Source: Cafeteria roenbergensis (taxonomy: Eukaryota; Sar; Bigyra; Bicosoecida; Cafeteriaceae). Taken from it: a DNA stretch of 64,000 nt. Below, one piece after another: positions 1 through 64,000 of the stretch. The notes under the pieces were generated by a model that saw nothing but the letters and a program-made list of their open reading frames with translations, was not told the DNA's origin and ran no database searches. Location: assembly GCA_008330645.1 (NCBI GenBank), contig VLTN01000027.1, forward strand, positions 186,001-250,000. The letters run 5' to 3'. The first letter of the stretch is position 1. Each line of letters begins with the position of its first letter. Both the position numbers and the translations under genes were made by a program.

Positions 1-420
1 CTGCAGGCCGAGATTGACCGGAGCCGGCGGCAGCAGATGGAGCGCAGGCGCGCGGCTAAGGACGCCGCGCGACGACAGGACATGGCCAACTCGGCCAAGT
101 GGGGGGGCGTTGTCCAGCGCCTGGCGGACGAGGAGCGGGCGACCGAGCAGGCGAAGCGCGACGCCGCGCTGGCGGTTTCCAGGGCCAACCTGCGCCTCAC
201 CCGCTCGCTGGCCGACGGCCTGCAGCGCCACGAGGCGGAGGAGCGAGAGGCCGACGTCGACGCGCTACGGGAGGGCACGGACGGCGACACCGGGTTCACG
301 GAGGCAGCGGCCAAGCTCGTGGAGGCGGAGCGGCGCGCTGGCCGCCGGACCGACTTCATCGAGCGCTCCATCGCCCGGGCGAAGAAGGAGCCAATCCTCC
401 CAGCCGGGGTGGATCTCTAG
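1..420 (+). CDS. C-terminal end of a coiled-coil protein (partial, runs off left edge)
   Basis: An open frame enters from the left edge and stops at 418-420, giving about 139 residues. The composition is helix-forming and rich in Arg, Glu, Ala and Gln, with blocks such as RRRAAKDAARRQD and AEEREADVDALRE, and there is no membrane segment. This looks like the end of a long coiled-coil protein. In a flagellate such tails are common in axonemal and basal-body proteins, but no family motif is visible, so the function is not assigned. The first in-frame Met lies at 37, but the open frame continues upstream of it, so the true start is outside the window. Its downstream neighbour is convergent. Confidence 0.6.
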   Translation: MQAEIDRSRRQQMERRRAAKDAARRQDMANSAKWGGVVQRLADEERATEQAKRDAALAVSRANLRLTRSLADGLQRHEAEEREADVDALREGTDGDTGFTEAAAKLVEAERRAGRRTDFIERSIARAKKEPILPAGVDL

Positions 421-745
421 GCTCGGCGGCGGCGGTGGCGGCGGTGCAAGAGGCGTTGCGGCTAGGGGGGCAAGCAGCCGGCCCGCGCGCTTGTGCCTCG
501 GCCTCCATTCTGCTTCTGGCTGCGTTCCCGTGCGAGTGTGCGTGTGTCCTTCAGCCGTGCTTTGTACGTGTTTGTGCAGCTGTCGGTGCTGCGCTGCTCA
601 GCTGTCCCGCTTCGATTGGGCTCGGCTTGGCGCCAATGCGGGACGCGGCAGCGCCTGCGCCTGCGTGCAGCCGAGCGGCAGCATCTCTCACGCCTGCGAG
701 CGCCACATTGCAGTGTCCAGCGTTGCGGGGCACGGCGCAACGGCG
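421..745. other. Intergenic, between convergent genes
   Basis: These 325 bases lie between the 3' ends of a plus and a minus gene. They contain GT-rich stretches around 530-590 and no convincing reading frame. They probably hold both 3' untranslated regions. No RNA gene was recognised. Confidence 0.4.
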
Positions 746-1264
746 TCAGCGGCGCTCCTCCTCCTCCTCCTCCTCAGTGGGGGCGCCGGGCGTGGCCTCG
801 TGCTCCGCCTGCGCTGCATCAGCCGCCTGCGCCGGTCGCGTGGGCACCACCGGGAGCCGTGCCGACGCGAAGCCCTTCAAGCCCGAAAGCACGTGTGCCG
901 CACCGTCGGCCCACTCCGAGACAGGCCGAAGCTGGTCCTGGTGCACCGCAGCCGTCGCCGCCACGCAGCCGACCACAGCGAAGGCCACGATGAACAGGTT
1001 CGGCGCCGGCATCCACCCAAGCCGGCCAAGGCGGATCCGTGGCGCCACCAGCTCGGCTCCTGCGAACTCGCCGATCATCATGCTCGAAACAGTTGCGCCC
1101 AGGAAGTAGCCAGTGAGGCAGCCGCCCAGGGCTGCGCCGTACGCCTTGACTTTGCGCAAGGCCACCTGCCTTCGGGCGGAGCTCGTGTCAACCACAAGCT
1201 CAGCACCGCCAGAGCCAACGCCCACTGTGGCGTGGTCCTTTGGCGCTGTCGGAAGCCCCTCCAT
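746..1264 (-). CDS. Small two-pass membrane protein, unrecognised
   Basis: The frame encodes 172 residues from the Met at 1264; an open frame continues further upstream but is Arg/Pro-rich noise, so this start is preferred. After a hydrophilic N-terminus and a basic stretch there are two hydrophobic segments, around residues 58-82 (GGCLTGYFLGATVSS) and 97-117 (NLFIVAFAVVGCVAATAA). The C-terminal tail is Ala/Pro-rich and ends in a run of Glu followed by two Arg. The protein is probably a membrane protein with a cytosolic acidic tail. No family was recognised. It is convergent with the upstream coiled-coil gene and divergent from the cytochrome b561 gene. Confidence 0.5.
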   Translation of the reverse strand: MEGLPTAPKDHATVGVGSGGAELVVDTSSARRQVALRKVKAYGAALGGCLTGYFLGATVSSMMIGEFAGAELVAPRIRLGRLGWMPAPNLFIVAFAVVGCVAATAAVHQDQLRPVSEWADGAAHVLSGLKGFASARLPVVPTRPAQAADAAQAEHEATPGAPTEEEEEEERR

Positions 1265-1754
1265 CTCTTGCCCGTCTGTTGCTTCGGAGCGGCCAAAGAG
1301 CGCAGTTCGGCCCAGTTGGAGCCCGCCCGGAGTCCTGCAGCTGGGCAACGAGATGGGCGCCGCTCCTTGTCCACAGAAACCTCGTATGCAGCAGAGGGTG
1401 GGAGCTGCCTCTCGCCTCTCGCCTCTCGCCTCGTCGCCTGGGTGAGGCCGGGGCTGGCCAAGCCTGGCGTCCGCGTCCGGCTGCCCGTGATGTTCGCCCT
1501 GGCGCAAACATGGCGAGCCGTGTTTGAGCGGTTGGAATTTACGGACCTACCAGCGCAGGGGCGTGCGATGAGCGCGCGCAAGCCTGGAGCTTGCGAGACA
1601 GGCCAAAGCCACCCGACGAACGCGGGGAGGGGCAGCTTGCGAGGGTCCCTGCGCCGCTGCCGACCAAGTGACCTCAGGCCATTCCCGCCGGCTCTGCGCT
1701 CGCCGAGAAACAAGGCACCAATTGCCCCTGGAGATCCGGCACGCTCGAGCTGCA
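1265..1754. other. Intergenic, divergent promoter region
   Basis: This 490-base gap separates the starts of the two-pass membrane protein (minus) and the cytochrome b561 gene (plus). No conserved element was identified. The long overlapping open frames on both strands are a by-product of high GC and do not resemble proteins. Confidence 0.4.
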
Positions 1755-2724
1755 ATGGTCGTCGTTGACATTTTGCTGAAGGTTGCCAGCGTGGGCGTTT
1801 GGCTGGCCACAATCTTGTCCTTGGTCCTGCCCGCCGGCTTCGTGAGCAAGCAGCACAAGCAAGCCTGCCACGGGCTCGCGGCCTCGGGAACTGCGCCCCC
1901 CGCGCCCGTCCAGCGGGCGGCCACCTGCCTCGCCCCCCGCCCCCGCCCCTTGTTTCTCCTTCGCGCAGGGGTTCTTCACGTGGCACCCAATCCTGATGAC
2001 CACGTCGTTTGTCCTGCTCATGAGCCAGGGGCTCGTCGCGTACATCAGCGCGTGGGGACCGGTGAGCCCAGGTTGCATTACGGTCGAGCCCACCAGCCGC
2101 TGCATCGCGGTATGCTGGCCTGGCACGCGCAGCTGGCGCTAGGGAGTCCCACCTGGCGCGTGCGTGCTTGTCTCACTCGCTCACCCTCCGACGTGGTCCT
2201 GCTGCCGGCCGCAGCTTGAAAAGTCCTACGACAGGTCCAACCGGCGCCTCGTACACGGTGTCATCCAGCTGCTCGCTGGCCTCGTAGCTCTCGCGGGCTT
2301 CCTTGTGGCGTTCGTGTCCAACATTGACGGCGGGGCTAAGGCGGAGTTCGCCATCGGGGAGGACCCCACCACTGCCATGCACGTGTGGCTGGGATACCTG
2401 ACGCTCCTGGGCGTGCTGGTGCAGTGCGTCGCAGGGCTCTTCAAGGTAGTGCTCAAGGCCCGCGACGCGGCGGCGACGTGCGCTCCCTGGCACGGCACTG
2501 CCGGTCCGTTCATATTTTTGTGCGGGTGCGTCACCGCGTGCCTGGGATGCTCGCTGTGGTTCAGCAACTCTGACGGCGTCACTGGTCAGGGCATTGGCCT
2601 CATTGTGGGAATTGTCGCCACGCTAGTGCTCGGGTTCCTCGAGCTGTGCTTCTTCCCCGGCCTCTCCAAGGAGGACATGCGGGAACGAGCCGACCCGTCT
2701 GGCGGGGAGTACGACGCCATGTGA
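1755..2724 (+). CDS. Cytochrome b561 family transmembrane protein
   Basis: A three-exon gene: 1755-1841, 1969-2061 and 2215-2724, with both introns in phase 0 and starting GTGAGC. The product is 229 residues. Cytochrome b561 proteins move electrons across membranes with two haems held by four His on neighbouring helices and often use ascorbate or reduce ferric iron. The conserved His sites are visible: WHPILMT (exon 2), RRLVHGVIQ, MHVWLGY and WHGTAGP. About six hydrophobic helices can be read, with helix 1 in exon 1 and helix 2 in exon 2. The C-terminus is short and acidic. Splicing is inferred because only the joined exons give the continuous b561 pattern. There is no DOMON domain, so this is the core-domain-only type. 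The likely location is an organelle or the plasma membrane. Confidence 0.82.
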
Positions 2725-2963
2725 GCCGGGCGGCCTGGGCGTCTGCTCCCTGCTGCCTCACCTGCTTCTGCTCTGCCCCCAGCTGCAAAGCGACAACGTG
2801 TCATATGATTTGTGATCGGCAGCCCCCTGGGTTCGTCCAGAGTGGCGCGAATGCGCGTGCGTCTTTGGTGCGCGCTCGCGCGCTTGAGTCACACGAGTCG
2901 ATCAAGACGCACAAACGGCAGCCTCTCGCAGCCACTGGCACTGGCTTGCGGCATGAGATGCGA
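2725..2963. other. Intergenic, convergent 3' ends
   Basis: About 240 bases between the stops of the b561 gene and the minus-strand DGQHR gene. No feature was recognised beyond probable 3' untranslated sequence. Confidence 0.35.
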
Positions 2964-4088
2964 CTAGGCGTCGAGGTCGTCCAGCCAGGATGACGTCATG
3001 CCCAAGAAGAACCCGGCGCCCCGGGCTTTGCGCAGCGCCTGACCGCGGCGGTTGACGGCGAACGCAGTGTTAGGCAGCGTCGACAGCCTGCTGTTGAGCG
3101 CTTCCAGGCGCGCGCAAAGTTGCGAGGACGTCCACATGCGACGCTGGACGACCCCCGTCGACATGAGTGCCGTGCGCAGCGAAGGAGCGTGCAGGTTGGG
3201 CGCCCGGCAGCGGGCAGACGAGCTGAAGCAGCGGGGATACTTGCTGACGAGGGTAGCCACTGTCGCGTCAATGGTGGCTTTGTGCTGAGGCGCAAGGGCG
3301 TCTGGTAGGTCAATCTCTGGCACAGTCTCTGCGCGGTTCAGCTGCAAGAACAACGACTTCGTCGAGTCCCAGCTCGAGACCACGTAGTCCTCAACGAGCA
3401 CACCAAAGTCGAACTCGCCCTCGCTCGCGCTGCCCTCGCCCTCCCGGCACGCGCGTGCTTCGGCTTGCAGGGTCTGCGCCGCCCTGCCCAGCGCCAGGAG
3501 ACGGTGCTGCCCGTCGATCAGGCCCCGAGGCTGGGGAGGCGCAACTGCTAGCGGCGCTGCGGCTGCGGGGGTGGACGAAAGAGGCTGCCTATCGAACATG
3601 GTGAACGTCGTCACACACCCGGGCAGCGGTGTGGGCCTGAGGCCATCCTCCCCGGGCGGCGACTGGGGCACCTGGGCAAGCACGAACGTTGCGATTTCCG
3701 CCACCCGGGACTCATCGGGCTCCCGTTGGTGCACCCACGCAGGAAACGTGCTGAGCACTTCAGAAGCCGCTGCCCAGCACACGCGGCGTGTGATGCCATC
3801 GGAGAACGGCGCAGAGAGAAGCACACGACCTGGCGCCCGGGGCAGCGTCGGCAGGGGGCGAGGTGCAGTCGACATTGCCTCGCGTGCCGCTGCCCGGCTC
3901 GGCCCGGACGAGTGCGAACTGGGGAGTTCGGCGCATGGCGAGCCCTCGTCGTCGTCAGGAGGCATCACCGGCACGGGGCTAGCCGCGTCATCGTCGGCAG
4001 CTGCGGCTGCAGCGGCCGCCGCGGCTGCAGCCTCCAGAGCGCGCACCTGCGCTTGTGCCGCCCGGCGGCTCGCGCTCGCCCGGCGCAT
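2964..4088 (-). CDS. DGQHR / ParB-fold domain protein
   Basis: The frame from the Met at 4088 encodes 374 residues. An Ala run and an acidic, Ser-rich low-complexity stretch fill residues 20-75. The core is residues 85-330: a hydrophobic strand around 125-140, then GLIDGQHRLLALGRA at 189-203 and FLQLNRAETVP at 247-257. The DGQHR signature followed by a [FL]xxxNxxxxxP motif is the hallmark of the ParB/sulfiredoxin-like 'DGQHR domain' seen in bacterial DndB and relatives, several of them DNA-modification or defence proteins. No other recognisable domain is present. The biochemical role in eukaryotes is not known to me, so only the fold is inferred. An upstream open frame extends to 4526 but overlaps the divergent gene and is low-complexity, so the start at 4088 is favoured. 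Confidence 0.6.
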   Translation of the reverse strand: MRRASASRRAAQAQVRALEAAAAAAAAAAAADDDAASPVPVMPPDDDEGSPCAELPSSHSSGPSRAAAREAMSTAPRPLPTLPRAPGRVLLSAPFSDGITRRVCWAAASEVLSTFPAWVHQREPDESRVAEIATFVLAQVPQSPPGEDGLRPTPLPGCVTTFTMFDRQPLSSTPAAAAPLAVAPPQPRGLIDGQHRLLALGRAAQTLQAEARACREGEGSASEGEFDFGVLVEDYVVSSWDSTKSLFLQLNRAETVPEIDLPDALAPQHKATIDATVATLVSKYPRCFSSSARCRAPNLHAPSLRTALMSTGVVQRRMWTSSQLCARLEALNSRLSTLPNTAFAVNRRGQALRKARGAGFFLGMTSSWLDDLDA

Positions 4089-4410
4089 TCCCGCGCGAAC
4101 AGAGCCTCCGGCCTCCGCCGCGTGCCCGAGTCCGCGCGCGCTGGCTGGGCCAGGGAGGGATGGGGCTTGGGGGGCGAGGGGCGAGGGGCGGGATGCGCAC
4201 GGAGGGCTTGGCGCGGCCTGGGGAAGGAGGGGAAGGCGGGACTGAAACCGCGTGCGAAATGGCGGGGCAGCCGCAGAGTGCTGTCGCGCTGTCGCGCCCT
4301 CAGAGCGTTGCGCGGCGTCCAGGCGGCTCTGCAGCGCAACTGCCCCGCGACGCCCCGTCGCTCCCGCGCAAGACGACGCGCGCGGCACCGCGCGAGCCGT
4401 GGCGACAGCC

Positions 4411-7400
4411 ATGGCGGACGTCATCCTCACCCCCACCATCCTCAAGGAGGCGCTGCAGTCCGCGGCGCGGCGGTCGTCCCCAGGCCCGGAGAGCGCCACC
4501 TGGTTTTTTGTCGCGCCGCCCGGCACGGACGCGCATGCCGCCAGCGCCCTGACCTACTCCCAGGGGCCACTCACCAGGCTCGACATCGTCAGGGCCATCG
4601 CTAGCACCGTGCTCAGCTCCTCGACCAACCAGGAGCCTGGGGTGCTCCGGGAGCTTGCCAAGCGCGTTGACTCCCTGTTTGCTCAGGCAAAGCGCATGGA
4701 GGTCGCAGCTGCTCCGAGGGCCCTGCTGGCCCCCCACGCCCCGCCTTTGCAGCAGGCTGGCGCGGGCCAAGGCGCTCCTCGTCCTCCTGCTCAGGGCCGC
4801 GTGTCCCCGCCCGGGCCGCCGCCTCGGCTGCCATCCCGCGCCAAGCCGCAGCTGCCGCTGCCCGCCGGCGAGTCAGCGAGTGGCAGGCCGCCGCGCACTC
4901 TGCGCGCTGGCGCGGCCTCGCATGTGAACCCCCCTCTGCATTCCGTCGTGTCGCCGCGAGGACGGCACACGGGCTCTCGGAGCCGCGAGTCCGACTCCAG
5001 CGCAGGGCCGGCGAGCGTCGAGGCAGCGGCGGCAACAGCGTCCTTGCTGCGAAACATGGCCGTCTCTACTGCGCGCAGCGGTGATCCCGCGGCCACGCCC
5101 TTTCCCTTGCTAGCAGGCGAGCTTGGAAGGCCCCGGGCTGCTGCCGGGCAAGCCAGCTCGGCCGGACCACCCGACAGCTCCTTCGGAGCTGCGAGCGGTG
5201 GCCTGCTTCTCAGCCCATCCGACGCTTGCCTCACAGGCGAGCCTGCCGCCGAGGCCGAGGCCCAGTATGTGGCTCGCAAGCAGCGCGCGATCATGCGTGC
5301 GCTGGCGCGGTTCGCTGGGGCTGCTCCCTCCAGCTCCTTCCTGGCGAGCACCGTCGGAGCGGACGACGCGATCCTGCGTCGGGAGTCAGTTCCGGTGGGC
5401 GTGCTTGCCGCGGCGCTGCGCACGTCCGACTTGCCCGCCGAGGCGCGGGAGGCGATTGCGGCGCTGCTGGCAGGGTCAGAGGCCGAGACTCCTGGCGCGA
5501 CGGGGGGTGCGGGCACGCGCTCCGTCGCGGTGGGCGCCGCCGGGCTGGGGGAGCTTCGGGCAGCGGAGCACTTCGCGGTGTACGCCGAGCGGCCGGCGGG
5601 CGCACCGCAGCGGGCGGGTGCTCGCGGCGAGGGGCACCCGGGCCAGCGGCCAACCGCTGCGGTTGGCCCAGGCCCCGCACGGCCGGCAAGCGCACGGGAG
5701 GCGCCATCTGCCGCCCCCTCAGCCGCCCGCGGCACCGCGCGGCTTGCGGTCTCCCGTCAAAGGACGCGTCGGCCGGACCAGCGGCGCCAGGCCCCCGGCA
5801 ACCCTCCCGGCGCCCGGTCGCCTCCGCAGCGCCCCCTCAGCCGTAGCAAGCCTGGCCGGCTGGTGCCTCACTCCCCCGTTCGCGCCGCTGCCGTGCGTCC
5901 CCAGGCCTCCCGCTCCCGCCGCGAGAGCACGAGGGCGGGCTGGGCGGAGGCCCTGCGCAAGCCGCGCGAGCGCGCCGCCTTGCACCGCCAGGGCCTGGCA
6001 GGGGGCATCAACCTGGCCGGCGACACGGCGAGCCCTGCCGCCCGCCGCGCGGTGCGGAACGCCGCACAGCCGCAGGCTGCCGGTGGCTGTGCTGGGGCTG
6101 CGGGCGACGAGGCTGAGGCGCGTTCAGGGGCGGCGGAGAGCACGGCCCCGGGGCCGTCCGGCTCTCGACCCCCGAGCGCAGCGCGTTCGGTGCACCTGGG
6201 GGAGCCGCAGCAGCCTTCCGCGCGAGTGGGCGTGTTTCGCGGCGTGATGCGGCTGCCGAGCGTGCCCGTGGCCCCCGGCAGCGCCGCGCACCCGTCGGCG
6301 GAGCCTGCTGAGGCCCTCCGCTCCCGGCTTCGGCGGGAGATCGCCCTGGAGCGGGAGCGGGTGCGGCGGAGGCGGGCGGCCGAGGAGCAGGTTGCAGCCG
6401 AGGGGGCCCTCGTGGACGAGGACGTGGCCGAGGCAGCCACGCGGTGGGGGCTCACGCCGGAGCCGTCCATTGCCGCCGCCGGGCCCAGCCTGGGCATCGA
6501 AAGGAGGGGAGCGTGGGCGGGCGACGGCGGCGCCGGCGACGCGGCCACAGGAGGCGGAGCGGGCGGAGGAGCGGGCGGGGCGCTCGCGGCGACGGAGCGG
6601 GAGGCGCTGGCCATCGCTGCCGTGCTCTCGGACAAGACGAGGCCGCTGACCGAGGCGCCGCGCTGGGAGGCCGAGCTGGGGCGGCGGCTCTCAGACTCGC
6701 TCATCGCGCCTGAGACCGATGACGCGAGCCGGAGGCAGGGCCGGGGTGGTCGAGCGACAAGCAGCCACGACTGGCCGGTGGCGGTGCCCACGTCGGTGGA
6801 CGGCCGCCTTGCGCAGCTGTGGGACGGCACGGGGAAGAGCCTGCGGGAGACGGCGTCGCTGCTGCTGGCGTCGCGGGGGAAGCGGCGGTCCAGCCTGGTG
6901 TCCGCCCTGCGTACGCTGATGCAGACCAGGCTGCGCTCGGGGTTTCAGCCTGCCGCGGACGCCGGGGGGCGGTCTCCGCGCGCTGGAGCTGCGGCGGGTG
7001 GGGAAGCCCCCCTGAGGATCCGCGCGGGCGCAGTCCCGGGCAAGAGCGAGGCAAGCAGCGGCGCCTCGTCGCCGCGCGCCCCGCTGCTGGGAACCGGCGG
7101 CCAGTCGCCGCGCGCCGGATCACCCAGAGTCGTGGTGCCGGACGGGAAGCCGCAAGCCCCAAACCAGTTCGAGTGGTGGGGCGACAGGACGTCCCGCAGA
7201 GTGGCCCACACGGAGGCGGCCGCCGTCATCCGAAAGCACCAGCGCTCGGGATCCGCCTCCTTCTCCCCGCGCGCCATGGCAGACTCGGCGTCCCGCCCCC
7301 CCAGGATCCTGCCCCAGAACGAGGCCAAGGCGGACGACGAAGTGCTCAGGTGGGGGGCCTCGCTCGCGTACGGCTCCCCCCTGGACGCCTCTTGGCGGCC

Positions 7401-7542
7401 GGAGCACGCCTTCCACTGGAACAGCGGGAGGGAGCTCCAGCCCGACGCGCTGCGCCTCTCGGAGGGGGCCATCCCTCGAGCGAGGGAGCTGCTGGGCGCT
7501 GCTGCCGCGGCGCGCGACCTGTCTCGCATGGGCGGGCACTAG
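4411..7542 (+). CDS. Large Ala/Arg/Pro-rich protein, unrecognised
   Basis: The chosen start at 4411 gives 1,043 residues. The first 90 residues look folded (TPTILKEALQSAARRS, then WFFVAPPG and a helical DIVRAIASTVLSSS). Most of the rest is disordered low-complexity sequence rich in Ala, Arg, Pro, Gly and Ser. A basic helix-forming segment lies near residues 630-660 (LRREIALERERVRRRR). Near residue 912 there is an aromatic, ordered patch (QFEWWGDRTSRRVA) and near 990 another (AFHWNSGRELQ). No family was recognised. The size, disorder and short ordered ends suggest a scaffold or structural protein. It is divergent from the DGQHR gene, with about 320 bases between the starts. Confidence 0.6.
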   Translation: MADVILTPTILKEALQSAARRSSPGPESATWFFVAPPGTDAHAASALTYSQGPLTRLDIVRAIASTVLSSSTNQEPGVLRELAKRVDSLFAQAKRMEVAAAPRALLAPHAPPLQQAGAGQGAPRPPAQGRVSPPGPPPRLPSRAKPQLPLPAGESASGRPPRTLRAGAASHVNPPLHSVVSPRGRHTGSRSRESDSSAGPASVEAAAATASLLRNMAVSTARSGDPAATPFPLLAGELGRPRAAAGQASSAGPPDSSFGAASGGLLLSPSDACLTGEPAAEAEAQYVARKQRAIMRALARFAGAAPSSSFLASTVGADDAILRRESVPVGVLAAALRTSDLPAEAREAIAALLAGSEAETPGATGGAGTRSVAVGAAGLGELRAAEHFAVYAERPAGAPQRAGARGEGHPGQRPTAAVGPGPARPASAREAPSAAPSAARGTARLAVSRQRTRRPDQRRQAPGNPPGARSPPQRPLSRSKPGRLVPHSPVRAAAVRPQASRSRRESTRAGWAEALRKPRERAALHRQGLAGGINLAGDTASPAARRAVRNAAQPQAAGGCAGAAGDEAEARSGAAESTAPGPSGSRPPSAARSVHLGEPQQPSARVGVFRGVMRLPSVPVAPGSAAHPSAEPAEALRSRLRREIALERERVRRRRAAEEQVAAEGALVDEDVAEAATRWGLTPEPSIAAAGPSLGIERRGAWAGDGGAGDAATGGGAGGGAGGALAATEREALAIAAVLSDKTRPLTEAPRWEAELGRRLSDSLIAPETDDASRRQGRGGRATSSHDWPVAVPTSVDGRLAQLWDGTGKSLRETASLLLASRGKRRSSLVSALRTLMQTRLRSGFQPAADAGGRSPRAGAAAGGEAPLRIRAGAVPGKSEASSGASSPRAPLLGTGGQSPRAGSPRVVVPDGKPQAPNQFEWWGDRTSRRVAHTEAAAVIRKHQRSGSASFSPRAMADSASRPPRILPQNEAKADDEVLRWGASLAYGSPLDASWRPEHAFHWNSGRELQPDALRLSEGAIPRARELLGAAAAARDLSRMGGH

Positions 7543-7820
7543 CGGGTCGCGGCTGGCGGCCCGCCGGGGCGTGGCTTGGGGCTTGAGCGCGACGCGTGGG
7601 CGCTGGGGCTGCCGGCTCCAGTGGAGAGTGTTGTGTTTGTCTGTGTCTGTGTCCGTGTCCGTGTGTGCTTGCGCGGTCCTGCCCGTGAGCGTCCGCACCT
7701 CCCTGCCAGTGGGCACGCGCCCGCTGCCCTCAACTTCTTAGCGAGAGCCGCAATGCACACAACAGCCCCGGCCGCTGGCTCGGTGGCCCAGCCCGTGTGC
7801 CCGGACCACCGACTCGCTGC
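7543..7820. other. Convergent intergenic region with TG-rich tract
   Basis: This 278-base gap between two convergent stops contains a striking TG/TCTG-rich tract at about 7628-7672 on the plus strand. It may be a downstream polyadenylation or termination element, or a simple repeat. No coding potential was seen. Confidence 0.4.
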
Positions 7821-9431
7821 TCACTCGTCCATCGCACCGCCAAAGTAGTCCACCACGCGCGCGAGCGGCATCCCAGCCCGCAGCGCGGCTGCCTCGCCTG
7901 CCCCGGCCGAGTTGACCCACTGCAGCTCGAGGCTGCGCAGCGCGCCCGCCCCCGGCAGCGAGGGCACGAGCCGCAGGCCCGCCTCTGTGATTGATTTGCA
8001 GCCCTCCAGCCGCAAGTGCCGCAGGGGCGCTCCTGCCCCGGCAAGCAGCGACGCAAGCCCCGCGTCCGAGAGCGCCTGCGACCAGGACAAGTCCAGAGAG
8101 CCCAGGCACGGGAGCGCGGCCAGCGCCTCCGCGGCGCCGTCCCCAACGCCATCGCACCGCGTAAGCACCACAGTCTCGAGCCGGGAGCACGCCTGGAACA
8201 GCACGCGCGCCTGCGCGTCGCTCATCATCTCGTCGCAGTCGCAGCCAACGTTTCGCAGCTCAAGCCGCCTCAGATCGGCGGCTCGCTCCAGACATGCCAG
8301 CAGCGCCGCTGGGCTCAGGCGCTCGTTCCAGCTCAGGTCAAGGCTCTGCAGGGAAGCCACGGCGAGGCGCGCGCCCGTGCCTCCGCGTGCACCTGGCTGG
8401 CGCGAGCCAGCGCCCTCCCCTGCTCCTCCTGCTGCCGCGAGTGCCTCCGCTGCTGCAGGCGTTGCTGCTGCTGCTGCTGCAGCTGCGGTCGGCGCGTCTG
8501 CAGCCGCCGCTGCCGTCTCCGAGGCTGCTTGGCCATCCCAACCCGCTGTGCCGGGCGGCGCCCCCGTCACTGCCGCCCACCGGCGCAGCATCGCGTCGCT
8601 CACCCCAGTCTCCGCGAGGCCGAGGTGCCTGGCCGCGCCCCCCGCAAGCATCGCGGCCACCCCGGCGGACAGCGACTCGGGATCAATGCACGTGCACCCC
8701 CGCAGCTCCAGACTGCAGAGGCGCGGCGGCCAGGCAGCGGGCAGAGCCCCGAGGCGTTTCGACCCTTCCAGGTGCAGCGCGCTGAGCGACGATGCTCTGG
8801 CGCACAGACCCGCCACCGCCGAGCCCCCCACGTCGCTGAACTGCACCCGAAGGGCGCGGAGCGCGCTTGGGCACCGCTCCAGCATCGCGTCCGCTGCGCC
8901 CTCCGCGAGCGGCGTGCCCCTGACGTCCAGCCGCTCGAGCGCCGGACAGGCTGCCAGGCCCACGGCCGCCGCCCCGGATAACAGCGCGTCCACAGTCCCG
9001 TCCAGCGTGACGCTGCGCAGCGGCATGCGGGCCGTGGCCTCGGCAACAGCGTCCTCGTCGATCCCCCCGCAGCCCGTCAGTCCCAGCAGCACGCAGTCGG
9101 TGCATTCCGCGAGCTGCGAGCCGAGCTTGCGGTCCAGAGCCGCGCCGCGGAGCGACACGTTGCGGATTCCCGGGCCAAACATCGCGGCTACGTGGGCTCC
9201 GCGCGACACGGCGCTCGAGAGCAAGCGCTCGGCCGCGCCGGGGGCGGCGTCGCGAATGCTCTCAAACATCATCGACTCGTCAGCGCCAAGCTTCCGCGTC
9301 GCGGCTTCCCCCGCCCATGCCATCACGACTGCGTCTGCCGCGAGCTCATCCAGCCTGGGCAGGGAGCCTGACGCCGCGGGCTTGGCCTCCCAACCGATGG
9401 GCGGCGCATCCCAGCCGGGCGTGGCCCACAT
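7821..9431 (-). CDS. Leucine-rich-repeat protein, FBXL/AMN1-like
   Basis: From the Met at 9431 the product is 536 residues; the open frame allows a start at 9575 as well. The protein is built of cysteine-containing-type leucine-rich repeats of about 25 residues. Examples are LRSVTLDGTVDALLSG, LERLDVRGTPLAEGAAD, LCSLELRGCTCIDPESL, LQSLDLSWNERLSPAAL and LGSLDLSWSQALSDAGL. An Ala-rich low-complexity insert of about 60 residues splits the repeats roughly in the middle. This repeat type is typical of FBXL and AMN1 proteins that bind substrates for ubiquitin ligases, but no N-terminal F-box is evident, so a ubiquitin role is only a possibility. It is divergent from the SANT/HMG gene, with 264 bases between the starts. 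Confidence 0.7.
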   Translation of the reverse strand: MWATPGWDAPPIGWEAKPAASGSLPRLDELAADAVVMAWAGEAATRKLGADESMMFESIRDAAPGAAERLLSSAVSRGAHVAAMFGPGIRNVSLRGAALDRKLGSQLAECTDCVLLGLTGCGGIDEDAVAEATARMPLRSVTLDGTVDALLSGAAAVGLAACPALERLDVRGTPLAEGAADAMLERCPSALRALRVQFSDVGGSAVAGLCARASSLSALHLEGSKRLGALPAAWPPRLCSLELRGCTCIDPESLSAGVAAMLAGGAARHLGLAETGVSDAMLRRWAAVTGAPPGTAGWDGQAASETAAAAADAPTAAAAAAAATPAAAEALAAAGGAGEGAGSRQPGARGGTGARLAVASLQSLDLSWNERLSPAALLACLERAADLRRLELRNVGCDCDEMMSDAQARVLFQACSRLETVVLTRCDGVGDGAAEALAALPCLGSLDLSWSQALSDAGLASLLAGAGAPLRHLRLEGCKSITEAGLRLVPSLPGAGALRSLELQWVNSAGAGEAAALRAGMPLARVVDYFGGAMDE

Positions 9432-9695
9432 GCGCGCCCGCCAGAGAGCACCAAGCGTTGGCGGGGTGTCCTGCGCAATTCGACACAGCTGGCGGGTTGG
9501 CCGATGCCTTTGTCTGGGGCTGTGGGGGCGAAAAGCAAGCCAGCGCTGGCTCAAGCTGCGCGGCGAGCAGAGCAAATTTCAACCTGTGCACGCGGCACTC
9601 CGCCCCGCGCCGGCCCACGGTCCCCAGCAAGCGCAAGCCCTGACCGGGGGTCCCACCGGGGCTCGCGCCGTTCGCCCCGTCCAGGGCTGCCGGCC

Positions 9696-11321
9696 ATGGA
9701 TTCGACTCTCGAGGCCCAGGCGCTGGCCATCGCCGAGCTGCTGCAAACAACCGAAGGCGTGAGCGCAGCCGAGGCCCGCAAGCTGGCGTGGGAGGACCTG
9801 GCCGTCACGTTCCGGCGGCCAGACCTTGTCCAGCGGGCAGAGGCTGCGTCATCTCACGCCAGTGGGCTTGCGGGTCCGCCTGCCGCTGTGGTGGCCAGCG
9901 CCCAGGCGGCGAGCGCGCACATCCAGAGCGCAGCCGCAGCACTGGCGCAGCCGTCGCAGCCGCAGCAAGTGACGCCGGGGACGCTGACCATGCCCGGGTT
10001 GCCCCCCGCCTCTGTCGCGGGGTCTTCTCAATTCGCCGGGGCGGCGGGCGTCCCGGCTGCTGCATCGACCACGGCTTTTGTGGGCCGGATGCCGCCCGCG
10101 CACGCCGCCGCGATGACGAGCATCATTGCCGACGCCATGGACGAGCGCTTGCATTCAGACATCCTGGCTGGTGCTTCGATCGACTGGCCAGGCGTGGCCC
10201 GCGCGCTGTCGCTGTCAACGGGCGTTGCCTACTCGCCGCCCGAGTGCCAGCGCGTGTGGAGGGCCATCGCCTACGGCGTGGACACCGGCGCAAAGGACTC
10301 GCTGGACCCCGACAGCGACGAGGAGGCGGACGCCCCTCTGGAGCGCTTCCTCCTCACCCACGCGGGGGTCCCAGCGGTGGGCAGCGGCGAGGTTGCGGAT
10401 GCGAGGACGAGGCTGGTGGAGGCGCGTGCGGTGGCAGAGGGGATCATCGAGGAGCTCTGCAGGGAGGCGGCGGCGCGGGAGGTGATTCGCGACGCGCTGG
10501 CCTGCGGCGGGGCGACGGAGGAGGCGAGGCTGGCAGCGGCCGCCGAGGCGACTGCGCTGCTGCGCGGCGGGACTGTGGCAGGCAGGCCGGGGACGACGCG
10601 ACTCGCGGCGGCGGCGCATGCAGCGGCCTTCGGTGGGAGCGCGGCTGCTGGAGGGGGCAGCGCGGCTGCTGGAGGGGGCAGCGCGGGCGCCCACCCGGGA
10701 TTCGCCCCCGAGTCGTCCTCCTCATCCTCCTCCTCATCCTCATCCTCCTCGTCCTCGTCCTCGTCCTCCTCCCCGCAAGCTTCGTCCGTTTCTGACGCGG
10801 CCGCTGCGGCCGGATCGTCGGCTCCATCGCCCGGCGTGGCGGGGGACGCCCCGGTAGCGGTGTGGCCGCCCCCGGGAGCGAGCCTTGAGTCCTGGATCGC
10901 TGCCACGCCGTGGCTGGCGGCTGACTGGGCTCGGGAGCACGCCGGCTCTGCGTCCGACGCACCCATTTCCGCCCCCTCGAGCCTGAGCGCGGTCATGGTC
11001 GGCCCGTCGCCCAGGCTGCCGCTCGGAGCCTTCGCGCTCTTCTGTGCCCACTACGGCCAGCAGGTGGACCAGCTCCCCCCGGCCACTCGCCTGGACCCCG
11101 AAGCCGTGCGCACGGAGATGAAGAAGGGGTGGGAGCGCGCCAAGGCGGAGGTGAAGCGGCAGTTCACGAAGCGCGCAGCCGAGGATGCCAGGCGCTTCGT
11201 GCAGGAGACAAGGGAGTTCGAGGCGCGGGTGCAGCAGCTCTGGTGCATCACGCGAGTGCAAACGGCGCGCCTCGCCGCCGTGCCTGGACGCTGGCCGCCA
11301 CTCAACGGAGCGCAGCCCTGA
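9696..11321 (+). CDS. Nuclear protein with SANT-like segment and HMG-box-like domain
   Basis: The start at 9696 gives 541 residues. Residues about 132-195 contain an aromatic-spaced helical segment (IDWPGVARALSLSTG then ECQRVWRAIAYG) reminiscent of a SANT/Myb-like fold. An acidic patch follows (DPDSDEEAD). Residues 338-362 are a pure Ser run, flanked by Gly/Ala repeats. Residues about 438-520 read as an HMG box: PRLPLGAFALFCAHY, then GWERAKAEVKRQFTKRA and RRFVQETREFEAR, matching the 'P..P..AF..F / W..L...K..F / D..R...E...Y' pattern. HMG boxes bind or bend DNA, so a chromatin or transcription role is inferred. The SANT-like call is weak and the HMG-like call moderate. It is convergent with the histone deacetylase gene. 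Confidence 0.55.
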   Translation: MDSTLEAQALAIAELLQTTEGVSAAEARKLAWEDLAVTFRRPDLVQRAEAASSHASGLAGPPAAVVASAQAASAHIQSAAAALAQPSQPQQVTPGTLTMPGLPPASVAGSSQFAGAAGVPAAASTTAFVGRMPPAHAAAMTSIIADAMDERLHSDILAGASIDWPGVARALSLSTGVAYSPPECQRVWRAIAYGVDTGAKDSLDPDSDEEADAPLERFLLTHAGVPAVGSGEVADARTRLVEARAVAEGIIEELCREAAAREVIRDALACGGATEEARLAAAAEATALLRGGTVAGRPGTTRLAAAAHAAAFGGSAAAGGGSAAAGGGSAGAHPGFAPESSSSSSSSSSSSSSSSSSSSPQASSVSDAAAAAGSSAPSPGVAGDAPVAVWPPPGASLESWIAATPWLAADWAREHAGSASDAPISAPSSLSAVMVGPSPRLPLGAFALFCAHYGQQVDQLPPATRLDPEAVRTEMKKGWERAKAEVKRQFTKRAAEDARRFVQETREFEARVQQLWCITRVQTARLAAVPGRWPPLNGAQP

Positions 11322-11729
11322 CGCTGGGCGCGCTTGGCACTCCTCCCACCCACCGCTCCGCCCCACCCCCAGCAACAGGCCCTTGCTGGCGATATTTCAC
11401 ACCCTGCTGCTGCGGCGCAGACTCTGCCTGTGCCCGCATCCGTGTGCATGCCCTTCCTTCGTTTTTGCGGGCTGGAACGCGGCTTGATTTCGACGCAATG
11501 AGTGCCGCGAAACCGCGGTGGTGTCGCCCGAGAGAGGGACATTGGCAGCGCGACCGGGCCCGTTGCAGCGCGTCTCCCGGCAAGCGCAGCTTGGCACTCG
11601 ATCGAGCGCGCCTCGTGTTTTCACACACACGCTCGCACGGAAAACGGCAAACGCGTCGTCGGGGCTTGGGCCAGAGTGCCCGCTTGGGGCGGTGCACACC
11701 GAGGCTGCAGCCACGCAACAGCCGTTGCG
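11322..11729. other. Intergenic, convergent 3' ends
   Basis: This 408-base gap lies between the HMG-box gene and the histone deacetylase gene, both ending here. Nothing coding or structured was recognised. It probably holds two 3' untranslated regions. Confidence 0.35.
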
Positions 11730-14399
11730 TCACACAGTGTGAGCCACGAATGCAAGCGTGGGCCCCCCGTGCCCGGAGAGGCACTCCCTCCGGCAGAGCG
11801 GCTTACCGCACGGGCAGGGGACGCCCCGACCTCCGGCCCCGAGCGTCGTCACCGTGACGCTCCCTCGCTCCAGGGACCTGCCACTCTGCCCTGGCCTGGC
11901 AGCAGGCTTTGTCCCTGCCAGGCAGAGGCAGCACTCTTGGCCGGAGTGGCAATGCGGGTGGTCGAGCCGAGCCGCCGAGGCAAGAGCTCCCGGGAAAGCT
12001 GGACTGCCGCGTGCAGGCGCAGCATGGGCGCCCGGGCAGATCCCTCGGGAGCCTGCCCTGTCGTCAGCACCGTCGCCGTCGTCGTCGTCGTCGTCCTCGT
12101 CCTCGTCGCCGTCGTTGTCGCTTCCATCCTCGTCGTCTCCGTCGTCGCATTCGTCGGCGGAGCTCCGCCCACCGATGCTGGCAGTCCTGCTGCCGCCGCT
12201 GCCGGCGCTGCTGGCGCCTGTGGTGCTTTCGCTGCCGAGCGCGTCGTCCCCGCTGCCGCTGCTCACACCACTGCTGGCCGGAACCTCGCTGCCCGAACTC
12301 GCCGCATCTCCGGCAGTGTCGGCGCCGCTGCCCGCGGCGTCTAGATGTGCCGCCAGCCCTCTCGCGTGGGGGAGGGTGGCGGCTCGCGAGCCAGTCCCCC
12401 CAAGCGGAGGCCGGCCTGGTGATTCGCCTGCGGCAAAGCTGCGCTCGCCAGCAGCGCCCTGAGGCGGGTGGGCGGGAGTGCTGTGCTTGCTGCTTGCTCG
12501 CCAGCCGCTGCTGCCTTGGATACGGCTGCAGGCGCCACCTTCGGCGTCGCCGACGTCGATGTCGTGGCTGTTGTCCTCCCCCTGCTCCTCCTCCTCCTCC
12601 CCCTCATCGTCGTCGTCGTCGCTGAGGTCAAAGTCTGCGGCAGAGCTGCTCCTTCCGGCCAGTGGCGCAAGCCTTAGGACACCCGTCGGGGGTTGAGGGA
12701 GCGGCGCACTGGCACGCTGCGCTGCCCGGCGGGCGCGCAACCTGGGCTTCGCCCTTCCGACCCGGGGCCTCGCGCGCGCTAGGACATGCTTGGGGCCCGG
12801 GGGGCTGCGCACGGCGGAGGGGGTCGCCCGTGCGGTAAGGGCGGCGGTGCCGGAGAAGGCAAACCGCTTCGCCTGCGAGGGGCCTGCTGCGGACTGCGAC
12901 AGGGGGGCGCGGGGCGAGGACCCGTCCGAGAGGGGCGACGCGGGGTCGGCGGAGCGCGTGCGCTTCTCCCGCGGGCCGACGTCATCGGGGCCAGGCGGGG
13001 CGGCCGCCTGGAGGGGCAGCGCGTGCGGACCCCTCAGGTGGAGGCGGGTGGAGCCGAGGGGTGCGGCCGCGCAGGCTCTCGCAGCCGCGGGCGTGGCCTC
13101 GGGGCTTGCATCTGGGCCGCTCGCGAGCGGGGCGCGACGGGGCCCGAGCGCTGCGGGGTTGATGGGTGGCAGGCGGGCGGCATCGGCGGGGGCGCGCCGG
13201 CCAGGCGCCCGCCTGGACTCCAAGGCGGCCCGCACGGCGCGGGACACGTCGGCCACGTCCTCCCAGGAATTATCGTCCGGGGCAAGGGTCGTGGGGACGG
13301 CCAGGCCTGCGCGAATGCCCACTCGACGCAGGAGCTCTGCGCCGGCGAACGCGCTGGGCATCCGGCGCGGCACCCAGCGCGGCACCGCGGCCGGCGCGCC
13401 CAAGGCGACGTCCACGACATGGACGAGGGCGCACGCGGCCGCGGCGTCGTTGTACCCGCCGCCGCCGAGCACCACGGTGGGCAGCCCCAGGCCGAGGATG
13501 TGAGCGACCCCTTGGCGGTACGCACGGTGTGAGAGGTTCAGGAGGCGCCGCGGGTCTGCCCCGAGGCCGTCCACCCCGCACTGGATGACCACGCCAGCAA
13601 GGGAAACCTCTGCGGCGACGGAATCGACTGCCGCGGTCAGGGCTGCCACCCACTTGGCGTCTCGGCAGCCCGCGTTGAGAGGCACATTGGCAACTGCCCC
13701 GCCGGCAGGCCCAGCTGCGCGGCTGGTGCGTGCCCCTCCGGTGCCAGGGTAAACGCCCTCGCCGTGCCGGTGTAGGCTCAAGCAGTGGATTCTGGAGCTG
13801 AACGCCAGCGTCTCCTCCGTGCCATCACCGTGATGGGCGTCCAAATCGCAAACGAGGATGTTTCCGCCGCCCGTTGCGTCACTGAGGCGAAGCGCAGCCA
13901 GCGCGCAGTCGTTCACATAGCAAAAGCCCGATGCCTTGGTCGGCCGGGCATGGTGGCGGCCACCTTGGGGGCAAATCGCAACGGTGCACCGGCCGCGCCC
14001 GGCTGCGTCAGCTGCAGCGACTGCTGCTCCGCAAACTGCCCTGCAGTATTGCCACAGACCCGCGAACGCCTGACAGTCCGTCCCGAGCCCCGCGTCGCGC
14101 AGCTGACCGAGCGGAATCCCAGTTTTGGCCGCGATGGCCGCCGTGTCCACAAACCCGTCGCGGGAGATGGCTGCCGCCGCGCTTCCAGCAGCTGACAGCA
14201 GGCGCATATAGCCCGCGTCGTGGACTTTGCCGATGACCTGAGCCGAGGCAAGAGTTGCAGGGATGGGAACCAGCAGCCTCGCCATGCCGGTAGCGTCAAG
14301 CAGCTCCCGCAGCATCACATCCCGCTGCCGGTGCCGCGGAAATCGCCGTAGCGCGTCGGCGATCCCGCCCGGCGCCACGATGCCGGCCCGGGGCCGCAT
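11730..14399 (-). CDS. Class I-type histone deacetylase with long acidic/cysteine tail
   Basis: Single-exon frame of 889 residues. It removes acetyl groups from lysines through a zinc-bound water, in the nucleus or cytosol. The deacetylase domain spans residues 1 to about 380. GGRHHARPTKASGFCYVND (146-164) holds the catalytic His pair 149/150. DLDAHHGDG (185-193) supplies zinc ligands D187 and H189. CGVDGLGAD (274-282) supplies the third ligand D277. LGGGGYN (311-317) carries the catalytic Tyr316. The GFCYVND form points to class I. The tail, about 500 residues, is disordered and Ser/Ala/Pro-rich, with two acidic runs (DLSDDDDDEGEEEEE and a later DEDEDDDDDDGD). It ends with clustered Cys (CCLCLAG, then PCPCGKPLCRREC) that could bind zinc. 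The tail is far longer than in usual class I enzymes. It is divergent from the cyclophilin gene. Confidence 0.88.
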   Translation of the reverse strand: MRPRAGIVAPGGIADALRRFPRHRQRDVMLRELLDATGMARLLVPIPATLASAQVIGKVHDAGYMRLLSAAGSAAAAISRDGFVDTAAIAAKTGIPLGQLRDAGLGTDCQAFAGLWQYCRAVCGAAVAAADAAGRGRCTVAICPQGGRHHARPTKASGFCYVNDCALAALRLSDATGGGNILVCDLDAHHGDGTEETLAFSSRIHCLSLHRHGEGVYPGTGGARTSRAAGPAGGAVANVPLNAGCRDAKWVAALTAAVDSVAAEVSLAGVVIQCGVDGLGADPRRLLNLSHRAYRQGVAHILGLGLPTVVLGGGGYNDAAAACALVHVVDVALGAPAAVPRWVPRRMPSAFAGAELLRRVGIRAGLAVPTTLAPDDNSWEDVADVSRAVRAALESRRAPGRRAPADAARLPPINPAALGPRRAPLASGPDASPEATPAAARACAAAPLGSTRLHLRGPHALPLQAAAPPGPDDVGPREKRTRSADPASPLSDGSSPRAPLSQSAAGPSQAKRFAFSGTAALTARATPSAVRSPPGPKHVLARARPRVGRAKPRLRARRAAQRASAPLPQPPTGVLRLAPLAGRSSSAADFDLSDDDDDEGEEEEEQGEDNSHDIDVGDAEGGACSRIQGSSGWRASSKHSTPAHPPQGAAGERSFAAGESPGRPPLGGTGSRAATLPHARGLAAHLDAAGSGADTAGDAASSGSEVPASSGVSSGSGDDALGSESTTGASSAGSGGSRTASIGGRSSADECDDGDDEDGSDNDGDEDEDDDDDDGDGADDRAGSRGICPGAHAAPARGSPAFPGALASAARLDHPHCHSGQECCLCLAGTKPAARPGQSGRSLERGSVTVTTLGAGGRGVPCPCGKPLCRRECLSGHGGPTLAFVAHTV

Positions 14400-14575
14400 T
14401 TGGGTCAGTGACCTGAGTGCTCAGCTGCACATGCATTCTCCCAGCAGAGCCCAAAAGTCTCGCGACGAACGCAACCAAACTGCAGGCCAGACCGCGGCGT
14501 GATTCGCCGCCGGCCCGCCCGCTCACTGGGGGGCTGCTCCGCAGCGCGACCGACCGCCTCCGCCGCCCAAGGGCC
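14400..14575. promoter_or_regulatory. Short divergent promoter region
   Basis: Only 176 bases separate the starts of the histone deacetylase (minus) and the cyclophilin (plus), so both promoters must lie here or overlap. No TATA box or other defined motif was recognised. Confidence 0.4.
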
Positions 14576-15530
14576 ATGTTGCGGTCAGTTCGCACCGCCA
14601 TGGCGGCGCCTGCCGCCGGCGTGGCGCGCTCGCGCCGCGCCAAGAACCACAACTGGTACTTCCGGGCTCTGGAGCGCCAGAAGGAGATGGCCGAGGCAGA
14701 GGTCCTGCCGCCCTTCCCCACGGAGCCGCTCCACGGGCGCGAGCGTGCGCGCGCATTCATGGTCTTCGCGGCCGGGGACGGCCAGCAGCAGTGGCGCGTC
14801 GAGTACGAGCTTGCGGTGAGCTTTGCCGCGGCCTGCGCGCCGCCCGCGCGCCTCCGTCAGCGCTGCCCGCTAGCGCCGGTACTCGAGGTGGCCGCGCTGG
14901 TGCCCTCGCCCCGCATATGCGCACCGGGCACGCCACGGCGCAGGGCGGCGCCCGGAGCCAAATCCGGGGCTGTCCGATCGCTTCGAGCGGGACGTGAAGC
15001 GAGCCGCAAGTCCCGGCGACCCCGCCACTGCCGCTTCCCCCGGACGCGCGCACCAACGGCGTCGTTGTGGCCGACCACCCCACTGCGTTTGCGCGCAGGA
15101 CGACCTCCTCCCCGTCACCGTGGAGAACTTCCTGAAGCTGTGCGAGGCGCCCAAGGGCGAGGGCTTCCTCGGCTGCAAGGTGCACCGCGTGCGCCGCAAC
15201 ATGGGCATCGAGTTCGGCGACTACATCAGCGGCGACGGCACGGGCGGCAAGGCGCTCGTGGGGGAGGACGGGACGTTCGCGGACGAGTCCATGGTGGGCC
15301 GCCACACGGTGCCTGGCACGCTGAGCATGTGCAACCACGGCAAGGACACGAACAACTCCGTGGTCTTTGTGTCCAACGCGCCCATGCCGCATCTCGACGG
15401 CAGGCACGTGCTCTTTGGCCGCGTGACCGAGGGTCTGGACGCTATTTCGGACATGGCCAAGGTCTTCTCCGTGAGGTTGCGGCCCGTCGACACCATCGAG
15501 GTGATCGAGTGCGGCCAGGTGCGCGCCTGA
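14576..15530 (+). CDS. Divergent cyclophilin-type peptidyl-prolyl isomerase
   Basis: Two exons, 14576-14815 and 15099-15530, joined in phase 0 across a 283-base intron with a GTGAGC donor; 223 residues. An N-terminal basic, helical region of about 70 residues precedes the cyclophilin fold. The fold begins WRVEYELA|DDLLPVTVENFLKLC, with the splice inside it. Matching blocks follow: GDYISGDGTGG, SMCNHGKDTNNSVVFVSNA and LDGRHVLFGRVTEG. The catalytic Arg (in VHRV), the core Phe and the His of GRHV are kept. The positions equal to human CypA Phe60, Met61, Gln63 and Trp121 read Met, Gly, Glu and His, so isomerase activity and cyclosporin binding may be weak. Such divergent cyclophilins often act as scaffolds, for example in the spliceosome. 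Confidence 0.8.
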
Positions 15531-15850
15531 ATCGGAGCCCCTCGTTGCGGCGGCAACCGGTGGTCGTCCCGCTTCCCGTCGGCACTGCCTCCGGCCACGC
15601 TGTGCTGCCGCCGTCCTCGGGAGCGTGGGCGTGCGATCGGGCTTCGAGCGGCAGTGTGTGCTTGCTGACTGTGTCTGGCTGCGCTGGCTGGCCAGCCCGA
15701 GGGCCATCGCGGCCCACCATCAACTGGCTTGCGTTGCCGCCCGCGACGGGTCGCTGCCTGACTTGTGCTTACATCCAAGCATTCCAACTCAAACCAACCT
15801 CACGAACGCAAACGGCACGCGACGCCCGAGCGGGCGGCGCAAAAGGCGAC
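15531..15850. other. Intergenic, convergent 3' ends
   Basis: About 320 bases between convergent stops. Nothing was recognised beyond likely 3' untranslated sequence. Confidence 0.35.
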
Positions 15851-17869
15851 TCAGATCATGTCGTCCCCGGCAGCCCCCTCCGCGCTGGGCGCTGAGAACG
15901 CGACGGCGCCGCTGAAGAAGTCAGGCTCCACCTGATCGGCCTCGATCACCTCGGGCCCAGCCGCGAAGGAGCGCCTGTCGCCGCTCACCTCGTCATCCGT
16001 GTGCCCGACGCCGTCTGCCGAGGCGCTCTGGAGGCTGGCTGTGGCCGCGGGGGCCTCGTACCCTCCAAAGGTCACGGCCGAGAAGGCGCCCGCGCCGCCC
16101 GTCGCGGCCTTTCCTCCGCTCCCCACGGGGACGACGGAGGCGCCTCCAACGGTCGCAAGAGGGGCGGAAACCCCGCTCGCAGCGCCCCTGGCCGCCATGC
16201 CGGCTTCGGCCTTGGCCGCCTTGGTGCGCCTGCGGACGATGCTGGACTCGGGCGGGGTGACGTCGAGCCCGAGCGCGTGGCGCAGCCGCGTGGTGGCGGG
16301 GGCGGGCAGGGGCAGGCACGAGCCACAGAAGACGTGCAGAGCCGCCCTGCACTGGTGGAGCGCCACCTCGGAGGGCAGGAGCGCGGGGAGGAGGGCAAGC
16401 GACCGCGCAGCGTGGCTCTCCGGGTCGGCAGTCAGCGTGGGAACCGCCCCTCGGCCCTGCCGCGACGTTAGGCCCCATGCCGCAAACTCCGGGGAGAAGC
16501 CGGCGCGCACGGCGCTGCGCACGTCCTCGCTAGTGCCTTCGGGCAGCGCAGCTGCGGCGGCGGCCGCGGCTGCGCGCCACTCCGCATCCGCGTCAGCGGC
16601 GGCATCCGGCTCCATGGAACTGGAGCCGGCTCCGGCCGCGGCGCCCCCAGCCGCAGCAGCGGCCCCAGCGGCCCCCTCGCGGAACCCCAGGAGCTCCTCG
16701 AGCGCCTCGCCGCTGCCCGCCAGCAGGGCCAGGGCCGTGTCGACCACGTCCTCCGGCGAGTGCATGCCGTCGCCCGACCCGGCCAGGTAGTCGCTCGCGC
16801 CCGCGCCTGCGCCTGCACTGGCGCCGCCTGCCTTGCTCGCCGACGTGTCCGTCGCGTCGGGGACGCCCGCGCCTCCTGCCGCCACGAGCACCACCCGGAA
16901 CACGCCCGGAAAGTACTGGAACAGCAGCGTGCGGAGCACTCTCGCCGCAGCCACGGCGGGAACGGAGCAGCCAGCGCCGCCCATGCCCACCGGGTCCACG
17001 ACGATGGCCTGCATGCCTGCCGCGGCCGCGGCGGCCAGCATGGCGTAGCCTGAGCGCAAGAGGCCGCGCCTCGAGTCTGGCTTGGCGGTCGCCTCCCCCG
17101 TCAAGAGGGAGCGGTCCGCCGTGACCGTGGCGGGGGGCACCGTTCCCACGAAGCCAACGCCAATGGGCGCTGCCATGAGGCCGTGGGACGGCGCTGCCTC
17201 GCCCGAGCTCGTGGCCGTGGACGCCGGGCCCTTGGCGGCTGCCGGCTCCCTGAACACGCGGAGCCGAGGGGCCGTCACGCACGCGGCTTCCTGGAGCGGG
17301 AGAGCGGCCCGAACGGCGGGGCTGGTCGGGATGATCTGTCCGGCGTCGGTGCGGCGGTACAAGTCCTCCTCGGTGCCCACGGCTCCCGTGCCCGTCCAGC
17401 CGCCGGGCGTCGTCGCCGAGATGCTGGCCAGCACGGCGATGCGGCCGTCGTACCGAGGCGCCGCAGGGTCCGTGGCGCGGCGGCCGGGCCTCTCGCGTGG
17501 GGCAGGCGCTGCGGCCGCGCCGCATCGCACGAGCGCCTCCACCGCGCCCAGCGTCTCGGCCCGCACGTCAAGCGGCCCCTCCGCCCAGGCTGCCGGAATC
17601 GCGGTGCGAAGCTCCTTGACAAGCCGGCAGGCTGCCGTGATGGCGTCCATGTCGGTAGCGACGCCCACGATGGTGGGAAACATGCCGCGCAGCATGGGCA
17701 GACGCATCACGCTAAAGTGCGGGGGCTCCGCCACTTCCGCGGCAGCGCCGTCCGCCGGAAACATATCGACAACCGCTCTGTAGTAGTTCGTGTAGTGGTG
17801 GGACCGCAGGATGCTCGCGGTGTCCCTGGCAATGCTGGCGTTGTGCCAGCGCTCCGAAATTGAAGTCAT
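15851..17869 (-). CDS. Possible PARG/macro-like domain protein (weak call)
   Basis: The Met at 17869 begins a 672-residue frame; the open frame upstream to 18370 lacks protein character. The N-terminus looks well folded: SISERWHNASIARDTASILR, then a region ending HFSVMRLPMLRGMFPTIVGV. A further ordered block reads RRGLLRSGYAMLAAAAAAG, then MQAIVVDPVGMGGAGCSVP and VLRTLLFQYFPGVFRVVLVA. This succession of a helix, a hydrophobic strand ending in a Gly-rich loop, a helix and a second strand resembles the 'microbial-type PARG' (TIGR02452) macro-domain core, where the loop binds ADP-ribose. The match is by pattern only. Several Ala/Gly-rich inserts interrupt the C-terminal half. If correct, the enzyme would remove poly(ADP-ribose). 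It could equally be another Rossmann-like protein. Confidence 0.4.
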   Translation of the reverse strand: MTSISERWHNASIARDTASILRSHHYTNYYRAVVDMFPADGAAAEVAEPPHFSVMRLPMLRGMFPTIVGVATDMDAITAACRLVKELRTAIPAAWAEGPLDVRAETLGAVEALVRCGAAAAPAPRERPGRRATDPAAPRYDGRIAVLASISATTPGGWTGTGAVGTEEDLYRRTDAGQIIPTSPAVRAALPLQEAACVTAPRLRVFREPAAAKGPASTATSSGEAAPSHGLMAAPIGVGFVGTVPPATVTADRSLLTGEATAKPDSRRGLLRSGYAMLAAAAAAGMQAIVVDPVGMGGAGCSVPAVAAARVLRTLLFQYFPGVFRVVLVAAGGAGVPDATDTSASKAGGASAGAGAGASDYLAGSGDGMHSPEDVVDTALALLAGSGEALEELLGFREGAAGAAAAAGGAAAGAGSSSMEPDAAADADAEWRAAAAAAAAALPEGTSEDVRSAVRAGFSPEFAAWGLTSRQGRGAVPTLTADPESHAARSLALLPALLPSEVALHQCRAALHVFCGSCLPLPAPATTRLRHALGLDVTPPESSIVRRRTKAAKAEAGMAARGAASGVSAPLATVGGASVVPVGSGGKAATGGAGAFSAVTFGGYEAPAATASLQSASADGVGHTDDEVSGDRRSFAAGPEVIEADQVEPDFFSGAVAFSAPSAEGAAGDDMI

Positions 17870-18413
17870 GGCGGCGGGCGCTGCTGGGCTGGGCCGTGGG
17901 GGCGAGGCGCCTGTGAGACGGCGATGCCTGGTGCCGCGAGCAGCGGGCGGAGTTGTCCCCAATCCCTTGGCCGCCCTGGGAGGCAGAGGGTGCCCGGCGG
18001 CCGGCGCGCGCGGCGCGGGGGCGGCAGCTTGCTTCGCGTGCAGAGCTTGCCTCCCGTCATTTGTGGCGGCGAATGCGGAGCGCGGGTTGCACCTGCGCGA
18101 GACGGCAGCGCGTCGCGCCGGAAAGCGCGATATCGACGAGCCTTGGCAGGCCGTGCGAGCTGTCACGCAGACAAATGTCATGAGGACCGGCTGCCCAGCC
18201 CTGGCCGTCTCCTGGAGAGGGCCAGCGGTGGTGGCGGAGCAGCTCGCAACGAACACATATGGACACAAATAACTTGGGCTTGGCGGCCGCTGACGGCCGT
18301 TGCAAAATCTGTAGCGATCCTCACACGGTAGGAGGCACACGCCCTGCAGTTCACCGCGCTTCTGACGCACTCGCGGGCGGCGAGAGCGCCAGGAGGCCCC
18401 TCGTCCTCCTGGG
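17870..18413. other. Intergenic between two minus-strand genes
   Basis: These 544 bases lie between the start of the PARG-like gene and the stop of the upstream WW-domain gene. They should hold the promoter of the former and the 3' untranslated region of the latter. No defined motif, RNA gene or extra exon was recognised. Confidence 0.35.
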
Positions 18414-21400
18414 TCAAGGCGTCCGCTTCGAGTCCCCCAGCGAGGAGTCGCTCAGCCCCGCTTGCACGGAAGCCGCCGCGGCGCCTGCTGCCCTGCGCGC
18501 CCGCCTTCGAGGCTGCTCCCCCGCGGGACTGGGCGCCCTCCCCGGGGTGCCGGGCGCTCCCTCGGGGGTCGGCGAGGCTCCGTCCTGCTCCTGCAGCGCG
18601 GCAACCAGGGGCCTCAGGGACTCGTGCATCAGCTGCGGCGGGGTGTACGCGTAGCCCTCGGGGCGCTCCCACGCGGTGTCCCGCGTCAGGAGGTTGACGA
18701 AGTAGGGGACCCCCGTGTCCGGGTGCCGCGTCCGCCACCAGCCCTCCTCCTCCCGGAGCGGCACGCCCTTGGGCCGCCTCCACGTCTTGCCCAGCGTGGG
18801 GTGCACCCAGAAGGCGATCTTCTTCGTGGGGTGCTCCTTTCGGTCCCACTGTTCCATCTCCTTGAGCTCGCGCTCCGCGAGCAGCTCCAGCTCCCGAGGC
18901 ATGTCCCAGGTGATCTGGCGCGTCTGCCGGTTGTACCAGTACGTCGTGCCCCAGACCGGGTGCACTGCCTCCCTCCACCGGCTCTCGACCTCCTCCCTGA
19001 CGTCCTGCAGCTCCTTGCTAACCAGCGTCTCGCGTCGCTGCCGCCGGGCCTGGGAGCTCGCAAGCGCCGCCGCCGCTGCCGACGTCGGGGCCACGGCCTG
19101 CGGCGCCCAGGGCGAGTTGGGCAGCAGGATTCCGCCGCCCGTCGAAGCCCTCACCCTGCTCCGCTGCGCCGCGCCATCCCGCTCCCCCGCCGCACCGGCC
19201 GGGGAGCCAGCCGCGCCCCACTCCGACCCCGCGCGCTCCCGCACCAGCCCGGACTGGTGGACTGCGTCCGACGCGCCCTTGACGAGCCCAGACCTCGTGC
19301 TGCGGATCCTGGCCAGCGGGTTGGGCACCGCCGTCATCTCCACCCCCTGCGCCGACGTTCCCCTTCGCCGCCGCCCGCGCTTGCCAGATTTGCCCCGCGC
19401 CTGGGCATCGTCTCCCGCCCCCGGCGACGACACTTCGACCGCCGCCTGCAGCGTGTTGGAGCGCCAAGTGGAGTTCGACCGGCGCAGGCTGCGGCCAGAC
19501 TTGGCCCTTCCCACGCTGGCAGCGCGCACAGCCCGCTTCGACCCAGCCGCCAGCCCGCCGCCAGTCGCCCCGTCGTCGAGGTCGGGCAGGTCCTCGAAGC
19601 CGAAACCGTGGTGCCGCGACGACGCCGTCGCGGCCTCCGGCCCCGCGTGCCTGCCTAGTCGTGTCATGCTCATCATAGACCGGAGCAGCCCCCCCCTGCC
19701 CGCCGACGCCGCCCGCTTCCGCAGCGACCCGGGAGCCGCGGCGCTACCGTCGCCCTCCCCGCTGCCGGGGCCCTCCCCCGTCGCAGGGCCAGCCGAGTCG
19801 CTGGCCTGCGGCCCCGTTGCCGCGAGGTCCTTCCTGCCGATGCGCGCTGAGCCCACGGGCTCGGCCACCAGGCGGCCGCGTTTCCCCGAGGTGGGCGACG
19901 GCAGTCCGCCCACCGGCGGCTCCACGTCCCCCCTCGTGCGGATCTGCCCGCTCTGCCAGGCCGAGAGGACGCGCTGCGCGATGCTGGCTTCCTTGAGGAT
20001 GCCGTAGATGTCGTAGATGATGACCCCGGCGCATGTGGCGGCAGCCAGGACGACGACGAGCACGATGGCGATGCTGAGGACTGACCTGGCGGCGACGTTG
20101 AACTCGTCGATGTCAAAGCCCTGGCCCAGCACCAGCACCAGGATGGCCGCGATGATGCAGCCCATTTCCAGCCAGCTCTGCACCTTGTCCCTGAACGGGT
20201 GGATCGCCACGTGGAGGGCGAGGAAGAGCAGCTGCACGAGGATGCCGGCCCAGAGCTGCAGCGTCGATGAGGACATGCGCAGGAGCACTGTCACCGCCGC
20301 CACGCTCGCTTTGCGCAGCAAAATCACGCTCTCGTACCAGAACCGCTTTTCGCTGTACCCCTTGTAAAGGAAGCCGAAGCGGCGCTGCGCCCGGTCGCCG
20401 TCCAGCCGGTGCCTGTACGGGAAGAGGCACGCCACGGCCGCCACGGGAAAGCCCAGCGTCACGACAGCGAGCACCACGAAGGCGAACCCCACGAGCAGCT
20501 CGTGCTCCGGGCTGCCGCACAGGACGTTGAAATCGGCGACGAGGAAACTCCGTCCCTCAACCGGCGTGGTGCACACAAACATCTGCAGCGCCTGGCGGGT
20601 GACCATGGGGTAGATGAGGAACAGCAAAACCATGGCCGTGGTTGTGAAGAGGTTGATGGGCGTCACGCCGGCCAGCGACAGCGGCACAGGGATGTAGTCC
20701 GGGTCGTCATCCGCATGCGCGAACTCGACGCCGCGGTGCCGCCACGCGGTGATGCCGATGGCAACCGCCGGCACGAGCACCACGAGAGGCACGATTGCCG
20801 CTGCCGCAATGAACCGGGCAATCGGAGGCCAGCCCAGCGCGCAAGACACGAATGCGGACTCGGTGGTGAACCCAGACGTCGCGGCGGCAGTCGCGAAGAA
20901 GCCTGCGGGCCCGAGCAGCGCGACACGCCAGCAGCGTGATATGCGTGAAACGCTGGCAACCCGCTGGAAAGCGCGAACCCGGGCGCAGGCGACGCGCTGG
21001 GACCACGCGAGCGGCGCGGCTCAACGTCGGCATCGGCTCACCTGAAATCTCCGCAGGCCACTGCAGGCCGAAGTCACCCAGAAACGATACCGTCTGCAGA
21101 AAATTCATCAAAATCTTCGCCGTGACGGTGAGCTCGCGCCGGTAGCCCCCGTCGGGGAGGTGTATCGCCTTGCGGTGGCTGACAACGCGCTGCACGCCAA
21201 AAAAACCAACCAGCCCGAAGGCCAAAAACACGGCGACGAGAAGAGTCCACGACGCAGCTGCGAGTGCCCAGGGATCAGCGGCGCAGGGCGCGCTCAAGCA
21301 CAAGGGGCGGGTCGCAGCAAGGGCGAGGCGCGAGCATCGGCCTGTCGGGGGGCATTGAGGTCTGACCGCGTGTCGTTGCCGCCAGCGCTGGCACGGCTTG

Positions 21401-21692
21401 GGAGCGCTTGCAACGGTTCGCCCGCCTCACCGGGATGCCAGCAGCGAGAGCACGTGCCATCGCCGCTCGCTCCGAAGCCGGGGAGGCAAGTGGCGCAGAA
21501 GAGTCCCTCGTAGCCGCGGGCGCATGCGCTGGTGTTGGCCGCCCCAACGAGGCACGAGCTCGGCTTGGGGCACGGGTAGGCCAGCAACGCGCTGGGGGGC
21601 GCCTCTCCGTCCCGGACCTGAGAAAGGATGGTGTTATTCCACCAATAACCGTTCTCGAGCTGCTGCCTGCACACCAGGGGCTGCAGCGCCAT
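18414..21692 (-). CDS. Polytopic membrane protein with Cys-rich ectodomain and three C-terminal WW modules
   Basis: Three exons on the minus strand: 21692-21431, 21257-21042 and 20902-18414, both introns phase 1; 988 residues. Exon 1 encodes a Cys-rich extracellular module: LENGYWWNNTIL, then YPCPKPSSCLVG, ACARGYEGLFCATCLPG and CSRCWHP, the pattern seen before membrane helices in many large protist surface proteins. Exon 2 gives helix 1 (SWTLLVAVFLAFGLVGFF) and a loop. Exon 3 gives about seven more helices, with the conserved loop FGFLYKGYSEKRFWYES. A disordered linker then leads to three WW-like modules at about 801-829 (YWYNRQTRQITWDMP), 844-870 (AFWVHPTLGKTWRRP) and 880-907 (YFVNLLTRDTAWERP). 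WW modules bind Pro-rich peptides, so a surface receptor or channel with a cytosolic docking tail is inferred. There is no signal peptide in exon 1, so a further 5' exon is likely. Confidence 0.7.
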
Positions 21693-22010
21693 GGCGTCAA
21701 GGCCAGCGGCGGCGGTCGCAACCGCAAGCGCCGCGGCGAAGGCCTCGCCGGCCGCGCGCCCAAACGAACGGCAACGGCGGCGGGGAGTGGGCGTACTCCG
21801 CTTGGCCCGCGCGGAGTGCCCGTCCCCACCCGGCGGGGCGAGTGCTCAGGCAACGCGCAGCCACATCGCCTCGAACAGGCAACCTCCTGCAGAGCCGGGG
21901 TCAGTTGCCGCTGCCGGTGGCAAGACAATCCCGGGAACGGCTCACCTGGGACGCGGCGCCGCGCGGCCCGCTTTTTCCGGCGCCCAGGGGCGGAACTGCA
22001 GCGGACGGGC
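21693..22010. other. Divergent gap, may hide a 5' exon of the WW-domain gene
   Basis: This 318-base gap separates exon 1 of the minus-strand membrane protein from the GPCR start. A good minus-strand donor (CCCAG|GTGAGCC) lies near 21,945, so an upstream exon is possible. Its phase does not match an obvious acceptor before 21,692, so it was not added. Confidence 0.3.
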
Positions 22011-23522
22011 ATGTCCGGGCCTCGGGAGGCTGAGGCCGCCACGCTCTCGGCGCTCACGCTCGTGGCTGCCTCGCTCAGCTTCGTGGGGAGCGTCGCCATC
22101 GTGATCACTTACCTGAGCCTTCGCCGCGTGCAGCGGCTCAGCTACCGCGTCATCGCGTGGCTAGCGGCCGCGGACTGCATGGCGAGCATGGCTTACTTCG
22201 TGCACGAGCCATCGCCGCTGGTCACGCTCGCCCCGCCGTACAGCGCGTCGTGCATTGCGGGCGCAGCGCTGTCGCAATTCATGGACGTTGCCACGTTCTT
22301 GTGGACCGTGTGCGTGTCCATCACCGTGTACATGGTGCTGGTGAGGCAAGCCAGCGCGCCGCAGCTGCAGGCCATGGAGCGGTGGTTTCACGTGGTGTGC
22401 TGGGGCGTGCCGGCTGTGTTTTTGGCCGCGACTTGGGAAAGCGGCGCCTTCGGCGACGCAGGCCTGTGGTGCTGGATCACGGACGCGTTTCCTGGGCTGC
22501 GGCTCGGCCTGTACTACGCCCCGCTTCTGGTCTGCATCGTGGCTGTGGCCGTCATGATGGTGCTCATTCGACGGGGCGTCCAAGGCAGTTCGGCAGTCAC
22601 GCCCGCCCAAAAGCCGCTCGTGATGCGCCGCATCCTCGTCTTCTTTGCGCTCTTCCTCGGCCTGCGGCTGCCCTCCCTTGCCAACCGCATCCAGCAGCTC
22701 TCGGCCGGGCCAGGCGCCGAGCCTGTCTTCGTGCTCTCTCTGCTTCACGCGACGTTTTCACCGCTCCAGGGCTTCGCCAACGCCCTCGTCTACGGGTTCA
22801 ATCGCCTAGTCGTCACTGAGTACCGTGTCGTCATTGCGCGCTGTCGGGGCACTGCCGCGGAGAACTCCCACGGAGAGGCGCACGCCCGGACGGGAAGCGG
22901 GGTGCACGCTCGCCTCTCCATCGAGCTCAATAAGCGCCACAGGAATGCTCTCGAGGCAGACACGGATGCTGGTGACGGAGCTGGCAGCCGTCCCGGCCAC
23001 CGCGCGAACCCTGCCCACAGGTCCTCGGCGCCGCCCTCGACGACCGCCCGCTCGCCTGCAGGGGCCACGTCGCCCATTGCTGAGAGCGTCTTCGGCGTCG
23101 TGCCAGCGCCTCCCAAGCCGACGCGCTCCTTCGTCAACCCGCTGAGCATACGGTCGCTAGCCACGGTGTTTGGCAGGGGCAAGGTGCAGACTGACCGAAC
23201 GGGCACCGCACCCGGCACGCCAGCGGCCGCCGAGCCGAGGTCCGCCGCGCACGCCCACGCGCGCACTCACGGAGGGTTCCACCGAGCGCGCACCTGGCAC
23301 GAGGGTTGCAGCGAGGAAGAGGAGGAGGAGGAGGAGGAGGAGGAGGGAGACGGCGACGGGGACAGCATTGAGAGCCGCCCGACCCCCGGCGCATCCCGTG
23401 CTGCCCTGGGTCCTCCTGGCGGCGGCGTGATCGCCGTTTCCTGTGGCGATGACCTTGGGCTCGACTCGAGCAACGATCCAGCTGGCGTGGCTGCAACGGG
23501 TGACGCGTCTCCGGTAGTGTGA
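22011..23522 (+). CDS. Seven-helix G-protein-coupled receptor, cAMP-receptor-like
   Basis: Single-exon frame of 503 residues. The first 270 residues hold seven hydrophobic helices: VAASLSFVGSVAIVITYLSL, YRVIAWLAAADCMASMAYF, a third beginning FMDVATFLWTVCVSITVYMV, then WFHVVCWGVPAVFLAATW, YYAPLLVCIVAVAVMMVLI, RRILVFFALFLGLRLP and a last one ending GFANALVYGFNR. Cys in SASCIAG before helix 3 and in GLWCWITD of the second outer loop would form the usual disulphide. The short N-terminus, the LSYRVIAW start of helix 2 and the WCWIT loop recall Dictyostelium cAMP receptors and plant GCR1. The ligand is unknown. The tail of about 230 residues is disordered, with an 11-Glu run near residue 433 and many Ser/Thr that could be phosphorylated. 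Its stop is 3 bases from the stop of the convergent HUS1 gene. Confidence 0.78.
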   Translation: MSGPREAEAATLSALTLVAASLSFVGSVAIVITYLSLRRVQRLSYRVIAWLAAADCMASMAYFVHEPSPLVTLAPPYSASCIAGAALSQFMDVATFLWTVCVSITVYMVLVRQASAPQLQAMERWFHVVCWGVPAVFLAATWESGAFGDAGLWCWITDAFPGLRLGLYYAPLLVCIVAVAVMMVLIRRGVQGSSAVTPAQKPLVMRRILVFFALFLGLRLPSLANRIQQLSAGPGAEPVFVLSLLHATFSPLQGFANALVYGFNRLVVTEYRVVIARCRGTAAENSHGEAHARTGSGVHARLSIELNKRHRNALEADTDAGDGAGSRPGHRANPAHRSSAPPSTTARSPAGATSPIAESVFGVVPAPPKPTRSFVNPLSIRSLATVFGRGKVQTDRTGTAPGTPAAAEPRSAAHAHARTHGGFHRARTWHEGCSEEEEEEEEEEEGDGDGDSIESRPTPGASRAALGPPGGGVIAVSCGDDLGLDSSNDPAGVAATGDASPVV

Positions 23523-23525
23523 GCA

Positions 23526-24907
23526 TCACCCAACTTCTCTGGCGCGCTTCGGCGCACGGGAGTCCAGCAATTCCTTTGAGGGCCCGCCAGCCGGCGCGCC
23601 GGTGGCAGCCGAGGAGGAGGACGACGAGGCGGACGACGCAGACGCAGACGAAGGAGCGCCTGCTGCCTGGGCCTCGGGCGTTGCCGCCAGCCCCGGCATC
23701 AGCGCCTCGTCAGTCGCCTCTTGCACGACGGGGATGAGGACGGTCACGCCGCCGGCTCCCCTCGACAGCCGCATGTGAACGAAGAAAACGCTGGCCGGGG
23801 ACGATCCCACGACGAGCGCCGTGCGCTTGTGCCCGGAGCAGGCCATGAGCACCTTCGACAGCAGTTTCGCGTCCACCTTGGCCGCCGCGGCCTCGGAGGG
23901 GCGCACGTCGCCTGAGGCGTCGCGCAGCTCCAGGGGGGTCAGGTCCCTGAAGAAGGACTTGACAGCGACGATTTCGTTCTGCGCTGACACGGCCATGGCG
24001 CCGCGCGGGTCGATCTCAACGTGAACGTGCTTGGCGAGCGTCTTCATGCGGTCGACCACGGCCTTGAACGGATCGTCCCCGTGGATCTGCATGAGCACGC
24101 TCATCTCCGGGATGTCCGGGCGCTCCATCGCCTCGGCCTCCGTGCGTCGCACCACGAGCACTGGGACGTCGTGCGTCAGTGTGATGCCGTCGTCTCGCTG
24201 CAGATGGTGGAAACTTCGAGGGGGGCAGCACAGCAGCGGCCGAGAGGGCCATGGCTGGAGCACAAAACTGCGACTGGAATGGCGCGGCGACCAGCGAGCG
24301 AGGCCGGCGTTCGCTGCTCCGGCGCAGCTGCATGACTTACCGAAACCACACACGAGAGCGACGGCGACCCGTGCCGCTTGGATAGCTTCATCACCGTCGA
24401 CGAGGCTTGTGCACCGTGCTTGAGGCAGCCGAGGAGCATGTCCGTCGGCGCCTCCAGGTTGACGATGTTGCCTGCCCTGCTTTCGGAGCGAAACTCCGAG
24501 AACATCACTCGCTGCGGTCGCGGCATCACACACGGGAATGGGGGCACGCACAGCTTGACTAGGCCAGACGCAGGGCGATGGCGCGGCCTTCCTCGAACCG
24601 GCTCGAGCGCTGTGGCGGTGGCCGCCAAAACCTCACTGGCTCCAGGTCCGCGAACGCCACGATGGCGTCGTCGTCGGAAATCGATCCGAGAAATACCTTG
24701 TCTGGAGCGAAGGCGAGGTGCACCATTTTCCCGCAGCGCCCGAGGGCCGACAGGACGGCTGCGCGTGGGGTGACATTCGAAAATTGCCGAGAGTTGGCAT
24801 GTGCCCTCGCCGAGGCGCCGGCCCGCCGTGCTCGCAGCGCAGGCCGCACGCCACTCACCCACAAAGTCGGCGACTTGGGCGCTCTCCATTCTGCACATGA
24901 ACCTCAT
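23526..24907 (-). CDS. HUS1: HUS1 checkpoint clamp subunit
   Basis: Four exons on the minus strand: 24907-24859, 24758-24637, 24511-24341 and 24197-23526; introns in phases 1, 0 and 0; 337 residues. HUS1 with RAD9 and RAD1 forms the PCNA-like 9-1-1 ring loaded at damaged DNA to activate checkpoint kinases. The spliced product follows the family along its length: MRFMCRMESAQVADFV, VLSALGRCGKMVHLAFAPDK (human MIAKLAKTCTLRISPDK), VMFSEFRSES, then SSTVMKLSKRHGSPSLSCVV (human KIKLTNKHFPCLTVSV) and GITLTHDVPVLVV (human ITHDIPVKVI). SFFRDLTPLELR aligns with the later HFKDLG block. The C-terminal 50 residues are a Ser/Ala-rich extension that human HUS1 (280 residues) lacks, ending in RAPKRAREVG. No single frame shows this gene; the splice junctions recover it. 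Confidence 0.87.
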
Positions 24908-25336
24908 CTCGGAACAGCTTGCGCCCTGGGGGCGCCGGGCAGGGCGCGCGAGTGCGCGGGCATTGGCATCCTTGTCCATGCGCGAATATCTCGCGATCGA
25001 GCCGCCGGGCTCTGCACCAACAGCATGCGCCGACGCTTCCCCCCCCCCGAAGGGGCGCTCGGCCCACAGCTTCAGGACCGGCAGGCCGTGCCGGAGAAAG
25101 GGACCCGAGGCTTCACCACGATGGCGGGCCGTGGGCGGTGTGAGCGCCAGCTCTGGCCGGGCATGGCGCGCGGGCAGCACCGATCCTGTCCTCGCTGGCG
25201 CGCCGCGGCGCAGGCCAGGTGCCGACACCTGCCGATGCGCCCTGGAGCCGAAGCGGAGAGCAGTGGCATGCAGCGCGCTGTGGTGTGTGACCTGCCTCTC
25301 CCCCCACCTTGATTCCTGCCGTCCGTGACCGCAGCA
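24908..25336. other. Intergenic, divergent promoter region of HUS1 and U2AF2
   Basis: A 429-base gap separates the two starts. It contains a nine-C run near 25,040 and no recognised motif. It may also hold a 5' exon of the U2AF gene, since an acceptor-like sequence (TGACCGCAG) directly precedes its first Met. Confidence 0.4.
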
Positions 25337-26770
25337 ATGACGCTTCCGGCGTGGGCCCAGAGCTCGTCCGGGTCGGTCGCGGGCGCGAGCTCCGCTGCCG
25401 CGGCAGCACCTGCTCCCCCAATGCACATGCAGCATGGGATGGGCGCGGCTGGTGGAGTCCCGGGCTTCTCTGGGGGCGCTGCGTACGGGGCGCGCCCGCC
25501 GCCGCCCGCAGCGGCAGCCCCAGCGGCCCCGACGGGCCGCAGGTTCCTGGACAGCTCCGGGGCGGGGCTCGAGGCGGCCGGACTCCCCATGCCGAACCTC
25601 CCTGCTCACGTTCGCGAGGGCCTGATTCGGTCCGCGGTCACCATCGCCGGCATGTCGGCGCCCGTTGTCCACGGCGGCATGATGAGCGGCCCCCCCGGCT
25701 CGCGCATGGACCCTCGCACGCGCTCTGGCCGGCGCCTGTACGTTGGCAACCTCCCCCCTGGCGCCACGGAGCCCGAGCTGGTGGCGTTCTTCTCCGACCT
25801 CATCGCCAAGACGTACAAGCCCGACCCCGGGCTGGTCGTCTCGGCCACGTGCAAGGGCGACCGCAACTTTGGCTTCATCGAGTTTGACACCATGGAGCTC
25901 GCCACCGCGGCCATGGGCCTGGACGGGGTCACCTTCAAGGGCCAGGCCATCAAGGTGCAGCGGCCCACGGACTACGACCCCTCCGCGCTGCCCGCCTGCG
26001 GCGAGCCCATCTCGCTCAACCTCGGCGCCCTCGGCATCGTGTCCACGCAGGTGCCCGACGGCCCCAACAAGATCTTTGTCGGAGGCCTCGCGTACCAAAT
26101 CACCGAGGAGCAGCTCAAGGACTTGCTCCAGGCCTACGGCCCGCTGCGCGGCCTGCACCTGGTCAAGGACCCCGGTGCGACGCAGTCCAAGGGGTACGCG
26201 TTCTGCGAGTACGTCGACCCCGCTGTCACCGACAGAGCTGTGGAGGGCCTCAACAACCTCGAAGTGTCCGAGGGCCGGACCCTCACCGTGCGCCGGGCGA
26301 ACCCCCGCGGGCCCCCCGGGCCAGGCGCCCCCCCTGGGGGCCCCCCTCACGGCGGCCACGGTGCCTTCATGGGCGGCGGGTTCCCCGGCCACGGCGGGCC
26401 GCCGCCCATGCACCACGGGCACGCCCCGCCCCCAGGCGCCCCCCCCGCCTACGGCATGGCCCCGCAGGGCCCCATGCCCACCACAGTGCTCAGGGTGGCC
26501 AACATGCTGTCCCCGGCGGAACTCGCCAACCCCGCAGAGGTGGAGGAAATCAGGCGAGAGGCCATGGGCGCCTGTGGCGCGCACGGCCAGGTGCAGGCAG
26601 CGGTGATTCCGACCTCCGGCCCGGCAGCGGGCGTTGTCTTCGTCAAGTTCGCCGACGTGCGCGCTGCGCAGGCAGCGGCGCAGGCGCTCGGAGGCAAGAC
26701 CTTCGACGGACGCATGCTGCAAACCAGCTTCGCGCCCGAGGCGCAGTTCGCGGCTGGAAACTTCGTGTAG
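25337..26770 (+). CDS. U2AF2: Splicing factor U2AF large subunit
   Basis: Single frame of 477 residues. U2AF65 binds the polypyrimidine tract at 3' splice sites and recruits U2 snRNP. RRM1 runs from about residue 132 (RRLYVGNLPPG, later FGFIEFDTMELATAAMGLDG). RRM2 runs from about 245 (KIFVGGLAYQITEEQLKDLL, LVKDPGATQSKGYAFCEYV). The C-terminal U2AF-homology motif starts near 382 (TVLRVANMLSPAEL, GVVFVKFADV, GGKTFDGRMLQTSF). The RRM1-RRM2 linker keeps PTDYDP and VSTQVPDGPNK as in human. A Gly/Pro/His-rich linker at about 325-378 precedes the third domain. The N-terminal 130 residues are Ala/Gly/Pro-rich with no RS repeats, although the human protein begins with an RS region and a U2AF35-binding Trp motif. 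An upstream exon may supply these, or they are absent. Confidence 0.92.
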   Translation: MTLPAWAQSSSGSVAGASSAAAAAPAPPMHMQHGMGAAGGVPGFSGGAAYGARPPPPAAAAPAAPTGRRFLDSSGAGLEAAGLPMPNLPAHVREGLIRSAVTIAGMSAPVVHGGMMSGPPGSRMDPRTRSGRRLYVGNLPPGATEPELVAFFSDLIAKTYKPDPGLVVSATCKGDRNFGFIEFDTMELATAAMGLDGVTFKGQAIKVQRPTDYDPSALPACGEPISLNLGALGIVSTQVPDGPNKIFVGGLAYQITEEQLKDLLQAYGPLRGLHLVKDPGATQSKGYAFCEYVDPAVTDRAVEGLNNLEVSEGRTLTVRRANPRGPPGPGAPPGGPPHGGHGAFMGGGFPGHGGPPPMHHGHAPPPGAPPAYGMAPQGPMPTTVLRVANMLSPAELANPAEVEEIRREAMGACGAHGQVQAAVIPTSGPAAGVVFVKFADVRAAQAAAQALGGKTFDGRMLQTSFAPEAQFAAGNFV

Positions 26771-26931
26771 TGCGTTCGTCGCGTCCGCCTGCTGCGCCCG
26801 TCGCAGTCGCAACTGCATTCTGCCGAGCCGAACTGCATCTGTTCACAAGCTCTGCCCCACTCGCGCCGCCCGCGCGCTGGTGCCGAGCACCCAAGCCCAG
26901 ACAGCGCACGTGGCCCGCCGCGCGGCTGCCC

Positions 26932-29900
26932 ATGAGCAGCAGCGACGCCGCGCTCTCACGGGCAGGGCGCGCCCTCAGCACAGGAAGACGACGGCGGCGA
27001 ATCGAGACGCAGGTGCTGCCGCGCGCGTTTGCTGGGCCACAAGACCTGTCCCTTCCGTCGGGCCGGGCCCGGTCCGCCCTGGCACCGCAGAGGTCTCTTT
27101 GCGGCCCTGAGCTACAGGCAGCGAGGCAGACGAAGCAAGCTGCCGAGGCTGCCGAGCTTCGAGGACGCCTGGCGCAGTTGATCTCTCGGTTGGAGCAGTC
27201 GAGCACGCGGCACAGGCTGGAGCTGGAGCAGAGGGAGGCGGCATGCCAAGAGAGGGAGCAGGCAGCTGCCCGCGCAGTGCAGGACGCCAATATGGCGGTC
27301 CGGCGTGCGCTCCAGGCGGAGGCAGCAGCGAGGGCGGAGCTTGCACTGCTGCAACAGCGCCTGGCAAGCGCAAGGGCCTCACGCTCGGCTGCCGAACCTG
27401 CACCATCAGCTGCAGCGGTCAAACGTGTGGCACATTCCCGGCATAGTGGTGCACATCGCACGTTCCAAGAGCGGTACCGAGCATTCCTTGCCAGCGAGGG
27501 AGGCCCTGCTGGCGGCGCACCGCCAAGCACCCAGCGCCCGCTCGACGATGAATCAGCGCGCGGCAGTGCTGCCGCTCCTCATGCTCCGCAAGCAGGGGCG
27601 CGCGCGCCCGCGCTGCTTCCTGACACAGACCGGGCTGCGAATTGCTCAGCTTCGACGCCAGGACAGAGCGCTGGACCGCGCGATGCGGAAGCGCCGTCCG
27701 ATGGCCCGCTTGACTCTGCAGGCAGTGACGTGGGCGAGGCCGGCAGTGTGGCAGGAGCTGCTTCTGACTGGCCGGCACGGAGCGAACTCGCCGATCAGGA
27801 GCCCCATGCCGAGCTGCTGCCTGCACCGCCCGGGAGGGCCTCCGCGGCCAAGCCCCCGCCGACGCCCGGCAACACGTTGCCCAAGGCCGGTGGCAGCGGC
27901 AGGGCCGGGTCGCCCAAGCCTCCCAGGAGGGCCTCCGCGGCCAAGCCCCCGCCGACGCCCGGCAATGCGTCGCCCACGGCCGGTGGCAGCGGCAGGGCCG
28001 GGTCGCCCAAGCCTCCCAGGAGGGCCTCCGCGGCCAAGCCCCCGCCGACGCCCGGCAATGCGTCGCCCAAGGCCGGTGGCAGCGGCAGGGCCGGGTCGCC
28101 CAAGCCTCCCAGGAGGGCCTCCGCGGCCAAGCCCCCGCCGACGCCCGGCAATGCGTCGCCCAAGGCCGGTGGCAGCGGCAGGGCCGGGTCGCCCAAGCCT
28201 CCCGGGAGGGCCTCCGCGGCCAAGCCCCCGCCGACGCCCGGCAATGCGTCGCCCAAGGCCGGTGGCAGCGGCAGGGCCGGGTCGCCCAAGCCTCCCAGGA
28301 GGGCCTCCGCGGCCAAGCCCCCGCCGACGCCCGGCAATGCGTCGCCCAAGGCCGGTGGCAGCGGCAGGGCCGGGTCGCCCGTGCCTCCCGGGAGGGCCTC
28401 CGCGGCCAAGCCCCCGCCGACGCCAGGCAATGCGTCGCCCAAGGCCGGTGGCAGCGGCAGGGCCGGGTCGCCCGTGCCTCCCGGGAGGGCCTCCGCGGCC
28501 AAGCCCCCGCCGACGCCCGGCAACACGTTGCCCAAGGCCGGTGGCAGCGGCAGGGCCGGGTCGCCCAAGCCTCCCAGGAGGGCCTCCGCGGCCAAGCCCC
28601 CGCCGACGCCCGGCAATGCGTCGCCCACGGCCGGTGGCAGCGGCAGGGCCGGGTCGCCCAAGCCTCCCAGGAGGGCCTCCGCGGCCAAGCCCCCGCCGAC
28701 GCCCGGCAATGCGTCGCCCAAGGCCGGTGGCAGCGGCAGGGCCGGGTCGCCCGTGCCTCCCGGGAGGGCCTCCGCGGCCAAGCCCCCGCCGACGCCCGGC
28801 AATGCGTCGCCCAAGGCCGGTGGCAGCGGCAGGGCCGGGTCGCCCGTGCCTCCCGGGAGGGCCTCCGCGGCCAAGCCCCCGCCGACGCCCGGCAATGCGT
28901 CGCCCAAGGCCGGTGGCAGCGGCAGGGCCGGGTCGCCCAAGCCTCCCGGGAGGGCCTCCGCGGCCAAGCCCCCGCCGACGCCCGGCAATGCGTCGCCCAA
29001 GGCCGGTGGCAGCGGCAGGGCCGGGTCGCCCGTGCCTCCCGGGAGGGCCTCCGCGGCCAAGCCCCCGCCGACGCCCGGCAATGCGTCGCCCAAGGCCGGT
29101 GGCAGCGGCAGGGCCGGGTCGCCCGTGCCTCCCGGGAGGGCCTCCGCGGCCAAGCCCCCGCCGACGCCCGGCAATGCGTCGCCCAAGGCCGGTGGCAGCG
29201 GCAGGGCCGGGTCGCCCAAGCCTCCCAGGAGGGCCTCCGCGGCCAAGCCCCCGCCGACGCCCGGCAATGCGTCGCCCAAGGCCGGCGGCAGCGGCAGGGC
29301 CGGGTCGCCCATGCCTCCCGGGAGGGCCTCCGCGGCCAAGCCCCCGCCGACGCCCGGCAATGCGTCGCCCAAGGCCGGTGGCAGCGGCAGGGCCGGGTCG
29401 CCCGTGCCTCCCGGGAGGGCCTCCGCGGCCAAGCCCCCGCCGACGCCCGGCAACGCGTCGCCCAAGGCCGGTGGCAGCGGCAGGGCCGGGTCGCCCGTGC
29501 CTCCCGGGAGGGCCTCCGCGGCCAAGCCCCCGCCGACGCCCGGCAACGCGTCGCCCAAGGCCGGTGGCAGCGGCAGGGCCGGGTCGCCCGTGCCTCCCGG
29601 GAGGGCCTCCGCGGCCAAGCCCCCGCCGACGCCCGGCAACACGTTGCCCAAGGCCGGTGGCAGCGGCAGGGCCGGGTCGCCCGTGCCTCCCGGGAGGGCC
29701 TCCGCGGCCAAGCCCCCGCCGACGCCCGGCAATGCGTCGCCCAAGGCCGGTGGCAGCGGCAGGGCCGGGTCGCCCATGCCTCCCGGGAGGGCCTCCGCGG
29801 CCAAGCCCCCGCCGACGCCCGGCAATGCGTCGCCCAAGGCCGGTGGCAGCGGCAGGGCCGGGTCGCCCAAGCCTCCCGGGAGGGCCTCCGCGGCCAAGCC

Positions 29901-30129
29901 CCCGCCGACGCCCGGCAACGCGTCGCCCAAGGCCGGTGGCAGCGGCAGGGCCGGGTCGCCCGTGCCTCCCGGGAGGGCCTCCGCGGCCAAGCCCCCGCCG
30001 ACGCCCGGCAATGCGTCGCCCAAGGCCGGTGGCAGCGGCAGGGCCGGGTCGCCCATGCCTCCCGGGAGCCCCCCGGTGCACCGGCCGCCGAGCTCTGTCC
30101 CCACGGCTCCGAAGCTGCAACCGCCCTGA
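26932..30129 (+). CDS. Coiled-coil protein with 24 tandem 31-residue Pro/Ser/Gly repeats
   Basis: The frame encodes 1,065 residues, starting at 26932, 161 bases after U2AF2 on the same strand. Residues 60-150 form a coiled coil (ELRGRLAQLISRLEQSS, LELEQREAACQEREQAAARA). Residues 150-300 are disordered. From residue 301 to 1,044 there are 24 uninterrupted copies of a 31-residue unit that reads GRASAAKPPPTPGNASPKAG then GSGRAGSPVPP. Variation is limited to a few sites: first residue G/R, NAS/NTL, K/T before AGG, and SP[V/K/M]PP. Each unit carries several [ST]P dipeptides and basic residues, so a highly phosphorylatable, unfolded, microtubule- or SH3/WW-binding tail is plausible. No family was recognised. 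It could be a cytoskeletal or flagellar linker. Confidence 0.65.
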   Translation: MSSSDAALSRAGRALSTGRRRRRIETQVLPRAFAGPQDLSLPSGRARSALAPQRSLCGPELQAARQTKQAAEAAELRGRLAQLISRLEQSSTRHRLELEQREAACQEREQAAARAVQDANMAVRRALQAEAAARAELALLQQRLASARASRSAAEPAPSAAAVKRVAHSRHSGAHRTFQERYRAFLASEGGPAGGAPPSTQRPLDDESARGSAAAPHAPQAGARAPALLPDTDRAANCSASTPGQSAGPRDAEAPSDGPLDSAGSDVGEAGSVAGAASDWPARSELADQEPHAELLPAPPGRASAAKPPPTPGNTLPKAGGSGRAGSPKPPRRASAAKPPPTPGNASPTAGGSGRAGSPKPPRRASAAKPPPTPGNASPKAGGSGRAGSPKPPRRASAAKPPPTPGNASPKAGGSGRAGSPKPPGRASAAKPPPTPGNASPKAGGSGRAGSPKPPRRASAAKPPPTPGNASPKAGGSGRAGSPVPPGRASAAKPPPTPGNASPKAGGSGRAGSPVPPGRASAAKPPPTPGNTLPKAGGSGRAGSPKPPRRASAAKPPPTPGNASPTAGGSGRAGSPKPPRRASAAKPPPTPGNASPKAGGSGRAGSPVPPGRASAAKPPPTPGNASPKAGGSGRAGSPVPPGRASAAKPPPTPGNASPKAGGSGRAGSPKPPGRASAAKPPPTPGNASPKAGGSGRAGSPVPPGRASAAKPPPTPGNASPKAGGSGRAGSPVPPGRASAAKPPPTPGNASPKAGGSGRAGSPKPPRRASAAKPPPTPGNASPKAGGSGRAGSPMPPGRASAAKPPPTPGNASPKAGGSGRAGSPVPPGRASAAKPPPTPGNASPKAGGSGRAGSPVPPGRASAAKPPPTPGNASPKAGGSGRAGSPVPPGRASAAKPPPTPGNTLPKAGGSGRAGSPVPPGRASAAKPPPTPGNASPKAGGSGRAGSPMPPGRASAAKPPPTPGNASPKAGGSGRAGSPKPPGRASAAKPPPTPGNASPKAGGSGRAGSPVPPGRASAAKPPPTPGNASPKAGGSGRAGSPMPPGSPPVHRPPSSVPTAPKLQPP
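27832..30063 (+). repeat. Tandem 93-bp minisatellite array, 24 units, coding
   Basis: Twenty-four head-to-tail 93-bp units with no spacer, about 2,232 bases. Units are nearly identical; the sites that differ form a small set of shared variants (for example aacacgttg versus aatgcgtcg, and cccaagcct versus cccgtgcct). The period is a multiple of three and the units lack stops in several frames, so long spurious frames appear on both strands. Only the plus frame continues into coiled-coil sequence with its own start. Confidence 0.95.
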
Positions 30130-30433
30130 TCGGGCTCAAGGCGATGCGTGCACGCCCCCGCGCTGCCGGCGCACAAGTATTGTACTTTCATCGCATGAGT
30201 CTTGCGCCACCGGTGCTGCTGTTGCGTGCTGACCACATTCGGACCGAGATGCGAGCGTGGCCTGGAAAGGTGTTCACAACACGAAGCTGTGTGGCTACGC
30301 CCGGGGCCAGAGTTCCGAGTCAGCAATCTCAATCTGGCCGAATGGCGGGGATTGACAGGTGCCTTGCCTCTGCCACAGCACCTGCACCGCACACTCCAGA
30401 CTGCCGGCCCTTGGTCTTGGGTCAGCGGCGGGC
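30130..30433. other. Intergenic between repeat protein and PEN-2 gene
   Basis: These 304 bases separate two plus-strand genes. They are less GC-rich around 30,175-30,245. No element was recognised. They should hold the PEN-2 promoter. Confidence 0.35.
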
Positions 30434-30865
30434 ATGCCTCACGACCTTGATGTTGCCGAGAGGCGCATGGATAGGGCGAACGTGAAGCTGGCCCAGCGAT
30501 TCTTCTATGTCGGACTGGCGTGCTTGCCCTGGCTGTGGCTGGTGAACTTGTTCTATTTCCGCTCCGCACTGTGCTCTGAGCGGGCGTCTCCCGAGCTGCG
30601 AACTTGTGAGTGGTTGCTCGAACTGGCGATGCCAGGGTAGCGGCGCGCCCGGGACCGCCGGCTGGGGTACGCGACCACCGCGGGGCGCTCTTGGTCCGCG
30701 CGTCTCGCAGGGCTGAAGCGCAGCGCAATCGGCGCGGCGGTGTTCACAGTCATCTTCATAGCGTGGGTGGTGTTCATTCAGCTCTCTTGGCAGGCTATTG
30801 GTGCTCAAGACCTCCTCGTCACCACCCCCGACACGGGCGCGTTGTGGTGGTTGGACAACTCCTGA
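30434..30865 (+). CDS. PSENEN: Gamma-secretase subunit PEN-2
   Basis: Two exons, 30434-30605 and 30711-30865, phase 1, separated by a 105-base GTGAGT..CAG intron; 108 residues (human PEN-2 has 101). PEN-2 is the smallest subunit of gamma-secretase, where it triggers presenilin autocleavage within the membrane. The family blocks are clear. KLAQRFFYVGLACLPWLWLV then NLFYFR matches human CRKYYLGGFAFLPFLWLVN. After the splice, WLKRSAIGAAVFTVIFIAWV then VFIQL matches human VWRSAVGFLFWVIVLTSW. The C-terminus (TTPDTGALWWLDNS) is slightly longer than in animals. Only the spliced reading gives the full pattern. Presence of PEN-2 implies presenilin, nicastrin and APH-1 elsewhere in the genome. Confidence 0.85.
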
Positions 30866-31133
30866 AGCGCCCCTGCTGCGGCCAGCAGGCATCACTGCGT
30901 GACTTATGCGTTCGGCCCGTGTCTAGTCTGCGTGGAAACAGGTTTCGTGCGTTCGCTGAGCCTAAGGAGCTGTCCGGGAGGGCACCAAATTTTGGCGGCA
31001 CGAAGCAGTCAGCAAAGCACATTCTTGCGATCGCGCTGCACGCCACGCACGCACGGACGCACACACTGACCCCCGGTGTGGCAGGGGATCACAGGCAGCG
31101 GAGCACCACAGGAGCGGTCTGCCGGAGAGGCAG
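30866..31133. other. Intergenic, convergent 3' ends
   Basis: About 270 bases between the PEN-2 stop and the EF-hand gene stop, with lower GC than the surroundings. No element was recognised. Confidence 0.3.
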
Positions 31134-32334
31134 TCACCTCGATCCGGCAGCCGCTGCCGCGGCCGCGGCCGGGCGGCCCGAGCCCTCACGCTGCCGCGCC
31201 CGAGCAGCCCAATAGGCCTCCACAAGCATGTCTGCGGCCCCGATGTCCGTCGCGCCGGGGGGCTTGCAGAGCGAGCGGCCGGCCGGCACGTGGCCCGTAT
31301 ACCCGGTCAGGGGCGCGCCCATGGTCGCCAGCAAGTTGGTCTTGGCAGCGAAGGTGTCGCGAGCCTCGGCGCCGAACGACTGCCGGTGGGCCTCCCCGCT
31401 CGTGCTTGCCGCCGTGAACCCCATGTACCCAGGGGGGTGCCGCGTGGTCTTGACCGTGCCGCGGGACACGTCGTCGGTGGTGCCTCGCATGGTGCCTCGC
31501 GCGGGGTCCACCGGCGGCCGCTTCCCCGGCACCTCTCCGAACCGCCCAAAGTCCGCCTGGCTGGTGGACAGCAGGGGGCCGGACCCCAGCACCTCCTTCC
31601 CCTGCTCGGCCTTGAACTTGGGCTTGGACCGGGAGAGGCTCACGCGCGACTCTGCGGTGATGACTCTGACCGCGGTTGACCACCCCTCCAGCAGCTCCTC
31701 GAGGCTGATCCTTCCATCCCTGTTGCGGTCAAACGCTGCCACGAGGCACTTGCTCTGGTGGGCCGACGGCTCGCGGCCCAGCAGCCGGCGCAGCAGCTCG
31801 GGCAGCTCCCTGTCCTCCACGAAGCCGCTCTTGTCCGCGTCCGTGGCGGCAAAGGCTGCGCGGATACTGTCGTCTGAGAGCTCCGCCATGGCCGAAGCGT
31901 CCGCGCGAAAGTCAGGAAAGTCCGAGGCGTAGGCGGAACGCGCTCGAGCCGGACGCGGGGGCGGCCGCTGCTGCAGGCGCTTGGCGGTCATCGATCCCCT
32001 GCGCCAAGGCGAAAGATGGCAAGCCAGAGCATATGCGCTTGATGGGCGAGAAGAGGGCTGCAATCGCGCACAGGAGCGAGCGGCAAAGCGCGGGCGGGCG
32101 CCGGGCAGCTCACCCGAGCTCCGGAACGTGAAAGTCCTCCGGGCGCCGCGCCTCTGCGTCCACCTGTGCCACACTCTTCCCGGTGGCTGCGAGCTCGCTC
32201 GCGATCGCAGGGGGCGGGGTGACTGTCTCGGTTAGAATGAGAAACCGGTCCCGGCGCAACGCCTCGCTGGTTCCCGGCTCCGCTGTGAGCTGCTGGGCCG
32301 TCGAGGCCCGGAACCCGGTGTACCGAGTCGACAT
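31134..32334 (-). CDS. EF-hand protein with axoneme-like GYxG motifs
   Basis: Two exons, 32334-32114 and 31998-31134, phase 2, with a 115-base intron; 361 residues. Exon 1 starts MSTRYTGFRASTAQQL. Exon 2 carries two canonical EF-hands with full ligand sets: DADKSGFVEDREL and DRNRDGRISLEEL. These should bind calcium. The C-terminal half is Arg/Gly/Pro-rich and contains PPGYMGFTAAS and LTGYTGHVPAG, resembling the GYxGHxPG-type motifs of ciliary microtubule inner proteins such as the CIMIP2/FAM166 group. A calcium-sensitive doublet-microtubule protein of the flagellum is therefore plausible. The splice is inferred from phase and the shared YTG-type motif in exon 1. Without it the gene would start at 31991 with 285 residues. 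It ends in a poly-Ala run. Confidence 0.6.
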
Positions 32335-32422
32335 GAGTGACCACTGGAAGTCCTGACGAGGGCAACTCTTCCCACGGGGCCTCGCTTGCCGAGGCAGCGA
32401 GTGTCCAAACATCAACCCAAGG

Positions 32423-33526
32423 GTGGCGCGCCGGTGGCAGAGCCCCTCCCCATTGGGCGTGAGCGGTGCCGCCCCCGTCCCGCCGAGAGCTGGACCCACC
32501 GCTTGGCTGCCCGGCGTTCCCATGCGGCGATCCGCGTGCGGCTCGGCCCCGAGCCGTGCGGGGCTTGGGTTTGCCACGGCTGGCGCAGATGCACGAGCAC
32601 GAGCAGCCAGCCCATCCCCGCTGGCCGCACCCCGGCAGACAGCGCAGGAAGGCCCAGATGCGAGTGCATCGCGCGTGGGCAGCCAAGGCTCCCCCCGGGC
32701 TCAGAAGCGCGCGCGAGACGACCTGCCCGTGACTGCTGCCAACCGCGCTTCTCGGCGCCGCCTTGCCGAGGCCGACCAGTTCTTCGACCCATCCGACAGC
32801 GAAGACGAGGCGGCGCAACCAGGCGCACACTGCGCTTCTGCTGTGCCCGCTCGCACATGTGGCGTGGGCGCCCTGCGCGTGCCTTCGGGCGATGCGTCCG
32901 GGCGACTTTCCGGGGACTTGAGCAGGGCGACTCGGGTCGTTTGCCTTGGCGACCCTGCCACGAGCCGTGGCAGGCCGCTTTGGGAAGCGCTGCGTCGGCT
33001 GGATGTGGTGATGGTGCGTTTACCGGTGCTCCGGGCTGTTGGTTCCTCGGCGCGGTCATGCCCGGCCCTTATCACCTCCGTGACACACGGCGGGCACGCG
33101 AGCGCACGCTACTCTGCTCGGCTGCTCAGCGATGGCCGACTCGTCGAGGACCTTACTCCTGCAGACATTTCGCCGGCTGATGCGTTTGAGAGGGGGTCGC
33201 TGGCCGCCCAGGCGGCGGCGCTGCTAGCAGACTTGGGGCTCACTGCAACCTCTCGCTCGCACCCCGCTCGCGAAGCCCCTGGCACGGCAACACCTCACTC
33301 CCCAGCCTCCACCCTGCTCCCCATGAAAGTAGTCAGCGCGTCGGCGCTGGGGAGTGTGTGGGGCAGCGCCGTTGCCAAACCCGCGGTCGCTGCTGCGCGG
33401 GCAGGTGATCCCCAGCCGGAAGCAGCCGGCAAGCAAGGGCCGGCTGACCCGAGCCGACCCTCTCGGCCCAGCCGCCCGAGCTGGCGGGACCGAGCAGCAC
33501 TGCGGCGACACGGCTTGCCTGAATAG
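32423..33526 (+). CDS. Basic disordered protein, unrecognised
   Basis: The frame encodes 367 residues from 32423; a Met at 32522 is an alternative start. The N-terminal 90 residues are low-complexity. A basic, likely nuclear-targeting stretch (QKRARDDLP, NRASRRRLAEAD) is followed by an acidic casein-kinase-like patch (FFDPSDSEDEAA). A more ordered block near residues 190-250 contains two hydrophobic strands (LDVVMVRLPVLRAVG; ARYSARLLSDGRLVEDL) that could be a small beta domain. The C-terminus has a repeated SRPSRPS stretch and ends basic. No family was recognised. The start is 88 bases from the divergent EF-hand gene. Confidence 0.45.
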   Translation: MARRWQSPSPLGVSGAAPVPPRAGPTAWLPGVPMRRSACGSAPSRAGLGFATAGADARARAASPSPLAAPRQTAQEGPDASASRVGSQGSPRAQKRARDDLPVTAANRASRRRLAEADQFFDPSDSEDEAAQPGAHCASAVPARTCGVGALRVPSGDASGRLSGDLSRATRVVCLGDPATSRGRPLWEALRRLDVVMVRLPVLRAVGSSARSCPALITSVTHGGHASARYSARLLSDGRLVEDLTPADISPADAFERGSLAAQAAALLADLGLTATSRSHPAREAPGTATPHSPASTLLPMKVVSASALGSVWGSAVAKPAVAAARAGDPQPEAAGKQGPADPSRPSRPSRPSWRDRAALRRHGLPE

Positions 33527-34058
33527 GCTGGAAAGAACCGCCCTCTGCGTCGTGATAGCCTGCAAGCGTGCAGCAGCGCGTGCTGGTCGACGTCGGAAGC
33601 TTCAGAAGCAACCCGCTGCGCTGGCGCAGTCGCGCATTTGGCCGGCGGTCCGCCGACAGCAGCGCCAGCTGCAGCTCGCTTGCCGCCGCTCCCCGGACGC
33701 TCCGGAGCTGAGCCGGGAGGGCGGAGGAGGGGGAAGAGGGGGTAGGGCAGCTTTCTGCGCTGCCCCGTTGGGCACGCACCTTGGCACGGCAACCCCTCTC
33801 GCCCTCGCTCAATGCGGCGCCGGTGCCATCCCACCCCCCTTAGCCCCTGCCACCCGTGCGGGATCTATTCGCGCCTTTCGTCTCCGCGAGGCGTCCCAGC
33901 TCCTCACCAGGGCCCGCGCGCTGCCGAACTTGCGCTGGCGAGGCAGCACAACCGGTCGCTTGCGCCTTCACCTCGGCCCGGGAAATCCCGTCGAGAGAGT
34001 TAGGTCGCAAGCGCTGCTGCAGCGGATCCGGCACTCCGGCACGCGCACGCGCGGCCTG
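33527..34058. other. Region without a recognised gene
   Basis: About 530 bases after the disordered-protein stop. Open frames exist on both strands but none looks like a protein. It may hold 5' exons of the plus-strand gene that ends at 35473. Confidence 0.3.
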
Positions 34059-34625
34059 ATGCGGCCCCGCCCAGTGCCCTGCGGGCTCCTCCTCGCCTTG
34101 TGGCTCTCGCTCGGCTTTGCTCAGGCGGCCTCCCGGGTCTGTTCAGGTGAGCGCGAGCGGCTCGATGTCGCTCGCCAGCTTGATTGCTTCGCAATCACGT
34201 CGGGCCCGCTGCAACGTCGGCCCGCGCGCACCTCGGCCCTGCAACCCCCACGCTCCGGACCTGCGTGCGAGTGCGCGCAGGCGAGAGCGCATGTCCTGAG
34301 AGTGGCACCTGCCAGCGCCCCGGGGCCGAAGCCAAGCGTGGCAGCTTCGGCAGCATCGATCCGCAAAGGTGCGCGTCGGAACAGCCCGACGACGGGGCCC
34401 CATCCCGCATCCGTAGGGTCCGCCACCTCCGCTTGGGGGCCTTGCCGGCTCAGGCAACCCTCGCCGGCGATGACCAGCCCGGGGCTGTGGCCTCTGCGCG
34501 CCTCGCGCACGCCGGCCACTCGCCGCGCTTCCGGGCCCACCATCGCCAGCCGGCTGAGCCGGCTGCGCGGGAGCCCTCCGCACGCGCGTGTCCTGCTGCA
34601 AGTTGGTCTGTTCAGTTTGCACTGA
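34059..34625 (+). CDS. Possible secreted protein or signal-peptide first exon
   Basis: A Met at 34059 starts a textbook signal peptide (CGLLLALWLSLGFAQAAS) with a basic n-region and an AQA cleavage site. The frame runs on for 188 residues in Arg/Pro/Ala-rich sequence that does not look folded. A strong donor (TTCAG|GTGAGC) lies at about 34,147, just after the signal peptide, so this may be only a first exon. No acceptor was found that joins it in phase to the gene starting at 34658. The signal peptide is visible; the gene model is uncertain. Confidence 0.25.
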   Translation: MRPRPVPCGLLLALWLSLGFAQAASRVCSGERERLDVARQLDCFAITSGPLQRRPARTSALQPPRSGPACECAQARAHVLRVAPASAPGPKPSVAASAASIRKGARRNSPTTGPHPASVGSATSAWGPCRLRQPSPAMTSPGLWPLRASRTPATRRASGPTIASRLSRLRGSPPHARVLLQVGLFSLH

Positions 34626-34657
34626 AGGACCTTCACCTTGAAAGCCAGGGCTTTCGG

Positions 34658-35473
34658 ATGCCGACATCCTCAGCCGGGGTCGCCAACGTGAACGAGCTGC
34701 TTAGGTTCGGAGTCCGAGAGTGGGCCGAAGAAGATAACCCAATAGACCACATTCGTGACATTGCGCACCTGCTGGCCTTGCCGCTTGTCTTCGACCCTGC
34801 GTGGCAGATGTTTCCGTTCATCATGGGCAGGGGAAGCTTCCACGTGCTCGCCACACCTGTGTACGTCACCCAGCGGCAGATTGCTGCTGCCGTCCGGGCC
34901 TATGCGGAGCTTCGTCCTTTCGAGCCGCTCACGGTCATTGCGGGACTGAGCGTTCGGGTAGCATCAACTGGCTACGCAGATGCCGACGTCATCGAGGACC
35001 CAAGGCCCTCCGAGACCATTGTCCAGGACTGCGTCGCTGAGCTGGGGGATCAAATCGTGTTCAAGGACGTCGGAGGGGCCGCGAGCGAGACGGACTGGCA
35101 ACAACTGGTCATGAATGAACTGCGACGGGGACAAGACGTCATGCTGGCCTACGCATACTCTGCAGTTGCAAACTTCATTTTCGGGGACCACTTCATCCCT
35201 GAGCGCCTGCGCATGGACAACGCTGCTCGAAGGCGAGTGCGAAGCCTCATCAACACGATCTCCGCCATCCACGATCCCCGGTATGAGCGCCCGACGGCCC
35301 TTGCCGCGGCCGCCGGCGCGTCTACCCCCCGCGATGATTCAGCTGCCGGTGGTGCGGCGACCCCCGAAACCGTCGCACCGGGCGAGGATGCCGAGGTCGA
35401 TGCTGCAGCTGGTGGTCCGGCAGCCGGCCCGCCGCAGCCTGACATGGACTTTGACGAAAGCGACTTCGAATGA
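34658..35473 (+). CDS. Unrecognised globular protein with acidic tail, less GC-rich than neighbours
   Basis: The Met at 34658 gives 271 residues; the frame is open upstream, so the start is provisional. Residues 1-205 look like one compact alpha/beta domain with few low-complexity stretches (HIRDIAHLLALPLVFDPAW, then MFPFIMGRGSFHVLATPVYV, and later QLVMNELRRGQDVMLAYAYS). The last 60 residues are Ala/Pro/Gly-rich and finish DMDFDESDFE. No family was recognised. Codons ending in A or T are clearly more frequent here than in neighbouring host genes, which may mean recent acquisition or different selection. Confidence 0.5.
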   Translation: MPTSSAGVANVNELLRFGVREWAEEDNPIDHIRDIAHLLALPLVFDPAWQMFPFIMGRGSFHVLATPVYVTQRQIAAAVRAYAELRPFEPLTVIAGLSVRVASTGYADADVIEDPRPSETIVQDCVAELGDQIVFKDVGGAASETDWQQLVMNELRRGQDVMLAYAYSAVANFIFGDHFIPERLRMDNAARRRVRSLINTISAIHDPRYERPTALAAAAGASTPRDDSAAGGAATPETVAPGEDAEVDAAAGGPAAGPPQPDMDFDESDFE

Positions 35474-35773
35474 GTGGCGGCGTTGAAAGCGCGCTCCTTC
35501 CGCGGCGAAGTGCTGGGAGCCGAGCGGCTGGGACGTTCAGGGCTGCTGGCCCATGCAAGGCGACCCACCCCGGCTCTGTCCGCGCGGCAGGCGGGAAGGA
35601 GGGGGCAAAATCGGCGGCTGCTGCTTGCGTTCGCGCGTTGCTGCGTTTGCCGGAGCGAGCTCCCCCCTCGCAAGCCCATTGGATTGCTCGCGACAAAAAT
35701 CTGCTGCGTTGACGTCACCCCTCTCTCTCTCAAGCAAACTCGATCACGCAGCTTCGCCGTCTCGCTCTTGCCC
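35474..35773. other. Intergenic, convergent 3' ends
   Basis: Three hundred bases between convergent stops, including a short CTCTCT run near 35,724. No feature was recognised. Confidence 0.3.
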
Positions 35774-36957
35774 TCAGCGCCGGCTTGCTTGGTCGCCGTC
35801 GGCCAGTCCGGCTGCCTGCTTGAGCGCGTCGAACACTGCGAACGAGGTGGCAACGGCGATGGGTCCTTTGAACCAATTGATCGACACTCCCTTCCAAAGA
35901 GCCCGCCAGCCCTCGGCCGCCACGATGCTTCGCAGTGTCGACAGCATGCCCTGGTGAGGCGAAGCGGTTCCGGCTCGAAGCGCCGAGCCTGCCGCCGGAA
36001 GCTGCACTCGCTGGTGCCAGTCGTTGACAGAAGACGACGAAACCCCCTCGGCCTCCCGGAGGAAGTACCCTGTTTGCTGGCGGCGCCGGACCACGTCGAG
36101 CGGGTACCCTGCGGTCTGTCCGAGCAGGCCGGCGAGGGCGCCGCAACCCATTCGCTCCAGCGTCGTCGGCTCCCGGCCGGTGCGACGTCGCAGGGACGCC
36201 TTGAGTGAGGAGAAGACGCCGAAGCTGGTGGCCGAGTAGGGAATGATCCCCACCACTGTGGCAGGCGCCCCGCGGAACAGGCCGGCAATGCCCTCGGCGC
36301 GACCGATCTGGAGCAGGGCCTGGGCGGGGCCGCTGTACGCCAGGCCGCGCTTGACTGCCTCGGGGCTGGGGCGCGATGGCTGGACAGCCATCCTGGCGCG
36401 CACCAGGTCAAGCGGGTATGTGGCCAGAACCGAGACCACCCCGGCCCCCGCTCCCGCCACCACCCTGTCCAGGGCAGTAAGCGTGGCGGCGGACCCCGTG
36501 GCGCCGCTGAGAGCGGCTGCATCCTGCCGGTAGCGCAGCAGTCGCGCGGTCAGAAGGTCGTTGGTCGCCAGCTGCACGGCCGCGTAGGGGAATACGCGAA
36601 TGGCCGCAGCGCCGTTCCCTTGCCAAAGCGCCCCGACGCCAGACCGGCGAGCTGTGGTCACGACGTGCTCCAGGACCAGGCGCACAGACACTGGCGACTG
36701 CGACACCTGAAAGCGAATCTTGGTCAGGTCAAGCGGTGCCTGTGCGGGCCAAGAGCGAGCGCGACAAAACTTGGCCTGCATCGGTTGCTCGCCACAAACG
36801 CGGCGCAATCGGCACGGCGCCCGAGCCGCAGCAGCCGGCTTGCAAGGGCACACCTCACGGTCACAGTTTTGGCCACGGTGCCGGCCACTCCCCCGAGCAA
36901 GAACCTCAGCACAGTTTGGCCAGTGGTGTCAGCGCTTTGGCGTCGCCGCCCCGCCAT
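35774..36957 (-). CDS. Mitochondrial carrier (SLC25 family), coenzyme A / SLC25A42-like
   Basis: Two exons, 36957-36859 and 36739-35774, phase 0, joined across a 119-base intron; 354 residues. SLC25 carriers move metabolites across the inner mitochondrial membrane through six helices in three repeats. All three PX[DE]XX[KR] signatures are present: APLDLTKIRFQ (directly after the splice), YPLDLVRARM and YPLDVVRRRQQ. The matching GxxxLWxGN-type block is GALWQGNGAAAIRVFPYAAV. Exon 1 contributes the start of helix 1 (FLLGGVAGTVAKTV). The first signature with its QVSQSP continuation is closest to SLC25A42/Leu5-type coenzyme A carriers; the substrate remains an inference. A loop insert of about 40 residues lies in the third repeat. 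This is the last host gene before the repeat array. Confidence 0.85.
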
Positions 36958-37126
36958 CTCGCCGCCGCGGCAGACGGCCAGGCCAGCCTGGGGCACCCAG
37001 CGAGCTGGCCGGGCGGCCGACAGCGAGCCTCGGCTGGGGAGCTCTTTTCCCGCTGGCCGTGGGGGGCGGGTGCCTGCGTGAGACGCCAGCGCTCGGCTCT
37101 GCCGAACTGAGGCCGCCAGAGCTTGA
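36958..37126. other. Junction between host genes and the tandem array
   Basis: About 170 bases between the carrier start and the first base that is repeated in the second cassette. No element was recognised. This is the single-copy left flank of the array and also the likely carrier promoter. Confidence 0.4.
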
Positions 37127-37653
37127 CCATCCGGTTGCAGTTTTTATTTGAAAGAGTACTGACCGAGTCCCTTGGCTCTCCAGTAAACGTCACCAAGTGG
37201 CGTCCCGTCACATCTCAGGCGCTTAGCCGCACGGGCTGTCGGATTGAGTGCGGTCCCCGCCAGCTACGACGGGAAATGCAAAAGGCCCTGGCAGAGCACG
37301 TGACCAAATGGTTACGGTTGCATTTCTCGCGCCCAGCTCAAGGCCCCGGTCGGTTCTTTTGGCACCCACGGGTGCCCTTTGTAGTGTAGGTGGCGGCAAG
37401 GCTCGAGCGCACGGCCGGGGCAGCGTCCAACGGATGCGGCAATCCGTTTCCGACGCGCTACTCCGAGGCAGGTTGAAAAGTCTCCCGCCGCTGCGCGTGA
37501 GACCCTCCCCTTGGTCCAGCTAGGCAGCGGACTTTTGGAGCGAGTATAATTTGCGTGGGATTGCGGTGCCAGCCGGGCCGTCAAGCCTTTGGCTGGCGAG
37601 TACCGGCCACGAACAACAGCACTATTGTCAAGCACAAAACCCTCAACAACATG

Positions 37654-40540
37654 TCAGAGACGCATTCGTGCGGCCAGTGCCCGTGCTGACGGGCTTCTGG
37701 CTCGCTTACTCGCCCTAACAGTGGGCGGGGGGGAAGGAGATGGCACGCTGGTGGCTTGTGGGTTTTGCGCGCGCATTTCCGCCGGTGCAGGCGCCCCACC
37801 TGGTGAAGGAGGGGCAGGAGCGGGTGTTCCTGACACGGAGGCAACCTGAAGACCCACGAACACCAGCTGCTTGACGAAACGGAGTTTGTCCATCACCAGG
37901 CTCGCCGCTGGAGAGTCGAGAACCAAGTCTCGCTTGAACGCCGCCTTGGTCGGCGTGGCCTGGTTGTGAAGCACCGAATCGATCGTCGCCAGGGACGTGG
38001 ATCCATGCTGGGCCACATCCGTGCCAGAAATCGTCTTCAAAGTGGTTTGAGCCTTCGCGTTGGCCCGCCTGGCCTGCTCCAGCAACCCCCTGAGCGACCT
38101 CAGGACATGGTCAGCACGGGCATGGGCCTCGATCTGATTGAGATGCGCGTCGGTGACGTCAAGCTGTCTTTGGTGGCGCTCGTAGCGCTCGTTGCCCGTC
38201 AAAAGGCTGTCTGTCGTCCGGACGACTAATTGGCGATTATCAAGGTCTAAAGCCATGCGTTTCGCTCGATTTGGCCCGTCGACGTCGTCGGCGAAACCGT
38301 AGTTCGTCGCCACCCGAATGATGTCCAGCTCCTTCCTCATGCGACTGGTGAACTCGGGCGCCAAGACAAACTCGTCCGAGATCGACTGCATAGCCCGCTC
38401 TACCACCGCAGCTGCGATGGCTTCGCGGTCATGGCCGCCACAGTGGGCCCCCATGCGTTCGAGGATCTTTTCAGGGTCGCAGGTGGGCTTTGAGTCGGGC
38501 GTGAAGCCCTTGGCGAAAGTGCCAGTTCGAACGAAGCCGCCAGCACGCACGGCTGGAGGTGCCGCCGCGACCCAGGCGTGGTGCCCTGCACACAGCGTGT
38601 CAGAGGGGTGCACTTTCGTCTTGCGAGCGTCCTTGAGTCGGACAAAAGTGCCGCTAGCTTTGCCCTCGCCCGAATCGATCTCCAGCTCGGCGAACACTTT
38701 GGGGCTGGCAACGCCCTTGCGGAGCCCAGTAATGGTCGCAGGGCAAGGCACAGCACCCGTAAGAGTAGCAGCCGCGGCCCCCAAGCGGATTCGCGCGAAC
38801 TCCTTGCGAAAGGCGCCGATCGGCCCGTTGTCCAAAACTTGTCGCATGTGCGAGGAGGCGCCAGGAGGCACGGCACATCGCATGCCAGCGTCCTGAAGAT
38901 GCTTGATAGACGCAACGTCGGTGTGTGCCGCGTGGCCGTCCATCAGCAAGAGTTTGGGCCGTTTCTCCCAGTCCGGGTCTTGAATCTGCTCCCACGCCGT
39001 CCAGCGATGCATGGCCTCCCTGAAGATGGACCGAGTCACCCAGCCGCTGCAGGAGGCGAAGAACAGGTGTAGGGTGCCACACGTGTACATTTGGGAGACG
39101 GTAGCCAGACTGGGCACGTGCTTCACCGACATGGCGGCGGCTCTGCGTTGCGGCTCGACCGATTTCCGGCACCTCGTTCCTGTCGAGCTACGCGAGCACC
39201 GCGCCGGAGTCGCCCCTGTCACAGCGGCAGATGCTGCTGCTGCTGCCATGGCGGGCGGGGGAGGCGCTCCGTCGCCGTTGTCACCATCAATCGTGTCGTC
39301 AGCGGCGCTGGAGGCAGCGTCACAGTCGTCACCGTCGTCAACATGATCAGCCGGCTCTTCAATGACCTCGGCATGGTCTTCAGCTGTGAGATGAATCTCT
39401 GACTTCTGTCCACAAGTGCCCGGGGGACCTGAGGGGCTGCCTGTCGGGGGTACGGGCGAGTCCGTGCAGGCAGTGAGCACGCGAACGGAGCCCTTCGATG
39501 CTCTGCTGAGGCCCTCCGCTGCTTGGACCGTCGGTGCCAGCAGTGTCCCAGCAGCTAGTTGCCTGCGTGCGTCGTCCGCAGCCTTGGTGCTCTTGGCAAC
39601 CCAAATGACGCAGCGGGTGGACTCGCAGTTCATGATCGGAAGCATGGTAATCGACTCGCGCGTGCCGCCCAGCTTGACCTTGTCCATGCGACGACGAGTC
39701 TCTGCGAGTGACAAGAGCCTCTCGTCCATGAGAAGCCACTGCAGGCACACTTCGTCCAGTTGGTACACATCTCGGCACCTCCCGACACGAGCAAGCTCAG
39801 AACTCAACACCTCAGTGTAGGATTTCGCTGCTGAAAGCTGCTCCGCGTCGCTGCGCGACCCGGCATTTGCCGTTGTGTGCAAAAGCTGCAAGCGGGAGAA
39901 CTCTCCATGCCGTGACATGCGCCGCCACAGCCTTTTGCCAAAAGGGTCGGTCGTCTCTTCCTCGGTGTAGCGCCTGACCAGGGCGTCCAGCGCCGGTGGG
40001 CTGAGGCCCGCTTTGACTGGCTGATCATCTCCTTCCGTCAGGAGCAGCTGCAAGCAGTTGCTGCGCGCGCAGGCGCATGCAGTGCGAGTGACGGCCAAGC
40101 TGTCTCCAGGCATCGCGCTCCGCAGCAGAGTGATATCGCCGTACAACGACGACTGCAAGGTAAACACACACACAAAGAATACACAATGCCCATGGGCGGC
40201 GTCTCATGGGCAGGTCTGCAAGGCGGGTAGCGAGGGGACTCACTACAACGAACTCGTGGTCCACCGTCGAGTCAGGTCTGTACGACAGCTCGGCCGCCCG
40301 CGCCCGCAGTCCAGGCGCCGTCCAGTTCCGCATGCTGCCATATTTCGACCGGATGGTGGACTCGGGAACCCCTGTGGCCTCGCATTTGGACGGCCAAGAG
40401 AAATGTGCTGAACTTTCGACCAACTTTGCGAGGTATTCCCCGACTGCTTGGAGCTGCTTTCTCCCGCGCCTAACGTGAGCAATGTGCTTCTTGGTTCTGG
40501 GCAAGGACCGTCGCCGATCCGTTGCCTTGGTGGCGAGCAT
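37654..40540 (-). CDS. DDE_1/pogo-like transposase, unit 1
   Basis: Two exons: 40540-40244 and 40152-37654, phase 0, with a 91-base intron that contains a CA repeat; 931 residues. Exon 1 encodes a helix-turn-helix-like DNA-binding region (VGEYLAKLVESSAHFSWP, then GVPESTIRSKYGSMRNW), as in pogo/psq elements. Exon 2 holds the DDE_1 catalytic core: YQLDEVCLQWL (first Asp), LLLMDGHAAHTDVASIKHL (second Asp in the DGHxxH signature) and QVLDNGPIGAFRKEF (third Asp, equal to the pogo QPLDxxxFGxxK motif). An acidic, low-complexity insert lies between the first two. The C-terminal 150 residues are charged and Ser/Pro-rich. The frame is whole in this copy, so it may be active or recently so. The start at 40540 is chosen because upstream Mets fall in or beyond the terminal repeat. 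Confidence 0.75.
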
Positions 40541-40552
40541 GGGCCCGTCAGA

Positions 40553-40600
40553 GTGGCGATTTGCATTCTGCAACCATCTTGGTGCTCGCAACCGGTTGGT
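40553..40600 (-). repeat. Right terminal inverted repeat of the transposon, unit 1
   Basis: On the minus strand this reads ccaaccggttgcgagcacca and continues agatggttgcagaatgcaaa. It matches the left end pieces at 37,127-37,140 and 37,291-37,332 with a few changes. The unit 2 equivalent (54,405-54,445) matches the left end better. Confidence 0.5.
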
Positions 40601-40995
40601 TCGCCTCCGGCACTCTTGCGCGCCGGAGCGAGCAGCAAGACGGCCGCCCACCGCCCCGTACTGCTCCCCGCTCCTTCGTCCCGAGTTTGCTCCGCCCATC
40701 TTGGGGTTGGTGCTGCTCGGCCCCGTGGATCGTGAGCTGCGGCAGAGGCTGCCGTTCCGTTCCCGAGGTCGGTTTCGCGAACTCGGCGCCCGACGCAGCA
40801 CTGGCTCCCGCCCATACAGTGCCTACGTGGTAGGGCGGCAGCTTGCAAATCGCCGGGCTTTGTGCGGGGCGGGGGAAGCGCTGCGGAAGGACTGCAGCGT
40901 TCTCGCGCGCAGCGGCTTGTCCAGGCCAGCTTGCTTCACGAACCGCCGCCCCCCGCAGTGCGCAGCGCCCGAGGCCAGTGGCCCCTCCCACGACC
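40601..40995. promoter_or_regulatory. Upstream region of gene B, unit 1
   Basis: About 395 bases between the transposon end and the gene B start, well conserved in unit 2. The promoter of gene B must lie here or in the transposon. No core motif was recognised. Confidence 0.35.
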
Positions 40996-43252
40996 ATGGC
41001 AGACCGTCCGCCATCATCTTCGTCGTCGTCGTCTTCGTCTTCGCAGGCGAAGGCAAGCAGCCGGCGCGCCCCCAGGCACGGGCGCGAGCGCGAGGGCGGC
41101 ATAGCCGGCGATGCCCCGACTGGCAAGTGATCCCGCCGAGAGGGAGCTGGCGATGCCGGTGCCTCTGCTGCCCAGCCCGCCGTGACGGAGCGCCAGCGTC
41201 AAGCCGGAGAAGCGGATGCACATCGTCCCGCTGTGCGCAAGCCGCCCAAGGAGGAAAAGAAGCACGAGAGTTCCAAGGCGGGCAAGAGGGCCACGAAGCG
41301 CAGCAAGAACGCTGGCAATGCCAATCGTCATCGACGTGGAGAAGCAGCCGACGCCGCCGCCAGGGGACCAGCTGCAGCCGACCATTCCGGTGCCGCGGCA
41401 GCAGCGGCTTCCTCAGCCTCCCCAAGTCCTGCTGCCGCCGTTGCTAGTGGAGCAGCTCCGCCCCGCAGTGCCGTGGCCCTTGGAGGAGGGATTGGACTTG
41501 GCGCAGAGCCAGCTCCGCAAGCTGCAGATGAGCAGCACGCATCCCGAGTGTCGCTCGAAGATGCTGAGGACGACGTGAGTGGCCTGATCTCTGGTGCCCT
41601 GGTTTTCAGCGAAACCCCGCCTTCACAGGTCCGCTCCCGGGTAAAGAAAGCCCAAAAAGCGATCCAGTTCTTCAGCAAACTTCGTATCGCCGACGGGCTC
41701 AAATCGACCGGCAAAAAGAAGCGCTTCAACGCTGTCCTGGGCAAGCTTGGCACCGCGAGCGTTCGGCTCGGAGCCGATGCCCCCATCAAAGACGTGCTGA
41801 GCAGGGCCAAGGTGGCACTGAAAGAGTCAGTCGACATAAATCAGCTGGCCGAGTGGCACCGTCTTGGGCACCTTCGGGGCGTCGCTGCAGGCTTGGCAGA
41901 GGCCCTGGCCAAGCCGTGCACCATGAGAACCGTGAAGGACCGCGCCAAGGAGCTGCTATTGGAGGAAAAGCGCGAGGCCGAGGAGCAGGCCGAGAAGGCC
42001 AAGCACGAGGCCAAGAAGAAGTCGAAGGCGCGAAAGTCTCGCCGAAAGGTGCTGAACATGCTGGACGCAGCCGCCAGGGGGCCTGCTGCAGCCGACCATT
42101 CTGGTGCCGCGGCAGCAGCGGCTTCCTCAGCCTCCCCAAGTCCTGCTGCCGCCGTTGCTAGTGGAGCAGCTCCGCCCCGCAGTGCCGTGCCTTGGAGCAG
42201 GGGTTGGACTTGGCGCAGAGCCAGCTCCGCAAGCTGCAGATGAGCAGCACGCATCCCGAGTGTCGCCGAAAGATGCCGAGGACGACGTGAGTGGCCTGAT
42301 CTCTGGTGCCCTGGTTTTCAGCGAAACCCCGCCTTCACAGGTCCGCTCCCGGGTAAAGAAAGCCCAAAAAGCGATCCAGTTCTTCAGCAAACTTCGTATC
42401 GCCGACGGGCTCAAATCGACCGGCAAAAAAGAGGCGCTTCAACGCTCTCTGGGCAAGCTTGGCACCGCGAGCGTTCGGCTCGGAGCCGATGCCCCCATCA
42501 AAGACGTGCTGAGCAGGGCCAAGGTGGCACTGAAAGATTCAGTCGACATAGATCAGCTGCCCGAGTGGCACCGTCTTGGGCACCTTCGGGGCGTCGCTGC
42601 AGGCTTGGCAGAGGCCCTGTCCAAGCCGTGCACCATGAGAACCGTGAAGGACCGCGCCAAGGAGCCGCTATTGGAGGAAAAGCGCGAGGCCGAGGAGCAG
42701 GCCGAGAAGGAAAAGCGCGAGGCCAAGAAGAATTCGGAGGCGCGAAAGTCCCGCCGAAAGGTGCTGAACATGCTGGACGCAGCCATTGGCGTTGTGCACA
42801 AGAACTTGCTGGAAGCAACGGCGGCCAAGCTTCCTGAACGAGGAAAAAAATCGCTCAAGAAGTTCGTTGTCGCACAGATGCAGCAACCTGGCGGCCTCTC
42901 TGCTGCCGTCCGTATGGCTGCGAGCTCGCCAGCGGAGCTGTCTGTGGTGTCGCAAGCCGTGGAGCAGCCCTGGTGGTTGCTTTGGCCGGGTACCGGAGCT
43001 CGAACAACTTTGGCAAACACTGTGGCTTGGGATATCGAAGCGTTGACCAAGCCGATCAATCCTGGAAATGATCGAAATCTAGGGCTGCTGTTCAACCTGG
43101 TTGGCGTCGAAACGCTACCGCTTAACCTTGCGAGCGCATGTGGCTCTGCTTTCTGCGGCAGAGCTGCACCTCGCCGATCGTCAATCGTTTTGCGCCCTCC
43201 GAGAAGCGAGCGCACCCGGTGCTCAAGCCCACCTGGGCTTCCCGGGTCGTAA
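40996..43252 (+). pseudogene. Gene B, unit 1: CR-header-like protein, broken, with duplicated header
   Basis: Copy of gene B that looks broken in about two places. The N-terminus is the Ser-run and basic region described for the intact copy. The main difference from unit 2 is a direct internal duplication of about 0.7 kb, so the Ala-rich linker and header domain are present twice. It is otherwise about 98 to 99 per cent like the second copy, so the breakage is young. It belongs with the CR (Crinkler/RHS)-like set on the basis of the header it shares with gene C. Confidence 0.6.
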
Positions 43253-43760
43253 CCCGTTCCGTCTCGCGCGCGCTCCCCGTGTGGTGTGTGCGTGAACTCG
43301 TTTGACCCACCCTCCCGTCCTTCGGGCGACCCTGGCGGTCCCCGCCGAGCCGAATCTTAAGCCACTAGGTCAGCATCGGCGATCCTCGCCTCCACTCTGC
43401 CAACCAGAAACAAGACAGCAGTGACGGCAGCGACCGTCCACACGCTTCGAGAGGCGGCGCGTTCAAAGCGTGCCAGCCTCGTTGAGGCTCTGCGCCAAGG
43501 AGCTCCGGAGCCATCCGGTGGAGCAGCGAGCGAAGAATCTCGCATGCCAGCACTCCATGGGCCTTTTGTTGGTGTCTCGAGCGGAGATCAGCTCCTGAAA
43601 GGGCTGAGCTCCGCGATCAAGCGCTGGGCAAGGAAATCGGACATCAAGGAGTGGGGAGGAAAGCTTGAGTGAACGTCTGGTCCGTCTTGCCGCAAGCGCT
43701 GACGAATGACTCGCTCAGCTCCGTTGCGCCCCTCCAGTGCCTTTCCAGTGCCCGAACAGT
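43253..43760. other. Region between gene B and the long LINE, unit 1
   Basis: About 508 bases conserved in unit 2. A short plus-strand frame at 43,421-43,672 (83 residues, with RSKRASLVEALRQG and GVSSGDQLLKGLSSAIKRW) is also open in unit 2, where it extends to 128 residues. It looks protein-like and may be a remnant of a longer gene B, but this is uncertain. Confidence 0.4.
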
Positions 43761-45632
43761 CGAATGAACATCGTTGGGGGCGGCCGAAAAACTCGCGTCG
43801 CCATGCCACACACTTGATCCACAGACTCACCAAGAACCAATCCAGCACGTCCATCGCCAATCAGTCACCAACCACGCCAAAGTCCCAAGCCCAATCCCAG
43901 ATCCCTCCCATCACACCGCCACGAGCCGCCACTCAGCCGCCCCTGCTCACCGCATGCGCTCCACCTGCTGTCGCAGGTACTGCGCCTGCCCGATCAGCTG
44001 GGTCGCCAGTCCCTTGGCGATGACCTCGTTCAGCCTCGACAGCCAGCGGAAGGCCCAGCGCGCACGCTCCCTCGGCCTGTCAACGAAGGCCGTGTCCGCC
44101 ACCTTCTTGAGGAAGGCGAACGCCGCCGATCCCATGCGTCCCGTGGTCGTGACGACGAAGGGCACAATGGAGCTCAAGTTGTCCTTTGTAGCTGAGCTCT
44201 TCTTGTACTCCCTCATCTTGTCACTCTCACGGCGCTCGAGAAAGGCGTCCATGCTCTGCAGGCCCTGCGTCACGTAGGACTTGCTCACCGCCGAGGTGAT
44301 CTGCACGTCGACGAGACGGGTGGTCTCGAAGTCAACGTGCACCCGCAGGTCCGGTCGCTTGCGCGCGGCCTCGCTGGACCCCGGCTGGGATCCGAAGCGC
44401 GTCTGCCCGTCCTGCCAGCTGGAGGGCTCCACCACCGACTGCAGCCCCGCCGAGCGCACGGCCGCGTGCAGGACGTCGCGGACGTCGTTGTGCGCCCGGA
44501 TGGTGGAGCCCTTGCCGCGCAGCGGCAACGCGCCAGGTGGTGTGCCACGCCCGAGACCCCGCCGATGTGGACGGTGCCTCTCGCGGGTGGTGTCCCGCTG
44601 CACGCACGCGCAGTTGATCGACACGCCGTCCGGCACCACGTGGTCTGCCTCGGAGGCTCCGATGCGGTGGCGGGTGACCACCGCGAACTCCTCGTCTGTG
44701 AGCCCGCGGGGCCCCATCATCGTGTTGCGGAGCCAGTAGTGTGTTCCCGGCACGCATGCCTCTCGGAACGCGACCAGGTCGCTCATGACGCGGAACATGG
44801 CCGGGTCGTCGATGTTGGCGACACGCTTCTCCGTCGTGCCCTTGGCCAGCGCCTCGGCCCTGCATCGTGCTGTGCAGGCCCTGCGCGCCTTGGCCAGACG
44901 GTGCAGGAAGACGCACTCGTGCTTGATGCGCAGCATGTCGTCGTGGTGCAGCATCATCTTGCGCTGCCAGGGCGCCTCGACTTGCTCGTTCGCCAGCTTC
45001 ACCACCCCGTCGCCGTACAGGCACTTGCGGAGCTTGGTCCGCAGCGACCCCGGCAGCTGATGCTTGGCGGCAGAGGCGCGGGCGGTCGTGCTTCGCGCGT
45101 TTTCGCATTGCCTGCCGATCCCAGGACGTGGTAGACCTCGTCTTTTTGCCAGGCTCGTTGACGCCTCCGGAAGAACTGGCGGTTTGCCTGCCCGCGAATT
45201 GAATCGCCCTGCCGGGCAGGCCCGAATGCGCGCCAATCGCCAAGGCCGAGGCACGAGACGACTCTCCCCAATCGCGACGCCACGCCGCGCGCGATTCCCA
45301 CTCCGTGCCCCGGGGAAGCTCGTGCCCCCGCGGCCTCTGTGCGCAAGGCCAAGTCCCTTCCGCTCTCCGTCCAGTGCAGGACGCGTGGGTCCTGGCAGCA
45401 CGCCGAGTCGTCGCCTCCAGCCAACTTCATCCATGAGCATCCACCAGCCAATCCTCTTCGCGTGTGCCTTCGGCCAGGCATTGCTTGCCCACCTTCGTCG
45501 GAAACAGGTGTGGCTGGGGTGAGCTCCGAAGCAACGCCACAGAGGCGCATCATCTCCCGCTAGCTGCCCTCTCGTCTGCTCCGCGGGGCGGCGGGCGAGC
45601 ACCGCAAGCCGAGTGCTGGGCATAGACTGCAC
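43761..45632 (-). mobile_element. LINE fragment (3' end of non-LTR retrotransposon ORF2), long form, unit 1
   Basis: The minus strand encodes the C-terminal part of a LINE ORF2 protein; the stop is at 43,947 and 3' untranslated sequence runs to 43,761. Visible parts are a helical region (QRKMMLHHDDMLRIKHECVF), LTDEEFAVVTRHRIGAS, a Cys/His cluster (CACVQ, then HHLARCRCG in the unit 2 copy), IRAHNDVRDVLHAAVRSAG and RPDLRVHVDFE...LVDVQIT. The order Cys/His cluster, RxHN-type motif, RPD, then D is the pattern of the restriction-like endonuclease of R2-type LINEs. The reverse transcriptase is missing, so the copy is 5'-truncated. A local frame change around 44,520-44,590 scrambles the Cys/His cluster here. 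Upstream of about 45,110 the frame does not look LINE-like. Confidence 0.65.
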
Positions 45633-46236
45633 AGGTTCACGACAATGTGCTGATTGCCCACCCGGAACTCCTGGCCGCGACTCCCATGCTCAGGGGCGGG
45701 GCTTGCGGTGGCGTCGCCTCCGGCGGGGTTGCCTCCCCAGCCAGCGCCGTTTCAGGCCCCTGGCCGCCGGCATTTGCTTTGATTCAGCACAGGTCTTGCA
45801 TGTGAGAGGGTGGACGCTGGGGTGTGTGGGGCTGGAGCGGTCCTGGGGCGGTTCAGGAGCCTGCGCGACAGCGGCGGCAAGCAGCGTCCGTGCTTCGCAA
45901 CGCCCGCCGAGCGCGCAAGCCACACTCGAGCACGATCACACCATGCGCCATGCACGGAAACAAGTATGGCCAAATCTGCGGGTCGACTGGGCGATGGCGG
46001 GCTGCAGGCGCGGCCCTGTTCGGCCGCGCGTGAATTGTGTGTTTGCTCGCGGTTCTGCTATAGTTATCTCTGCTCTCGACTAAATCGGACAGAGCTGCAG
46101 GCCAGCAGAAAAACGTGACGAGGGCGAACTAGCCGAACGCACTCGGCCTTGCTGCGCCCGCGGACTCCCAGGAGGCCGCCCGCGACGCCGAAAGGCCCAC
46201 AGAGGGCAACCTTCTTCGCTTTTTGCCGAGCTTGCC
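45633..46236. promoter_or_regulatory. Upstream region of gene C, unit 1
   Basis: About 600 bases between the long LINE fragment and gene C, conserved in unit 2. It is lower in GC near 46,020-46,090. It should hold the gene C promoter. No motif was recognised. Confidence 0.35.
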
Positions 46237-49200
46237 ATGCTGAGCCAGGTCTCACGGGGCGCAGGGCGGGCGTCGCGGGCTGTGCTGCCCGCATGCGCCC
46301 GGACGGCCGATGCGGTTCGGCACCATTGCCTCAAGCCAGTCGCCGTCCTGAGCGGCGCAGGCGAGCCCCTGTGCCGCACCCTCTGGAGCAGAAGAGCCTT
46401 GGTGCTTCACGACAGCACGGGCGGCGCGCGGCCCGTCCTGGTGCGCCCTCTGAGCTCCGCGGCGTCGGAGACGGACTCCCAGCTATTGTCGACTGACGCC
46501 GAGCGGTGGGCTGACAACCACCTGCCCAGAGAATCTGCAAGGCGCGACGCCGTTGGTCTGGCTCTGGGAGCACTCTCGCTTTCCTCCGTCTCGCCGACGG
46601 ACGCTCGAGCGCGGGTGGAGCTCGGGCAAGACTTTTTTTTGTTCGTTCTGGAAATGGCTGCCGTCAAGGGGCTCCGCTCTGCCGACAATGAGGACATCGT
46701 CAAGCTGCTTGGAAGACTCGGCACCGCCAGCATGGAGCTCGCCCACTCAACCGACATCAACGCCGTGCTTCAGCATGCCGGGGTGACTCTGGCCATGCCC
46801 GGCGGCGAGGCTCTGCTGGCCAAGTGGCACCGGCTGGGCCACCTGCAGTCCGTGGCGGGAGGCTTCGCGGAGGTCATGGCCAAGCCATCCACCATCGCCA
46901 CAGTGGAGACGCACGCCAAGAAGCTGCTCTTGGAGGCCAAGCGCGAGGCCAAGCGCGAGGCCGAGGAGCAGGCCGAGAAGGCCAAGCGCGAGGCCGAGGA
47001 GAAGGCCGAGAAGGCCAAGCGCGAGGCCGAGGAGCAGGAACTCCGGCTTGCTCCGGCTCACACGCTGGCTTCGCTTTTGGACAGCTGCCTATTGGTCATC
47101 AACGGACGGCAAGGCAAAGCCCTCTTGGATGTGCTCATCCTGCGAGTTCAGGCAGCGCTGGTCAGCAGGCTGCCACCCGACAGCCCGGTGATGGCAGGTC
47201 TGCCACCGGAAGTCGTTCGCCTCAGCAGGCGGCTCAAGCAGCAGTCTGTCGACAACGCCTGCAAGCTGGCAAAGGAGACTGGCGCTGCAGTCCCGCAGGA
47301 GGATCTGACTCCAGCTGGCCTCCAGACTGTGGCAGACTGCCTGATAAACACGCTCAAGTCGTGCCATGACCTCAGCTGGCTGGCCAGCCAGCCCGCACTC
47401 TTTGACATCCTGCACTGCACGGCTACGGCCTGTCCCCCGGTGTTTCTGGCTGAAGGAGGCCCGACTGCCAAAGTTGCGGAGAACCTACGTCCTGACGTTT
47501 ACTTCAAGAGGCGCAAAAAAACTGGAACGGCTCTTCAGTCAGCCATGCATTCAATTGCTCAGAGCCAAGTCAATCAGGCAACTCTTTCCTGTTCACGGGG
47601 CCCCGTGGCGCTGGCAAGACGCAGACGCTGCTCTCGATGGGTTTTGCCAACGCGTTTCTGGGAGCCGCTCACGGCGAAGAGCGAAGCACTGTGATCTTGC
47701 TGCGCCCATATGCCGGACCGGAGCAGGCTGGCGGCAGACTGGGTGACAAGCACTCAACGGACAACCTCGAACTCGCTGAAGGTCCAGCCCGGGATCCGCA
47801 CAACGTGGTGTGGAGAGCCATGCTGCGGCTGGGGTACCTCGACGCCCACCTGGGTGGCAAGTCTGGGCTGGAGGTCGCCGCACACCGCATCAGGACGATG
47901 GGCAAAGCGCAAACAACTGCCATTGAATTAACCAGCATAGGAATGCTGGGAGACATGCTCGATGGGCATGAGCGCTCTCCTAGGATCAGCATGACCTTGT
48001 GCTTCGACGAAAGCCAGAATTACTTCTTTCACAGCGGCGTGCTCAGCAAGTTTGTAAACCTGGTGGAGCGTTTTTACACCTCGAACATCCCGATGAGGAT
48101 GGTGATCACTGGCAGCTCAGCTGTCCTTCCTCGCCTCGTCAGTGGAATGGAATCTGATGCAGTGGTGACGCAGCAATACAACATGCACGGCGCTGCAATG
48201 CGCGACGGACTCTTGAGTATGCCTGAGTTCGGGGACGCAGTGGCACCCAGCTTCCCCTTCAGGCCGTACAGGCATGGATTCAACGTGAGCAAGTTGAGCG
48301 TTCTCGATCCGGTCCCCTATCTCGAGGAATCTGAGGGACTGAGCTTCCTGCGGACATCCTGGAGGCAGCACTCTGCGCATTTGAGGCGCTTCATGGAAAC
48401 TTTGCCTGCGTCGGACGATGAGGCTCATGCAATCGTCGCGCCCTTGGTGACGGCAACCAACGGCAGCCCTCGGGCTCTCCTTCAGCTGCGGTGGGGCGAC
48501 GTTGTCCAAGGCGGCAGAGCAAGGGCGGCCGAAGCTGCCCTCAGTGATCAGTTTCGACGATTCAGGCAGCTCTTCGTTACTTCCGAGCGTGTCCCCGCGC
48601 GCCGGGTCCTCCTGAAGGCAGTCGGGTTGGCTGCCCTCGGGAAGCTCAAGCCGGAAGCATCCGACGCAAGCACTGGGCTGGCAACGGCTGCTGGGGCGCA
48701 TGTTGGACAGTCGAGCTCAACCGTCGAAACCTCGTTGGAATACGTGTCCCTCAAGTCGCTCCTGAGCGCGGCGCTGTCAGCGTCGCAGCGTCTCTTTGGG
48801 GACGACGCGGCGCACACCAAGGAGCTGATGAAGTTCGAGTCGTCTTTCAGCAGCAGCAGCAGAAGCATGCAACGGCTACGTGCTGACATCGAAGCGGCTG
48901 CAGACTTTTGGCATGAAGTCGGCTTCTTTCGGGGCCGGACTCTCACAAGCTCGTTCGTCATGCCCGGTCAAGCGTGGAGGTCCTTTGCAGTGCATCTGGT
49001 TCTCGCTGGATCCTCTCTGACCGCGGTTGAGATGATGGCCCTGGTCAGCCCTGCAAGCAAAATTTTGAGCGACCACTTCGAGCGCTTGCTGGCTGCCGAG
49101 CTGCTCCACAGTGGTTTCCAGGCGTTCGTGTCGGCTTGCATGGCTAGGTTTGCGCCAGGGCGAGAGTGCTCCAGTCGGCTGATGGAGCGGCTTGCCGCAA

Positions 49201-49958
49201 CAGCCTCGACGGATAGCGCCGCTGCTGAACTGGTCAACCATCGCCATGTCGCCAAGGGTGGAGAGTCGCTTCCTTCGCCGCCACCTCTGGAGCCAATCAT
49301 GGTGTGGGGAGGCACAAGCAAGGATCCCAAAGTTGTGGCGGCTGACAAGGACGATGAGCCGATCAAGCCGTGGCAGCTCCTCAAGCATCGGCATGACTGG
49401 GGCGGCGTGGACGTCATGGTTGTGTTCGCGGTCAAGGACTGCGTTTACGTCCTTCTGCTCCAGTCCAAGGCATTTGAGCCTTCGCTGTCCGGTGCGCCGA
49501 AGGAGATGACTGCCGCGACAGCGGCGAACTTGCAGACTGGCATGTTCAACATGGCGACGGAGCTACGGACTGCCGTCGTTCCAAGTCCTGAGCCCCGCAA
49601 GGCCTGGAGCGACATCCCCGGCAAGCGGTCGCTGATAGCCAGAATCATGGACAATGACATTGCCAAGGGATGCACCGAAATGGTCGTGTGCTCGTCCGTC
49701 ATCACCACGAAGGTTATCAAGGAGACCCCACAAGGCTGCAAAGCCGACCTGTTCCGGATTCCCGAGTCACCGGAGACCTTCGTTCTCGAAGAAGGCGAGC
49801 CAAGCGCCACTGGCAGCGCCGCAGAGAAGCCACGGAGCGTCCAGGTGTGGGACCTGCGGCTGCCGGCAGACAGCATGGTCCTGCGAAAGTTGATGACGAA
49901 AGATATGGAAGATGCGTTGAGTGTGTGTGGGATCGAGTTGCCCAGCAGCGCCGAATGA
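46237..49958 (+). pseudogene. Gene C, unit 1: CR-like P-loop ATPase with PD-(D/E)XK-like nuclease end, broken
   Basis: A long gene that appears broken about once in this copy. The first 75 residues are basic, Ser-rich and without acidic runs (MLSQVSRGAGRASRAVL), like a mitochondrial presequence. A header domain paralogous to gene B follows (LLGRLGTASMEL, AKWHRLGHLQSVAGG), then a charged coiled-coil stretch of KREAEEQAEKA repeats. The ATPase part shows Walker A TGPRGAGKT near 47,600 and Walker B-like MTLCFDES near 47,990-48,015. A GSPRAL motif near 48,465 resembles the end of STAND/AAA-type modules. The C-terminal part contains GGVDVMVVF, then LLLQSKAF, the D...QxK pattern of restriction-endonuclease folds. 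The header + P-loop NTPase + nuclease order is that of the Crinkler/RHS class of eukaryotic effectors. The frame ends within the first bases of the adjoining LINE. Confidence 0.55.
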
Positions 49959-50962
49959 ACATCGTTGGGGAGGGCAATAACTCGCATCGCCATGCCACAC
50001 ACTCGATCCACAGACTCACCAAGAACCAATCCAGCACGTCCATCGCCAATCAATCACCAACCACGCCAAAGTCCCAAGCCCAATCCCAGATCCCTCCCAT
50101 CACACCGCCACGAGTCGCCACTCAGCCGCCCCTGCTCACCGCATACGCTCCACCTGCTGTCGCAGGTACTGCGCCTGCCCGATCAGCTGGGTCGCCAGTC
50201 CCTTGGCGATGACCTCGTTCAGCCTCGACAGCCAGCGGAAGGCCCAGCGCGCACGCTCCCTCGGCCTGTCAACGAAGGCCGTGTCCGCCACCTTCTTGAG
50301 GAAGGCGAACGCCGCCGATCCCATGCGTCCCGTGGTCGTGACGACGAAGGGCACAATGGAGCTCAAGTTGTCCTTTGTAGCTGAGCTCTTCTTGTACTCC
50401 CTCATCTTGTCTTTCTCACGGCGCTCGAGAAAGGCGTCCATGCTCTGCAGGCCCTGCGTCACGTAGGACTTGCTCACCGCCGAGGTGATCTGCACGTCGA
50501 CGAGACGGGTGGTCTCGAAGTCAACGTGCACCCGCAGGTCCGGTCGCATGCGCGCGGCCTCGCTGGACCCCGGCTGGGATCCGAAGCGCGTCTGCCCGTC
50601 CTGCCAGCTGGAGGGCTCCACCACCGACTGCAGCCCCGCCGAGCGCACGGCCGCGTGCAGGACGTCGCGGACGTCGTTGTGCGCCCGGATGGTGGAGCCC
50701 TTGCCGCAGCGGCAACGCGCCAGGTGGTGTGCCACGCCCGAGACCCCGCCGATGTGGACGGTGCCTCTCGCAGAGGCGTCCTGGACCAGCAGCTTCGGAG
50801 GGTTGCGCGCCGCGCCGTCGGGAGGGCCGAGCCCTGCGCCTCGGAGGCTCCGATGCGGTGGCGCCGCACACACCCCGTGCGTCAGCATCGATCCCTCAGC
50901 TGCATGTGGTGGCCCAAGCGCGCCTCGCTGCAAGGCCCTGCGACTGCCGCCGGCCAAAGCTT
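49952..50962 (-). mobile_element. LINE fragment, short form, unit 1
   Basis: The minus strand carries the last 250-odd residues of the same LINE ORF2 family (stop at 50,136). The endonuclease part is intact: HHLARCRCGKGS, HNDVRDVL, RPDLRVHVDFE. Its 3' end starts with the same bases as the long form (cgaatgaacatcgttgggg on the plus strand) directly at the end of gene C. A block of about 80 bases near 50,770-50,850 differs from the long form, so the two belong to different subfamilies or one has been patched. It is truncated shortly before the next transposon. Confidence 0.65.
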
Positions 50963-50963
50963 T

Positions 50964-53900
50964 ACCGTCCGGTTGCAGTTTTTTTTGAAAAAGTACTGAC
51001 CGAGTCCCTTGGCTCCCCCGTAAGCGTCACCAAGTCGCGTCCCGTCGCATTTCGGGCGCGTAGCCGCACGGGCTGTCAGATTGAGTGCGGTCCCCGCCAG
51101 CTACGACGGGAAATGCAAAATGCCCTGGCAGAGCACGTGACCAAATGGTTACAGTTGCATTTCTCGCGCCCAGCTCAAGGCCCCGGTCGGTTCTTTTGGC
51201 ACCCACGGGTGCCCTTTGTAGTGTAGGTGGTGGCAAGGCTCGAGCGCACGGCCGGGGCAGCGTCCAACGGATGCGGCAATCCGTTTCCGACGCGCTTCTC
51301 CGAGGCAGGTTGAAAAGTCTCCCGCCGCTGCGCGTGAGACCCTCCCCTTGGTCCAGCTAGGCAGCGGACGTCTGGAGCGAGTATAATTTGCGTGGGATTG
51401 CGGTGCCAGCCGGGCCGTCAAGCCTTCGGTTGGCGAGTACCGGCCAGGAACAACAGCGCTATTGTCAAGCACAAAACCCTCAACAACATGTCAGAGACGC
51501 ATTCGTGCGGCCAGTGCCCGTGCTGACTGGCTTTTGGCTCGCTCACTCGCCCTAACAGTGGGCGGGGGGGAAGGAGACGGCGCGCTGGCGGCTTGTGGGC
51601 TTTGCGCGCGCGTTTCCGCCGGTGCAGGCGCCCCACCTGGTGAAGGAGGGGCAGGAGCGAGCGCTCCTGACACGGAGGCAACCTGAAGACCCACGAACAC
51701 CAGCTGCTTGGCGAGACGGAGTTTGTCCATCACCAGGCTCGCCGCTGGAGAGTCGAGATGCAAGTCTCGCTTCAACGCCGCCTTGGTCGGCGTGGCCTGG
51801 TTGTGAAGCACCGAATCGATCGTCGCCAGGGACGTGGATCCCTGCTGGGCCACATCCGTGCCAGAAATCGTCTTCAAAGTGGTTCGAGCCTTCGCGTTGG
51901 CCCGCTTGGCCTGCTCCAGCAACCCCCTGAGCGACTTCAGGACATGGTCAGCACGGGCCTGGGCCTCGATCTGATTGACATGCGCGTCGGTGACGTCGAG
52001 CTGTCTTTGGTGGCGCTCGTAGCGCTCGTTGCCCGTCAAAAAAGCTGTCTGTCGTCCGGGCGACTAGTTGGCGATTATCAAGGTCCAAAGCCATGCGTCT
52101 GGCTCGATTTGGCCCGTCGACGTCGTCGGCGAAACCGTAGTTCGTCGCCACCCGAATGATGTCCAGCTCCTTCTTCATGCGACTGGTGAACTCGGGAGTC
52201 AAAACAGACTTGTCCGAGGTCAACTGCACTGCCCGCTCTACCACCGCAGCTGCGATGGCTTCGCGGTCATGGCCGCCACGGTGGGCCTCCATGCGTTCGA
52301 GGATCTTTTCAGGGTCGCAGGTGGGCTGTGAGTCGGGCGTGAAGCCCTTGACGAAAGTCCCAGTTCGAACGAAGCCGCCAGCAAGCACGGCTGGAGTCGC
52401 CGCCGCGACCCAGGCGTGGTACCCTGCACACAGCGTGTCAGAGGGGTGCACTTTCGTCTTGCGAGCGTCCGTGAGTCGAACAACAATGCCGCTTGTTTTG
52501 CCCTCGCCCGAATCGATCTCCAGCTCGGCGAACACTTTGGGGCTTGTAGCGCCCTTGCGGAGCCCAACAATGGTCGCAAGGCAAGGCACAGCACCCGTAA
52601 GAGTAGCAGCCGCGGCCCCCAAGCGGATTCGCGCGAACTCCTTGCGAAAGACGCCGATCGGCCCGTTGTCCAAAACTTGCCACATGTGCGAGGAGGCGCC
52701 AGGAGGCACGGCACACCGCATGCCTACGTCCTGAAGATGCTTGATAGACGCAAAGTCGGTGTGTGCCGCGTGGCCGTCCATCAGCAAGAGTTTGGGACGT
52801 TTCTCCCAGTCCGGGTCTTGAATCTGCTCCCACGCCGTCCAGCGATGCATGGCCTCCCTGAAGATGGACCGAGTCACCCGGCCGTTCCCGGAGGCGAAGA
52901 ACACGTGTAGGGTGCCATCCGTGTGCATTTGGGAGACGGCAGCCAGACTGGGCATGTGCTTCACCGACATGACAGCGGCACTGCGCTGCGGCTCGACCGA
53001 TTTCCGGCACCTCGTTCCTGTCAAGCTACGCGAGCACCGCGCCGGAGTCGCCCCTGCCACAGCGGCAGATGCTGCTGCTGTTGCTGCCATTGCGGGCGGG
53101 GGAGGCGCTCCGTCGCCGTTGTCATCATCAATCGTGTCGTCAGCGGCGCTGGAGTCAGCGTCACAGTCGTCGTCGTCACCGTCGTCGACATGATCAGCCG
53201 GCTCTTCAATGACCTCGGCATGGTATTCGGCTGTGAGATGAGTCTCTGACGTCTGTTCAAAGGTGCCCGGGGGACCTGAGGGGCTGCCTGGCGGGGGTAC
53301 GGGCGAGTCCGTGCCGGCAGAGAGCACGCGAACGGAGCCCTTCGATGCTCTGCTGAGGCCCTCCGCTGCTTCGACCGTCGGTGCCAGCAGTGTCCCAGCG
53401 GCTAGTTGCCTGCGTGCGTCGTCCGCGGCCTTGGTGCTCTTGGCAACCCAAATGACGCAGCGGGTGGACTCGCAGTTGTTGATCGGAAGCATGGTAATCG
53501 ACTCCCGCGTGCCGCCCAGCTTGACCTGGTCCATGCGACGACGAGTCTCTGCAAGTGACACGAACCTCTCGTCCATGCGAAGCCACTGCAGGCACACTTC
53601 GTCCAGTTGGTACACATCCCTGCACCTCCCGAGACGAGCAAGCTCAGAACTCAACACCTCAGTGTAGGAATTCGCAGCTGAAAACTGCTCCGCGTCGCTG
53701 CGCGACCCGGCCTTCGCCGTCCTGTGTAAAAGCTGCAAGCGGGAGAACTCTCCATGCCGTGACATGCGCCGCCAAAGCCTCTTGCCAAAAGGGTCGGTCG
53801 TCTCTTCCTCGGTGTAGCGCCTGACCAGGGCGTCCAGCGCCGGTGGGCTGAGGCCCGCTTTGACTGGCTGATCATCTCCTTCCGTCAGGAGCAGCTGCAA

Positions 53901-54445
53901 GCAGTTGCTGCGCGCGCAGGCGCATGCAGTGCGAGTGACGGCCAAGCTGTCTCCAGGCATCGCGCTCCGCAGCAGAGTGATATCGCCGTACAACGACGAC
54001 TGCAAGGTAAACACACACACACAGAATACACAATGTCCATGGGCGGCGTCTCAAGGGCAGGTCTGCAAGGCGGGCAGCGAGGGGACTCACTACAACCAAC
54101 TCGTGATCAACCGTCGAGTCAGGTCGGTACGACAGCTCGGCCGCCCGCGCCCGCAGTCCAGGCGCGGTCCAGCTCCGCACGTTGCCATGTTTCGACGGGA
54201 TGGTGGACTCGGGAACCCCTGTAGCCTCGCATATGGACGGCCAAGAGAGATGTGCTGAACTTTCGACCAACTTTGCGAGGTATTCCCCGACTTCTTGGAG
54301 CTTCTTCCTCCCCCACCCAACGTGAGCAGTGTGCGTCTTGGTTTGGGGCAGGGCCGCCGCCGATCCGCTGCCTTGGTGGCGAGCATGGGCCCGTCAAAGT
54401 CGCGATGTGCATTCCGCAACCATTTGGTGCTCTGCAACCGGATGG
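50964..54445 (-). mobile_element. pogo/DDE_1-type DNA transposon, unit 2
   Basis: Second copy of the 3.48-kb transposon. Its terminal bases are accgtccggttgcag (left) and, on the minus strand, ccatccggttgcag (right). It differs from unit 1 by several per cent, clearly more than the other cassette parts. Here it directly follows the short LINE of unit 1. Confidence 0.65.
51491..54386 (-). pseudogene. DDE_1/pogo-like transposase, unit 2 (frame interrupted)
   Basis: Equivalent to the unit 1 transposase, with exon 1 ending at 54,091 and exon 2 starting at 53,999. The catalytic blocks are kept (YQLDEVCLQWL, LLLMDGHAAHTDFASIKHL, QVLDNGPIGVFRKEF). The frame shifts at about 52,030 and again within exon 1 (about 54,290-54,370), so this copy is probably not functional. 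Acidic low-complexity sequence differs in length from unit 1. Confidence 0.65.
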
Positions 54446-54841
54446 TTCGCCTCCGGCACTCTTGCGCGCCGGAGCGAGCAGCAAGACGGCCGCCCACCGC
54501 CCCGCACTGCTCCCCGCTCCTTCGTCCCGAGTTTGCTCCGCCCATCTTGGGGTTGGTGCTGCTCGGCCCCGTGGATCGTGAGCTGCGGCAGAGGCTGCCG
54601 TTCCGTTGCCGAGGTCGGTTTCGCGAACTCTGCGCCCGACGCAGCGCTGGCACCCGCCCATACAGTGCCTACGTGGTAGGGCGGCAGTTTGCAAATCGCC
54701 GGGCTTTGTGCGGGGCGGGGGAAGCGCTGCGGAAGGACTGCAGCGTGCTCGCGCGCAGCGGCTTGTCCAGGCCAGCTTGCTTCACGAACAGCCGCCCCCC
54801 GCAGTGCGCAGCGCCCGAGGCCAGTGGCCCCTCCCACGACC
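54446..54841. promoter_or_regulatory. Upstream region of gene B, unit 2
   Basis: Counterpart of 40,601-40,995, with a few per cent difference. No core promoter motif was recognised. Confidence 0.35.
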
Positions 54842-56392
54842 ATGGCAGACCGTCCGCCATCATCTTCGTCGTCGTCGTCTTCGTCTTCGCGGGCGAAGGC
54901 GAAGGCAAGCGGCCGGCGCGCCCCCAAGCGCGGGCGCGAGCGCGAGGGCGGTGTTGCCGGCGATGCCCCGACTGGCAAGCGATCCCGCCGAGAGGGAGCT
55001 GGCGATGCCAGTGCCTCTGCTGCCCAGCCCGCCGTGACGGAGCGCCAGCGTCAAGCCGGAGAAGCGGATGCACATCGTCCCGCTGAGCGCAAGCCGCCCA
55101 AGGAGGAAAAGAAGCACGAGAATTCCAAGGTGGGCAAGAGGGCCACGAAGCGCAGCAAGAACGCTGGCAATGCCAAGCGTCATCGACGTGGAGCAGCAGC
55201 CGACGCCGCCGCCAGGGGGCCTGCTGCAGCCGACCATTCTGGTGCCGCGGCAGCAGCGGCTTCCTCAGCCTCCCCAAGTCCTGCTGCCGCCGTTGCTAGT
55301 GGAGCAGCTCCGCCCCGCAGTGCCGTGGCCCTTGGAGCAGGGGTTGGACTTGGCGCAGAGCCAGCTCCGCAAGCTGCAGATGAGCAGCACGCATCCCGAG
55401 TGTCGCCGAAAGATGCCGAGGACGACGTGAGTGGCCTGATCTCTGGTGCCCTGGTTTTCAGCGAAACCCCGCCTTCACAGGTCCGCTCCCGGGTAAAGAA
55501 AGCCCAAAAAGCGATCCAGTTCTTCAGCAAACTTCGTATCGCCGACGGGCTCAAATCGACCGGCAAAAAGAGGCGCTTCAACGCTCTCCTGGGCAAGCTT
55601 GGCACCGCGAGCGTTCGGCTCGGAGCCGATGCCCCCATCAAAGACGTGCTGAGCAGGGCCAAGGTGGCACTGAAAGATTCAGTCGACATAGATCAGCTGG
55701 CCGAGTGGCACCGTCTTGGGCACCTTCGGGGCGTCGCTGCAGGCTTGGCAGAGGCCCTGTCCAAGCCGTGCACCATGAGAACCGTGAAGGACCGCGCCAA
55801 GGAGCCGCTATTGGAGGAAAAGCGCGAGGCCGAGGAGCAGGCCGAGAAGGAAAAGCGCGAGGCCAAGAAGAATTCGGAGGCGCGAAAGTCCCGCCGAAAG
55901 GTGCTGAACATGCTGGACGCAGCCATTGGCGTTGTGCACAAGAACTTGCTGGAAGCAACGGCGGCCAAGCTTCCTGAACGAGGAAAAAAATCGCTCAAGA
56001 AGTTCGTTGTCGCACAGATGCAGCAACCTGGCGGCCTCTCTGCTGCCGTCCGTATGGCTGCGAGCTCGCCAGCGGAGCTGTCTGTGGTGTCGCAAGCCGT
56101 GGAGCAGCCCTGGTGGTTGCTTTGGCCGGGTACCGGAGCTCGAACGACTTTGGCGAACACTATGGCTCGGGATATCGAAGCGTTGACCAAGCCGATCAAT
56201 CCTGGAAATGATCGAAATCTAGGGCTGCTGTTCAACCTGGTTGGCGTCGAAACGCTACCGCTAAACCTTGCGAGCGCATGTGGCTCTGCTTTCTGCGGCA
56301 GAGCTGCACCTCGCCGATCGTCAATCGTTTTGCGCCCTCCGAGAAGCGAGCGCACCCGGTGCTCAAGCCCACCTGGGCTTCCCGGGTCGTAA
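54842..56392 (+). CDS. Gene B, unit 2: intact CR-header-like nuclear protein
   Basis: Whole frame of 516 residues from the Met at 54842. Residues 5-16 are a Ser run. Basic clusters follow (KASGRRAPKRGRERE, KRSRREG, KRHRRG) that should act as nuclear localisation signals. An Ala/Ser/Pro linker leads to the header domain at about residues 195-310: QVRSRVKKAQKAIQFFSKL, LLGKLGTASVRLGAD, EWHRLGHLRGVAAGLAEAL. A charged helical stretch follows (EKREAEEQAEKEKREAKK). The header aligns with the gene C header at roughly half of its positions. After it comes a helical region and WLLWPGTGARTTLANTMARD, which faintly resembles a degenerate P-loop. The end is Arg/Pro/Ser-rich and may be read-through of lost sequence. 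No nuclease motif is present. A partner or decoy for gene C is possible but unproven. Confidence 0.6.
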   Translation: MADRPPSSSSSSSSSSRAKAKASGRRAPKRGREREGGVAGDAPTGKRSRREGAGDASASAAQPAVTERQRQAGEADAHRPAERKPPKEEKKHENSKVGKRATKRSKNAGNAKRHRRGAAADAAARGPAAADHSGAAAAAASSASPSPAAAVASGAAPPRSAVALGAGVGLGAEPAPQAADEQHASRVSPKDAEDDVSGLISGALVFSETPPSQVRSRVKKAQKAIQFFSKLRIADGLKSTGKKRRFNALLGKLGTASVRLGADAPIKDVLSRAKVALKDSVDIDQLAEWHRLGHLRGVAAGLAEALSKPCTMRTVKDRAKEPLLEEKREAEEQAEKEKREAKKNSEARKSRRKVLNMLDAAIGVVHKNLLEATAAKLPERGKKSLKKFVVAQMQQPGGLSAAVRMAASSPAELSVVSQAVEQPWWLLWPGTGARTTLANTMARDIEALTKPINPGNDRNLGLLFNLVGVETLPLNLASACGSAFCGRAAPRRSSIVLRPPRSERTRCSSPPGLPGS

Positions 56393-56900
56393 CCCGTTCC
56401 GTCTCGCGCGCGCTCCCCGTGTGGTGTGTGCGTGAACTCGTTTGACCCACCCTCCCGTCCTTCGGGCGACCCTGGCGGTCCCCGCCGAGCCGAACCTTTA
56501 GCCACTAGGTCAGCATCGGCGATCCTCGCCTCCACTCTGCCAACCAGAAACAAGACAGCAGTGACGGCAGCGACCGTCCACACGCTTCGAGAGGCGGCGC
56601 GTTCAAAGCGTGCCAGCCTCGTTGAGGCTCTGCGCCAAGGAGCTCCGGAGCCATCCGGTGGAGCAGCGAGCGAAGAATCTCGCATGCCAGCACTCCATGG
56701 GCCTTTTGTTGGTGTCTCGAGCGGAGATCAGCTCCTGAAAGGGCTGAGCTCCGCGATCAAGCGCTGGGCAAGGAAATCGGACATCAAGGAGTGGGGAGGA
56801 AAGCTTGAGTGAACGTCTGGTCCGTCTTGCCGCAAGCGCTGACGAATGACTCGCTCAGCTCCGTTGCGCCCCTCCAGTGCCTTTCCAGTGCCCGAACAGT
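56393..56900. other. Region between gene B and the long LINE, unit 2
   Basis: Counterpart of 43,253-43,760. It contains the short plus-strand frame 56,426-56,812 (128 residues) that shares its C-terminal 83 residues with unit 1. Confidence 0.4.
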
Positions 56901-58770
56901 CGAATGAACATCGTTGGGGGCGGCCGAAAAACTCGCGTCGCCATGCCACACACTTGATCCACAGACTCACCAAGAACCAATCCAGCACGTCCATCGCCAA
57001 TCAGTCACCAACCACGCCAAAGTCCCAAGCCCAATCCCAGATCCCTCCCATCACACTGCCTCGAGTCGCCACTCAGCCGCCCCTGCTCACCGCATGCGCT
57101 CCACCTGCTGTCGCAGGTACTGCGTCTGCCCGATCAGCTGGGTCGCCAGTCCCTTGGCGATGACCTCGTTCAGCCTCGACAGCCAGCGGAAGGCCCAGCG
57201 CGCACGCTCCCTCGGCCAGTCACCGAAAGCCGTGTCCGCCACCTTCTTGAGGAAGGCGAACGCCGCCGGTCCCATGCGTCCCGTGGTCGTGATGACGAAG
57301 GGCACAATGGAGCTCAAGTTGTCCTTTGTAGCTGAGCTCTTCTTGTACTCCCCCATCTTGTCCTTCTCACGGCGCTCGAGAAAGGCGTCCATGCTCTGCA
57401 GGCCCTGCGTCACGTAGGACTTGCTCACCGCCGAGGTGATCTGCACGTCGACGAGACGGGTGGTCTCGAAGTCGACGTGCACCCGCAGGTCCGGTCGCTT
57501 GCGCGCGGCCTCGCTGGACCCCGGCTGGGATCCGAAGCGCGTCTGCCCGTCCTGCCAGCTGGAGGGCTCCACCACCGACTGCAGCCCCGCCGAGCGCACG
57601 GCCGCGTGCAGGACGTCGCGGACGTCGTTGTGCGCCCGGATGGTGGAGCCCTTGCCGCAGCGGCAACGCGCCAGGTGGTGTGCCACGCCCGAGACCCCGC
57701 CGATGTGGACGGTGCCTCTCGCGGTGGTGTCCCGCTGCACGCACGCGCAGTTGATCGACACGCCGTCCGGCACCACGTGGTCTGCCTCGGAGGCTCCGAT
57801 GCGGTGGCGGGTGACCACCGCGAACTCCTCGTCTGTGAGCCCGCGGGGCCCCATCATCGTGTTGCGGAGCCAGTAGTGTGTTCCCGGCACGCATGCCTCT
57901 CGGAACGCGACCAGGTCGCTCATGACGCGGAACATGGCCGGGTCGTCGATGTTGGCGACACGCTTCTCCGTCGTGCCCTTGGCCAGCGCCTCGGCCCTGC
58001 ATCGTGCTGTGCAGGCCCTGCGCGCCTTGGCCAGACGGTGCAGGAAGACGCACTCGTGCTTGATGCGCAGCATGTCGTCGTGGTGCAGCATCATCTTGCG
58101 CTGCCAGGGCGCCTCGACTTGCTCGTTCGCCAGCTTCACCACCCCGTCGCCGTACAGGCACTTGCGGAGTTTGGCCCGCAGCGACCAAGGCAGCTGATGC
58201 TTGGCGGCAGAGGAGCGGGCGGTCGTGCTCCGCGATGTCTCGAAATGCCTGCCGATCCCAGGACGTGGTAGACCTCGTCTCTTCTGCCCGGCTTGTTGAC
58301 GCCTCCGGAGGAACTGGCTGTTCGCCTGCCCGCGAATTGAATCGCCCTGCCGGGCAGGCCCGAATGCGCGCCAATCGCCAAGGCAGAAACACGAGACGAC
58401 TCTCCCCAACCGCGACGCCACGCCGCGCGCGATTCCCACTCCGTGCCCCGGGGAAGCTCGTGCCCCCACGGCCTCTGTGCGCAAGGCCAAGTCCCTTCCG
58501 CTCTCTGTCCAGTGCAGGACGCGTGGGCCTTGGCAGCACGCCGAGTCGTCGCTTCCAGCCAATTTCATCCATGAGCATCCACCAGCCAATCCCATTGTTC
58601 GGTGCCTTTGGCCAGACATTGCTTGCCCACCTTCCTCGGAAACAGGTGTGGCTGGGGTGAGCCGCGAAGCAACGCCACAGAGGCGCATCATCTCCCGCTA
58701 GCTGCCCTCTCGTCTGCTCCGCGGGGCGGTGGGCGAGCACCGCAAGCCGAGTGCTGGGTATAGATTGCAC
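56901..58770 (-). mobile_element. LINE fragment, long form, unit 2
   Basis: Same 5'-truncated LINE ORF2 end as in unit 1, stop at 57,087. This copy keeps the Cys/His cluster in one frame: INCACVQ, TVHIGGVSGVAHHLARCRCG, then HNDVRDVLHAAVRSAG and RPDLRVHVDFE. It is therefore the best copy for reading the endonuclease domain. The frame stays open to 58,691, but sequence beyond about 58,200 does not look like LINE protein. Confidence 0.65.
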
Positions 58771-59377
58771 AGGTTCACGACAATGTGCTGATTGCCCACC
58801 CGGAACTCCTGGCCGCGACTCCCATGCTCAGGGGCGGGGCTTGCCGCGGCGTCGCCTCCGGCGGGGTTGCCTCCCCAGCCAGCGCGATTTCAGAGCCCTG
58901 GCCGCCGGCACTTGCTTTGATGCAGCACAGGTCTTGCACGTGAGAGGGTGGACGCTGGGGGGTGTGGGGCTGGAGCGGTCCTGGGGCGGTTCAGGAGCCT
59001 GCGCGACAGCGGCGGCAAGCAGCGTCCGTGCTTCGCAACGCCCGCCGAGCGCGCAAGCCACACTCGAGCACGATCACACCATGCGCCATGCACGGAAACA
59101 AGTATGGCCAAATCTGCGGGTCGACTGGGCGATGGCGGGCTGCAGGCGCGGCCCTGTTCGGCCGCGCGTGAATTGTGTGTTTGCTCGCGGTTCTGCTGGC
59201 ATGGTTATCTCTGCTCTCGGCTAAATCGGGCAGAGCTGCAGGCCAGCAGAAAAACGTGACGAGGGCGAACTAGCCGAACGCACTCGGCTTTGCTGCGCCC
59301 GCGGACTCCCAGGAGGCCGCCCGCGACGCCGAAAGGCCCACAGAGGGCAACCTTCTTCGCTTTTTGCCGAGCTTGCC
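58771..59377. promoter_or_regulatory. Upstream region of gene C, unit 2
   Basis: Counterpart of 45,633-46,236 and nearly identical to it. No motif was recognised. Confidence 0.35.
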
Positions 59378-62300
59378 ATGCTGAGCCAGGTCTCACGGGG
59401 CGCAGGGCGGGCGTCGCGGGCTGTGCTGCCCGCATGCGCCCGGACGGCCGATGCGGTTCGGCACCATTGCCTCAAGCCAGTCGCCGTCCTGAGCGGCGCA
59501 GGCGAGCCCCTGTGCCGCACCCTCTGGAGCAGAAGAGCCTTGGTGCTTCACGACAGCACGGGCGGCGCGCGGCCCGTCCTGGTGCGCCCTCTGAGCTCCG
59601 CGGCGTCGGAGACTGACTCCCACCCGTTTTCGACAAAAGCCGAGCGGTGGGCTGACAACCACCTGCCCAGAGAATCTGCAAGGCGCGACGCCGTTGGTCT
59701 GGCTCTGGGAGCACTCTCGCTTTCCTCCGTCTCGCCGACGGACGCTCGAGCGCGGGTGGAGCTCGGGCAAGACTTTTTTTTGTTCGTTCTGGAAATGGCT
59801 GCCGTCAAGGGGCTCCGCTCTGCCGACAATGAGGACATCGTCAAGCTGCTTGGAAGACTCGGCACCGCCAGCATGGAGCTCGCCCACTCAACCGACATCA
59901 ACGCCGTGCTTCAGCATGCCGGGGTGACTCTGGCCATGCCCGGCGGCGAGGCTCTGCTGGCCAAGTGGCACCGGCTGGGCCACCTGCAGTCCGTGGCGGG
60001 AGGCTTCGCGGAGGTCATGGCCAAGCCATCCACCATCGCCACAGTGGAGACGCACGCCAAGAAGCTGCTCTTGGAGGCCAATCGCGAGGCCAAGCGCGAG
60101 GCCGAGGAGCAGGCCGAGAAGGCCAAGCGCGAGGCCGAGGAGCGGGAACTCCGGCTTGCTCCGGCTCACACGCTGGCTTCGCTTTTGGACAGCTGCCTAT
60201 TGGTCATCAACGGACGGCAAGGCAAAGCCCTCTTGGATGTGCTCATCCTGCGAGTTCAGGCAGCGCTGGTCAGCAGGCTGCCACCCGACAGCCCGGTGAT
60301 GGCAGGTCTGCCACCGGAAGTCGTTCGCCTCAGCAGGCGGCTCAAGCAGCAGTCTGTCGACAACGCCTGCAAGCTGGCAAAGGAGACTGGCGCTGCAGTC
60401 CCGCAGGAGGATCTGACTCCAGCTGGCCTCCAGACTGTGGCAGACTGCCTGATAAACACGCTCAAGTCGTGCCATGACCTCAGCTGGCTGGCCAGCCAGC
60501 CCGCACTCTTTGACATCCTGCACTGCACGGCTACGGCCTGTCCCCCGGTGTTTCTGGCTGAAGGAGGCCCGACTGCCAAAGTTGCGGAGAACCTACGTCC
60601 TGACGTTTACTTCAAGAGGCGCAAAAACTGGAACGGCTCTTCAGTCAGCCATGCATTCAATTGCTCAGAGCCAAGTCAATCAGGCAACTCTTTCCTGTTC
60701 ACGGGGCCCCGTGGCGCTGGCAAGACACAGACGCTGCTCTCGATGGGTTTTGCCAACGCGTTTCTGGGAGCCGCTCACGGCGAAGAGCGAAGCACTGTGA
60801 TCTTGCTGCGCCCATATGCCGGACCGGAGCAGGCTGGCGGCAGACTGGGTGACAAGCACTCAACGGACAACCTCGAACTCGCTGAAGGTCCAGCCCGGGA
60901 TCCGCACAACGTGGTGTGGAGAGCCATGCTGCGGCTGGGGTACCTCGACGCCCACCTGGGTGGCAAGTCTGGGCTGGAGGTCGCCGCACACCGCATCAGG
61001 ACGATGGGCAAAGCGCAAACAACTGCCATTGAATTAACCAGCATAGGAATGCTGGGAGACATGCTCGATGGGCATGAGCGCTCTCCTAGGATCAGCATGA
61101 CCTTGTGCTTCGACGAAAGCCAGAATTACTTCTTTCACAGCGGCGTGCTCAGCAAGTTTGTTAAACCTGGTGGAGCGTTTTTACACCTCGAACATCCCGA
61201 TGAGGATGGTGATCACTGGCAGCTCAGCTGTCCTTCCTCGCCTCGTCAGTGGAATGGAATCTGATGCAGTGGTGACGCAGCAATACAACATGCACGGCGC
61301 TGCAATGCGCGACGGACTCTTGAGTATGCCTGAGTTCGGGGACGCAGTGGCACCCAGCTTCCCCTTCAGGCCGTACAGGCATGGATTCAACGTGAGCAAG
61401 TTGAGCGTTCTCGATCCGGTCCCCTATCTCGAGGAATCTGAGGGACTGAGCTTCCTGCGGACATCCTGGAGGCAGCACTCTGCGCATTTGAGGCGCTTCA
61501 TGGAAACTTTGCCTGCGTCGGACGATGAGGCTCATGCAATCGTCGCGCCCTTGGTGACGGCAACCAACGGCAGCCCTCGGCTCTCCTTCAGCTGCAGTGG
61601 GGCGACGTTGTCCAAGGCGGCAGAGCAAGGGCGGCCGAAGCTGCCCTCAGTGATCAGTTTCGACGATTCAGGCAGCTCTTCGTTACTTCCGAGCGTGTCC
61701 CCGCGCGCCGGGTCCTCCTGAAGGCAGTCGGGTTGGCTGCCCTCGGGAAGCTCAAGCCGGAAGCATCCGACGCAAGCACTGGGCTGGCAACGGCTGCTGG
61801 GGCGCATGTTGGACAGTCGAGCTCAACCGTCGAAACCTCGTTGGAATACGTGTCCCTCAAGTCGCTCCTGAGCGCGGCGCTGTCAGCGTCGCAGCGTCTC
61901 TTTGGGGACGACGCGGCGCACACCAAGGAGCTGATGAAGTTCGAGTCGTCTTTCAGCAGCAGCAGCAGAAGCATGCAACGGCTACGTGCTGACATCGAAG
62001 CGGCTGCAGACTTTTGGCATGAAGTCGGCTTCTTTCGGGGCCGGACTCTCACAAGCTCGTTCGTCATGCCCGGTCAAGCGTGGAGGTCCTTTGCAGTGCA
62101 TCTGGTTCTCGCTGGATCCTCTCTGACCGCGGTTGAGATGATGGCCCTGGTCAGCCCTGCAAGCAAAATTTTGAGCGACCACTTCGAGCGCTTGCTGGCT
62201 GCCGAGCTGCTCCACAGTGGTTTCCAGGCGTTCGTGTCGGCTTGCATGGCTAGGTTTGCGCCAGGGCGAGAGTGCTCCAGTCGGCTGATGGAGCGGCTTG

Positions 62301-63064
62301 CCGCAACAGCCTCGACGGATAGCGCCGCTGCTGAACTGGTCAACCATCGCCATGTCGCCAAGGGTGGAGAGTCGCTTCCTTCGCCGCCACCTCTGGAGCC
62401 AATCATGGTGTGGGGAGGCACAAGCAAGGATCCCAAAGTTGTGGCGGCTGACAAGGACGATGAGCCGATCAAGCCGTGGCAGCTCCTCAAGCATCGGCAT
62501 GACTGGGGCGGCGTGGACGTCATGGTTGTGTTCGCGGTCAAGGACTGCGTTTACGTCCTTCTGCTCCAGTCCAAGGCATTTGAGCCTTCGCTGTCCGGTG
62601 CGCCGAAGGAGATGACTGCCGCGACAGCGGCGAACTTGCAGACTGGCATGTTCAACATGGCGACGGAGCTACGGACTGCCGTCGTTCCAAGTCCTGAGCC
62701 CCGCAAGGCCTGGAGCGACATCCCCGGCAAGCGGTCGCTGATAGCCAGAATCATGGACAATGACATTGCCAAGGGATGCACCGAAATGGTCGTGTGCTCG
62801 TCCGTCATCACCACGAAGGTTATCAAGGAGACCCCACAAGGCTGCAAAGCCGACCTGTTCCGGATTCCCGAGTCACCGGAGACCTTCGTTCTCGAAGAAG
62901 GCGAGCCAAGCGCCACTGGCAGCGCCGCAGAGAAGCCACGGAGCGTCCAGGTGTGGGACCTGCGGCTGCCGGCAGACAGCATGGTCCTGCGAAAGTTGAT
63001 GACGAAAGATATGGAAGATGCGTTGAGTGTGTGTGGGATCGAGTTGCCCAGCAGCGCCGAATGA
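59378..63064 (+). pseudogene. Gene C, unit 2: CR-like P-loop ATPase with nuclease-like end, broken
   Basis: Second copy of gene C, almost identical in sequence to the first but with about two breaks of its own. The parts are the same: presequence-like N-terminus, header, coiled-coil stretch (shorter by one repeat block than in unit 1), Walker A TGPRGAGKT near 60,700, Walker B-like region near 61,100 and the nuclease-like GGVDVMVVF / LLLQSKAF near 62,510-62,580. The very high identity to unit 1 shows that duplication or gene conversion is recent and that loss of the frame is more recent still. Confidence 0.55.
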
Positions 63065-64000
63065 ACATCGTTGGGGAGGGCAATAACTCGCATCGCCATG
63101 CCACACACTCGATCCACAGACTCACCAAGAACCAATCCAGCACGTCCATCGCCAATCAATCACCAACCACGCCAAAGTCCCAAGCCCAATCCCAGATCCC
63201 TCCCATCACACCGCCACGAGTCGCCACTCAGCCGCCCCTGCTCACCGCATACGCTCCACCTGCTGTCGCAGGTACTGCGCCTGCCCGATCAGCTGGGTCG
63301 CCAGTCCCTTGGCGATGACCTCGTTCAGCCTCGACAGCCAGCGGAAGGCCCAGCGCGCACGCTCCCTCGGCCTGTCAACGAAGGCCGTGTCCGCCACCTT
63401 CTTGAGGAAGGCGAAGGCCGCCGGTCCCATGCGTCCCGTGGTCGTGACGACGAAGGGCACAATGGAGCTCAAGTTGTCCTTTGTAGCTGAGCTCTTCTTG
63501 TACTCCCTCATCTTGTCATTCTCACGGCGCTCGAGAAAGGCGTCCATGCTCTGCAGGCCCTGCGTCACGTAGGACTTGCTCACCGCCGAGGTGATCTGCA
63601 CGTCGACGAGACGGGTGGTCTCGAAGTCAACGTGCACCCGCAGGTCCGGTCGCATGCGCGCGGCCTCGCTGGACCCCGGCTGGGATCCGAAGCGCGTCTG
63701 CCCGTCCTGCCAGCTGGAGGGCTCCACCACCGACTGCAGCCCCGCCGAGCGCACGGCCGCGTGCAGGACGTCGCGGACGTCGTTGTGCGCCCGGATGGTG
63801 GAGCCCTTGCCGCAGCGGCAACGCGCCAGGTGGTGTGCCACGCCCGAGACCCCGCCGATGTGGACGGTGCCTCTCGCGGTGGTGTCCTGGAACCAGCAGC
63901 TTCGGAGCGTTGCGCGCCGCGCCGTCGGGAGGGCCGAGCCCTGCGCCTCGGAGGCTCCGATGCGGTGGCGCCGCACACACCCCGTGCGTCAGCATCGATC
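63058..64000 (-). mobile_element. LINE fragment, short form, unit 2 (runs to right edge)
   Basis: Same short-form LINE as at 49,952, with stop at 63,242 and endonuclease motifs intact (HHLARCRCG, HNDVRDVL, RPDLRV). It again adjoins the end of gene C. The window ends within its truncated 5' part, just before the place where unit 1 passes into the next transposon. Confidence 0.65.

Follow-up and report, generated by a model that had tools for sequence, protein, structure and literature searches.

A doubled gene-and-LINE block inside a Cafeteria roenbergensis chromosome seems to be of a kind that otherwise lies mostly at chromosome ends, where a LINE may stack onto the telomere

The 64,000-nucleotide stretch analysed here (the window, positions 186,001 to 250,000 of contig C27) holds a doubled block of genes and mobile elements that seems to lie inside a chromosome, while blocks of the same kind seem to be found mostly at Cafeteria chromosome ends, with a LINE stacking onto the telomere. 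We consider it probable that the modules of the C27 array derive from telomeres and form an internal block, with a DNA transposon (T) at its borders, that was duplicated by recombination and would have reached its present place by an inward route.

The array was recovered when the window was compared with itself by BLAST. Positions 42064-50893 match 55202-64000 with 98.3% identity, and positions 37106-42072 match 50943-55924 with 95.1% identity; repeats of 5-9 kb at 95-98% exceed chance by far. With a further 90 kb of C27 on the right-hand side, unit 1 could be placed at 37106-50942 (13,837 bp) and unit 2 at 50943-64049 (13,107 bp), each in the order T (a DDE_1-type transposon), gene B, an antisense LINE fragment, gene C, and a second LINE fragment. 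Unit 2 is followed by T alone (64050-67554), which starts 50 bp past the window end, and no more unit matches were found beyond this third T in the extended stretch. The array is therefore composed of two complete units and a third T, and the repeat is real. The tandem cassette, noted with a period of 13.1 kb, had been recognized correctly from the sequence, except that a third unit does not begin in the window. Unit 1 is longer than unit 2 because gene B is internally duplicated over about 714 bp (41350-42072 and 42064-42784). The features are as follows.

37115..40604, minus strand: T1, DDE_1-type transposon, bordering the array on the left (left end approximate); ORF 37654-40203, minus, 849 aa
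40605..43760, plus strand: gene B region of unit 1, a header gene duplicated internally; the stop-to-stop frames are 41131-42243 and 42056-43252
43061..43421, no strand assigned: dispersed 360-bp repeat of unit 1, within the 3' part of the B region
43761..45058, minus strand: LINE fragment of unit 1 (the "long LINE"), 5'-truncated, 3' end at 43761
45059..46300, plus strand: gene C upstream region of unit 1, common to other header-gene loci; overlaps the C stop-to-stop frame
46084..49958, plus strand: gene C of unit 1, two overlapping stop-to-stop frames (46084-47694 and 47496-49958)
49952..50863, minus strand: second LINE fragment of unit 1 (the "short LINE"), 3' end abutting the gene C stop codon
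50943..54450, minus strand: T2, DDE_1-type transposon; ORF 51948-54050, minus
54451..56900, plus strand: gene B region of unit 2, single frame 54680-56392 (570 aa)
56901..58198, minus strand: LINE fragment of unit 2, right end approximate, from the correspondence with unit 1
59225..63064, plus strand: gene C of unit 2, in pieces (stop-to-stop frames 59225-61264 and 61529-63064)
63058..63970, minus strand: short LINE of unit 2, followed by T3
64050-67554 in window-equivalent positions (C27:250050-253554), outside the window: T3, the T after unit 2

It is very improbable that the tandem is false, that is, that diploid alleles or separate loci were joined by the assembler or that repeats were mis-joined. 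Such an error is conceivable: the organism seems to be diploid, its assembly was freed of redundant allelic contigs by Redundans and, for strain BVI, drew on 45x PacBio coverage (PMC6972860), and related contigs end inside the cassette. However, an alignment of the two units outside T, with 9,587 columns, contains 130 substitutions and 11 gap runs (763 bp), and only unit 1 has the internal duplication, so that neither is simply the other unit copied during assembly. T1 is nearer to a copy on contig C39 (99.4% identity) than to T2 (94.8%), the strains are reported to share more than 99% ANI (PMC8547959), and tandems of gene and LINE also exist on C76 and C46. The divergence between the units is uneven, with 1,820 bp free of substitutions (48490-50310), whereas simulations of uniform divergence (n=2,000) reached at most 832.

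The search for further units in the genome bore out the suggestion of an amplifying locus. A second gene-and-LINE array with a period of 8,850 bp was found on C76 and a third with a period of about 5.2 kb on C46, both seen in part, and C6, C39, and C72 end or begin within the same cassette. The further suggestion that the locus is subtelomeric does not hold for this array, which has 223 kb of the contig on one side and 193 kb on the other, and so at least 193 kb to either end. It does fit the family, as LINE copies and many header genes are located at contig ends with a fixed polarity. No Rfam match was obtained in the window at gathering thresholds.

T was correctly named as a DNA transposon: its Pfam match to DDE_1 (22.9 and 24.2 bits; E=7.1e-5 for T1) is just above the cut-off of 22, and it has inverted terminal repeats, read by eye as about 23 bp, whose end words are present at 11 of 13 ends on each side. 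There are 15 near-full copies at 91-100% identity, three of them in C27. T2 and T3 are 97.7% identical. An origin of the duplication by a single T1-T3 crossover was rejected, for it predicts a switch in T2 from T3-like to T1-like sequence, and the site patterns (150 with T2=T3, 51 with T2=T1, and 29 with T1=T3) contain no switch. T is of the pogo/Tigger-like type, and pogo transposons duplicate a TA target site; no TA was seen by eye at the T borders in the nine copies with both borders readable, the exact ends being uncertain, and no convincing target-site duplication was seen by eye around T. On C72, CTGCCGC lies close to both T borders, as a duplication or by chance.

T is present at both outer borders of the C27 array and also at borders on C6, C39, and C72. 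This raises the question of whether the whole cassette moves as one, either as a composite DNA transposon of the form T-cassette-T or as a Terminon-like giant retroelement made of LINE and CR gene. The same T|B border recurs on C6, and C39 and C72 have the same C-LINE-T borders, all with differing outer flanks, gene C and the LINE in front of it travel together at several loci, and the C72 heptamer could be counted in its favor. Nevertheless, the outer borders have no consistent target-site duplication, the CR gene is opposite to the LINE and hence outside the LINE sense transcript, and a relative on C46 lacks T, so we regard joint mobility as highly unlikely. In that relative the LINE adjoins the B-type upstream region without T, from which the LINE/B-type order is probably older than the entry of T, although C46, as a paralogous rather than allelic site, may have lost T.

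Genes B and C have a common header, present at 46 places in the genome (47 matches minus the short fragment C51:912; one gene B, whose header is duplicated, accounts for two of the 46). The header matches of gene B in unit 1 are at C27:227614 and 228326, with 47% and 44% identity. At the ends of contigs longer than 60 kb, 20 of 21 header places are transcribed outward, one of those counted as outward being the C6 gene of a cut cassette; 17 of the 46 are internal or unplaced, and eight are on contigs shorter than 60 kb.

Gene C has a layout of header, charged repeat, P-loop ATPase, and a nuclease-like D...QxK motif, and by these motifs it looks like a Crinkler-RHS (CR)-like protein. In an alignment of nine gene C rows, GPRGAGKT is present in three (six gaps, the gene models differing) and CFDESQ in eight, and the nuclease-like motif reads QSK in six and QST in one, with two gaps. 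The Pfam match of gene C to AAA_14 (E=0.0017) is below the cut-off. The alignment for the C46 relative has GPxGxGKT in nine of nine rows and RVQVKV at the D...Q-x-K position in eight of nine, with one gap, and its AAA_16 match (2.6e-8) is above the cut-off. The structure model of gene C had a pLDDT of 34.4; that of the C46 type was poor overall (44.1) with blocks of about 70-80 in the ATPase part, and its best Foldseek match, obtained with this poor model, was the Walker-type ATPase 2qen (E 2.4e-4, TM 0.14/0.35). No Pfam nuclease match was found in the CR-like genes, and no Crinkler or RHSP model, which are presumably part of Pfam, was listed among the families with E of 5 or less. Gene B, including the 570-aa frame of unit 2, gave no Pfam domain match. 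Of the CR-like gene pair that had been proposed, gene C thus stands by its motifs, and gene B is tied to it by the header and shows no domain. Named homologues were from Cafeteria only, among the best 7,995 and 7,985 candidates scored. We suggest that the CR-like proteins are probably ATP-regulated host nucleases, perhaps directed against invading DNA. We rejected a retrocopy origin of the CR genes by way of the LINE, because their orientation is opposite to it. The dispersed repeat at 43061..43421 accounts for most of the 61 matches listed for 42785-43760 as query (40 of 119 candidates scored), and a copy of this 360-bp repeat interrupts gene C on C29.

The LINE was rightly taken for a non-LTR element, as a full-length relative, L124, matches RVT_1 (3.4e-21) in a frame of 1769 aa, and the closest solved relatives of its reverse transcriptase are L1 ORF2 and R2. 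The "long LINE" is not long: its match to the full-length copies L124 and L125 stops at 45058, which leaves a 5'-truncated fragment of about 1.3 kb. The motifs CxC...HH...CxC and RPD are visible in the LINE, a pattern which could be that of a C-terminal restriction-like endonuclease domain (RLE, R2/CRE type). The only PDB match of the C-terminal 330 aa of the LINE is irrelevant (E 1.8). A Penelope-like reverse transcriptase as in Terminons is not indicated, the matches being to RVT_1, L1, and R2 among models without a Penelope-specific one.

The word at the LINE 3' end has 278 exact copies in the genome, and the same word read backwards, as a control, has none. Among the 100 of these 278 ends that were listed, 86 are terminal, of which 84 point outward with the 5' end (contig size is only bounded in 12 of the 86 cases, with contigs assumed to be numbered by size), and 30 of 31 contig ends show the expected polarity only. 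The two terminal ends with the wrong polarity are both on C10, and of the 14 internal ends, 10 lie outside C27. A second list of 57 matches, on contigs up to C162, gave a similar picture, with 39 of 41 terminal copies on contigs longer than 60 kb and 24 of 26 contig ends having the expected polarity; the exceptions are C39 and C72, whose wrong-way LINEs we read as cassettes cut by contig ends. Many copies are 5'-truncated and stacked head-to-tail on other LINEs.

The junctions upstream of the LINE were drawn from the gene C loci, the window, and 40 short stretches of a LINE search in which 40 of 251 candidates were scored (L088 has no recognisable 3' end, and junctions with less than 45 nt upstream were dropped), which gave 55 in total and 50 distinct. 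TTAGG occurs within 22 nt upstream in eight of the 50, where 0.04 are expected (background 0.0008 per 22 nt), and in none at 23-45 nt. Two TTAGR units stand just before the LINE end at six places (control, 0). Contig C57 starts with 15 bases of a telomere-type repeat, (CTAAC)3, directly on a truncated LINE that is stacked on a second LINE, and it is the only contig to start with a TTAGR triple. No evident telomere repeat was found at 20 contig ends (500 bases each), and arrays of 4xTTAGGG or 3xTTTAGGG are absent from the genome. An ORF on C17 matches Telomerase_RBD (3.9e-8). The terminal pile-up, the TTAGG junctions, and C57 suggest that telomeres are where the LINE attaches, and that this bicosoecid has a TTAGG-like telomere and a chromosome-end LINE.

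TTAGG is absent from the other 42 junctions, including those in C27; therefore, the telomeric origin of the C27 block rests on the family and not on its own junctions. The LINE might instead be sequence-specific and insert at the 3' ends of CR-like genes anywhere, as in the parallel of the trypanosome retrotransposon hot spot genes. C27 would then be a tandem gene array of the ordinary internal sort that received its insertions in situ, and the terminal abundance of the LINE would follow from the positions of the genes. In agreement with this, 10 of the 11 gene C copies examined have a LINE 3' end no more than about 104 bp from the stop codon, in six junction types, and the last bases of gene C carry TGAACATC, eight nucleotides identical to the LINE 3' terminus. 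The end of gene C may be a recurrent landing site, although TGAACATC could also be the remnant of an older LINE. A site-specific element does not account well for the many copies stacked on other LINEs or on TTAGG-like residues with near-strict polarity, nor for the LINE capped by a telomere-type repeat on C57, and we consider this explanation rather unlikely.

We favor the telomere-derived origin, in which the LINE would reverse-transcribe itself onto an exposed chromosome 3' end and telomerase would re-cap the truncated product. Unequal recombination could then multiply the gene-and-LINE modules, and the T copies on both borders might bring the block of modules inside the chromosome through homology or transposition ends. 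Later gene conversion may have evened out the two C genes, although short-read polishing alone could make them look alike. More tentatively, telomerase and the LINE may share the building of chromosome ends, with the LINE stacks alternating with CR-like genes of a lineage-specific family that face outward and whose 3' ends, by their match to the end of the LINE RNA, would be points of re-entry; the ends would then be a nursery of CR-like genes, from which DNA transposons carry modules inward and seed arrays like that on C27.

The main text of the genome paper (PMC6972860) does not contain "telomer", and neither "telomer" nor "crinkler" was found in the main text of PMC8547959, although another text count gave "telomer" twice. 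Among the top-ranked papers outside subscription journals, no title or opening of an abstract describes such a chromosome-end LINE/CR system. CR-like genes tied to contig-end LINE stacks in a free-living, culturable stramenopile offer a setting in which one can test why such genes multiply beside retroelements.

CR proteins (Crinkler and trypanosome RHS) combine a P-loop NTPase with a nuclease-like domain and form a multigene family tied to transposable elements, according to PMC5289972. Gene C is like them in its P-loop and in belonging to such a family, and its D...QxK motif may correspond to the nuclease-like domain, but it has its own header and no Pfam Crinkler/RHS model among the families listed. 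Virophage (EMALE) and Ngaro insertions are other mobile elements in genomes of the same species, as described in PMC8547959, and their involvement was not seen here. The Terminons (Athena) of bdelloid rotifers are, according to PMC6431247, 5'-truncated head-to-tail arrays with short telomeric junction repeats and host genes captured between neighbours, and the Cafeteria stacks are like them in these features. However, Terminons are Penelope-like and endonuclease-deficient, whereas the Cafeteria LINE has an L1/R2-like reverse transcriptase. Telomere-associated retrotransposons include GilM/GilT of Giardia, Zepp of Chlorella, MoTeR1 of Pyricularia, and SART/TRAS of Bombyx (PMC10088271), as well as HeT-A of Drosophila, which occupies chromosome ends without telomerase. 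Such elements gather at chromosome ends, as the Cafeteria LINE seems to, mostly with telomerase-made repeats. Compared with them, the Cafeteria system has a stramenopile host, only short TTAGG-like seeds at some junctions, and LINE stacks interleaved with CR-like genes.

Self-comparison of the window bore out the tandem repeat that the sequence-only reading had placed at 37127..64000, and reading contig C27, in which the window covers bases 186001-250000, past the window gave its extent as two units and a third, solitary copy of the transposon T. Each unit consists of T, gene B, an antisense LINE fragment, gene C and a second LINE fragment. The main features are as follows:

25888-30129: open frame holding the 93-bp repeat, with no Pfam match
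27829-30068: a 93-bp (31-residue) repeat present 24 times, the copies 97% alike and several of their frames open
35774-36928, minus strand: mitochondrial carrier gene (Mito_carr 2.8e-53), adjoining the first T copy (T1)
37106-50942: unit 1
43061-43421: dispersed 360-bp repeat (also in stretches L032 and L027)
50943-64049: unit 2
64050-67554: third T copy (T3), alone after unit 2

Identity between the units is uneven, being 93.2% at 45099-45598 against 99.8-100% over 47095-50094. The longest run without a substitution is 1,820 bp, compared with at most 832 in 2,000 simulations. This pattern suggests gene conversion, recent exchange or homogenization by polishing. T is about 3.5 kb long and carries a minus-strand frame of 849 aa with a DDE_1 domain; 15 near-full copies (91-100% identity) were found, three of them in the array. 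The second copy resembles T3 (97.7%), and T1 resembles the copy on contig C39 (99.4%); comparison of the T copies did not show a crossover inside T.

Related arrangements occur elsewhere in the genome. C76 carries two copies 8,850 bp apart. C46 has two near-identical genes with the header (the sequence common to genes B and C) 5,194 bp apart, three LINE fragments spaced alike and a 1,388-aa frame carrying AAA_16; there, LINE adjoins a B-type upstream region, T is absent, and the site has about 50 extra bases. T and gene B lie at the end of C6, and gene C, LINE and T lie at the start of C39 and at the end of C72. Since these three contigs terminate in cassette parts, contig ends cut through further cassettes. 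At the start of C25 (C25:1-1000, L129) lies the right end of T, after which comes a LINE piece of opposite orientation; this may be another T-bounded block.

The header matches 47 places, one of which is a short fragment. Gene B has an internal duplication in unit 1 and keeps a single 570-aa frame in unit 2. Gene C is spread over more than one frame in the window and is open on C76, C30 and C20 (1,238-1,267 aa), with the motif order GPRGAGKT, CFDESQ, then D...QSK. PMC5289972 describes CR (Crinkler-RHS) proteins as combining an NTPase with an REase, and places CR genes also in free-living eukaryotes. All eight gene C homologues among the best 7,995 candidates scored are named Cafeteria, as are 12 of the 13 homologues of the C46 type among the best 7,985. 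The C29 copy of gene C is interrupted by one copy of the 360-bp repeat, whose 3' border in the gene sense is AG, so an intron-like insertion is possible.

Within the units, the LINE fragments run antisense to the genes and are truncated at the 5' end; compared with the full-length copies L124 and L125, the longer fragment stops at 45058. The LINE 3'-end word occurs 278 times in the genome (167 contigs, 36,303,456 bases), and polarity was counted for the first 100 listed, on contigs C1-C32. Contig starts (within 20 kb) hold 37 of these, 35 minus and 2 plus; contig ends hold 49, all plus, including 12 (C7, C18, C22, C31) for which the contig extent was only bounded; and 14 are internal, four of them in C27. 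Among 31 terminal sites in this set, C10:11391-12043 is the sole reversed LINE. A second list of 57 matches, with the terminal class limited to contigs over 60 kb, gave 41 terminal copies, 39 of the same polarity; the exceptions are C39 and C72, both cut inside a cassette. The remainder are internal (four on C27, five on C46) or on small contigs (seven). With minus copies at starts and plus copies at ends, the 5' end of the LINE faces outward. Copies are stacked head to tail, with the 3' end of an outer copy resting on the truncated 5' end of its inner neighbour. The suggestion of a subtelomeric locus fails for the copy on C27 (446,957 bases) but holds for much of its kin. A 72-bp satellite (L125:5858-7360) lies beside a terminal LINE on C28, and the C13 start (L045) has a short-period repeat of about the length of that satellite.

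Junctions point to a link with telomeres. We collected 55, of which 50 are distinct; in eight of the 50, TTAGG occurs in the 22 nt preceding the LINE end, and in none does it occur at 23-45 nt, the background rate being 0.0008 for random 22-mers from a 164-kb C27 stretch. Two TTAGR units shortly precede the LINE end at six places (control, 0). The sequence TTAGRTTAGRTTAG occurs once genome-wide, at base 1 of C57 and in outward orientation. At this contig start (C57:1-1200, L132) the TTAGG-type (CTAAC)3 directly caps a 313-bp truncated LINE stacked on a 245-bp LINE. Counting against the link, no evident telomere repeat was found at 20 other contig ends, several of which fall inside LINE sequence. 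A telomerase reverse transcriptase candidate, a 1,916-aa open frame at about 528-531 kb of C17 (L130), matches Telomerase_RBD (3.9e-8) and, among solved structures, the telomerase reverse transcriptase 6d6v (E 0.0031). The most parsimonious interpretation has telomerase and the LINE alternating at the ends of chromosomes.

A LINE 3' end also lies within about 104 bp past the stop codon in 10 of 11 gene C copies (two each on C27 and C76, and one each on C30, C32, C39, C20, C52 and C72; the exception is on C29). These borders fall into six junction types, some of which may go back to one event. On C76, C30 and C32 the gene ends in GAATGAACATC, followed by LINE, and TGAACATC is common to this gene end and the LINE end. 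It looks as though the LINE repeatedly entered at one place by gene C, helped by base pairing. The common bases may be what is left of an older LINE. The chief value is in the tie between a chromosome-end LINE and CR-like genes. The uninterrupted 1,769-aa frame of L124, with RVT_1, has L1 and R2 as its nearest relatives among solved structures. Our comparisons with telomeric elements are drawn from PMC10088271 and PMC6431247.
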